Shown here: in pieces, positions 1 through 64,000 of the stretch
Position numbering within the stretch: position 1 is the stretch's first letter
How the letters are laid out: the number at the start of each line of letters is the position of its first letter
NCBI GenBank assembly: GCA_026874595.1
Contig: CM049306.1
Location: 36,968,019-37,032,018, forward strand
DNA from: Sipunculus nudus
Taxonomy: Eukaryota > Annelida > Sipuncula > Golfingiida > Sipunculidae
DNA: 64,000 nt
Reading direction: 5' to 3'
Program-made: the position numbers and the translations under genes
Notes under the pieces: generated by a model
The model's input: the letters and a program-made list of their open reading frames with translations, nothing else
Database searches by the model: none
What the model was told of the DNA's origin: nothing

Positions 1-353
1 TTCTTTAATTACGGACTAGCAACAGAATCCATGTTTTTGTTATTATTCTAAAACGTGAAACTAAAGACATCGTCGCAATTTAATCATGTATTATAAAACT
101 TCATCATGAACACAGTTTTTAAAAAAGTCATAAGCTTTCTAGCCATCGTGTTTACCGCCAGGTTTTAAGCCCGGCAGCGTAGTCTACACCTCACACAGGC
201 ACGAAACTTACCTTTTTAACGTGAACGTAAAGCACTAATTTTTAATATTTGCGTTATGTTAGCTTCACAAAAATAAGATCTTAAGTGCTTTTGCAGTCTC
301 ATGTAAACCATTTATCAACTAAACACCAATAACACCTTCATATTCTTGAATTT

Positions 354-560
354 GCGAAGGTAATAGGTCTGTTACGATATATGGGGTCGTGTTTTTTCCG
401 TGCAGCACAAAGCTATTTGATCCGGGAAGCAGAAGCTGAACTCGGATTGACTTAGACCAACCCCCTTTTCCGGACCCGGGGAACTTTGTTTAGGTTTTCT
501 TTAGTGCTCCAGGGTTGGACCCCCCCTTTTTAAAATTATGGATCCGCCCCTGATGGAGCA
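354..560 (+). mobile_element. G/C-tract MITE-like element, copy 1
   Basis: The stretch contains runs of C/T, a 'ttggaccccccc' segment and an end rich in GGATCC(GC). The same arrangement recurs at 11,830-12,010, 22,850-23,060, 55,560-55,760 (reversed) and 63,550-63,730, and related poly-G pieces lie at 9,760-9,985, 21,300-21,400 and 58,920-59,095. Terminal GGATCC-plus-poly-G elements resemble non-autonomous DNA transposons, possibly hAT-like, but I could not define both termini or a target-site duplication. The superfamily is a guess. Confidence 0.4.
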
Positions 561-639
561 CCTTTCGGTAACTGCGCACAAGTTAGGAGCCTAAATTTAC
601 TTCAAGAAAAACTGCCAATCGAAGACGCCCATTAGGCTC

Positions 640-2470
640 GCAGAGTCGTACAGATTAAATGTGCCACTGACATCATGAAACTGGCGCCCATTCCTTGTCA
701 AGATGTTCAGGTGGTGCTCCTCCTTCCGGTTATTTCCAGGCTCTTCCTAGAACAGAGGATCATCAAATGAGACCAAAGTTCCTATCTCGCATATCAAATG
801 CTGAGTGCAGTGTTATAGAAATTTAATGGCCCACTGTATTCAGTCTTATGCTAGAAAGTACGGAAAATGAATCAGAAAATAAAAAATACATATTTATATT
901 CATATTTAAGAAAAATATGGAGAAGAATAGTAATTTAATTTGTTTTTTTTTTTCATTTGTTCCCAACAACCAAATTTTCTGTAAGTTCTGCCTGTGTTGG
1001 TGATCCCATATGCAGGCATCCTTTATTTGTCGTTTACACTCATAATTATGTCCTCTGTATAAAGTGCACTCTGTGACATTGCATTGACTAATGATATAAA
1101 TTTCGTGTCATATGATCAGTCTCATGACTGCTTTGGTTGTGCTTGGGTGGCTTGAGGCCGAACGTAACTGAGAGTAACTACCAGATTCCGACGGTAGGCA
1201 ACTTCTGATATCAGAAGAAAACTGTAAAGTAGTCAATAAGTTAGTAGTTAATAAGATAATCTTCGATTTCGGCAAGCATGTTGTTCAGTTGCGTATGTCT
1301 GTTCGTATGTTTGTGTGTGTGTTTGTTGGTTTATCAGTCATCTCCTGGATACAATTTTAGAGCAATCGGACTAAAACTAATAGGATAAATTAATAGTTCA
1401 TTGTTCTGAAAGTATGTTAACATGGGCTTGAGGTCATAGTAGAGGTAATAAAAAGGTCGAAATTCTATTTTCATCATAACTTTGTCAATATTGATTCTAA
1501 CTTAACAGACTCAAGCACATTTTCTTCCCCGGCGTCTTCTTCATAATATGGTCAAGTCATCGTTTCTCATTTTTTTGTCAGTTTGTCAGTATGTCTGTCT
1601 TTCAGTCAGTTGTTCTCCATTTCGCCTGCTTGCTGGTACTTGCGTCTCACTTATAGAATTCTACAGGCAACAGATTTGCAGGAATCTTTTTTTAAACTGA
1701 TACATCTTATGTCATACACTTTATATGTTGAAGGTTATTTTTCTTCTCTGGATATGGCCAGGGGACGCTTCACTCGAAACACTACAACATATATTTAGGG
1801 CCATATCTCTGAAGCTCTTATTCTTAATTACAAAAACTATAGGTTGTGTTCTTTCTCTGGGTCTTCTTCATAATTTGGTCAAGTCATTTTCAAGTCTCAG
1901 CTTTGTGGCACTTTGTCAGTTGACCTGAATTTTGCCTTCATGCTAATCGTCGCCTCTGTTATATAGTATTTATTAGGCCACAGTTCAACAGGAATAACTT
2001 GGTAACTTTCATCTATCGTAAATCGGAACGATTTCTTTAAGCTATATGTGTATTTTCTATATGTCAAAGTTCAAGGTGAAAGTCATGAAGACACGTCAAA
2101 TTATTATTTCTATCGTAACTTTGGGAATATTGGTCCGATATTCACAATCTATGGCTCATTTCCTTCCTGTTTGTCTTCTTTGTGACATGTTCTAGATATC
2201 TGTCTTTCGATCAGGGTCAGAGTTTTTCCGACAAGCTGCGTGACCTCTGGTCGTCTTGATTCTTTGGCTTTTATTTAAATAAAGATTAAGATAGAATGTA
2301 TTTACGACATATAATATCGCTATAAAATCGGTTTAATTTTGTAATTCATCAATGCTTATAACGATAGAATATCTATACTAATTACAAATAATGATTTGTC
2401 CATAATAACTGCAATATATTTTGTTCATTATAAGTCTATGGATAAGAGTCTTTTGTGATATATTGTCAAA
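640..2470 (+). repeat. Upstream tract of degenerate tandem repeats (U1)
   Basis: This 1.8-kb tract upstream of the gene repeats words such as 'tcttcataatttggtcaagtc', 'ctttgtcagt', 'ctacaggc' and 'catatctc(c)gaagct' several times at roughly 300-400 bp spacing. The same tract occurs in U2 (12,080-13,980), U3 (23,090-25,500) and reversed in U4 (53,750-55,500). It has no convincing coding frame: the open frames differ between units and carry stops relative to each other. It is either an old minisatellite or a repeated promoter-distal region. Confidence 0.55.
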
Positions 2471-2759
2471 TGTCGAATAAACAGTCAAAGATCCAATATA
2501 AACCTACAAACCATTCTATACCCACCAGATTTGGACGTTCTCTTGTTCCTTTACTAATGTTGCCTAATGCGATCTTTACTGGTTAAATATTGACAATGCT
2601 CCATTTTTTTTCAAACTAGTACGATATTGGTTAATCTGTTTTAAATATGTTTTGCTGGAAGATTAATATGACAGGACAGGTAAGTTAGACATACATTTTT
2701 TACGGACAGGAAAGAACAGAACATTTTAACGATCGGACTTTCCTTTTATTTATATCATC

Positions 2760-2761
2760 AG
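2760..2761 (+). other. Candidate 3' splice site before coding exon 1 (U1)
   Basis: A pyrimidine-rich run (about 2,738-2,759) ends in CAG at 2,759-2,761, 12 nt before the start codon at 2,774. This has the form of a splice acceptor, so the signal-peptide exon may be preceded by an untranslated exon and the promoter may lie further upstream. An unspliced short 5' UTR is the alternative. Confidence 0.4.
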
Positions 2762-2773
2762 AAAGCAAAAATC

Positions 2774-2916
2774 ATGAGAGGCGTTTGGTTTTGCTGTTTC
2801 GTGTTCTTGGCTGTATCCTGCGCATGCACAGTTGGACGTGGAGAAAGTAGGATACCACCGAGTAGTACGCGACAGAGGTGGGCCCTTCAGAAGTCCCCGT
2901 ATAACTCAAATTTTAC
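2774..2916 (+). CDS. Exon 1 of copy 1: start codon and signal peptide
   Basis: The exon runs from ATG at 2,774 to a GTGAGT donor beginning at 2,917 and encodes 47 full codons plus two bases. The N-terminus is M-R followed by a hydrophobic, cysteine-containing segment typical of a secretory signal. A short linker with PPSSTRQRW and a YNSNFT sequon completed by exon 2 comes next. No homologous exon was found in U2, U3 or U4. Confidence 0.72.
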
Positions 2917-5900
2917 GTGAGTTATTATTATTATAATTATTATACAATGTTGTTCCTCTACAGTGGCTATTTACTTTTCGTTAAAAATGACATTCATTTG
3001 TTCTACAAAATATACTTCATTTTTAATGGATAGGGTTATTTTTATAGGATCTTTGCAAAGTTTGGAAATCAGGATGTATCTGTAATACCTTGGTTACACT
3101 TCATTCCCCATGAAGAGAAAAGCGGTGAGAGAGCGCCATTTATCATTGGAAGCGTAACTATTTCATGATATTTCAAATTCATGCTAGGGCTGGTAGCATT
3201 GAATGTGAATAAAGCTGTTAAATTCTTTATTTTGTATGCTGTTTCCCATGGTATCATTATCAAGTCCGTTTGGTATATTTCAGGTGTAAATGCAGAATGA
3301 ATTACGAATCAGACGATCAGAGGAGGCCCGGCTGGATACATGCCTCGTGTCTTAACATGAGTTCCGTGTGCCTGGAGAAATGTCAGAACAAAACAAGGAA
3401 ATACGATTACGACAAACGCACGGAAAAGATCTGCTGCAAGGAGAACAATAACAACACGGTTCTCGAGGTGAGGGTTTATGCATTATATTTTCCGGAATTT
3501 TCACATCATCGAAATAATTTACTACATCATTAAAGCCTGATTGTTTTGTAACAATTTGTCAGAATCACAGTGAATAATAGTAATTAACAGAAATTTTACT
3601 CAGACTTCTTGAATTCAAGGAACTGTCTTGCATTGTTTACTCCAGCAGTCCTATGCGTGTTTGAATAATTGATAGCCAAAACATGCACCGATGTCCTCTA
3701 AATGCCTCTGTGTACTGTCATTACCAAGGTTAAATACAATCTATGTTATCATGTAATTTGATGACACCCCAGTACTACGTATTGTCACACAGAATAAAGC
3801 GGTTATTTCTGTATTAATGCCCATCTTACATTATCTATCTCACATATAAAACGTGCATATCCGTTACCTCTGTGTCGTCTTGTACTGTAAAATCCTAGGT
3901 TAAAATATCTGTTATCATTTATTTGTTGACACTGCCATACTACGGATGGTCAAATAGAATAGAGCGGAATTTTCTGTATTAATGCCCAGCTTACAGTGTC
4001 TATCTTTAACATTACCTATTTGACGGTGACAATCTCCATATATCCTTTTTAACAGTGGCATTCTTTAACATTATCTAGGTAACTGTGATGATCTATCATT
4101 ACCAGGTCACGGTAACATTCTTTATCATTACCAGATTACGGTAGCATTCTTTTCTTTGTCTCACTCAGAATGGCACAGTGATTGCAATAACATTTTTTAC
4201 ATAACCTAGGTACCGGTAACTTGATGACACGTTATCGTTTCAGTTTACCCTATCATTATTTAAATATCTCGACCGGAATGCTATAGTGGTCAAGAAAACA
4301 TGCTTTATCATTACTAGGTAACTGAAGCATTATTTTCCATTATCCAGGTCAGAATGCTATGTTGGTCACGAAAGCATGCCTTTACATTACAATATTATTG
4401 TGTCATTCACCCTCAATAAAAGTTGTTGCAGTAAATCAATACCAGGTAATAAAGTTATACAAATTGACGTTATACCTAGGAAAAAAAGTTTGCAAAGTGT
4501 TACAACTGTCAATCAGTGTAAGCGGTTAACAGGAATAAATTAAAATTCATTAACATTTATATTTTCATATTACTATTTTCACAACACCTGAAAACATTTT
4601 ATACAAAAAATCGATGCCTTCAATGGACAGTTTTTAAAGTATAATTTTATGTTTAGGTTATACTGAACTGTCAGATCATTTACCAGCAGCCCACCCCGCC
4701 CTGTTAAAATTTAATTTCGGGACCCGCGCTGTGGATAAACCGGCCCCGCTGTGGGCCCTACTACATTGAACCATTACTGAGATATGACTGATTTCATCCT
4801 AAGCAAACGCACGGATAGACGCCACGCAAAAACAATTACAGGTGATGAAACAAAACTTCAGTACAAGATGGGGGTATCCCAGATCAAAAGACATGCACAA
4901 TTTCTGCACAGTACATAAAACTATTCCTGAGAATTTGGCTATTATCTCTACAAAATGCCATACAAATGGACACCAAACCAAAAGCAGGCGTTATCGGGCG
5001 CCATCAATCTTTATTAGGCACCAACTTGCATATGACTCGATAATTATGTCGGGTGAGTGAAAGATCCAGATGTCTAGGAGGAGGTTTAACGAACGCGGCG
5101 ATGGAACTCCCCTGAAATCATGGAACCCACAAAACTCTGGTTAAACGCATACAATTAATTTGCCCCCTTATATCAGATATCATCTTTACCGATAGCAACA
5201 TGTGGTACACAAGCAGATCACAAGAATACGTTTCCATGTACGTGATGCATGTACATTACTGTTTCCAGCTTCACGTTTTGGAGGTTTTGCCCCCTAATGC
5301 TCGGCATACACACTTACAGCTGCCATCTTAGGGGTTATCACGGGTTAATAATCATCATCAGCTAAATGTCTCTTCACACACAAAGCATGCAACGATATAT
5401 TTGGCATGACATGTGTCTGAGCCACCCAGTGCAAAAGTACCAAAACAGCTGACGCATAATTGCATGAGCAATTTCATGGGAAGGTCTAGTTTATATATAT
5501 GAAATATAAAACGATCCACTCAATGAACTTAATATTAATATCATTGTTGAGAAAACAAAGAGCTAGACTTGTTCAATTATATATATATTCGCATGAAACA
5601 TTTTAAGTTTTTTCAATTGTGTCAAATAGAAAGGTACATGGAGAGCGCAGACCTCCGATAATGCGGCTAAAGACCCCATATGGCATTGTCAGAAATGCAG
5701 CTTTTTTTCCTTTAAAAAAATCCTGGTTCCATATGGCGAACTGGATCATCCCCAAAATTTAATCAATTGTTTCTTGATCAATTGTCGAGCTATTCTAGAA
5801 AAACCTCAAAATCCATAAATAACTAAACCGACAAACAAACAGACAAAAAAAAAAATACAAAGAAGACAAACCAAGCCGGTAAAATATATCTTTCTTGGTG

Positions 5901-7518
5901 GAAATAATTAATCGAACTTGTTCATCCTCTACCTGAATTATATTTGAGGTTAAAGTGAAGAAATATACTTTGATTTCAATAATTTTGATGAACAAATGTA
6001 AGGGGTCTCAGACAGACATGTTTAATAAAATATATTGAGGTGTATTAACTTAAAATGAATTATAGTGTGTAAATAAAGTGTAGAAACATAACATCAACGA
6101 TATCCAATCTCATATTATATAGACAGTAGTAAATATAGTTAAGCATCTGTTTATTGTTTTACAGCAGCCGAATAATATGTTTAAAACTACGAGGAATACA
6201 TATATGTCTACCTTCTGTTTCTTTAATTTATTTGAATATGTTTAATTCATGTTAGTACTTTCAAATAATATTTTATTTTTGACTGCTTTAACTGCCTTGA
6301 CTGAGCACCAATATCCTGTTGCTATTATATATCTTGTCCACCTTCACTTCCTTTCAATATCATATGCCTTGGGTCACTGAATGTACACATACACACAGCA
6401 TCACTTCGGTCATAGGATATATACATTGCCAAAATATTCCCTACTTACTTACAAAAAGGAAGGGAGATATACACCATAATCTTCCTATATTAAAGCTAAC
6501 GATGTCACTTAGAATAAAAACCCATTGAACATACGTAGAAACCTAGATCTGTCTCCAAACCTAGCAGTTTTGTATTTTACAGCTGTCCTCTCAGCTTCTC
6601 CACCTAAGTGGTAGGGTCATTACTTTTGTTTAACATAATAAGTGCAATTATTGAATAATACGTATATGAATAGATTAAGAGATCGTTATCTTTATAACAC
6701 TTACATACTCCCTATCGTCAGCACAGTTAACGCGGCATTTTCTATATCATTACCTAGCTTACAGTGGCAGCCATCACCAATTCTTGTCTAACATTGAAGG
6801 GTTACATTGTTAATTACTATACACCGAAGCAATCTTTTTTAAGTATCTAGTTTAGACTGACATATCTTATCACTGCCTAAGAAACAATGATGCTTTATCA
6901 GACCCCTTTACAGAACATTATCATTTTCGGGGTGTAATGGTTATGATTACATTCTTTATCATTACCTTTAATGCGGTTAAATTTATTATTAATACCTTTG
7001 TTACAGCTGTAGATTTTAAATAATTTCTGAGGTAAAAATTACACTCTTTATCTTAACCTGAGTAACAGGAACATTTATTATAATTTAATCTTTGTAACAG
7101 GTGTCGTTCTTATATCATTTTGGATATAACAGTGAGAGGTTTTATCACTACCAGGTTATGGTAGCATTTTTATCATTATTAGAGTAGTGATAATTAGATT
7201 ATGATTGTAATTCTATATCTTTACCAGGTTACAATGGTATATAGTTTGCTTAAGTAACAGTGGCATTCTTAATCATTACGTGTATTACATTTGTATTTTT
7301 GTATCTTTACTTAGGTTACAATGACGTACACAGCTTCGTCTGTGCAAGATGAATGCCCCGACAGAACGGGTACCATGGGAACGTTTACTGCTGACTGTAC
7401 CACTGTCAACCTGGACCAGGACTGTCGCCGAGGGAGAAAACACAGGGACAGGGATGATAGAATATTCAGAGTAACCTTTTTTGGTAGCAAGAGAGAGAGT
7501 GGAACTAGAAGGGGCTAA
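2774..7518 (+). CDS. Secreted cysteine-rich glycoprotein, copy 1 (3 exons, complete; family not recognised)
   Basis: Coding exons are 2,774-2,916, 3,284-3,467 and 7,315-7,518; they join in frame (143+184+204 nt) to 176 codons plus stop. Residues 1 to about 20 form a signal peptide: MR, then a hydrophobic core, then small residues and cysteines before TVGRG. The mature part has ten cysteines spaced C-X-C-X18-C-X6-C-X3-C-X16-CC-X23-C-X13-C-X8-C, which would allow five disulfides. Three N-X-S/T sequons (NMS, NKT, NNT) fall in exon 2, and the C-terminus is strongly basic (RRGRKHR). Introns are GT-AG: intron 1 is 367 bp (phase 2) and intron 2 is 3,847 bp (phase 0). I do not recognise the family. 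An extracellular role (defence, matrix or effector) is possible but not shown. Only this copy has all three exons in the window. Confidence 0.75.
3284..3467 (+). CDS. Exon 2 of copy 1: seven-cysteine core
   Basis: The exon follows a 'tatatttcag' acceptor and ends at a GTGAGG donor. It is 184 nt, exactly the length of exon 2 in U3 (25,837-26,020) and U4 (53,153-53,336). It encodes CKCR, ASCLNMSSVCLEKCQN and an ICC motif. By my count 17 of 61 residues differ from the U4 copy, yet all seven cysteines and their spacing are kept. Confidence 0.8.
4690..4760 (+). repeat. GC-rich block in intron 2 (U1, shortened)
   Basis: A 'cccgcgctgtggataaaccggc'-type GC-rich patch interrupts AT-rich intron. Longer versions with repeated 'gcggggc' words lie at 27,125-27,290 (U3) and 51,855-52,025 (U4, reversed). 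It is probably a DNA-transposon relic whose U1 copy is internally deleted. Confidence 0.4.
4780..5130 (-). repeat. Dispersed repeat R1 (reverse orientation, U1 intron 2)
   Basis: About 350-400 bp with recurring words: a 'tgagatatgactgat' segment, 'ggcgccat', 'gcaccaactt' and 'acgaacgcggcgatgg'. The repeat is found in forward orientation at 9,310-9,700, 20,030-20,420 and 51,490-51,830, and reversed at 27,290-27,560. A short remnant lies at 13,990-14,050. No terminal structure or coding frame is visible. Confidence 0.5.
7315..7518 (+). CDS. Exon 3 of copy 1: three-cysteine C-terminal domain and basic tail
   Basis: The exon follows the acceptor 'tttacttag' and begins GTTACAATGACGTAC; it encodes 67 codons and ends with TAA at 7,516-7,518. 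The first 40 or so residues (SSVQDECPD, TADCTTVNLDQDC) are nearly identical in all three copies. The last 25 diverge. The Arg/Lys-rich tail begins RRGRKHRDRDD. The sequence around the acceptor resembles the repeat words filling the preceding intron. Confidence 0.8.
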   Translation, partial: VTMTYTASSVQDECPDRTGTMGTFTADCTTVNLDQDCRRGRKHRDRDDRIFRVTFFGSKRESGTRRG

Positions 7519-7732
7519 TTATTGTTACCACAATGAACTCTAAAGGCAAATAGAGAAAATACAGAAAAGTGTGTCAGAAAACCTACCCCCTTTAGCTGCT
7601 AAACTTCTGCTATGCTCAAATATGCTTTACATATTATTTTTCAAACTGATATTTGTTCAAAGATTTCTCTGCAAAATCTATTCTGTTCGAGGTTGATAAA
7701 AAATGCATTCTCGAAAACATCGGTATTTATCA

Positions 7733-7738
7733 AATAAA
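7733..7738 (+). other. Poly(A) signal AATAAA of copy 1
   Basis: AATAAA lies 215 nt after the stop codon and is followed by 'ttgaatttaattctaaatg' and a T/G-rich stretch. The same signal and surroundings recur after U3 (33,592-33,597) and, on the minus strand, after U4 (47,088-47,093). It is therefore the probable 3' end signal of the family. Confidence 0.7.
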
Positions 7739-8094
7739 TCTTGAATTTAATTCTAAATGTAATCTTTTGGTTTGTATATGTATGGACAAATGTTAACATG
7801 TATAATGAATGTGTTCATTGGTGATGCCTGCAAACTTTACATTTAAAGTTCTTATCTTAAATACTGTTTGATATACATACTGTTTGATATAAATATATAA
7901 AATCTAACCAATATTTGACTTCATCATTGTATAATTGTTATTCGAAATGACAAATGTCAATATTAAAATAACATTGATTTCCATCCATTAAGTAGTTCGG
8001 AAACGTTTTAAAATATGTAAAAAGATGTATTAAAATATAAATAACCTTACAATCCTTTTCTTAGTAGATAATTTACCATATATCAATTAGGATT

Positions 8095-8575
8095 TATATG
8101 TTTACAAAATTATGTTCCAAAATAGGATGAGACCGTTTAGTTCTTTCAGAAAATATTTGGTTGGGTCGTTTTTCTATTTTTTTATAATACCCAGATTATT
8201 AAATTGGCGATACGCTTCGTTTACATAGCCATTATTATTAGTATGACAGTTGCCCCCCCCCTCCTTTATCGGAAGGTCGGATAACAATATCATTATTATT
8301 CTGTAATTCAGTCGTTTCTTCGCGTTCATATGCAGTTAAATTAAATTCTGGTTTGGCTATTTTTTTTCTATAATTTCAATTTTAATCCTCCTGATTTTGT
8401 TTCCCGCCCGGGTATCTACTGTTACTTTCCGTTTTATTTTTTATCATTTTGTTTGTATTGTCTGCACGTTGTATCTCAGTGTTCATTAAGGTATTCTCTC
8501 AAGGGAAGTCTCCGGAAAGAGTCTCCCAGATTTCTACATAACTCTATATTATCCACTGCTGTCGTCGGGCAAAAC
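8095..8575 (-). mobile_element. Penelope-like element remnant, N-terminal RT part (U1)
   Basis: This is homologous to 33,960-34,500 in U3. There the minus strand encodes 'FCPT', then 'LEESFRRLCLTEYF', then 'NYIVIRPSDKRGATVIQNKNDY', a block order typical of the start of Penelope-like and related reverse transcriptases. The U1 copy carries frameshifts and stops and is dead. It ends at about 8,575 next to an oppositely oriented C-terminal fragment. Confidence 0.6.
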
Positions 8576-8599
8576 TTGAGACTTGCTATATCAATCTGC

Positions 8600-9079
8600 G
8601 TTAAGCTTTAACAGGATATGTTCCGACAAAACTGATAGAAATCTTTACATCGAGAAACTGCAAAATATTTTTATCAATATGGGATTCAAGCTGAAAACCT
8701 TAGAAAAACACATAGGAAAAGCCAATTAAATAATACTCAATTCTCTACTCGCTTCCAAAATCAAAACAGAAATCCGCAGCACACCATTAGTTACAACATA
8801 TCATCTACGTATACTAAAACCTCTAATAAGAATTATTCATGATTTAAAACCTATACTAGAATCAGACGAAACATAAAGACCGCTCTTTCCTGATAGACCA
8901 CTTCTCTCGTTTAAAAATCCTCATAATCTTCATAAGAAATTAGTAAAAAAAAGCATAGCTTTAATTGTGTTGACACCAACGGAACATACCCGTGTAAAGT
9001 GCCGCGCTGCCGCACCTGCCCTCCCATTCTTTACTCACTCGACGGTTCCTTAGCAATAGTGAAGAAAGCCTTAAATTAG
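8600..9079 (+). mobile_element. Penelope-like element remnant, C-terminal RT part (U1)
   Basis: Plus-strand frames read 'STPLVTTYHLRILKPLIRII', then 'RPLLSFKNPHNLHKKLVKKS', and in another frame 'NGTYPCKVPRCRTCPPILY' (8,969-9,079). These match the conserved run PLV-TYHP, PLL-FRRP-NLRD-LVR and PC-KPRC-TCP found after the RT fingers and palm of Penelope-like elements. Frame changes show decay. The fragment points away from the N-terminal fragment at 8,095-8,575, so the element is rearranged. Confidence 0.65.
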
Positions 9080-9700
9080 ATATGCCCTGAAATAAAGGGG
9101 CAGTCATAAAATCAAGACACAAACTTTATATTACAAATTACAAAAGGGTTATGAATGCTCTGTTAGATATTTATTTTGATATTATCCGTGTTTTTGAGTA
9201 ATTTTTTTTTCAATAACTTATGGTTAAATTATTTTCTTTTCCATATTTTAGGCATCTTTAGTCAGTCTTCATGCTGCATTCATACAGTTCAAACAATGTC
9301 CGATCTCTTGCATGCATATATGTCTGGGCTTATTTTGATAGTAAGGAGGCAGACTAATTGGAAACGCCAAAAAGTTATGCGGATACTTTATTTTCATCCG
9401 AGTTCTGCCACCACATTATTTATTTCCCGAGAACTCCTCTGACACCCCTAGATCGATCATTCTGAAACCCGGCACATTCATCCAGTTATATGTGAACTGG
9501 TGCCTTACAAAGATTGATGGCCCTACCTACACTTCCATTTTGCTTGGTGTCCGTATCTGCGTCTTTTATTGTAATTAAACCCCCTTATTCTAGAGTGTTT
9601 AATGTACTGGGTTGAAATTGTGCATGTCCTTAGTTCTGGGATAATTCCATCTTGTTTTTAAGACGGGTGGCGCCATCTCCAATCGTTTTTGCGTTGCCTT
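9080..9700 (+). repeat. Unit-end repeat block containing R1 (U1)
   Basis: This block matches 19,740-20,400 at the end of U2 almost throughout. Shared pieces include 'cgtgtttttgagtaa', a 'cattcatccagt..atgtgaactggtgcct' region and 'ggtggcgccatc'. The first 200 bp also match 48,640-48,830 and, reversed, 31,310-31,480. No coding frame is conserved. Confidence 0.55.
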
Positions 9701-10310
9701 TAACCCTGTGACCTCAAAATCGAAACCTCTGGCCGTAACATTTGACGCGCTGACAAGGAGCGTATGCAGGATTTAGAAAAAAACGGGAAGGGGGGGGGGG
9801 GGGGTTCCAACCCAAGTGGACCAAAGAAAAAACGAAAAAAGGTTCGAAGTTCCGGAAGGGGGGGGAGAGGTATAGAACACACATTTTCGTAAAATTAAAA
9901 AAAGGTCTCGGCGACTCAAAAAAAAAGGGGGGGGGGGGGGGTACTCCTGGATTACCCCTGGATCCGCTTCTGGTGATCTCATAATCGACAGTGTTCTTCA
10001 TCCGATGAGTGAGCCAAATGAGAGAGATGAAGGTTTTGGTGAAATGAGTTGGCTTTAGATAGATCCACAAGTTTTTTAAGAAGCGGGTCCTGTGGCCTTG
10101 ACCTTTGCCCCCGTGACTTCAAATTCGACAAGATGCTTCATCTGTGGATTAGAGAGCCATATGTTAAAGATGTAAAGTTTGCTCAAAAGATTTGGCTTAA
10201 AATGCGTCTATCAGCTGTTTACAAAAGTGGGTCTTGTGACCTTGACCTTTTACCCCTGACCTCAAAATCGATAGGGTTCTTCATCTGTGGACATGTTAGC
10301 CACATGTGAA
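9690..10310 (+). repeat. TTGACCTTTGACC satellite with poly-G inserts (U1)
   Basis: Tandem, degenerate units of roughly 110-140 bp each contain 'ggtcctgtggccttgacctttg', 'gacctcaaaatcga', 'ttcttcatctg..gagccatatg' and 'ttggctt(a)aa(a)atgcgtc'. Two poly-G tracts (about 9,790-9,804 and 9,928-9,941) and a GGATCC end sit inside. The same satellite is at 21,180-21,680 and reversed at 58,560-59,400. Open frames here are artefacts of the G tracts. Confidence 0.6.
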
Positions 10311-10494
10311 GAAACGGAGGTGTTACTATATCTCCTCCTGCAAATTCGAAAAAAAAGAAAAATGTGAGAATCTTCATAATTATCCATTGTTTTCTAATTG
10401 TGCATATTGATATATTAAATATTATCGTCCGAAAAAGTAACAAAAGCTTTGTAATTTTGACACCTATATTGGTACAAAACAAAGGATTATTACT

Positions 10495-11330
10495 AGAATT
10501 CGTCTGCACGTTTTACAGAAAAGTTTTACAAAGTTTTTCTGATCTGTTGATAATAACAAACTGTTTATATTAGATCATGAAAAAATCTGCCTGCATATGT
10601 TCATATCCATTATGCCTTAAGCTGAACTGGAAAAGGGATTAGGTTGTAAGTAGTTCCGCATCGTGGTTTAACCAGAGGCCAAACCAGGGTTTTGATAAGC
10701 AACACGTTGTAGCTGAAGAAAATATGAGCTTAACATATTAATTCAATATTGCTTCTGTGCCATTCGTGGCTAATTAAACTGAGAGATCTTTCAAAATGCC
10801 ATATGGCATTATAATATGCCATAAGCTACATTTGCATGAAGATCCTTGAAGTATAACACTTCTGATCGACACCCAATAGCTCTTGTTGGTGTCCGTCATT
10901 TAGAGAAATAATATATTTTGTTCACGTGGGAGCATCTCATACCAGGTACCGCTTTCTTGTTGACAAATCACAGATATCGTTTTTTATGTTTCGGAATTTA
11001 TCATCAGAGTCAATCTATAGCGCATAATGAAGTACTTTATCAATAGTTTTCTTGCAGAAATCCTACAATAAAACCCCTACCTTTTGAAAAACCTCCACAA
11101 GGAGTGTATGTTTAATCCCTATTCGTGCGAATTTTCAGACATTTCTAGAATTCGCCAGTAAAGTATCAATAAGATTTTAGCTTGGATCCGGAACATGATC
11201 CGGATTCAGGAACTTTATTGAGAAATTAACAAACGTACATTTTAGAACGGAAGAACTTGGGGATATTGGCCTAATAAATGAATGCCAACACGGTTTCATA
11301 ACCACCCTCCCCCCCCCCCCCCCCCCCCCA
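10495..11330 (+). repeat. Junction block J, copy 1 (between U1 and U2)
   Basis: The block shares long stretches with 22,170-22,800 and 34,510-35,100, including 'cttctgtgccat.cgtgg', 'aacacttctgatcgac', 'aatagctcttg' and 'agcgcat.atgaagta'. The spacing between the three copies (about 11.5 and 12.4 kb) gives the period of the array. It ends in a C homopolymer (about 11,308-11,329). No gene is visible in it. Confidence 0.65.
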
Positions 11331-11454
11331 CGTGGCGGAGGCTTAGATTTCTAAGAATGCACGTTTCTAGTATTAAATTGAACCTTTTTGTATAGCTGTA
11401 AATATTGCAGTATAATATTGTTACAATATTGCAAGAGCAGATCCTCATTAGATA

Positions 11455-11458
<4 letters not shown>

Positions 11459-11495
<37 letters not shown>

Positions 11496-11500
11496 TATAC
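11459..11500. repeat. (TA)n microsatellite
   Basis: A run of alternating TA lies immediately 3' of the antisense exon-like segment. The spurious isoleucine/tyrosine tail of open frames here comes from it. Confidence 0.9.
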
Positions 11501-11828
11501 CTTTAGTTTGTGAAAATAACCTTGGAAATTTGTAGTACCTCCAGGGACAATTAACTCCTTTTTTAGAGCATTTTGCCAAATTGGCTGCGGACTTCGGATG
11601 AAATTCCCAAAGACTCTTAGACTGGATCGTGCTAGGGCCGGGAAATGTAGCCGTCATTTTCGGATCGGGATAACACAGGGATATATTAGAGATACTGCAT
11701 AGTGGAAATGTATAATCCCTGGCTAAACCCCGTTTTTTAAATATACACCACTCGTTTGAAATTAATGTTAGTCCAACAAAGTAAATACAGTTTTCACCTA
11801 TAGAACATTGATCTCCATAGAGGTACAT
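11501..11828 (-). pseudogene. Exon-like frame of an unidentified gene, copy A (antisense, upstream of U2 gene region)
   Basis: The minus strand has an open frame reading 'MYLYGDQCSIGEN', 'FPLCSISNIS', 'PKMTATFPGPSTIQSKSLWE', 'GVNCPWRYYKFPRLFSQTK', followed by a GTATAT that could be a donor. The plus strand at 56,700-57,030 is homologous and keeps 'YLYEEQC', 'FPLCNITDIS' and 'PKMMAAFPGTW'. Copy A has about 60 extra bases between the ENC and FPLC blocks; copy B has a stop after 'HSKNL'. In both places the frame points away from the cysteine-rich gene, so the ancestral unit may have held a second, divergent gene. I do not recognise the product. It could be an exon of a live gene or a relic. Confidence 0.35.
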
Positions 11829-12575
11829 GTGTTCAACCCCCCCCCCCCTTTTTTTTTATTCGGCGCAACCTTTTGGAAGGGTTTCAGGCAAAATTATGTG
11901 GCCTGGACCCCCCCCCCCACCCACCTTTTTGGGACCTGGAGACCTTTTTCTAAGGAGTTCTTTATTCCTCCTTGGTTGGACACCCCTCCAATCATAAATC
12001 CTGGAATAGCCCCTGGCGAATTTCTCTTTAAGTCACTCAAGAGGGCGGAGCTTCAATTTACGTCACGAAAACTGCCAGTCGAACACCAATCGCAGAGTCA
12101 TACAGATTAAGTGGGCCGCTGATGTACAGGTGGTGCTCTTCCTTCTAGCTAATTCCAGGCTGTTCCTGTAACAGAGAATCAGCAAATGAGACCAAACTTC
12201 CTAACTCGCACGTCAATGCTGAGTACAGGGTGATAAAAATGTAAAGGCTCACTGTATGCAATCTTATGTTAGAAGGTAAAGGAAATTAAAATGAAATTGA
12301 AAAACAAATACATATTTAAATTCATTTTTAAGAAAAATACGGAGAAGAATAGTATTTTAATATGTTTATTGATATGTTCCGAACAACCCCTTTGCTGTCA
12401 GTTCTGTCTGTCTTGGTGATCCCATATGCAGGCATCCTTTACTTGTTAGTAACACTCATAATTATAAGTCCTCTGTATAAAGTACACTCTGTGACCTGGC
12501 AAGGACTGCTTCATTCTCGCCAACTGATTGTTCATGTAAAGACGTTTGCATCCATGAACTGTATCGGTGATACAC

Positions 12576-12583
12576 TGACGTCA
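12576..12583. promoter_or_regulatory. TGACGTCA (CRE-like) palindrome in U2 upstream tract
   Basis: A perfect 8-bp cAMP-response-element consensus lies in a segment shared with U3 (23,652-23,659) and is degenerate or lost in U1 and U4. An 8-mer can occur by chance, so its conservation in only two units is weak support. Confidence 0.25.
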
Positions 12584-14188
12584 GCATTTTATTATAACTA
12601 ATGATATTTATTCAATGTCATAAGATCAATCAAATGACTGCTTCGGATGCGCTTGGGTGGCATGAGGCCGAACGTGAACTGTATCGGTGTAACTGTAGGT
12701 GTGTCTTTGCTGGTTTATCAATACTCTCCTGGCCACAATTTTACAGGGTTCATTGAAAGTCAAAAATCCTAGAAGCCGTTGTTTTTGGTCACCGCAGGTC
12801 ACAGTTCAAGGTCAGGGTCAGAAAAATAGTCATTATTTTCATCATTACTTTGTTAATATTGGTCCTTTCTTCATAAACTTAAACTCATTTTTTTCCTCTG
12901 CGTCTTCTCCATGAAATGGTCCACTCATTGTTTCTTAACTTTATGTCACTTTGTCAGTATGTCTGTCTTTCTCTCAGTTGCTCTCCTATCTGCCTTCTTG
13001 TTGGTTCTTGCTTCATACAGTTAAGCTTCTACAGACCACATTTTTGCAAACATCCTTTTGAAAGTAATGCATCTTACGCGTACACTAATATCTCGGACGT
13101 GATTTTTCGGTTTCGGAAAATAGCCGTTCGGGGGCATTGCATACGAAACAAGAAAACATATTGTTTTTTGGCCATATCTCCGACGCAATATAGCTAAATT
13201 ACATAAACTACAGCTTGCATTTTCCTCTGTGTCTTCTTCAGAACTTGATCAAGTCATCTTTTCTCAACTTTGTGACACTTAGTCAGAATGTCTGTCACTT
13301 CGATCGAAACACTTCAAAATGTTATTTTCCTCAAAACTTTGTCAATTCTGGTCCTATCTTCAGATACTTGGCTCATTTTTTTCACCTTCAACTTCTGTAT
13401 AACTTAATATAGTCAACTGGTCTCAGTCACATTTTTAATATGTCTGTCTGGGTGTGTCAATTTTGCATTCTTGCTGGTTCACGCCTCTGTAATATAGCGA
13501 TCTACAGGCCACCGTTTACCGGGAATCTGAATTATAAAATATGTAGAACTTCAAGGTGAAGTTCATGAAAACACGTTAAATCATTATTTATATCGTAACT
13601 TCATCAATATTTGTCCTATTTTTACAATCTATGGCTCATTTGTACCTCTTTGTCTTCTTTGTGACATTGTTATTTTATCTGTCTTCAAATCTTGGTCAGA
13701 GTTTTTCTGGTAAGCGCGAGACCACTGGTCGTCTTGTTTCTTTGTATTTTATTTCCTATTTAAAAGAAGATTACGGTAGAATAAATCCATAATTAATAAT
13801 AATGCTGAAAAATTGATTTGATTTTGTGTCTGATCAATTCATTAATTCTTATAACGATGGAATAGAAAAACTAATTATAAATATGTCTAAATAATGATGT
13901 GACCATAATTAGTGAATTTCTGTTCAATATTTGTTAATGGATAAGAGTTTTTATGAGAGATATTGTCAAATGTCGAATATAAAGTTAGAAAACGCGGTAA
14001 CGAACGCGGCGGTTGAACCCGGCTGAAAACATAGCATCCGCAAAGCTTTGTTTGTGCGCATACGATTGGTCTGTCTTCCTTCTATCAAATATCAACTTTT
14101 TCGAAAGGTTCATGTGGAATCCAAGCAGATCTCGAGATTTCGTTCCCATGTACGTGATGCAGTCATGTTACTTTTGCCACCTTTACGC

Positions 14189-14291
14189 TTGGGAGGTTTT
14201 GCTCTTGGTCACACACACAGACAGCTGTCATATTACGGGTTGGGAGGTTTTGCTCTTGGTCAGACACACAGACAGCTGTCATATTACGGGT
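14189..14291 (+). repeat. 51-bp tandem duplication
   Basis: Two nearly identical 51-bp units start at 14,191 ('gggaggttttgctcttggtc') and 14,242. They differ at a few bases such as cacac/agaca. The other units have a single copy of this segment (for example 5,280-5,330 and 27,728-27,785), so the duplication is specific to U2. Confidence 0.8.
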
Positions 14292-15469
14292 TATCACGGC
14301 TTAATAATTACCAACAGCTAAAGGTCTCTTCACACGCAAAGCATGTAACGATATATTTGGCATGACTTGTGTTCTTTGTGTCTGAATCTCCCGGTTCATA
14401 TAAACTAAATCAGCTGACGCATAATTAAATGAGCAATATCATGGGAACGTCTAGTTTATATATATATTAAACAATGTAACATTCGACTGAATGAAGCTTT
14501 AATTAATATTATTGGTAGAAAACATGTCGAAAGAGATTTGTTGCACAATATATTTTTTCGCATGACAAATTTACAGTTTGTCAATAGTGTCATGACAGGA
14601 AAGCACCAAGAGAGCGCAGACTTCCGATAAGGCTGCTGATTTCATATGGCATTATCAGAAATGTAGCAATTTTTACCTTTATAAATTCCTTGATCCAGAT
14701 GCTGATCCGGATCTCCCTCAAAATTTAATCAATTGTTTCTTGTACCGTTGTCGAGCTATCCTAAATAAATCATCAATATAAGTTAATAACTAAACAGACA
14801 AACAACAAACAGACAAAAAAGCAAACAGAAAGCAAACCAAAGCCGGTAAAAACATAACTCTTAGGTGAAGATAATCAATGGAATATGTTCATCTATTTAC
14901 TAAATTATATCTTTAGGTTAAAGTGAAGAAATATATTTTGATTTCAATAATTTTCTTGTACAAATGTTGAGTCTCAGACAGACTTGTTTGATAAAATATA
15001 TTGAACTGTATTAACTTAAAATGAATTATATTTTGTAAATAAAGTGTAGAAATATAACATCACTGATATCAGTTCTCATATTGAACAATTTAGGTAGACA
15101 GGTAATGGAGGTAAGCATATGTTTACAGTTCTACAGGATCCGAATAATATGCTAAACACTTCTAGGAATACACATTATGTCTACCTTGTCCTGGATTCTG
15201 TTTCCTTTATTTATTGAATATTCTTAATTCCTGTTAGTAGTTTCAAAAAATTATTTATGTTTAACTGCTTGAACTGCTTTGTCTGAGCACCATTATCCAT
15301 TTGCTATTTTTTATCTTGTCCACCTCACTTCCCTTCAGTGTCATATGGCTTGTGTCAATGAATGTACAGATTTCATCATTTGGGTCATAGGATATATACA
15401 TTGCCTTAATATTCGCTAAATTTTCTTTAAATAAAATATATTAGGATACACCGTTGAATGATTATGTAC

Positions 15470-15660
15470 AAATGGACTATCGGAAGGTCTGATAACAATG
15501 TCATTATTATTCTGTTATTCAATCATTGCTTGGCGTTCATCTGCGGTTAAATTATATTCTGGGTTTTCTATGATTCAGTTTAATCATGCCTCGGAATGTG
15601 TTCATGTATAAATTTACTTTAATACGACCCGGTAGAGGTTTCCAACTGTTGTTATCTGTT
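15470..15660 (-). mobile_element. Penelope-like element remnant (U2)
   Basis: The 'atcggaaggtctgataacaatgtc' region corresponds to the RT 'IVIRPSDK' block of 34,140-34,200 on the minus strand. The following bases match 34,200-34,340. It is short, truncated and not translatable over its length. Confidence 0.5.
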
Positions 15661-15834
15661 TTAATGCATGATGTATAAATGTAAAAAACCATCTGCCATG
15701 CTTCCCCACAATACGTGAAGACTTTAAATGTGACTTGCATGTGTATGGAAGATTTATAAGATAGTTATAAACTAATTTGTATTGTGAAATCCCTAACACC
15801 TATAAACGGTGTAAACCATGTAAAGTAAATCATT

Positions 15835-16300
15835 CCTTTTTCGTGAAATGGTGTATGTTATCATACAAAATCAGTCCATTCCCCTCACCTCTCAGATTTC
15901 TCTCAAGGAATGTGTGCTCTAGCACAAATTTGGAACATAAGACCTGAACATCCTTTACAAAAAAATGGATATAAGAAAACAGCGTTTTTTTCTATGTGGC
16001 CTCACTATTTGTGCAAGAAGTAAGCAACAGAAGAACTAATATGTACTTTGATCATACTGCAGCAATTTTTTTTTATTAAATTCATATATGAATCTGAAAA
16101 AGACAAAAGAACTTTAAACAAGGCTTCTGAACGTAACCCTGAATTATTTTTCTAACTCATTCAACTCATAGTTTTACAATGAATAAAAACATAAGACTTA
16201 TTCCAGAGGAAATCTAGCGCCGATTATTTACCAATTATCAAGGTGTTTGATGTTGTTCAAGTATGCGCTTAATTCGTCATATATCGTTCTCTGAATAACC
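15835..16300 (+). repeat. Duplicated non-coding segment D, copy 1
   Basis: This matches 37,845-38,440 over most of its length, for example 'ttcgtgaaat.gtgtatgttat', 'cctctcagat', 'aaatctagcgc.g.ttatttacca' and 'gcgcttaattcgtca'. The second copy is in the spacer between U3 and U4, which suggests the spacer also contains material from the array. No coding frame is visible. Confidence 0.55.
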
Positions 16301-17590
16301 GGGGGTAATTATCTTGACCACCCCCTCTTGCTAAAATGTTGGGGATACATGACCACATCTCTGTATTGACGCCCTTGCTCTGATCCTACCAATACCTGTA
16401 GTGCATAACAAACAAACATTACGACACGATCATGATCAGAACAAGCCTTAAACTCTTAATCTGTCACACAATTGAGAAATTTCCCCTGAAGAAAGGGGTT
16501 GAGTTGGCTTTAACATAATCGCTATCCAGCAAGTCTACATAAAGTTGTCTTACTTATGTTAAATAACTCATGTATACAGTCTATACATACAATCTCAAAT
16601 CTTACAATTTGATAACAGTGTGTCGAGTAGACTTTTTTTTAATCTAACGGTGGAAGATAAGCGTATCTTTAAAATGTGATATATCATATGAATATCAAGT
16701 ATCTTTCCTTTGAATTAAAGGATTGTTCTTCATATTGCCTGGCGCGAAATCATTTGTACGTAAGAATGCTCTGGTATAGTGTAATCGTGTTAGGCATATT
16801 TATTTTCGAGCTGGAGGGTAATATTAAATTTATCAAAATTGCAAAGGAGTTTTAATTTCCCTTCGTCATATATATAACGCTTAGTAGTGTTTCAAGAGTG
16901 GCCATTTTAAATTGTAAGAAAGATAATATATTCGAGGTACTGACGCAGAGTTAATTAATAATAACAGTTGTTTGACAAGGAAAATTATAACTTCAATCCA
17001 ATCATTATAATAATCAATAATCTGTTTTGCATGTTTCTGGTGACTCATCCGTAAACAAAATAAATATTTTGAATAAGATAATGCACTTTTTTTCATATTA
17101 GCACATTTATTAGCAAATTTCATCTTTAGCTGTTTTGTTTGAATTTTTTCCCCATTACAGTTTTCTTTTATTCTTATAAAAAGCAATACAATCAGTGCAT
17201 ATCCATATCTAGAAGGTTCCTGAAGTCAAGTAAATGTAATTTTGCAGCACTAAAATGTAATCAATTTTCCATTATCCATCCCCCGAAATGTCCTAAAAAT
17301 GTCATGAGATTCCATTCAATATTGCTGAGATTTGTTGAGAACAAATACACAGACACACAAACACACACCCGAAACACAAGAACGGGGATGAACGCATACT
17401 CTCCTTGCAAAGACAATTAAATGAAACACAAAACGCAACGAAATCCATTTCCATGTGATGAGACCAATTATAGAAAAATGAAATAATACAAGGAATATGG
17501 ATCCTTCATTGCTTATGCTTATACATAATTTCCTAATTAATATCACACCTTATGTTTGCAATCATACTGTAAATTTATACTTGATTTCTT
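16300..17590. other. AT-rich single-copy DNA, no gene seen
   Basis: No conserved frame, repeat relationship or splice-flanked exon was found here. The short open frames on either strand have no recognisable motifs and end at AT-rich stops. Confidence 0.5.
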
Positions 17591-17629
17591 GGGGGGGGGG
17601 GGGGAGTAGATTATTGCATGATCACACTA

Positions 17630-17673
<44 letters not shown>

Positions 17674-17790
17674 AGCAGTTTTATAAAGGCTTGGAATATG
17701 ACAAATACAATGTAGTGTATGTGGTTATGATGATAAATATCTAGAAAAGATTCCTGTATTTAAAGGAATTATAACTTTATACATTGAAAA

Positions 17791-17846
<56 letters not shown>
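17590..17846. repeat. Poly-G, (CA)n and two (TA)n microsatellites
   Basis: A G homopolymer starts at about 17,591, (CA)n runs at about 17,629-17,646, and (TA)n runs occur at about 17,646-17,672 and 17,794-17,846. The cluster sits in otherwise featureless DNA. Confidence 0.9.
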
Positions 17847-17847
<1 letters not shown>

Positions 17848-18118
17848 TTGTAGATGTTCCACTATTCTGCTTCTTTCAATAAACATGGGAAAAAAACTAT
17901 TTTTAAAATCGGCAATTATTGATGGGTGAGAGGAAGAGATATATTTTACAAATAGTCGTAAACCAAAGAAATATTCTAATCCAAGACGAGTGAACTGTGT
18001 AATGGTTCACTTACTTGACGATTTCTTCATGATAGTGAAGAATGCTTAAATTAAGATATAATGTTGATCCAGGTTCTCCTCAATATGTTCTTCTTTCAGT
18101 AAAGGTGCATCCTATACA

Positions 18119-18120
18119 TA

Positions 18121-18163
<43 letters not shown>
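18119..18163. repeat. (ATT)n microsatellite
   Basis: About 14-15 ATT units in a row. A poly-leucine open frame over this stretch is an artefact of the repeat. Confidence 0.9.
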
Positions 18164-18165
<2 letters not shown>

Positions 18166-18730
18166 GAAACCTAATAACAAAAGATCACATAATCACAATT
18201 TTTTGTGACGGAGATAAAAAGAAATCAGATTCCTAAACACTAGGCAGCTTGACATGTCTAGGGGAATGAACAAAGAAGTCGGTGTTTTTTTGTTAATAAA
18301 TAATTAACATTAGAACAATCGTAACATTACAATACACTGAATCAATACAATTACACAGTATACCACTAATAAAAAAGGAAAATACTAGAGTGTCCGGATC
18401 CTAGACTTTGATTCCTGGATACCAGCACTGTCACAGCTCAACAAGAGTTCTTTAACACAAATATTCCAGATGAACAGTTCATATAAATCTTCTCAGATAA
18501 TAGTCCGATTTAATTGCGAAAACAATATGTTGTAATCAAAAAGTGAAGTTCTGGTATTAATCCCAAAGGCAGACTGAAGACAATCCGTATAAAATCTGTC
18601 ATAAAGTCCGAATAATATTTCTGCAATTCTGCAATTATCGGAAAGGTCCCAAAACGGACGAGAGAGTCACATTCTTCCGTGTCCGCTGGTATTTTTTCTC
18701 TCTCTTTTAATGCTAACTTATGTTGTATTT

Positions 18731-18934
18731 CTAACTTTTTAATTCTAACGGCATAGCTAGGCTGTCATTTTTTGTTTCCGTTTCACTCTCTTCAATTAAA
18801 CCTTTGCTAACTAGAGCTTGCATGATTTTAGCAATGATATCAGGCTTTCTCAAAGCTTTTTTTACACACCTGGCTCTAAGTATTGACCAGGATCTGTTTT
18901 TTTTAACAAATGCCTCACTTTCTAAGTTTGCCAT
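18731..18934 (-). pseudogene. Start of a gag-like frame of an LTR retrotransposon
   Basis: The minus-strand frame of 67 codons (MANLESEAFVKK, then KALRKPDIIAKIMQALVSKG) begins about 110 nt downstream of the primer-binding site at 19,046-19,064, the place expected for gag. After the stop, other frames continue with charged Gln/Lys/Glu-rich text ('IQHKLALKERE'), which suggests a frameshifted continuation. No protease, RT or integrase follows in the window. The gag assignment rests on position more than on sequence. Confidence 0.4.
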
Positions 18935-19070
18935 GTTAAGATGTTAAACCAATAAAAAAAAAACACTGAGGTAAAATTTTGTAAACAATGTATTATAAAC
19001 AATGTGTCTAAGTCAAGCCCTAATAAATTTTCAAAACTATTAAGCATCCCGGACGAGCCCCCCAATTATT

Positions 19071-19208
19071 TGTTACAGGAAACAAATTGTTCAAGGGAAA
19101 GCATCGGGCCGATCCCGGATTCGAACCCATGTTGATGGCGCACAAGTCCGGCGTACCCAGAAAAGCAAGCTATACTAGCGAGACATTTGGTTCGCTTTTA
19201 TGTCACCC
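19071..19208 (-). repeat. LTR B of the retrotransposon fragment
   Basis: It shares with LTR A the words 'gtgac(a/t)taaaagcg(a/g)acc', 'tgtctcgctagt', a 'ttcg...ccggatcggcc' region and the terminal TAACA. Its 5' end appears a few bases short of the TGTTACG seen in LTR A. Confidence 0.55.
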
Positions 19209-19321
19209 CCTCTTAAGAGCGCTCTGCTGTCAGATCAAGACTAATTATCCCAGGAGTCACATTTTGGTGAGCTTATTCCCTGGCCACAAAGTTTATCGCC
19301 ACGTTGGACGAGCCCCCATTT

Positions 19322-19466
19322 TGTTACGATTTTTCAGGAGCAAATACTAGGCCGATCCGGGTTTCGATCCAATGTCGGTGGGGCACGAATCCGGCGAACC
19401 AACCGCTTTACTAGAAAAAGCTTGCTTCACTAGCGAGACATTTCGGTCCGCTTTTAAGTCACCCGT

Positions 19467-19470
<4 letters not shown>
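19322..19470 (-). repeat. LTR A of the retrotransposon fragment
   Basis: The 149-bp repeat is bounded by a 7-bp inverted terminal repeat (TGTTACG/CGTAACA). Its outer end abuts a (TA)n tract (19,471-19,520), so the target site is obscured. Confidence 0.6.

Positions 19471-19520
<50 letters not shown>
19471..19520. repeat. (TA)n microsatellite at LTR edge
   Basis: About 25 TA units begin directly at the outer end of LTR A. Confidence 0.9.
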
Positions 19521-19525
<5 letters not shown>

Positions 19526-19739
19526 CTGGTTAAGGTACAATTAACAAAGCAATAAAGATTTTAATTTGAAATAATAGTGGAAACGGGGGGTTACAGTAAA
19601 AGGTAAAAACGGGCAGGTGCTCATTTGTTTTGGCGACTGATTAATAATTAAAAAGAAACTTGGGTATATTATTACTCTTGATAATAAATAAACATGAGAA
19701 GTAAGCACTCCTGCTAAGAATCTTTTCTCTTATTGTATA

Positions 19740-20900
19740 TCCTGAAATAACGGGTCATGCATAAATCCAGACACAAACTTTGACATGTATTTAACAAAAA
19801 TAGAAAAGGAATATAAGTGCTCAATTTATAGATATATATACTAGATTTACTCTGCTGGATAATTGTTTTTAAATTATTCGCGTTTTTGAGTAACTAATAG
19901 TTTTATTTACTTTTTCATTCTGAGGCGTCTTTATAAGTCTACATGCTGCTTGTATACATTTCAAACAATGTCCGACCTCTGGCATGCATGTTTGTCTGGG
20001 AGTATTCGAAAATGCTTATTTTGATAGAGAGAAGGCAAACTAATTGCATGCGCCCAGAAGTTTTGGGGACAGTAAATTTTTATCCGAAATCCGCCACCAC
20101 CGCATTCGTTTCCGGAAAACTCCTCCGTCACCCCTTGAGCCATCTTTCTGAAAGCCAGCACATTCATCCAGTCATGTGTGAACTGGTGCCTAACAAAGAC
20201 TGGTGGCCCCACCTTCACCTCCGTTTTGCTTGATGCCCGTATGTGCATCTTTTATTGGGATAATAGCCCATTATTCTAGAGTGGTTCAATGTTTATTGGG
20301 GTTGAAATTGTGCATGTCTTAAATTTATTTCTGGGATAATTCAATCTCGTTTTCAAGACCGGTGGCGCCACCTGCGATCGTTTTCGCGTTGCGTTCATCG
20401 GTGCGTTTGCAAGGAAAAAAATCAATTATATCTCAGCAGTGATTGAATGTATACGCCAAAATTTTGCCTTTCCATAGACCTTTGTTACGTGAATCTCGTA
20501 CATAAATCTGGTAGCATTATCGTCAATCGTTTTTGCGGAGCGTCCATCCATAACTGTAATGAGAGAAGTGGTGGTGTGATGTTGAAGTGGTGAGATGTAT
20601 CAGCCTTAAATTGTGCAAGTGTATCCGTCTTGGATAGCTATGACGTAGACCAGGCAGGTGGCGCCACCTGTTGTACCGTTTGATAGCCTTTTCTCTGTAG
20701 TGGGTTTGTGTATCGCCTGAAATTGTGCATGTTCATCCTTCCCGGTTAGATTTCTCGTACTTGAGACTGGTAACGCCATGTAAAATCATGTTTATGTAGA
20801 AAACATTCATCCAATTATGAAAGATGTGGTTAAATGTATCTGCCTGAAATGGTGCATAAATCTTGTACTATTTTATCTCGTGCATGGCTTTTGCTTGAAA
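19740..20900 (+). repeat. Unit-end repeat block containing R1 (U2)
   Basis: The first 660 bp parallel 9,080-9,700 of U1. The rest (20,400-20,900) holds further degenerate copies of a module of about 150 bp with 'ggtggcgccacctg' (20,361 and 20,656), 'tgaaattgtgcatg' and 'cgt.c.tccgt'. It contains no gene. Confidence 0.5.
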
Positions 20901-21179
20901 TAGAACTTAGGTGAGATAATTTATTAATTCATATTTCTATTTAGTTTCAACCAAAATCCATCCTATTCCTCTTAAGTATACCTGTCTTAACTAAATCGAT
21001 GATTGAGGTTCCAGGTAAACTATTCAAACAACGTTTATGTAGAAATAAAGTTACATTTAACCATGTGAATCACAAGTTACTCTAATGGAAATCGATCTAT
21101 AAACATTTTTATCCTGATTTCTTGAACTTAGTTAAATCAATTCATAAATGATGCATGCACATTACCTTGATTGAAAATG

Positions 21180-21680
21180 AATACTTGAATTTAAGTATAG
21201 GAGTATAACCGAAGGTTTGGGATGAAAACTTTGGCTTAATATGCGTCCATAAGCTTTTTAAAAAAGGTACTCCGGTCTTTACCTTTGTCCCTGCAACTAG
21301 GAGCGGATGCAGGATTTAGAAAAAAAATGGGGTTCAAACCAAGGAGGACCAATGAAAAAAAACGAAAAAATGTTCCAAGATCCGGATGGGTGAGCATATA
21401 TCTCTCCATATGTGAGAGATGAAAGGTATTGGTGAAATGGATTTGCTTTAAATAGGTCCACAAGTTTTTAAAGAACTTGGTCTGTGGCCTTGACCTTTGA
21501 TCCCCTGACCTTAAAATCTATGGGGTTGTTCATCAGATGGGTGAGCCATTTGTGAACGATGAAAGGTTTGGTCAAACGGTTTGGCTCAAACTGCTTCCGC
21601 AAGCTTTTTCAAAAGATGGGTCCTGAGGCTTTGACCTTTGACCTCGATTACAACACGGTCACGTAGTATCAATGGCAGTA
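21180..21680 (+). repeat. TTGACCTTTGACC satellite (U2)
   Basis: This is the same satellite as at 9,690-10,310, with at least three units. The unit at 21,632-21,644 contains TGACCTTTGACCT, a perfect direct repeat of the AGGTCA half-site with one-base spacing on the opposite strand. Confidence 0.6.
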
Positions 21681-22169
21681 GGTGGGGGCGGCTGCGGAGG
21701 CAAAGGTAATTAATTACTTCCTCTGTAGTTAAGTTTAAATAAAACGTGGACCCTTTTTGACGAAAATTTAATTTCAAATACCCGAAACAATCTAAACAGT
21801 ACTGTTTCAGTAAAGTAGCAATATAATATATTAAAGATAGGAAAAGCTTTGGAACTTCGTAAATATTTCCAGTTTAGCGAAACATTTCAATTTATCAGAT
21901 TTTAATCTAGTGGAAATGGATGTACGATGTTAGTACTGTGACCATTGTATGTCCAGATCGAAAATGCCTCGAGTATTTGGTCTGTTGGTATTTCATCTTT
22001 ATTCAAATTACCACAGAAACTAACCCAATATTAGTAACACAAATTATGACTATTAGTGCTAGACGCCCAGTTAACAAACTTTATATTATTAAGTGGTTAT
22101 AGTGTAGTCTTGGCAAGATGTACACTGAGGTGTATAGGATTCATAAATAACAAGACTGTATTGAGTATA

Positions 22170-22800
22170 ATAGCTGAAGGAAAGATGAGATAAACATATC
22201 AATTCCCTATTGCTTCTGTGCCATACATGGGAAATCAAACTGAGGGAACTTACGAGATGCTTATCTCTTCATAATATGTTATAAGCTATATATGCATATC
22301 CATTGAATATAAAGTTCATTAAATTAGAATACTTCTGAGCGACAACCTTGATAGCTCTTGTTGGTAAGGTCATCGAGAGTGATAATATATTGTTCATGTA
22401 GGTGGATCTTATACCTGGTACCGCTCTCTTTCGGACATTTCACAGGTACCATTATTTGTTGTTTCATCTGAATTTATTATAAAAAAACTCTACAGCGCAT
22501 CATGAAGTAAATGTATCAATAGTTATCTTGCAAAAATCCCACAAATAAAACCCCTCCCTCTTCATTTACATCCGCAAGGACGGTATGTTAAATCCATATT
22601 CGTGCGAGCGTGTGTAATGGGGGATTTTTGTTTGGAATTTTCAGACATTTTTTTAAAATGGACCAGTAAAGAATTGATTTGATTTTAGCGTGGATCCGGA
22701 ATATAATCAGGATTTAGGAACTTCATTACGGAATATTAACAAATGTACATTAATGCACGGATGAGCTAGGGGTAATGGACATTACCCATTAGGTAATAGT
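22170..22800 (+). repeat. Junction block J, copy 2 (between U2 and U3)
   Basis: Homologous to 10,700-11,300 and 34,720-35,100. It runs from 'tgcttctgtgccatacatgg' through 'cttctgagcgacaacc' to 'gcgtggatccggaatataatc'. No gene is visible. Confidence 0.65.
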
Positions 22801-22849
22801 GGTATTAACTTAATACCTATTATACCTTCATACTTTTTTTATTTGCGAA

Positions 22850-23060
22850 GGTTGTAGGTCTGTTACGATATATTGGGCCGCAATATTTCCGTGCAGCACA
22901 AAGTCATTCGATTGGCACTATTCTGCTGACAGAAGCTGATCCCGAAGGGTCTTAGAACCCTCACCCCTTTTTCGGATCGGGGGTCATTTTTAGGTTTTCT
23001 TTACTCCTCCTGAGTTGGACCCCCCCTCCCAAAATTCTGGACCCGTCCCTGGTGAAACAC
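22850..23060 (+). mobile_element. G/C-tract MITE-like element, copy in U3
   Basis: Parallel to 354-560 in U1, with 'gaaggttgtaggtctgttac', 'ccgtgcagcacaaag', 'gttggacccccc' and a 'ctggacccg' end. It has no coding capacity. Confidence 0.4.
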
Positions 23061-23172
23061 CTTTTGGTAACTGCGGAGGAGGGCGGAGCTTCAATTTACT
23101 TCACGAGAAACTGCCAATCAAACACGCCTATTGGAATTGGCCTCGCAGTGTCGTACAGATTGAATGTGCCAC

Positions 23173-23180
23173 TGACGTCA
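23173..23180. promoter_or_regulatory. TGACGTCA (CRE-like) site, U3 upstream tract
   Basis: A perfect CRE consensus at a place where U1 reads TGACATCA (at 668). Function is unproven. Confidence 0.25.
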
Positions 23181-23651
23181 TACAACTGGCGCTCATTCCT
23201 TGTCAAGATGCACAGGTAGTGCTCCTCCTTCCGGCTATTTCAAGGCGCTTCTTGTAATAGAGAATTCTCAAATGAGACAAAAGGTTCTCACTCCCATGTC
23301 AAATGCTGAGTGCGGAGTGATAGAAATGTAAAGGCCCACTGTATTCAGTCTTATGTTAGAAAGTAAGAAAAATGAAAAAGAAAATGAAAACAAATACATA
23401 TTTATATTCTATTTAAAAAAAATACGGAGAAGAATAGTATATTTAATTTGTTTATTGATTTGTTCCCACCAACCGAATTGTTATGCTTGTTTTGGTCATC
23501 ATATATACAGGCATCCCTTATTTGTTCTTGACATTTATAATTAAGTCCTCTGTATATAGTGCACTCTGTGACCTGGCAAGACATCTGGAGCCTTGCCAAC
23601 CGAACGTTCATGTAAAGTGGGTGGCATCCATGAACTGTATCGGTGATATAC

Positions 23652-23659
23652 TGACGTCA
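23652..23659. promoter_or_regulatory. Second TGACGTCA (CRE-like) site, U3 upstream tract
   Basis: A perfect CRE consensus in the same context as 12,576-12,583 in U2, following 'aactgtatcggtgata'. Two such sites 480 bp apart lie about 2.2-2.7 kb upstream of exon 2. Confidence 0.25.
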
Positions 23660-25836
23660 GCATTTGATTTTCACAAATGATATTTATTCCATGTCACATG
23701 ATTAGTCTCATGGCTGCTTGGGTGGCTTGAGGTCGAACGTGTCTGAGAGTAACTATCAGAAACCGACGGAAGCGAACTTCTGATAACAGTAGTAAACTGT
23801 TACGTGGTGAGTAAGTTAGTTTGGTGCTCGCCGGAAATCTTTGATTTCGGCAAGCATGTTGGTCAGTTCCCAGGTATGTTTGTATGTTTGTGTTTTGTGT
23901 TTGTGTTTGTTGGTTTGTCTCCTGGCCACAATTTTAAAGCAATGGATCTGAAACTTACCTGGTTGATTGGAAGTGAAAAGTTCTGGAAGTCTATTGTTTT
24001 TGGTCAACATCGTTCAATGGACAAGGTTAATAAAAAACCGCCACGTTTTATTTTCATCACAACTTTGTCGATATTGTCCTATCTTCACAAATTTAGGCTC
24101 ATTTTCTTCCTCTGTGTCTTCTTCATAAATAGTCAAGTCATCCTTACCTAATTTTCTCACTTTGTTAGTATGTCTGTCTTTCTGTTAGTTGTTCTCAATT
24201 TCGTCTGCTTATAGTTTCTTGTGTCTAACATATATCATCCTACAGGTTACAATTAAGAAGGAATCCTGTTGAAACTTAAACAACTTATGCCGTACGCTGA
24301 TATCTCGAAAGTGATTTTTCAGTTTCGGAAAACAGCTGCTAGAGGGCGTTGTACACCAAAAACTACAACATATGATTTTTGGTCATATCCCAAAAACTTT
24401 CAACTTAAATTACATGAACTGAAGTTTGTTTTTCTTTCTCTGTGTTTTCACCAAAACATGATTTTGATATTGTCATCTTGTGTTGCTACGTCAGTTTGTC
24501 TGTCTGCACGTTGTTCTCCATACGCCTGCTTGCTGGTTGTTGCGTCTTATGTAAAGCATAATACATGCCACCGTTTTGCAGGAATCCTTTTGAAACTTTA
24601 ACATCTTATGTCATACACTAATATGTCAAGGGTTTTTTTTTGTATATTTGGGATAAGGCCGCTTGGGGGCGCTGCACTACAACGGGTCATATCTCCGAAG
24701 CTATAAACTTTAATTACATAAACCAAGATTCTTTCTCTTGATTTTCTTCATAACTTTGTCAAGTCATCTGGTCTCAACTTTGTCGCACTTTGTCAGTATT
24801 TCTATCCCTTTTAAACACTTTAAAATGTTTTTCGCTTATTACTTTGTCAATTCTGCTCCTATCTTAACAAATTCTGGCTCATGTTTTTTCACCTTAGTCA
24901 TCTGCATTACTCAGTCTAGTTAACTGGTCTCAGCTTTGGGTCACTTTGTCAATGTCTGTGTGTCAGTTGTCCTCAATTTGGCTTCTTGCTGATTCTCGCC
25001 TCTGTTATATAGCATTCTACAGGCAAAAGTTTCCAGGAATTTCTTTGTAATTTTTACTGTCGTATATGGAAACGATTTCTTGAAGCTATATGTGTATTTT
25101 TAAATAGATGAAGGTCATTAAACCACATCACATTTTTATTTCCATCTTAACTTATTAATTGCTCCAATCTTTACAAACTATTGCTCATTTTCCCCTCTAA
25201 ATTATTAGTTTAAAAATAAGATATATATTAGTTATCTGTCTTCCAGTCTGAGTCAGAGTTTTTCAGGCAAGCGTGTGACCTCTGGTCGCCTTGTTTCTCT
25301 GGCTTTATATTTCCCTACATATTATAATGCTATAAAAATCGATTTGATTATGTGACAGATAAATCCATTAATGCTTAAAACAATACAATAGCTATACTCA
25401 TTACAACTATATCTGAATAATGATGTGAACATAATTACTGCAGGTTTTTGGTTCTCTATTGGTCTATGGATAAGAGTTTTTATGCGAGATATTGTCAAAT
25501 GAACTGCAAGGCAATGCGATGAACTGTTGTTTGATTATCCTACAAAAAAGGTTGATATGTTAAAAAGAGGTTATTTTTATACGAGCTTTGCAAAGGTGAG
25601 AAATAACGATGTATATGTGATATCTGGGTCATACTCCATTCACAAAAAAAAGCGGGGACAGAGCGTCTTTTTTTATTTGAAGCTAAACTTTTTCATGATA
25701 ATTTCAAATTTGGTGCCATTTCTTGCTAGGGCTGGTAGCATTGGATGAGAGTAAAACTGTTAAATTATATTTTTCGTATAATACTCACTGCTGTTTTCCC
25801 ATGGTATCATAATCAAGTCTGTTTGATAGTTTTTAG

Positions 25837-33317
<7,481 letters not shown>

Positions 33318-33591
33318 TTATTGTTACCACAGTCAACTATAAGGCAAATAAAGAAAATACGTTTGGGAACAAAGAGAAATGTGTTATAGAAAACCTACCC
33401 CCTTTATCTGGACCATTTCCCTCCTCTGCTATGCTCAAAAGCACACAAAAAAATTTTTTTTATACTGATATTTCGTATCTTTGTTCAAGTGTTTTTTCTT
33501 TTTTAAATCGTCTCTTTTCGAAGTTGACACAAAGGATAACTGTTCATTCTGGAAACATTTGGCAGATCTATTCCTTTATCGATATTTTGCA

Positions 33592-33597
33592 AATAAA
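33592..33597 (+). other. Poly(A) signal AATAAA of copy 2
   Basis: 275 nt after the stop, in the same context as in U1 (7,733) and U4 (47,088, minus strand). Confidence 0.65.
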
Positions 33598-33959
33598 TAT
33601 CGAATTTAATTTTCAAGTGCAATCTTTTGGTTTGTGAATGTCTGGACCAATGTCAACATGCATAATGAATGTGTTCATTGGTGATGCCTGAAAACTATAA
33701 ATGATTTATGTCATGGCTACCAGATCTATGTTATCATTTAATTTAAAGTTCCTATCTTACATACTGTTTGACATACATTTATATATTTAATCTTACTAAT
33801 ATTTTGACACCATCATTATATAATTGTTATACAAAATTGCAAATGTTAATATTTAATTAACACTGATTTCTATCCAATAAGTAATTCAGAAACGTTTTAA
33901 AATATAAAAAAAGATGTATTATAATACAAATAACCTTTCAACCTTTTTCTTAATACAGA

Positions 33960-34500
33960 ATTTAACATATATTAATTAGAATTTATACGTACACAAAATT
34001 ATGTTCCAATATTGGATGCGTCCGTTGAGTTCTTGCAGATTTTGTTTGGTTAGGTCTTTTTCTAGGTTATATATTATACCTAGATTATTAAGTTGGCGAT
34101 ACACTTCCATTACGTAGTCATTCTTGTTTTGTATGACAGTGGCTCCCCGTTTATCTGAAGGTCTGATTACAATATAATTATCATTCTGTAATTCAATCAT
34201 TGCTTGGCGTTCACATGCGGTTAAATTATATTACGGTTTGGATATTTTTTTTCTTTAATTTCACTTTTAATCCTACTTCTGAATGTGTTATTGTATAAAT
34301 TTACTTTTTGATTCCGCCCGGATAGAGGTGTCCATCTACTGTTACTCTCTGTTTTTTATCAGTTTGTGTGTATTGTCTGCATGTTGTATCTGAGTCTTCA
34401 TTAAAGTATTCTGTCAAGCAGAGTCTCCGGAAAGATTCTTCCAAGTTTCTTCATAACTCTATATTATCCACTGCTATGGTCGGGCAAAACCTGACAAAAT
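33960..34500 (-). mobile_element. Penelope-like element remnant, N-terminal RT part (U3)
   Basis: The best-preserved copy. Minus-strand frames read FCPT (about 34,490), LEESFRRLCLTEYF (about 34,430), a VDGHLYPGG segment, then an open frame at 34,200-33,976 with MIELQNDNYIVIRPSDKRGA, TVIQNKNDYVMEVYRQL and LEKDLT. These are the conserved opening blocks of Penelope-like reverse transcriptases (compare the family's I-IKPADKGGAVV-M). Frame breaks separate the blocks, so it is inactive. No catalytic Y-DD box is present. Confidence 0.7.
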
Positions 34501-34509
34501 ATATAAAAG

Positions 34510-35100
34510 AGTAGAATTATTCTGCACATTTTACAGGGAAGTTTTACTCGGTTTTTATGATCTGTTGATCATAACAAACTTTAAAATTAGATCAAGAAAA
34601 AATCTGCCTGCATGTTTTTCTATCATCCGTTATGTCCTTAGATGAAATCGTGGAGCTATTAGGTTGTGAGTAGTTCTGCAACTTGGTTTAACCAGAGGTC
34701 AAACTTGGGATCTGATAAACAACACGCTGTAGATGAAGAAAATAAGAAAATGACATATAAATTCACCATTTCTTCTGTGCCATACGTGGACAGTTAAGCT
34801 GAGAGAACGTTCAAAATGCTGGTGTCACCATAACATGTCATAACCTACATTTGCATATCCATTGAATGTGAAGTTCTTTGAACTATAACACTTCTGATCG
34901 ACAACTAATAGCTCTTGTATAATTTGTTTAAGTCGGACGATCATTTTCTTGTGGACATTTCCCAGGTATCTTTAAATTTATGTTCATCTGAATTGATTAT
35001 CAGAAAAAAATCTACAGCGCATCATGAAGTACTTTTATTAATAGTTATTTAAAAAAATCTTTAATAAAACCCCTACCTTTTCATATATGTCCGCAAGGCG
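34510..35100 (+). repeat. Junction block J, copy 3 (end of the direct array)
   Basis: Homologous to 10,495-11,120. It joins directly to the Penelope-like remnant without the R1/satellite block found at the end of U1 and U2. It breaks off at about 35,100, where no further unit follows. Confidence 0.6.
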
Positions 35101-35226
35101 GCCTTCTCAGTATCGAGACACAGAGAGAGCAACGTCACATAGAAATTATGATATCCCTGTTCCGACACAAAGGTGATTTGTAAAAATAATCCAGTTATTC
35201 AGAAAGCAACCAGAGTCCACACTTAC

Positions 35227-35381
35227 ACCTCCGCCTCCATTCTTGTTTTCCAGATCAAAAGTATATCCAAGCTCCTGATTAAACATTGATGTAGGGTACG
35301 AAAGCACAGGGAATATATACATGCAAAACGAGTTCTCACTAACTCGACGGTGGCATCTCAGGCATTCCTGCCTACCAGTCA
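35227..35381 (-). CDS. Candidate internal exon of an unidentified gene
   Basis: The minus strand has an acceptor 'tagttttag' (AG at 35,382-35,383) and a GTAAGT donor (starting 35,226) enclosing 155 nt. These are open for 51 codons in one frame: TGRQECLRCHRRVSENSFC, then SMFNQELGYTFDLENKNGGGG. The C-X2-C-X9-C spacing and the consensus splice sites favour a real exon. It has no second copy in the window and I found no partner exons. It could be a single exon of a gene with long introns, or chance. Confidence 0.35.
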
Positions 35382-35749
35382 CTAAAACTAATTAACCACT
35401 CTAGCCATTTCTTGTCTCGCAGTAGAAAAGAATAATTAAAATGTGTTATGGTTTTACGGATTACCTCCTAAATATAAAGTTTTCTTCCTCTATGTGTACT
35501 TTAATTTACAATTGCTAACATACAAAATATAAGGCGTGAGGTTCAATTATAAATTAACACTGTAGCCTGGTTTATTTGTAAACCATTTTCTGACCAGCTT
35601 CGCCTGTGCCAAAGAAACAGCAAAAAATCGATAAACAGTCGTTCACTTGCGTCGCTTATAAGCGAATTTCTCAATGCTGTCAACCACTTTATAATCTACT
35701 GTGTAACTTTGATATCGGGCCAGTAACAAGAACTCCGCGCAGGACACTG

Positions 35750-36085
35750 AAGAATGTCTTATTTGCCGAATGGGTTATAAAATTTCTGGTAGACTCCCAT
35801 CCAGCTTGACCAGTATACATAACCCCAAAGTTCAAACAATCATTGTTCTTATAAAACAGCAAAAAAAAAAACTTTGCCCGAGACTATCATTTTTTTTCAT
35901 CCCCGAAACGAAAAGTGAATTTTTTATTTGCCGAATGGGTTATAAAATTTCAGGTAGGCTCCCATCCAGCTTGCGCATGAAGGGTTACATGACCCTAAAG
36001 TTCAAACAACATTGTTTTTATAAAACAGCCAAAAAAAACTTTGCTCGAGACTATCATTTTTTTTCATCCCCGAAACTAAACGAGT
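35750..36085 (+). repeat. 165-bp tandem duplication
   Basis: 'atttgccgaatgggttataa' starts at 35,761 and 35,926, and the following text ('cccatccagcttg', 'aagttcaaacaa', 'gagactatcatttttttt', 'catccccgaaac') is repeated in step. The 155-codon open frame spanning it arises from the duplication of a stop-free segment and shows no family motif. Confidence 0.8.
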
Positions 36086-36299
36086 TATCACGCAGAAGAT
36101 TGAGCAATGTATTGAAAAAGAGTTTTCTTGTCTGTTTCACAATAGGGCATCCACTGATATTGGTTAATCTTTTCAGATCTAATAGATCAAATCCAGAAAG
36201 TAAGCTACAATGGATTATCGAGGCTTGGCCTAATTAACTACCAAGAAACCAAATCATGCATTGAATAATATTATATAAATTCAGTAAAAGCAATATTAA

Positions 36300-36345
36300 A
36301 AATTTAAAAAAAAATTTTTTTTTAATATATTAAAAATTAAACATC
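36300..36345. repeat. A-run/T-run palindrome
   Basis: A block of nine A followed by nine T flanked by 'aattt' and 'taatatatta' is self-complementary. It is a low-complexity hairpin-capable sequence. Confidence 0.5.
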
Positions 36346-36889
36346 ACAGCCAAACTGACGAAGGCCAAGGTCACTGGTCATACGCTCAAACAACTACATG
36401 TTGTAAGCTGTCAAAACGTTGTTGAGTATCTTAGATATTCTAAAAATGTCATTTTTAAAGTGAGGCTTCTAACGTATGACACAGGCCATGCCACGAGGCT
36501 AAAGGATTCAGAAGAATAAAAAGGTTGCAAAATGTAAATTTTGGTTGTTGTTTTGTGTTCAGCCTTATACTCCCTCAACAGTTTACTGTCTATTTGTGAT
36601 ACTATTTAAGTTTAAGAAAATAATTTCAATGGGCACCCGCTGATTGAACAATGCCAATTATCCCATAATAAGCCCTGCTGGTTTTTCTATCAATTATTTT
36701 CTTCAACCGGCACTGTTTATTCAATCTAAAAAGGTAAACCTTTGATCAAATGAGATAAAAAGAAGTGATGACGATCATCAAAATGTGTTATAGTAAATCT
36801 TGATTGTTTTTTGGTTGTGATTTAACGAAACGCTTTCTTTCTTTAAATGATTACAATAATTAAAATACTTGAGATCGCGTGCTAATTTA

Positions 36890-37093
36890 GATGGGAAATG
36901 GATTTTGATGGAAACATGTCTTCCTGTAACGTACGCAATTTGGGGCCAAGGTCAACCGAATAAAATGATGGATGGAAACTACATAGCTCTCTGGAGAGTT
37001 GCCAAACACCGTCAGAATAATAAGGGCAACTATGTTATCAGGTCGATGAGAGGGATATATAAAACAAACGCAGAATTGAAAAGTTTCTTCTGA
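36890..37093 (+). pseudogene. C-type-lectin-like domain fragment, cysteines lost
   Basis: The frame reads GKWILMETCLPVTYAIWGQGQPN, shown here in parts: 'GKWILMET', 'LPVTYAIWGQGQPN', 'DGNYIALWRV', 'GNYVIRSMRGIYKTN'. W-x-GQPN and the following (C)IALW are hallmarks of the long-loop region of C-type lectin-like domains. The positions where cysteines are expected are Y, M and L, so the disulfides could not form. An acceptor-like 'gctaatttag' precedes 36,890. It is more likely a decayed exon than a working one. Confidence 0.4.
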
Positions 37094-37623
37094 TGTCGGT
37101 TAAGGTAGGTTACAAGCCTTCAGTTATGTTGCTCTTTTAGACGAGTTCAGCGTAGGTAATCTGAGACGAGTAATTTCGTGATTCATGTACATTTTGTTGT
37201 CATGGATACTTGAATACATCGATGGACTTGTTTACGGTTAATGCATCGCTGTATCCTAAATACACAAGCTGAAAATTTTGAAACCATAATAAAGGTAATG
37301 ATGTAAAACATGACGATTCGAGAAGCTTGTCTTCACGGGCGGTGCTGTAGCTAGGCCGTAAATGATTTCACTTAAACTATGCAAAACAATAAGTAATCGC
37401 ATGCCACGATTGTCGCTACTGAGTCAGAAAAATCCTAGGTGGCCTATTCTAGCGACCTGTCAAGGTAATGGGGTAAACAGCTGAAATTTACATTTAGTTT
37501 TACACAAGGTAGCCTGAGGAACTGTTATTAGGTTCAAGATTGTCAGAACGAAGATTGTTGACAGTATAGGTGACGGCGTCGGCGGCCCAAACAAACAATC
37601 CGTAGATTATGCGACGCCGATAA

Positions 37624-37812
37624 TTGTATGCAAAAGGTAATACTGGTGGAGAAACTCTGGGACAGACCCATTTTAGTGCTTACGTAACCAACAATTTCAT
37701 CCAAGCGGTCACAGGAACGCTGATATTCATGGAGGAAATTGACCTCTTAAAACAAAGTAAGGATATAATGCGAACAAACCAAATATCTGTCGTTTATTTA
37801 ATTATCGGTTGA
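37624..37812 (+). other. Open frame without recognised family
   Basis: The 62-codon frame (GNTGGETLGQTHFSAYVTNN, FIQAVTGTLIFMEEIDLLKQ) has protein-like composition, unlike the AT-driven frames around it. It has no second copy and no clear splice sites. A chance frame is quite possible. Confidence 0.15.
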
Positions 37813-37844
37813 GACAAGATTGCAAAGGACATACAAAATGCGTC

Positions 37845-38440
37845 AGTTCGTGAAATAGTGTATGTTATAATAGAACATTAGTCCATTTTCCTTACCTCTC
37901 AGATATCTCTCTGCCTTACCACAAATTTGTAACATTACCGAAAACTGAACGTCCCTTGCAAAAAAAAAAAAAAAAAAAAAAAAAAAACGGATATAAGAAA
38001 AATGCGTGTCGAAGCCGTAGACAATTTTTTTTCTATGTGACCAAACTATTTGTGCAAGATCTTAGCAACAGAACAAATAAAATGTACACTGATCAAACTT
38101 CACTTCAATTTTAAATAATTGAAATATGACAGGCAATTACGTTAAATATTGAATCAATATTTTTGATTAAGATAAAGGGGTTTCCCAGTGAATAGTGATG
38201 TAACTATCGTGTGTTGACGTATAAATGTACCAGTGTTTAATTAAATCTATATATGAATCTGAAAAAAAAGACAAAAGAACTTTTAACTATAGGCTCGAAT
38301 TTTATCATTAACTCATGAAACTCATATTTTAACAATGATTAAAGAAGAAAGATTTATTTCATAGAAAAATCTAGCGCTGGTTATTTACCACTCATCACTG
38401 TGTGTGATGTTGTTCAATTAAGCGCTTAATTCGTCAGTTA
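37845..38440 (+). repeat. Duplicated non-coding segment D, copy 2
   Basis: Counterpart of 15,835-16,300, interrupted by a poly-A tract at about 37,961-37,987. No coding frame is seen. Confidence 0.55.
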
Positions 38441-38741
38441 AAGGAAAACCATGTTGATAAGAGTGTGGGATTAATAGTAGTTTGATATCTTTGTTAAAAC
38501 TTGTGTGGTGTTGTTCAATCTCGGGTTCTAGGCCCCCTGCGTTAGATATAAAATAAAGCTGTGATTAATTGTTCCTCAATGTCAATGATTATCATCTGTA
38601 CACAAACACTCACACGAACATAAATGTAGAATATTAAATGTGGCAAGAAGGCTATTTTTAGCCTGAACGCAGAGCACCTGAGACACAAAAATAATATGCG
38701 TAAATTGGAATTCTGAAATATAAAATGTTAAATTTACTCAC

Positions 38742-38789
38742 CTTTAGAAAACATCGCGTAAGAGCTATGGCCAGTTGAACGATTTCCAT
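38742..38789 (-). CDS. Candidate first coding exon (16 codons) of an unidentified gene
   Basis: On the minus strand an ATG in a good context (aacATGG) opens MEIVQLAIALTRCFLK and runs directly into a GTGAGT donor at 38,741-38,736. The hydrophobic stretch could begin a signal peptide. No downstream exon could be linked to it, so this is speculative. Confidence 0.2.
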
Positions 38790-41700
38790 GTTTCCGTCGG
38801 TTATTTATCCGACGTAACCTCTGTGCGTTGTTGATCATGTGAGTGTTTAACGAGCTCGATTCGTATGCGACTAATCAAGAGAAGGCAACAACAAACACAT
38901 TTTTAAAACACACAAAAACAACAACATAGTGATTTTCTCGCACAGTAATCTGTTGGAAGACAATCGAACCTGCAGTATCTCACATGATTCGCTGCTTCTC
39001 TTTAGTGATTTTTGTTTTTATTTTTATTGGTTCCCCCTCCTAAAGGCTAACTACATGAATTGAAAACGTTTGCACTCTTTGACTTCCTTTGTTTAACGAC
39101 GAAAGTAGGTCTGTACAGAGGTAAGCACACGTGGATGGGGAATGTTTTAAATTCTATCTTCACAACTATCAATCGGTGACACATGACGGACATTCATTTC
39201 ATCTATACATAATGGTGTTTGTAAAAGCAGATTATAAGATATATCACACTTAACATAGATGTGATTTTTAATGACAACATAATAATACAAACTTTACTGT
39301 TTTAGTTTAAGACACTTTTTGTGTCCATTGTCAATTAGAAAAACAGCAATTTTTTAAATGTTAGTCATGAAAAGTTCATTCAGACAAAAAAACACATTGC
39401 TAAATTAATAATCAGACCTCTGTAGAGTGCCCTGAAACTTCGAACCATATATAGGTGTGAGTTCAAATAAAAACAGACTCTCTCTGTCTCCTATATTTTC
39501 TTTTCTAAATAAAAACAGTAAACAGTGTCTCCTTAAAGTCCCTAATGTTACCAGTATTTGGACCGTAATCTCCTATATCTTTTACAATCGAATCATGTTT
39601 CCCATGTATTTGTTACGGCTAAGAATTATCGTTATATAAACGTATTATTTTTATTGGAAACCTGTAGCCCTTTGTAGAGTCGTTCATGTGACTGATGCAG
39701 CCATCAATAAGTGTAACCATCTTAACCTATGAAACAGACCTGAAGTCATATTAATTTACAGTGGAAACCATGATTGTGCGGTGAAAACTCCTATGTTTGT
39801 CTTACATTTCGACTACAAATTCCTATAAACTCATATATATATGTCCTGCTATAAAATTCCAATATTTCCCAGGAGTCTATTAGGGGCCCCGTATTTATAG
39901 TTGTCTGGTGCTCACGGGATACCATAGGGATAAATATTCCTCCTTTTTATTGGTATAACCATTTGCCACCAGTGACCAGGAGCACAGATAACGAACCGTA
40001 AAAGCGGTAAAACGCAATCAAGGAATCTCTCAGCCGACTCAGTAAGCGTTTATATCGGGCTTGTGAGTCTGATGGTTGAATGTTCCATAATGTAAGTGGG
40101 CCGGAAGGTCGCTAGGCATCTCTATTACGCAACCAATGTGAAAATGAAAAAGAAATAGTGAAAGATTCAGTACACACTTACTCATGCAAAGTCACTTCTG
40201 ACAAGAAAACTAAAAACTGTGCATGTTAGAGGAGGAATACATGTTGCATGGCTATCATTTTAAAGGTTGGGTGGTGGTGCGGAGGATGGGGGGGGGGGGG
40301 GGGGGGCTTTGCGGTTTGTGCTCTTCCTTTTATGGTTGCAAAAAAACTAGATCTAGGTCGTTTGCCTACAGAAAATATAATTATGCTTAAAATATAAACA
40401 TTGCCAGTCATTATTTTCTGTCATATGGGACAGTAATACTGATTCTTTTCATACGGAGGTCTATGTGACCAGTTAGTCCACAGCAGTTACCAGTAGGAAC
40501 ACTTAATGACTTGAGTGAGCTGCTTGTGTAGCAGTGTGTAGAACTGGTCTGTTATCACCACAGCAGAGGTATCGGGTTTCTCACTCAGTGTAACACAGTG
40601 GGCCACTGTAGCTCACTGATTAATGGATTAGCAGGGACATGTACAATATTTTATTCTCTCAAACAGTTGATTTTTAGTCCATTTTTATTTTATTTTGATA
40701 TGCCTAGAAAGATTTTTTTGTGGAGCTGATTATGTTAAAAATGGTTAAATTATATTAGATAGTAGCTGAGCAAGGACGCATATTAAATACCAGACCAGGG
40801 AAACACGAAATAACCAAGTATATGGAAAACAGTGTATTTTACAGAAATAAAACCTGGTATAACTCATTAAATCCAATAACAGTAACCATTTTTTCCTGAA
40901 TGATACTTTATGTCTTTCTACAGCTGAGGCCTCCAACACCTGTTTGATTTCATCTTATCTTGTTCCTCTATGGCCAGTCAAACCTCGTCCTGTCAGCAAG
41001 TTCAAACCTTTACCCAAAGTCTATTTCTCGTAACATTTCCCGGGTGTGTACCTTCTTTACCATGAAACACCTAATTCATGTATACAATGCTTTATTTTCA
41101 CTTTCAGCCAATAGTCTATATTTATCTTGTATGAGTATATTATATGACTAGAGGTGCGAACAGGACCGAATCACCCTCTGGAAGTCCGGTCCAACACATA
41201 AGCGGTCGAGTCCTGGTCCGGTCCAGCCGCAGGTGGTCCATTGGTCCATTAAAGTGGGGGGGGGGGGGGGCAATCCATTTAGTAAAATATAAATAAAATA
41301 AATTAAAATTGTAGTTTTTGTGCAAAGTTGGTCAAATATTTAACAAAAACCGAATATCACCTACACAGCAAACCCTGCAATGAATGTGATATTATAATCT
41401 ATACGTGAATCACAAGACCTGGTTTGATTTTTGAATTACAAATATAAAAACACTATTTTTGTAAATAATTTGACAACAGTTGAATATTTTGTGTGGAAAG
41501 CAAGGGGGTTGGGGGCATGGTTGTTAGAGCATAAACCAAATTGTGCAGGAAAAGGGGGGGGGGGCTGATTCAAAGACTTTGCTGGGCGAGGATGGCTGCG
41601 GATTTACAAAGAGTAAATATAGAATAGGGTTATACATTTAATGTAGTTAATGTATAGATATTATATATTTATATAAAAGTGTATCAAAGTATAAATATTT

Positions 41701-43380
41701 TACTTTGATACAAAGTGAAACATCAGAAAAAGGATCAGTATTGTGCAACAGAGCAATGAACCCTGATTGTAATGGTAAACATGTCACTTCAATCATAAGT
41801 TAATAACCAAAAATTAACCTTTACTTTTATTAGGAGAACAAATATATATAAAATAATACATTATAATTAACCCGTGCTAGCTGCCATTGCTTTAAATTTA
41901 CGTAGCTAAGAGACTTTCTTTGAGAGGTTAGTTACAAGATTTGTAGGATGAAATAAATCCATGAAATCAATCCCTGAAATCATCTGTTTTGCATAAATGT
42001 TTATAAATTCGGTCCAGGAATAAGCGGTCCATTATTTTTTGTTAGCGGTCCAGTCCAGCCTAAAATTGTGGAATAACACATTTACACATTTTTTTCAGTG
42101 TATTTCTGGCAGGTACATGAAAATGAAACATAAAATGAAAATTTTATTTCAGTTTCCAATGCTAATTTTATACATATTCTTAAAACCGATATCGTGCTAT
42201 CAGTTTATGTTTAAAAAAATCCGTCTTGAAAAATATTTTATTGTGAAGTTTATGCTTTAAAAAATTATTGTAATGAAACTGTGGGTACAATTTCCTCATC
42301 TCCATTATCTATTAAATCAATAATATAAAACTTGTTGCCTTTCATATTTAATCCCAGATATATAACCTTGCCCTTATTCAAATTTTACACATCCTTGGAC
42401 AAAGATAAGGTCGTGTGTGACACTTATTATAATATATTATAATTTGACACTAATTATCACTCATTGCGAAACCAAAACAAAGATAAAATAAAAATGAAAA
42501 CCAAGAGGAAATTCAAAATGTTCCAATAAATCTTATTTATGCCTAAAAATCATCAAATAAATGTAATCAATCAACAATAATATTAACAGATAAAAAAATA
42601 TTGTTACGAAATGATAATTCATGGCAGTGCATGCTGAGGTTACTTAATGATTAACATGGTATCTATGCTGTTGCTTGTGAAGCTTGTATTTTCTTTCCTT
42701 TAGCTGAACAAAAGTAGGACTTATCCATCATCATTTAAAGAAATTGCTTTTTTCTTTATAGAAATGTATTCAAATTGACCCTATAAACATACCAGTATAC
42801 AGTTTTGAGTTTGACCATGCATAATTACCCAGGCTTAAATCAGATGTAAAGCACGTATTTACCATTATACATTTCTCACAAGAGCCTCATAATTCTTTGG
42901 TGTTTCCTGAAGGGTGTTTGCTAGGATAACACTGATGATGCACAGCAAATTAATTCCTTTGCTTTATGAATCAGACGTATGAATTTTTGAAGGATTTCTT
43001 CCGTGTTTTATAAAAAGCCACACAAGTTATATTATGTATGTACAATATGCCGTCACTAGCATTCGTTCTTTTAACTCGCTTTTGCTTTTCCGTAACCTAT
43101 TAAATTTATAAATATTTCTATTTTTAAATATTCAAAATAAATTTACTTGTACATCAATATAATTAATACAGAGTTGGTTTTTTTTCTTGACCACGGTTTA
43201 CCTGCTTTCGTTCTGATTTGACTCTCCAAATTCGGCAGACATATCGGTGGTGGGCTCTTCAAGGACAAGTATGTTTTATTTTGCGGGATTATGCCCTATT
43301 TAGCTTAATAATTAACAATTATAATATTTCCCCATTAGGTGCCCCTATTTTTTTTTTTTGCTGCAAGGTCCTCCACGCCT
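38790..43380. other. Single-copy AT-rich spacer, no gene supported
   Basis: Poly-G tracts lie at about 40,289-40,306 and 41,258-41,270. The stretch 41,150-42,065 begins and ends with 'ggtcc'/'ggaccg'-rich text ('gtcctggtccggtccagc' at the left, 'agcggtccattattttttg' and 'gcggtccagtccagcc' at the right). It may be a non-autonomous DNA transposon of about 0.9 kb, but I could not define its termini. The remaining open frames are short and motif-free. Confidence 0.45.
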
Positions 43381-43384
43381 GTGA

Positions 43385-44620
43385 CACTTTTTCCGGAGGC
43401 GCCTCGGGGATTTTCACTTGCCTGTTAAGACCGTGGCCAGCGCGCATGTCCTGCCTTAAAGGCATTTCCGTGCAGTACGCGGTCACGCGGGTCCACTATA
43501 ATCCCCATTGAACCCCCATTTCCATTGAAACGCCCATAAAGGAATTTTCTCTCTCAAAGGAAGTAAAGGTTTCTAATCCAAAGACCACATGACTCCGCTT
43601 TCAATGTAAGGGCTTTTCAGCTTGGTTAACACTGGGCACTGAGTCCAGTGATGTTACCACCGTTTGACAATTTTTTATCGATAACAGGTATGTTAAAAAG
43701 AAGCCCCACAACTTAATTATCATTCGGGTTTGTTGGGGTTCGGGGATTGGGGTGGGGGGGGGGGGGGGGCTTACATTTATTTGTTTTTCCTTGCGAGTGG
43801 CAGAACAAATAAAGACGAATGGCTTCTGCGGAGAAAAGGAATGGTCCTTTGTCATAATGGTTAATAAGAAAATATATTTTGTGGTGATTCGTATTACCTC
43901 TAAAATGAAATGGACTATTGATGTGTCTTTACGCTAACCCTCTACAAATGCTACAAAACGGCAAAACATTTATAGCCAGTCACGCTTTTTCAGGAGACGA
44001 CCTGTTAATCCGTTATATCGCCTGTTAAGGAATGTTACTACGTCAAAAGGAAGTAAAGATTTCGAATTCAAGCGCGGAACACATGTCGACATGAATCTTT
44101 TAATAGGGAGTACTTTTCCGTTGAGTTGACACAAACAGCTGAAACTCTTTACACGATCACCGTTTTATAGGTTTACAGGTATGTTGATTGTTATACATTC
44201 AGAAGTATCTTTCCATGATAACCATGGTTTAAATAGTTCGGCCGATTTATGGGTTGTTTGGAAAATTGTTTCAAAAGGGAATTGCACACACTTCTGAGGG
44301 TCCTCAATCGCTTTGGGACAATGACCCTCCCCCCCTGCCAGAATATACTAAACAGTCGTTCGCTCATATGTGCACGTTTCATGTATAACATTGTCATGGT
44401 TCAGAAACACGGGTTCACCAGGCGACTGGCAAAAAACTGCAACGAATTGCATACTCGGGCGGGAAAAGGAATAGCCCCTTATAATTATTCCTCTCTTGAA
44501 TTGTGATTATGACACTCACGAAAAAATATATTATGCTGATTCCGATTACCTCCAAAAATGTAATGGATTATGGATGCAGTTTTACTCTACCCCTCTACAA
44601 ATTTTCAGCAAAATCTGTAT
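43385..44620 (+). repeat. Tandem duplication of a segment of about 0.6 kb
   Basis: The segment at 43,385-43,985 is followed by a diverged copy at 43,986-44,620. Shared words are 'tttttc(c/a)ggag(g/a)cg', 'gcctgttaag', 'aaaggaagtaaag(g/a)tttc', 'aacaggtatgtt', 'aaaaggaat(g/a)g(t/c)cc', 'attacctc(t/c)aaaa' and 'ccctctacaaat'. The first copy has a poly-G tract (about 43,754-43,769). There is no conserved frame between the two, so the region is probably non-coding. Confidence 0.55.
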
Positions 44621-46790
44621 ACATTTTGCGATAACTTGCTGAAAGACAATGCAACGAACAAAATCTGAAGTGGTTTCTTTGCTAAATGCTTTCATCGAAA
44701 TATATGAACTTTCTTTCTTTTTATCTGGGAGAGTTGTCAATTTTGCATCAGACCTGCTTATTCCATGACAATTTACAGTACTTAAACCAAAAAATGTAAT
44801 ACTGGGCCTATCTTTTTTACATTGGCAGCTATACTTTTCGCGTACAAGAGTTTTCAATGACATATGCATGTGTATATAAATAACGCATGTGTCTGTTAAC
44901 ATGCCTTAGACTAAACCCTCAGCTGACTACACTGAATAAACATCATGTTTCACAATGTCGCCTGAGCTTCAAATAATACAAAGCATCTTTCATATAATTT
45001 CACGGTAGAATGCTTCTTTATACAATCGTTAAATCTATGATATTTCCCAAGAAATAAAAAGCTGACGGACCTATGTTGTTTATCGGGAAAAAAAACTTCT
45101 CACTTAAAAATTCGTACACCCAGTATGCCTCACTTCTCTTTCCAAAGTTTATTTATTTTTGTGAGATTTCTGGAATAGAACAATTTTTCTTTCTATGTTG
45201 ATATTTTTGGGAGGGTTTTCCTAGAGAATTCTTGCAGAGGTAATCTTTATATCATCTAAGTGAAACACATGAAAAAAGTTCCCGCAAAAGCCTACAAAAA
45301 CCTACAAAAATATGCATCAGATAGAGCCGTGGATTTTCCATGGGTGCAGCTAGTATTGAATTATTGTCATGTTATCTGTTGAATGTTCTTGTTAATATAT
45401 TCACTTCAGTCCAAACCAAAAATATTCATAAAATTACTTAGCCAACCCTGCATTACCCCAGGAAATAATTTATGTTTAAAATAATTATATACTTTATTAT
45501 TTCGATAGATAAATTCCAAAATCTCATTCCGTAATCAGGGAGCTGCCAATCTGACTCTACCACAAGCTTATAGAAGAGTACATGAAAATAAATACACACC
45601 ATATTCTGTATAAGCAATATATGTATGACCATGATTAGAAATCACATATTTACACATTTGTTTTACACTTGTGCATTGTTGCTCTCCCATAAGCTTATAT
45701 AACCGTCATTGAAAATGAATGCACATTAAACTCATTCTTCAGATTTCTGTGCGGTTCACTATTAATATTAAATAACATTTTCCAGTCATCAAGTTAGTGT
45801 ACATATATTAGCTTCTGAATCATTCATATTAATTTATAATAATTTTATTAGTTTACTGATGGTCTTCTTATATATTGTTTCTAAATTAAAGGAGAAAATA
45901 ATTAGGCACCTTTTCAATTATCAGATTTATGAAATGTGATAAAAAGGTCAAACAATCACAGTGTACCCACCTAGGTTAGTCTATTTTTAACACTGAAGTG
46001 CTCAAGTGTAGGCCTAAAATTGCCTGACACAATGAATTAAGGGTGTTACACTGATTGTTAAAAAATGAAATCAACTAAATATTACTTATATTACAGTGCT
46101 GAGCATGTCTTGTAATGCAGAAAGTAATTATTTTGTGGTTAAAAATTAAATTTTAAATAGTTATACCCAGTAAAAATGTCAAATTTACCTGGTACCCTGA
46201 GGTTGTTAGCCCCACCATAATGCCTTTACTGTTTTACTGTCTTACTGGGCAATCAAATACATGTGTTGACAGGTATATCAATGAAGATGATGAAAAGGTT
46301 GGGTTAATGGGACAAATGCGGTTTGTACTGGTCAGATCAAGGCATTGTTAACAATATGCCATGATCCGTCTACCCTGAACGCTCTGTGGTTGCTAGGCAA
46401 CTACACCCTGCCAGCAGCTGGGGGTGTCAGTTACCACTGCAGCACACACAGCCTGTGGCTGAGGCATTAAGCGACCAAGAAATTTGCTGTATCAACTGCT
46501 GTGAGCTATGTAAAAGGAGCAAGGCTGTTCTGGGGGCAAGGCTGAACTGTAATACAAACCTCGAGTAAGTAAACCGTGACAAACATATTTCTCTGCTTGG
46601 CTGATTTAATATTTCCTGTGCTGAACTACTGCACACCAAAAGTTTGATAAGGATCCTGGTATTATTTTGCAAAATGTCACCATTAGTGTGTATGGTCAAG
46701 TATCCGGTCGCATCATACTTTGAAACGAAATTTTGTGCACGTATAAACCCAAAATACCGCACTCAGAAAAAAAGATGAATATTTATTAAC
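44620..46790. other. Spacer before U4, no gene supported
   Basis: A more GC-rich patch at 46,370-46,570 is open for about 60 codons (46,386-46,568) but lacks splice sites and family motifs. Nothing else stands out. Confidence 0.4.
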
Positions 46791-47087
46791 ATTTTATCTG
46801 ATATAGGTAATCAAATTACTTAATGAATAAAGATCAATGTTAATTAAATATTAACATTTGTCAATTTGTATAACAATTATATGATGATAAAGTCAAATAA
46901 TGGTTCGATTTGATAGAAAAAGTTATGTCAAACAGGAATTAAAAAACTTAAAAGAAAATTTTAACATAAACTGACATGACTCATAAAAAGTTTTCTAGCA
47001 TCACCAATAAACACATCTATCATTCATGTTGGCATTGGTCTATACATACAAAAACCAAAATATTGCATTTAAAGATTAAATTCAATA

Positions 47088-47093
47088 TTTATT
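47088..47093 (-). other. Poly(A) signal AATAAA of copy 3
   Basis: TTTATT on the plus strand, in the same context as the signals after copies 1 and 2, 284 nt beyond the stop codon. Confidence 0.65.
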
Positions 47094-47376
47094 TGCAAAA
47101 TACAGATAAAGTTGAAGGTCTGCCAAATGTTTTCTAGAATTATATTTATCATTTTTATCAACTTCCAATCGAGACGGCTTTGTAGAGAAATCTTTGAACA
47201 ACTATACGTAATATTAGTATGAAAAAAATATAATTTTTGTGTGTTTTGAGCATAGCAGAGGGGAAAATCAGTCCAGGTCCTCTGTTCAGCCCCAAACTCT
47301 TTTCTTAATTTGCCTTCAGAGTGACTGTGGTACATTAATAAGTGTCCACCACGTCGACGAAAACTCCCGAAACCAC

Positions 47377-47556
47377 CTAAGCTATGCCCCTATGGGTTGC
47401 TTTTAATCTTTTATCATTCCTGTGTCTGTGTCTTCTCCCTCGGGGACAGTCCTCGTCCAGGTTGACAGTGGTACAGTCAGCAGTAAACGTTTCCACGGTA
47501 CCTGTGCTGTCGGGGCATTCATCTTGCAGAGACGAAGCTGTGTACGTCAATGTGAC
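47377..47556 (-). CDS. Exon 3 of copy 3
   Basis: 59 codons plus TAG. Encodes VTLTYTASSLQDECPD, ETFTADCTTVNLDEDCPRG, then a basic RRHRHRNDKR tail. After the stop, DNA similar to the tails of copies 1 and 2 continues, so the early stop is a derived change. Confidence 0.7.
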   Translation of the reverse strand, partial: VTLTYTASSLQDECPDSTGTVETFTADCTTVNLDEDCPRGRRHRHRNDKRLKATHRGIA

Positions 47557-50500
47557 CTAAGTAAAGATACAAAAATACAAATGTCATCCACATAATGATT
47601 AAAAATACTACTGTTACCTAGGCAAACTATATGGTGAACCACTGTAACCTGGAAATGAGGTAGAACCAAAAGTTATCGCCAATGCACCGATAATGATAAA
47701 TATGCTACCATAACCAGGTGGTGATGAACCTGTCACTGTTACCTCAAAAATATTATAATAACTATACCTGTTACCAAGGTATAATGATAATGAATGTCAC
47801 TGTTATGTAGGAAAAGATAAAGAGTGTAATTTGAACCTAAGAAATTATTTAAAATCCGCAGGTTTAGCCAAATTAATAATAATAAATATCACTGCAGCAC
47901 AGGTAAAGATGAAGCGTGCCATTGTAACCTCAGAAATGATATAAAATTACAGTTATATCTTGGTAATGATAAAGAATGTATATATACCCATTATACCCCG
48001 ATAATAATATCCTGTTAAGGGTGTGTTAAAGTACCATTGTTAATTAGGTAATTATATGAAAAGTCAGTCTAAACTAGATAAGTAGCAAGATTCCTTCGGT
48101 GTATAGTGATTGATAATATGACAGTAAGACAGTGTTATAAAGTTAACGATTCCTTAATCTATTTATATACTTATTTTCCAATAAATGTACTTATTATGTA
48201 ACACATAATGGAACTACCACTTAGGTAGAGAAGATAAGAGGACATGAAAGTTTATGCTGCTTTATAAAGCTCAAGACTGCTAGGTTAAGAGACAGTTCTA
48301 TGTTTCTTAGTGTGTTAAATTTGTTGTCATCTCTGTGATAACGTGATACAAGTGGAGTCAATATAGGGGGATTATGGTAAATATCACCCTGACCTTTTGG
48401 CAGTATTGGGGAGTGGGTGAGGGGTGTTCAATTTAATCATACCCCTCCCCATCTAAATTTTTTAGAAGAGGAAGTGGAAACGAGGACTTTATAGCTGAAG
48501 ATAGAAATATCTGGCACTAATTTGTTTTTTTTTTCGACTGAGTTATAATTAAAAACGAGCATGGTTATAGCAATAATCCAATTTTGACACCAGATAGGGA
48601 ATAACATGAGAAGTGAGTACAAGTGCCCTATAAAAAGGGTCATGCAGTCATAAGTTAAAGACATAAATACACAAACTTTCACATGCATTTTACAACATTA
48701 CAAAGTGGTATGAGTGCCCCATTTATGGATTATATACTCGATTAATTCTGCTGGGTATTTATTGGATATTATCCGTGTTTTTGAGACTATATTTTGAATA
48801 ACTAATAGTTAAATTAACTCTTCCAATTTTGAGGTGTCTTTATTTGGTTTAGATACTTATTTTGGGTACACATAACGTTGGTATACAGATTCATTATCCA
48901 TAGTACAATAAAAATATGCTTTAGGTTATAAGAATACATGTGAGTTGACATGTTTCTTGTTCCAATTATTGAGACTGAATAGTCTCTTCACAAGATTCGT
49001 AGTTCAAAATATGTGTTCCACTGAGGATGTGCCACCATACCCCATGTATCTTTGTAAGATACAGCCTATAACAAAAGGGTCATTTGTTCTGGCATTGCTA
49101 AAAAAAGTCAAGGCTAATGGAAAAGTGCAAGAGAGATTTGTAGAAGGAGAAAAAAAATATATCTAGGAAAGTTACTAGGTTTTGTGAAATAATAATTAAT
49201 TGAATCACAGAAGGAAAATATGTCTTTTTTCAGTTAAGGTATATATATGTGTGGAGGTGCCAGCATCAGGATACTGATAAATATGTAACTGTTTGTATCA
49301 TTTAAAGTTTATTGAATATGTAAGAGAAAGGACAGACATGAACAGTTACATACGAGAAAGAGGTACATAATTGATTCTCCACTCAACTCGGGAAACAAAT
49401 CGGTAAGATAATATTTATCATCTTATGTGTTTCTTTTGCAAAAAAAAAAAGACACGCTATTCGAGCCGCCAGCGATGGCGGACACCCTGACTTTAAGGTC
49501 ATCTCCGTTTCTGTTTTTACAACAAAATGTTAAACATTCATTTGGTGGACTGTTAGCTGTATGCGCCGATCTAGGTGTTGAGCGAGGCGCCTTTCTTTGC
49601 AATCTTGTTATATGGCTGTGTGACTTTATTCGCCACCAAATCAAAGTGTCCATTCACATTTAAGGAATCGTAGCCTGACCCAGATATATTCCAGGACAAA
49701 TACCTAAGGACATGAAATTACATCACTCTGTCAGTACAGAACCATTTATCTTATCAAAACCAACTGTTGCACTGAAATTTACAAGCTATGACATGTCAGT
49801 TCCAGGTGCAATCGCACACCTGTATGCTACGCACTCAAAATAAGTAACTATATGGATTATGGTTGCTCCTTAATTCCCAAAAATGTTATTTATTACATGT
49901 TTATTTATATTCTATGTATTATTCACCTATTTGCCTTAAGGAAACTTTTTTCTCGAACGTGTGATTTATTTTGAAGGTATACTACGTTACAATATTTTGA
50001 AAAATCCTTAAATTTTAAGACCAGTTTAATGTACTAATGTATGGTAACATTTTAAGTTTCTGATTCAGATCGTTGGATTCTCCTAATGTTCCTAATGTTT
50101 TATCGCATTTTGCATTAGTTAACATGTTAGTTTTAATGGAAGTACAGCTTTACATACTCAAAACATCAACATCTATTTGGTGTCTGTTATTAACAATTAT
50201 TCACTTTTTATCTATTTAATTATTTTCCATTGGAACATAATGAATCAACGCTGTTTCCTAATGTATTACATTTAAAGAATATGACACAAGCCATACCATA
50301 CTAGAAGGAAGTAAAGGAGGACAGGATATAAAATAGCAAATGGATAATGGTGCTTAGCAGTTGAAGCAGTCAAACATAAAATATTTTGGGAAATATTAAC
50401 ATGAATTAAGCCTATGCAAATAAATTTAGTAAACAGAATCCTGGATAAAGACTTAATTTGTTACCTTGTAGTATAGTGTTGAACATATTATTCGGCTCCT

Positions 50501-53336
50501 GTGAAATTGTAAACATATGCTTAACTGTATTTGAACCTGCCTTTCTATTTTTTTTAAATATGAGAACTGATATCGGTCAAACTATATTTCTACACTTTAT
50601 TGACAAACTATAATTTATAAGTTAGTACAGTTCAATATATTTTATTAAACAAGTCTGTCTGAGACCCCAAACAAAAGAGAACAAAATTATTGAAATCTAA
50701 GTATATTTCTTCACTTTAACCACAAAATATAATTAAGATAAGTGGGTGAACATGTTCCGTTAGTTATCTTCACCCAGGAGGTACTGCTTTTTACCGGCTT
50801 TGTTTTTTTTCTGTTTCTTTGTTTTTCTGTTTAGCTTTTAATTGAGTTTGATGATCTTTTTCAAGGATAGTTCGGCAATGGTACAAGAAGCAATTAAATT
50901 TTGGGGCGATCACCGTCTGGATCTAGAAATTTTTTAAAGGAGAAATACTGCATTTCTGACAATGCCATACGGGGTAATCAGCTGCCTTATCGGAGGTCTG
51001 CGCTGTGTGTGCTTTTCTATTTTGAAATTATTGACAAACTGTTAATGTGTCATGCAATTAAATATGTCATTACACAAGTCTCTTTCACTGATTTTCTCAA
51101 CAATAATATTAATAATAAGGTTCATTCAGTGGAATTATACCTGATTTCATATATACTAGACGTTCCCATGAAATTACTCATTCAATTATTGTCAGCTGTT
51201 TTGGTACATATGTACTTAGTGTCCAGTACATAAGTCATGTCAAATCTATCGTTACATACTTTGCGTGTGAAGAGACCATTAGGTTGTGGTGATTATAAAC
51301 CCGCGATAACCCTTAAGATGACAGCTGTGAGTGTGTGCGACGCTAAGGATTAGGAAGCAAAACCTCCCACCCGTGAAGCTGGCAATAATTATGTAACTGC
51401 ATCACGTACATTCCAACGAATTCTCGTTGTCTGCTTGTGCACCATATGAAATTTTGATAAAGGTTATATTTGATAGAAAGCAGGCAGACTAATTGTATTC
51501 GCGAAAACAGATTCAGTATTAAGGATTTTATGTTTTCAGCCGAGTTCCATCGCCGCGTTCCTTGCCGGAGATCACTTCTTAGACCGTTGGACGGATCGGC
51601 ATAATTATCGAGTTACATGTGAGCTGGTGCCTAACAAAGAATGATGGCGCCACCTAAACCTCCTTTTAGCTTTATGTCCATTTGTATGTTATTTTGTAGT
51701 GATAATAGTCAATTTCCCAGTTGTTTTATGTACTGGGCTGAAAGGGTGCATGTCATTAGCTCTGGGATACCTCAATCCCGTACCTGAACTCCTTTTTGCG
51801 TGATGTCCATCCGTGCGTTCGCTTATGAAGAAAATCAATCATATCTCAGCATTGGTTTAATGAAGTAGGGCCCGGCGCGCGGCGGGTTTTGACCCGCTCC
51901 GCGCGGGCCTCCGTGGGCCCAGGCTTAGGATTCTGTGCGGGGCTGGCTATATCTAGAAAGAGCGGGGCGTTGCGGGCCGAAATAAAATCTGTGCGGGGCG
52001 GGGCTGGCTGCGGGTAAATGATCTGGCAATTCAGTAGAACATGAACATAAAGTTATACTTAAAAATTTTTTGTTTGAAGACATTAATTTTTTGGTATATT
52101 TTTTCAGTTTTTCAGGTGTTGTAAATATAGTAATATGAAAAGACTAAATTTTTATTTATTCCTGTTAACCACTTACACTGAATGACCGTTGTAACAACAC
52201 TATGCAAATATTCCTTTTCTAGCTATAACGTCAATTTGTGTACCTTTGCTACCTTGTATTGGTATACTAATACAAATTTATACGGGTTATGAGAGTGTAT
52301 GACACCGTAACATGGTAATAAAAAGCACCTTTTCTTGACCACCTTTTCTGACCGAGATAATTAAAAAAAAGCTATCGTTACCTGAAAACGATAATTAATC
52401 ATAATGTTGCCGTTACCTAGGTAATATGAAAAATGTTATAGCAACCACTGTGCCATATTGAGCGAAATAATGAAAAGAATGCTACCGTGATCTGTTAATG
52501 ATAAAGAATGCAACCGTGACCTGGAAATACTTGAACATTACCGTTACCGAGATAATGTTACAGAATGCCACTTAAAAATAGGTAAAATGGAAATTGTCAC
52601 CGTAAACTTGTTAATGTTAAAGATAGACAGTGTAAGATGGGCATTAATACAGAAAATACCGCTGTATTCCGTGTGGCCATACGTAGTATGGCACCGCATT
52701 ATAATAAATGATTCCATATATACTGTATTTTTTATAGAGGTAATGACAGTACATTACGACACAGACGTAAAGGACATGGACGTTTTTACTGTAAGATATA
52801 CACTGTAAGATGGGCATTAATACAGAAATACCGCAATATTCTGTGTGACCATAGGTGGGACGGGAGTGTAATCAAATTACATGATAACACAGATTGTATT
52901 AAACCTTAGTAATGACAGTACACAGAGGAAAAGCGCGTTTAGCCTTCTATTATTCAAACAAGCATAAAAATGCTGGTGTAAACAAGTACAGATATTTCCT
53001 GGTGTTCCAGATGTCTGAGTAAAATTGACCTTTTGTTTGTTTCTATTCAATATGATCCTGACACATTGTAACAAAACTATCAGACTTAAATGATGTAGTA
53101 GATTTCTTAAGTAATGGGGAAATTTGGGAAAATATGATGCATAAATCCTCACCTCGAGAATCGTGCTGTTATTGTTTTCCTTGCAGCAGATCTTTTTCAA
53201 GCGTTTGTCGTCATCGTATTTGCTTGATTTGTTCTGACATTTCTCCAGGCACACGGAAATCATGTTAAGACACGAGGCTTGTATCCGCCAGGGCCTCCTC
53301 CGATCGGCTGATTCGTCATATAATCTGCATTCGCAC
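47377..53336 (-). CDS. Secreted cysteine-rich glycoprotein, copy 3 (exons 2-3; exon 1 not found; short tail)
   Basis: Exons are 53,336-53,153 and 47,556-47,377 on the minus strand, with consensus splice sites (TTTCAG, GTGAGG, ACTTAG) and a 5,596-bp intron 2. All ten family cysteines and their spacing are kept. Differences include CECRLYDES at the start, the change of the NMS sequon to NMI, and a TAG at 47,377-47,379. The TAG ends the protein about 11 residues earlier than copy 2, before the Gly/Arg tail. The exon-1 region is missing, as in U3: the sequence runs from the exon-2 side to about 53,650 and then to a (GT)n tract (53,676-53,702) and upstream-tract sequence. Whether the copy is expressed is unknown. 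Confidence 0.55.
51490..51830 (+). repeat. Dispersed repeat R1 (U4 intron 2)
   Basis: Same repeat as 9,310-9,700 and 20,030-20,420, here in plus orientation because the unit is inverted. Contains 'ggcagactaattg', 'gagctggtgcctaacaaag', 'atggcgccacct' and 'tgtactgggctgaaa'. Confidence 0.5.
51855..52025 (-). repeat. GC-rich block in intron 2 (U4)
   Basis: The most GC-rich stretch of the window, with repeated 'gcggggc' and 'gcgggtttt' words and 'cccggcgcgcggcgg' at one end. Counterpart of 27,125-27,290. Confidence 0.45.
53153..53336 (-). CDS. Exon 2 of copy 3
   Basis: 184 nt without stops, GT-AG borders at the same bases as in the other two copies. Encodes CECRLYDES, QASCLNMISVCLEKCQN and KICC. 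Shares 'PWR.QAS' with copy 2 against 'PGWIHAS' in copy 1. Confidence 0.75.
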
Positions 53337-53675
53337 CTGAAATATATCAAAAGGACTTGATTATGATACCATTGGAAAACAGCAGTGACTTTCATAGGAA
53401 GTAAAGAATTTATTTAAAGCATCCAATGCTACCAGCTCTAGCATGAATTGCCACAGAATTAGAAAATGTCCTGAAACAGTGACGCTTCCAGCGATAAGAT
53501 GGCACTCTGTCACCGCTTTTCTCTTCAGATTGGATGAAGATATTACACGTACATCCTTATTTTTCAGACTGTGCAAAGATCCTATAAAAGAATAACCATA
53601 TCCATTAATATATAAACTTTGTTTTGTTAGATTATCAAACAACAGGTCATCGCAGAATTCACTTGCTTTAATGTG

Positions 53676-53725
53676 AGTCTGTGTGTGTGTGTGTGTGTGT
53701 GTGGGGTGGGGTGGGGTGGGGGGAT
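53676..53725. repeat. (GT)n and G-rich microsatellite
   Basis: About 13 GT units followed by 'ggggtggggtggggtgggg'. It marks the place where U4 has lost sequence that contains exon 1 in U1. Confidence 0.9.
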
Positions 53726-53918
53726 GGGGGTAGATAACTCTATTTAAATGATCTTCACCTTGAACTTTAACCTAGCTAATAATACAGATAAAGCTTCAAG
53801 AAATCTTTCCGATATACGAAAGGTAAAAGTTAAAAAGTTATTCGCAGTAAACTGGAGCCTGTAGAATGTAATATAACAGAGGCGAGCACCAGGAAGAAGA
53901 CAAAATTGAGGATAACAG

Positions 53919-54170
53919 ACACACATACAGACATATTAACAGAATGACTCAAAGCTGAGACCAGTTGACTATATTAATTTATGCAGAAGACGAAGGTGAA
54001 AGAAAAAAATAAGCCAAATATTGTGAAGAAAGGAGCAAAATCGACACACATACAGACATATTAACATAATGACTCAAAGCTGAGACCAGTTGACTATATT
54101 AATTTATGCAGAAGACGAAGGTGAAAGAAAAAAATGAGCCAAATATTGTGAAGAAAGGAGCAAAATCGAC
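53919..54170 (-). repeat. 125-bp tandem duplication
   Basis: 'gactcaaagctgagaccagt' begins at 53,946 and 54,071, and two copies of the surrounding 125 bp are almost identical. The near-identity means a recent event inside U4. Confidence 0.85.
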
Positions 54171-55559
54171 AAAATCATGAGGAAAATAACATTTCGAAGT
54201 GTTTTGAAGTGACAGACATACTGACAAAATGACACAAAGTTGAGACCAGATGACTTGACCAAGTTATGAAGAAGGCACAGAGGACGAACATAAGCTATAG
54301 TTTATGTAATTAAGGTATATAGCTTCGGAGAGTAAAAAAAAAAATATGTTGATGAATTGTTTCGTGTGTATTGCCCCAGCGGCTATTTTCCGAAACTGAA
54401 CAATCACTTCCGAGATATTAGTGTACGAACTAAGATGCATCAGTTTCAAGAGGATTTTTGAAAAACTGTGGCCTGTATGCTATATGTTAGACGACAGGAA
54501 CAGCAAGCAGGCGAATTGGAGAAAAACTGAGAGAAAGACAGACATACTTAGCAAGTGACATAACTTTGAGAAAAGATTAGACAATTTGATGGAGAAGACG
54601 CAGAGGAATAAAATGAGGCTAAGATTATGAAGATTGGACCAATTAATATTGACAAAGTTTTGACTTTTTCATGACGTTGACCTTGACCTTTGAACTTCGA
54701 TGACCAAAAACAAGAGCCTTACAGGACTTTTGACTTTCAATCAACTCTGTAAGTTTCAGATCGATTGTTTCAAAATTGTTACCAGGAGGACTGACAAACC
54801 AACTAACACACACAAACACACGAGCAGACATATGCAACTGACCAACATGCTTGCCGAAATCGATGATTCGATGGGAAGCAACAACTAACTTTCTTACTAG
54901 TTTTCTGCTGATATATCTGGAGTTCGCCTTCCGTCGCTATTTGGTAGTTACTCTCAGTTACGTACGGCCTCAAGCCATCCAAGCGCATCCAAAGCAGTCA
55001 TGAGACTGATCATTTGACATGGAATAAATAGCATTAGTTATAATCAAATGCTGATGTCAATGTATCACCGATACAGTTTTAAGAGGCATCCCTCTTTACA
55101 TGAACGTTCTGTTGGCGAGACTCCAGCAGTCTTTGCCAGGTCACAGAGTGCACTTTACACAGAGGATTTTATCATGAATGTAAACAACAAGTAAGGGATG
55201 TCTGCAGATGGGAATCGCTAAAACAGGCAGAACTGACGGAACAAATCAATAAAAAAAATAATAAATACACCATTCTTCTCCGTATTTTTCTGAAATATGA
55301 ATATGAATATATTTTTTTTTTCATTTCTATCACCCTGCACTCAGCATTTGACATGCGAGTAATGATCTTTGGTTTCATTTGATGATTCTTTGTAACAGGA
55401 ATATCCTAGAAATAGCCGGAAGTAAGAGCACCACCTGTAATTCTGGACAATGAACGGGTTTCAGTTGTATGATGTCAGCGGCATATTTAATCTGTACGAC
55501 TCTGCGAGGCGTTATCGATTGACAGTTTAATCGTGAAGTAAATTTAAGCTCCGGTTAAG

Positions 55560-55760
55560 GTTTTTGGAAAAGAGGGGGTGGTACAACCCATCAGAACTAA
55601 GGAAAACCTTAAAAACGGGCTCCTGGTGCCGAAAGGAGGGCCACAAATCTCCTCCCAAAGATTGCGGCTAATAAAACAAAAGGGGGGTCCGAACCCACTG
55701 GACCCCCCTCTCCCATCAGCTTCTGCTTCACGAAAGAGTACCGAACGAACGACTTTGTGC
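55560..55760 (-). mobile_element. G/C-tract MITE-like element, copy in U4
   Basis: Reversed counterpart of 354-560 and 22,850-23,060. Contains 'aaggggggtccgaaccc' and 'cttctgcttcac'. The open frame across it is not conserved in the other copies. Confidence 0.4.
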
Positions 55761-56699
55761 TACACAGAAATATCGCGGTCCCATCTTTATCGAAAAGACA
55801 TAACCCTCGAAAATAAAAGAGTATGAAGGCATAATTGGTGTTTAGTTAATTAAGTGTTTACTTTAGACTGCAAAAGGGATTAAGATCTATTTTTTTAAAG
55901 TTGTTATTACGCAAATATTAAAATACTAGTGATGAATGTTCACGTCAAAAGTTAAGTTTCGTGCTTGTGTGAGCTGTAGACTACGCCCGCGCGCTTAAGA
56001 CTTGGCGGTCATCACGATGGCAAGAAAACTTTTTCAAAAACCATTGGTATGACGAAGTTTGTAATAACATTATTAAATTTCAACGATTTCTTTAATTTCA
56101 TGTTATAAAATAACATAGAAACATAGATTCTGTCCGTAATTTAAAAAAAATGTTAAAGAACATTGCATCCCGTTTTCAGGCCAGTCCTTCAAATTCGCTG
56201 GCTGTTATTTGACAAGTTAAATTCTTGTGATTGAACGCTTTGGTACTTTTTCCTGACACAAAGTGTCAAAGTAAGCAAGCTGCAGATCATGGAGGGTGAT
56301 CAACAGTCATCTGCACCTTACGGCAGCGAGCTATATTATGCCGTATACTCTGTCGCCAGATGTTTTTCATGTTGATAGGGTTGGTTATCTTGAGGCCACT
56401 ACGGCCACTATGATGTGTCCTGATATCACGCTATCTGTCGGAATTTTTCCATAACAAAAAACGCAGTTTCAGTTATATATTTAGCCGTACATAGTGGTCT
56501 ATCCTGAAGGTCTTGTTGATAATGTTTCGTCACGTTTTGTCAGGAAAACCGAGCGCAAGAGCAATCACATTCACAAACGTGTTGGTTTTTTTTTATTTGT
56601 TTGAGTAACATTTTTTCAAATTTCCATTTTAGCAAGCATGAAACAAGATATATAAAAACAAATATATTGGTGGCTATTGTAATAGAATTTTATATGAAC

Positions 56700-57030
56700 T
56701 TGTAAATAATAATGGCTTATTGTTCAAAAACGGATTTTTTTTTCATATTTAAAGAACCCTTTACCAACACATACCTTTACGAAGAACAATGTACTAAAAG
56801 TGAAAACTGGGATCATAAATTTCCATTATGCAACATCACTGACATATCCCCGGGTAATCTAGTTCCGAAAATGATGGCTGCATTTCCAGGAACATGGACC
56901 ACACATTCTAAGAATCTTTGAAAAATTTCATTAGTAGTCCGGGAGCAACGTTTGCTAGAGTGCTTTAAAAACAGAGTTAATTGTCCCTAAAGGTACTACA
57001 ATTTCCAAGGATATTTTCACAAACTATAGG
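56700..57030 (+). pseudogene. Exon-like frame of an unidentified gene, copy B
   Basis: Homologous to 11,501-11,828 on the other strand. Reads YLYEEQCTKSEN, FPLCNITDISPG, PKMMAAFPGTWTTHSKNL, then a stop, while the DNA match continues to about 57,030 through 'gttaattgtccct' and 'tattttcacaaact'. The in-frame stop and a second stop after 'NRVNCP' indicate that copy B is broken relative to copy A. Confidence 0.35.
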
Positions 57031-57039
57031 TATATAGAT

Positions 57040-58560
57040 GTTTATTTAATGACGTCTGTTCGGGATCTGCACTCGTTGCAAAAGTTTCATCTTAAACTTC
57101 AAAGTCAGCCTGTTGTAAAACCAATCAGAATATTAGTTGAACCGATTTATGAGCACCTTTCAGCCTATTACAACGTCAACCTGAAAGGAAGCAATACGTA
57201 TATGGGAATACAATACACCTCAGCAAACGTCTTCCAAAGACTACACTTTAACAACTTCAGATTATATAGCTTGTTAACAGGGCGTTAAACACTTTAAGTC
57301 ATAATTTTTGTTCCTTATCGCGGGTAAGTTTCTGTTATTTTGAATAAAAATAAAATACCAATAGACCAAATGCTCTAAGCAACAATTCAGGAAGTGCCAA
57401 AGCTTTTCCTTATCGTTAATGTATAATAATGCTAATTAACTGCAACAGTACTGATCAGAAACTTTCGGATATTTGAAATTAAATTTACAAAAATAAGGGT
57501 CCATGTCTTATTAAAACTTTACTACAGATGAAGTCATTAATTCATTTTGCTTTGGGCGCGGCCTCCCCTAGCCCTGCCTGGGCTTCAGTGTATTTACGTT
57601 TACTGCTAAAACTCCATATGGTGAATCCCTGATATTTTCATATTAGGGCGTCACAAGGCTCCAGACGATCCCCTCGAATTTGCAAATCAGGCCGTCATGC
57701 CTCCTGTGAATTGCATCGTTGCTATGTGGGCGCTAGCAGCGGTACCAATAGCAATAGACAGCTCAACCCGCGTGGTAGCAAAAACACTGAAATCATGTTT
57801 TTAGGAAGTCCATACATGGAACTTCGTGTCCTATGATATATCACTTCTGTTGAACACCACGATCCATGGGCCAAATAAAAGTGCATTGTAGACACTGTCG
57901 CATCTGTTTTGTACTGTGTATTTGTTAGTGTTCAAGTTACACTTGAAAGTCTTGCCCCTGTTAAGTTGCCAACATGCTGATCGCCGTGATCGTTTTAGCC
58001 AGCCGGTACAGGACTGCGTTCGAGGCGTGTGGACCTGAATATCTAACGCTGACTGGCTGAGCTAGAGATAAATTTTCCGGCTTGCCTTGAAAAGCGATGG
58101 TCTGAATAACGGTGACACATTGACTCACTGAGGCTGAGGGTTATGTATAGTGTTGAAAGACTTGCCGTAGGCCTATTCAAAATAGCCGAGGACCTTAAAA
58201 TATTAAGACTGATCAAATGGGAATATAAATAGCAAGCTAGAAGCCCACAACAGCCGGTTACTCGATAACACATGTTGGTTTAAAAAAAAAGATTTTGGGA
58301 AAGTCTACTGTAATTACTCCCTACGTCACTCGGAAAGACCTTAGTTCAGCGAGGCGGTGATGTGTGGCACTAACTGTCCAGTACAGCCGAAGTTCATCCG
58401 TTGATGAAATAAGAGAGCCAGAGAGTGGTAATTACCGACATTATACGTGCAATACAGTGAGAGAACGTTTGGTTTTTCTGTCAGAGGCATCAATTAAGAG
58501 CCATTTCATTGACTGGGCCAGTCTAAGCCTTCCCCACTTTCTCCCTTTTATACAACGTGA
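57040..58560. other. Non-array DNA, no gene supported
   Basis: A 79-codon frame at 57,049-57,288 and a more GC-rich stretch at 57,540-58,050 were examined. Neither shows splice-flanked exons, duplicates or recognisable motifs. Confidence 0.4.
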
Positions 58561-59400
58561 CCGTGTTGTAATCGAGGCCACTAGATCTGTGTCCGAGTGC
58601 AATTTCGAGTCCAACTTATTCGATTTTTCTTTGACGGAGTCAAAGATCAAGGTCACAGTACCACTTTTAAAAAAAAAAAAGCTGATTGACGCATTTTTAA
58701 GCAAAACCGTTTGAACAAAATCTTTCATCTTTCACATATAGCTCACCTATCAGATAAAGAACCCAATAGATTTTGAGGTCAGGGGATCAAAGGTGCAGGC
58801 CACAGGACCAACATCTTAAAAAGCTTGTGGACCTATTTTAAGTCGACCCATTTCACCAAAACCTTTCATCTCTAACATATGCCTCACCATCAGACGAAGA
58901 ACCCTATCGATTATGAGATCACACCCCTTTTTTCTGAGTCGCCGCAACTTATTTTAAGCGTTTCAGACAACATTTTATTACCTTGCCCTCCCCCTCCGGG
59001 ACCCTGGAACCTTTCCGGTTTTTCATTGGTCCTCCTGGGTTGACCCCCCCCCCCCCCATCCTATTTTTTTTAAATACTGCACCCGCTCCTGGTTACGGGG
59101 CAGAAGTCAGGGCAAGAGTGCCTACTTTAAAACGCTTTTTAAGCCAAAGTTTTCATCCCAAACCTTCAGTTATACACATACTGATCGTCGGCTAAAAAAA
59201 AGTAAAAACACCCTACTCGTGCTTAGGTCACAGTGTCATAGGTCCAGGCCACAAAGTCTTCTTCTTTGTTAGGCTTGTGGACGAATTTTAAGTTTTCATC
59301 CGAAACCATCAGTCTTAAAGATACTGCTCACCCACCCATAGAAGAAGAACCCTATCAGTTTTAAGATCACATGGGGCAAAGGTCAAGGTCACAGAATGAC
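58560..59400 (-). repeat. TTGACCTTTGACC satellite (reversed)
   Basis: Reverse-oriented units with 'gaggtcaggggatcaaaggt', 'aaaccttt.catct', 'gatgaagaaccctat.gat' and a poly-C element at about 58,980-59,095. It continues the symmetry with 9,690-10,310 and 21,180-21,680. Confidence 0.6.
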
Positions 59401-61200
59401 CTCCTGAATTTACAAATTCTTTAATGCATCAGTCCAATTTTGCATCTGTTCAAGATGATGCTCCGCTTTACGGTGCCATTGATTTATAGTACATTGGTTA
59501 GTGGCAAACATTTACAACAAATACAAGGGCAATCGCAAAAATCAAAGATCTTCTGTCAAAGTGGTCAAATGTTCCCCTTCGGATAATAGGTATTTTCGGT
59601 AAATTGGCATTTCTCTATTGATAAAAGTAAGTAACATTTATACTAATACAATGTTTCCTAAAAGAAGCCAACTTCTACATAATAATTGACACTTATTTAC
59701 CATATTCGCGCCTGACCTGGCTTCAAGACACGTACCTTATACCTGACAGTATATACGTGACAGTATATGAATACGGGAATGCACAGACTGCAAGTAGAAA
59801 CATGTAAACGGGCATGCTAAACATTCAAATCGAATTTGCTTAAGATACATAGAACTTATCCAATGCTAATAAAATGTTTCCTTTATAAAAGTGAAAATAT
59901 GTTTGAATTTCCTTTGCTTCATGATCAGACACTCCATGCAATCCCATTGCTTTCATAAATATTTTGTGGATATCTTAAAATGTTAGTTGTGCAAACAAAT
60001 ATGTGATAAAAAAACAGCCGAACCTTGGAAATGTAATCCAAATATTAATAGAAATATCAATTAAAGTAAGAAAAGTAACCGGCCCTATCCGAGAAATGGC
60101 TCGAGATCAGAACAACTTAACAGTATCCCTTTGTAAAGTAGGTCCCCGGTGATGCTACGGAACACATACGAGCCTGGACCTCTGCCATTTCCCTACCACG
60201 CTCAAATATACTAATACCTGAATACCTGTATTAATAATTATCACATCATGCGTTTTACCGTGTAGCTTAAAGCGTCAAACGAAATACTATACTGCAGCTT
60301 ATCTTGTAGAACAACATGAATATTGACTCCCGCTGAGTGATTTGGTTAATTTCTATCAGCAGAGTACATCATGAATGAATCCCTTATTATTTCATTTTCC
60401 TATCATTATGTTTCATCACTTTCCTGATCTGTACTTACCAAACTAGCAAGATATTGAATACAAGCGGATCTGTTTGGCGGATAAACTATTGATCTTGAAA
60501 GATTTCAAACAGGGAGTCTGCAATTATGTTGTTCTTCAATACATTCGTCTACTCCAGATTGAAGAATCCAGAGACTGTAAAATTATACTTTTTTATAACT
60601 ATATTAATAAAGATCCTCAATTATCTCTTTCTGACATCATCAAGTAGATGTATGCTTTGATATTAAAATAACTATTGCGCGTACAAAATTATAATGGTGT
60701 ATTACCATTATATGTATATTTTAGTATATCTTAAATAAATATAATTTTCCGATAATAATAACTACCTGTGGGATATAGCCGTGGTTCGGCGTCCGTCCAT
60801 CCTCAGTCCTCCTTCGGTCGTGTCACTCTTCGTTTTGTTCTCTGCAATTATGCCACGAGTGATTTTATATTTTTGTATATCTGTTTATATATTGTCTAAA
60901 ACACCAAAGCAATATGTTTCTGCTATCTACATTTTGTGAAATCATTTGCGTTTGTTTGAAAATTGTATAAAAAATACTTCACATTGATTGAAGAAGACTT
61001 TAGTAATTGTTACATTGTACCCTTCTGGAGTACTCTTGATATGACTTTTTCATGACCTATTCAATAATCAATTTTGTAGTTTAAAAGTACAGAATCACTA
61101 AACACTGAAATAAATACAAATTTGGTTATTTAAGTAAAATTATTTTAAACGTAATTATATACACATTATTACTGTGAAATAAATCCTTTGTTTATGCAAG
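59400..61200. other. AT-rich single-copy DNA, no gene seen
   Basis: No conserved frame, repeat or splice-flanked exon was recognised. Confidence 0.45.
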
Positions 61201-61209
61201 TAGTTTTGT

Positions 61210-61359
61210 TTAATTAGGCCGGGCTGCCTTTTCCAACATTTGTCCACATTCCCTGTTGGTAATGGGAGGTTTTATTATGGAACGAAGTATTTTAATTTCC
61301 ATTTCATTACACAATTGAGGAAAATAACAGGCAATTTTTGCCTGCAAACTGTTTTGCAG
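61210..61359 (-). CDS. Candidate terminal exon of an unidentified gene
   Basis: The minus strand has an 'atatttcag' acceptor (AG at 61,360-61,361) followed by 49 codons and TAA (61,210-61,212): LQNSLQAKIACYFPQLC, NEMEIKILRSIIKPP, ITNRECGQMLEKAARPN. Charge pattern and codon composition are protein-like and distinct from the surrounding AT-rich DNA. I do not recognise the family. Two more open segments upstream on the same strand (61,393-61,548 and 61,670-61,894) may belong to the same gene, but frame breaks between them suggest it may be decaying. Confidence 0.35.
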   Translation of the reverse strand: MQNSLQAKIACYFPQLCNEMEIKILRSIIKPPITNRECGQMLEKAARPN

Positions 61360-61392
61360 CTGAAATATATGATATCAACTCTGGCTTGCCCA

Positions 61393-61548
61393 TTATGATT
61401 TAAGTGCAAGATGTTTCTTGTGTTTATCCAGCTTTCCAGTATTGAGAAATAGGTATTTGCACGATTTTGGCACCTTTGCAGGAGCCCCATTATAATCTTG
61501 AATGTGCACCACAGGAATAACTCTCTTTTTGAGCAAAGTATAAAAAAA
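61393..61548 (-). pseudogene. Open segment with 'KKRVIPVV' motif, possibly same gene as 61,210-61,359
   Basis: One minus-strand frame reads QVFYTLLKKRVIPVVH, IQDYNGAPAKVPKSCKYLF, LNTGKLDKHKKHLALKS, then stops at 61,393. 'KR-IPV' before a proline-containing loop is seen near the end of TIR domains, but the neighbouring TIR boxes are not clear. The TIR idea is therefore weak. No convincing splice sites delimit it. Confidence 0.2.
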
Positions 61549-61669
61549 CTTGATAGATTTACTTTCTGTTGTTTGTTTCGTACACCTTTATACATGCAGA
61601 ACGGTAACCGTTACCTGTGATAAGACATCGGAATAAAATTTATTACCTGATACACATATGACAATTGGT

Positions 61670-61894
61670 TTATTCCATAAAATCCTGGCATGTTCTTTCA
61701 GCTTGGTTCACAACAAACATCCCCGTGATGTATAGCAACTGTAGAGAAAATATATTTGATCTGAATGCAGGTGGTGTGAATGGGTATTGGACCTCTAATA
61801 TGATGGTGATCTTGTGTACTGTTGTTAAACATTTATTTGTTATCTTCTTAGTTGGAGCAATACAGAGAACAGCTGTGCAACAATAATTATACAT
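61670..61894 (-). other. Open segment upstream of the 61.2-61.5 kb frames
   Basis: The frame reads ITIILEVQYPFTPPAFRSN, IFSLQLLYITGMFVVNQAER, TCQDFME, then a stop. A neighbouring frame continues NKPIVICVSGNKFYSDVLSQ. The plus strand is open over the same interval. This may be the 5' part of the gene ending at 61,210, or chance. Confidence 0.2.
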
Positions 61895-61999
61895 TAATGT
61901 AACTAATCAAAAGATATTTTATTCTTTGTGATTCTAGAGTACTTTTGATGTAAAGACGCATAAAAATTACGCAGTTTTCATTTATATTGTAATAAAGAG

Positions 62000-63540
62000 A
62001 TATGATGTAAACACATTTTGTTGTTTTACTGAAGACTAATAATCTTTAACGTCTGACCAAAGATGGGCCTAATATAAAAAGGAATCAGAATTTCGACTTT
62101 ACTCAACTGAGTTGCACTTTGCTTATCACCATTTGTAATGGGAATATTGATCTCACTGTTGTATACCAATCTTGTGATTATTTTTCTTGATATTTAGAAG
62201 CCTTTTTACAAAATAATATTGACCAAACAATGCTTAAAAATATATGTTTCGAATGATTCGGTTGTTTAGGTCTGCTTACACCAAATTTGCATTTTACTCG
62301 TGTTAATGGTCTTGTCAACAGATTTTGTCCTCTAAAGAGGGCGACCAAGCCACCTGAAGCAGAATACGGTAACACAAGGACCCAGAATCACTTAAGGATA
62401 CCACAGATTCCAACTAGATACGAACTGCAATCGTGAGAAAATCAGGGACAATCGTAATTTTGTATGACATTCACTATTGATCGCTGTTGTTGCGAACGAG
62501 CGCCCGAGGAAAATCGTCACTCCTGTTACTAAAAAAAGGCATTGTGACCATAAATAGCACTAAAAAGCAGAAAACACCTGTCATATTCGAGTCGTGGCCG
62601 AGGCTTAATACAAAATCTACTTGAAAATCTACTATACATTATTGCTCACATGCCATACCATAGTCCTTGTCCACGGAGCAACACTGGGAACAGTTTCCTG
62701 AGGGACAGCTCAATTCACATCTGAGAAAGAGGGCCGAGTATCCGAAAGGTAGTGTACAAAAAACCTACACAGAGGTAGTCTTATAAAAAGGTGTCAATCA
62801 TTAACAATACTTTTTCCATAAGAACACGCTAGCACGGCAATTCAAAATTTACACTAAAACTTTAAGGCTGCTTCTAAAATGATGGTATATGGGTTTTCTT
62901 CTTGAGGACATACGGCTTCATTTTTTTTTGCAGTAATCACATTTACGTATTTTGGGACGAAAGTTTTTAAATACAAACTCCATCAATATTTATCCCACAG
63001 AGGCCTAATTTTCTGTTTCGGGTAGTAACTGATAAGCTGTCTGTAATAACACTGCAAATCTCGTCATATCTGGCTGGGTTTGTTGTCAAAGGAGGATAAT
63101 TAATTGAATTGACTGAACTGAAATGAATTGAATAAGTTAAATTTTATCTTGGTTACTGTAATGCTACAGTTTTTGCATTACTGAACTTTTCATTACCAAG
63201 CACCTTTCAACACAAGAAATTATGCGAAATGCCGCAAAAAAAAATTATAACTCCGTTTTTTTTATCTAGCTATTGCTTGTTTTCTAGTTTGGCCTGATGG
63301 AACGGGATCAACTTTCTGTGAAAGTTGCAAGTCACTTTACATAATGCGCCATTTTTGATTGATTAAACGAGAAAAAAGAACCACATAATACTGATAACTT
63401 GGTCAGTTATTATTTTTTTTTTTTCGAAAGAGGCCCAGGATCAGTGCAACCTTGCGACAGAGAGTCGTCGGACTTTCTTTGATCTATTACACTTTTGAAC
63501 TTATTTAAATAGGAAAAGGAGAGTGTCCACCATCACTGCC
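62000..63540. other. AT-rich DNA, no gene seen
   Basis: Only short motif-free frames, and no repeats shared with the array were recognised. Confidence 0.4.
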
Positions 63541-63549
63541 TACATTGCA

Positions 63550-63730
63550 GAAGCAGATCCAGGGGGTAGGGGTCGAGAGGGCCCGGACCCCGCCCCCTTT
63601 TTCATACGAAGGAACATTTCTTAAGGGTTTCAGACAAAGTTTTGCATCCTGGAACTCCCAACCTCCCTTTCCGGACTTAGGGTCTTTTTTTAGGTTTACA
63701 TTACTCCTCCTGGGTTCGACCCCACCTTCA
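63550..63730 (+). mobile_element. G/C-tract MITE-like element, right-hand copy
   Basis: Starts 'gcagatccagggggtagggg' and contains 'tttaggtttacattactcct' and 'cctgggttcgaccccacc', matching the order in 354-560. It shows that the element is dispersed and not confined to the array units. The 107-codon frame here is a by-product. Confidence 0.45.
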
Positions 63731-64000
63731 GTCAGTCAGGTTTCTTTTTTGAGTGTTGTAGCATTACTGCATGTGTTGGGCTTTTTATTTGTGAGGTTTA
63801 AATTTCGCGATACCCACTTCTCCCGTGTTTCACGAGAGTTGAATTTTCGCGATCCTACGATACAGTAAACAACCCAGCATATATCCTTTATTTAATAAAT
63901 TATTTAATGTGCTCTCTAAATTCTTTACAATTTTAGGACCTAGAGTATATCGAATAAGGAGAAATGTTTAGTCATTTTTGACAGGTAATGTAAATTATCT

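Follow-up and report, generated by a model that had tools for sequence, protein, structure and literature searches.

The closest described systems are two multigene families of small cysteine-rich proteins, CRP-I of mussels and the mytimycins. In the available part of the source on CRP-I (PMC10138031), the genes show presence/absence variation and include pseudogenes, and coding exons 2-4 follow exon 1. The proteins have the cysteine array C(X3-6)C(X1-7)CC(X3-4)C(X3-5)C, a predicted knottin fold, and a conserved signal and propeptide. The mytimycins, as far as the available part of PMC8004829 describes them, also show presence/absence variation, are under purifying selection mostly at cysteines, and have a non-coding exon 1. 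Their mature part of 54 amino acids carries 12 cysteines (ten invariable plus accessory ones) and is followed by an anionic EF-hand extension (PMC8004829). Here, we compare with these systems a gene family of Sipunculus nudus, three copies of which lie in a window of 64,000 nucleotides (the whole stretch of DNA that was analyzed) on contig C1. This family is real, is under constraint, and has no match in the libraries searched.

The initial annotation had proposed a three-exon gene in three copies. The common limits of the 184-nt exon 2, the shared splice phases, and the ten-cysteine spacing bear this out. The copies and the features around them are the following.

2762..2916, plus strand, copy 1 (k06) signal-peptide exon, with a cag ending at 2761, the ATG at 2774, the donor gtgagt from 2917, and a phase-2 end
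3284..3467, plus strand, copy 1 exon 2, 184 nt, carrying seven of the ten cysteines
7315..7518, plus strand, copy 1 exon 3, with the final three cysteines, an Arg-rich tail, and the stop
11914..15418 (about), plus strand, fourth repeat unit, whose flanks align to 2059-2485 and 5087-6443 and which misses the stretch with exons 1-2
25501..25515, plus strand, junction of the signal-exon loss in copy 2, where k04 has about 600 bp including exon 1
25837..26020, plus strand, copy 2 (k07) exon 2
32468..33131, plus strand, local tandem duplication of about 330 bp, 93% identical
33105..33317, plus strand, copy 2 exon 3, carrying F85C as an eleventh cysteine
47377..47556, minus strand (read 47556-47377), copy 3 (k08) exon 3, with a shorter tail
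53153..53336, minus strand (read 53336-53153), copy 3 exon 2
53654..53764, minus strand, site of the signal-exon loss in copy 3, with a left border unlike that of copy 2

In all three copies exon 2 is 184 nt long, is bordered by AG and GT, and has phases 2 and 0. The aligned exons contain no gap columns and are 78.8% identical three ways; DNA identity around exon 2 is about 77-78% between the copies. Among 3166 other windows of 184 columns, which overlap one another and all come from the aligned stretch 3034-6250 (exon 3 lies outside it), none is gap-free and none reaches the identity of exon 2. The encoded proteins differ pairwise at 19, 17, and 17 of 61 exon-2 residues, in agreement with the earlier estimate of about 17-19. 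The array copies listed have a cag resembling a 3' splice site 11-12 nt upstream of the ATG, and because of this position a non-coding exon is likely to precede the signal exon in the array genes.

The three copies belong to a much larger array. With positions 2700-3700 of the window as the query, all 26 matches in the source genome (1.43 Gb, 153 contigs) fall within C1 36.858-37.158 Mb. The array thus spans about 300 kb, reaches far past the window, and contains at least 15 exon-2 copies by tblastn, denoted k01-k15. Its DNA was read as 24 segments of 10 kb each in the neighborhood of the window, with three 10-kb stretches within 37.10-37.15 Mb left out; exon 3 was located in this DNA for k01-k12. 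Protein search yielded four more exon-3 places (37107221, 37122914, 37141318, and 37149761), the last two with stops. Copy k01 is on the minus strand, k02-k07 are on the plus strand, and k08-k15 are again on the minus strand, so that the suggested direct-plus-inverted arrangement holds for the window and for the array.

Smaller rearrangements are also seen. The tandem duplication at 32468-33131 doubles the first nine codons of copy 2 exon 3, the second set being 32772-32798. Two-copy tandem repeats are present at 53918-54171 (125 bp, 98% matches) and at 35752-36080 (165 bp, 87%). An isolated signal-exon-like match, for which no adjoining exon-2 match was reported, lies at C1 36866713-36866787 on the plus strand (E 0.004); it is perhaps a relic of another array unit.

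The array mixes seemingly working genes with damaged ones. Five of the 15 copies look intact, one is probably intact, and nine are broken or miss a part. As read, all exons are open and all borders canonical in k01, k03, k06, k09, and k10, the tail frame of k10 being altered. In k13, exons 1-2 are open, and the exon-3 place found by protein search is open as well, which makes it the probably intact copy. Frameshifts, stops, or a lost start affect k02, k05, k11, k12, k14, and k15; in k12 the AG ahead of exon 2 is missing as well, and the donor that follows exon 1 of k04 is not GT. The exon-2 frameshifts of k11 and k12 fall at runs of A (C1 37.0807 and 37.0995 Mb) and could be either real or assembly errors. 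In copies 2 and 3 exon 1 is absent. Since the left borders of the two deletions differ, the losses were either separate events or a single one that was later enlarged in one copy. Within the window, then, only copy 1 shows its signal exon, as had been noted; however, this reflects the deletions in copies 2 and 3, and 13 of the 15 array copies have the exon, in some of them broken.

One explanation of this picture is that most of the array consists of decaying repeat units, with copies 2 and 3 and many others being relics and few genes working. The missing signal exons, the disrupted reading frames and splice sites listed above, and the window unit without exons 1-2 all fit it. On the other hand, the exons of copies 2 and 3 are still open and their splice sites preserved, five copies appear intact as read, and omega is below 1 over nine copies. 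We consider such decay an evenly balanced proposition, and it is compatible with the role in mucus or matrix discussed below for the intact copies. A quite different explanation of the signal-less copies is that they serve as alternative cassettes whose exons are joined by splicing to the signal exon of the neighboring upstream unit, so multiplying the secreted variants. The ten-cysteine head would then be an undescribed disulfide-fold module joined to freely evolving exon-3 tails. We regard this combination as very improbable.

The array genes share a fixed cysteine framework. In the eight array copies tabulated, the spacing is CxC-18-C-6-C-3-C-16-CC-23-C-13-C-8-C. The ten cysteines are invariant in all eight, whereas 58 of 109 columns vary (hypergeometric 3e-4); this count omits k10, which nearly duplicates k09, and sets aside column 16, a cysteine in four of the eight copies and outside the ten. 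The idea of a fixed scaffold with variable loops is thereby upheld. The claim of an identical ten-cysteine spacing stands for these eight copies, but copy 2 adds an eleventh cysteine to it. Copies k01, k03, k04, and k05 have an extra cysteine at exon-2 position 16, and the second framework cysteine is lost in the frameshifted copies k02 and k15. With their odd cysteine, five array copies could form bonds between molecules. Structure prediction, which had been recommended as a check, was of little help: AlphaFold models of exon 2 and exon 3, made for the separate exons of the three window copies rather than for a spliced protein, are poor (mean pLDDT 50.7 and 43.7), and no fold emerges from them in support of the proposed domain.

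Substitution patterns point to constraint. Pooled over all pairs, the Nei-Gojobori dN/dS ratio is 0.84 for exon 1 (8 copies), the least constrained exon, 0.49 for exon 2 (11 copies), and 0.54 for the first 48 codons of exon 3 (11 copies); the pooled values for the window trio are 0.75 and 0.62. The ratio exceeds 1 for three exon-2 pairs, k06-k09 (2.12), k06-k08 (1.41), and k08-k09 (1.18). These values rest on 2 to 4.5 synonymous changes, and we do not accept them as positive selection. Codon models were fitted to nine copies, k01 and k03-k10. The frameshifted k02, k11, k12, and k15 were excluded, as were k13 and k14, for which exon 3 was not included; k05, k07, and k08, with exon 1 broken or absent, were retained. 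In the MG model, the log-likelihood is -1236.95 with omega free and -1245.35 with omega 1, a gain of 8.4. In the MGK model with kappa fixed at 2, it is -1231.23 at omega 0.6, the best of six grid values, and -1236.45 at 1.0, a gain of 5.2. Omega in these nine copies is near 0.6, and a value of 1.0 is rejected. A dN/dS ratio near 1 together with random cysteine changes, which the initial annotation would have counted against the family, is not what we observe, the ten cysteines being fixed in eight copies.

The family is not confined to the array. Protein search of the source genome gave at least 62 matches, those outside the array having individually weak E-values (0.004 to 0.9). An exon 2 of the type CxC...C...C...C...CC or an exon 3 of the type C...C...C was read at C1 37.178, 37.217, 49.86, and 50.05 Mb and likewise on C10, C14, C15 (exon 2 only), and C16. 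Wherever borders could be read, the intron phases are the same as in the array, and exon 2 begins with G, C, or T. Two types of relatives used as protein queries (L040 and L033) recover the array at E 0.002 to 0.9 and connect other clusters. Outside the array there are at least 13 exon-2 places, plus two more at C1 49.8625 Mb and on C15; the source genome as a whole has at least 30, some of them broken, of which 15 are in the array. An alignment of nine members (A4) includes six distant ones that share 31-39% identity with copy 1. In it the cysteines are in register at nine positions, except that L045 misses its fifth one, and the eighth cysteine is shifted by gaps. In another relative (L047, C14 67181650-67182050), exon 3 contains the C-x13-C segment as three in-frame repeats, which raises the number of cysteines. 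The family occupies at least five large contigs, and the array of about 300 kb is a birth-and-death expansion of it. The description of the family as a young local array is at best incomplete, given relatives of such divergence and with the same phases at other places on C1 and on C10, C14, C15, and C16, and given the identity of about 77-78% between the window copies in the DNA around exon 2.

The copy 1 precursor has 176 amino acids and consists of a signal peptide identified by eye, a short basic linker, the ten-cysteine domain, and an Arg-rich tail. The domain comprises 98 residues with a calculated pI of 5.3, forming an acidic core, and the tail comprises 30 residues with a calculated pI of 12. 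The precursor contains four N-glycosylation sequons, which may be used. Because the protein start is hydrophobic, as judged by eye, the family proteins are probably secreted. Six array tails measured past the last cysteine have 22-33 residues. Ten tails that we chose for composition, five from the array and five distant, contain 43-79% Gly, Arg, and Lys and have pI 11-12. Among the relatives, the tail of L034 contains GRRGPGG repeats, that of L033 has K/R runs, and that of L035/L044 (C1 49.864 Mb) exceeds 300 residues, with repeats of roughly 31 residues rich in Pro, Gly, Arg, and His and containing NQT sequons. The tails of L034, L033, and L044 look matrix-like.

The best, if tentative, explanation is that the protein is a secreted domain, locked by disulfides and bearing a cationic tail, that acts in mucus or the extracellular matrix. 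The precursor would be secreted through its signal peptide, and the even set of ten cysteines would lock the head into a stable disulfide domain. The variable cationic tail could then bind polyanionic partners, for example mucin, sulfated glycans, or the surfaces of microbes, and the protein would serve in mucus or the extracellular matrix. We give this role, read from sequence, somewhat less than an even chance. The array tails are short, unlike those of typical structural repeat proteins, and gene turnover and variable residues fit defence proteins too.

The main rival explanation is a secreted defence protein, in which the cationic tail meets microbial surfaces, the disulfide domain stabilizes the molecule, and turnover and loop changes track pathogens. 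A birth-and-death array with broken copies, cationic tails, and the parallels with CRP-I (PMC10138031) and mytimycins (PMC8004829), as far as the available parts of these sources go, favor this possibility. Yet the core is acidic, the cysteine framework is unlike those described for CRP-I and mytimycin in the same parts, some relatives carry long repetitive tails, and nothing at the level of the whole gene points to positive selection (pooled exon-2 omega 0.49, 11 copies). We consider defence possible but somewhat less probable. The matrix or mucus role is slightly preferred over it because the tails of relatives are repetitive, sequon-bearing, or rich in Gly/Arg and because a gene-wide sign of positive selection is lacking.

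Two known families bear some likeness to the motifs observed. The pattern R-x-P-x-x-I-x-x-A-x-C resembles IL-17, and the CxC at the domain start and the Y-T-A-S-S ahead of a cysteine resemble TIMP/NTR. The IL-17 model (PF06083) has 21 matches in the source genome, 18 of them above the cut-off, and the TIMP/NTR model (PF00965) has six, two of them above it; none is in the array or its relatives, and both candidates were rejected. The 18 IL-17 loci lie at C4 56.95-57.08 Mb and on C5, C11, and C14, several of them in clusters. The RAG2 PHD finger (PF13341) reaches 18.2 and 15.7 bits in one member against a cut-off of 27, and the His of W-I-H-A-S-C is replaced by Gln in 9 of 11 exon-2 copies; it was rejected as well. 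Big defensin (PF14862) has no match at E 0.01 in the source genome, the control genomes being equally without one, and is not among the Pfam results for family proteins. A haemocyanin model, used like that of big defensin as a lineage marker, gave nothing in the source genome or in the controls.

These results also bear on a further explanation, namely that the family encodes a rapidly duplicating secreted signaling protein or reproductive ligand. A small protein of disulfide type with a putative signal peptide and with basic sites in the linker and tail would suit such a function. However, no cytokine or hormone family exceeds the cut-off in the Pfam scans, the 18 IL-17 loci include no family member, and the tails vary in length and composition, all of which makes signaling unlikely. 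More generally, Pfam scans of the family proteins gave nothing above the cut-off, and PDB profile searches produced one chance-like match (E 0.69) with one of two alignments and none with the other. The initial impression that no known cysteine-rich family is recognizable therefore agrees with the searches of these two libraries, which revealed no catalogued relative. Ten longer open reading frames of the window gave two weak Pfam matches, both under the cut-off, and the 85 pattern matches from a scan of viral contigs included no relative. A literature search by description, sequences not being searchable there, retrieved no account recognized as describing the ten-cysteine family, and the available part of PMC5549309 contains nothing bearing on it.

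In summary, the family displays the features of a secreted cysteine-rich multigene family: a signal peptide (by eye), fixed cysteines, and tandem copies. It brings to the known families of this kind a strictly conserved cysteine framework, to which the Pfam and PDB searches revealed no relative; should its fold turn out to be new, a single structure would annotate the entire family. Seemingly working, truncated, and gene-less units stand side by side in the array, making it a good case for the expansion and decay of secreted multigene families.

Compared with the available descriptions, the family resembles CRP-I in being a probably secreted multigene family with pseudogenes and in its likely layout of coding exons 2-4 after exon 1. 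Its ten cysteines, by contrast, follow a different order and spread across 98 residues, and it has a basic tail; moreover, the signal and propeptide of CRP-I are conserved, whereas exon 1 is the least constrained exon here (pooled omega 0.84). The spacing does not fit the CRP-I array as given in that source, and membership in CRP-I was rejected. Membership in the mytimycins, judged by the part of their description available, was rejected too: the family lacks the 54-residue mature part with 12 cysteines and the EF-hand extension, having instead a 98-residue domain and a cationic tail, with no EF-hand among its Pfam results. In other respects the mytimycins, so far as that description extends, come close to it: both are multigene families with ten invariable plus accessory cysteines, constraint mostly at cysteines, a C-terminal extension, and a non-coding exon 1, which is likely in the array genes.
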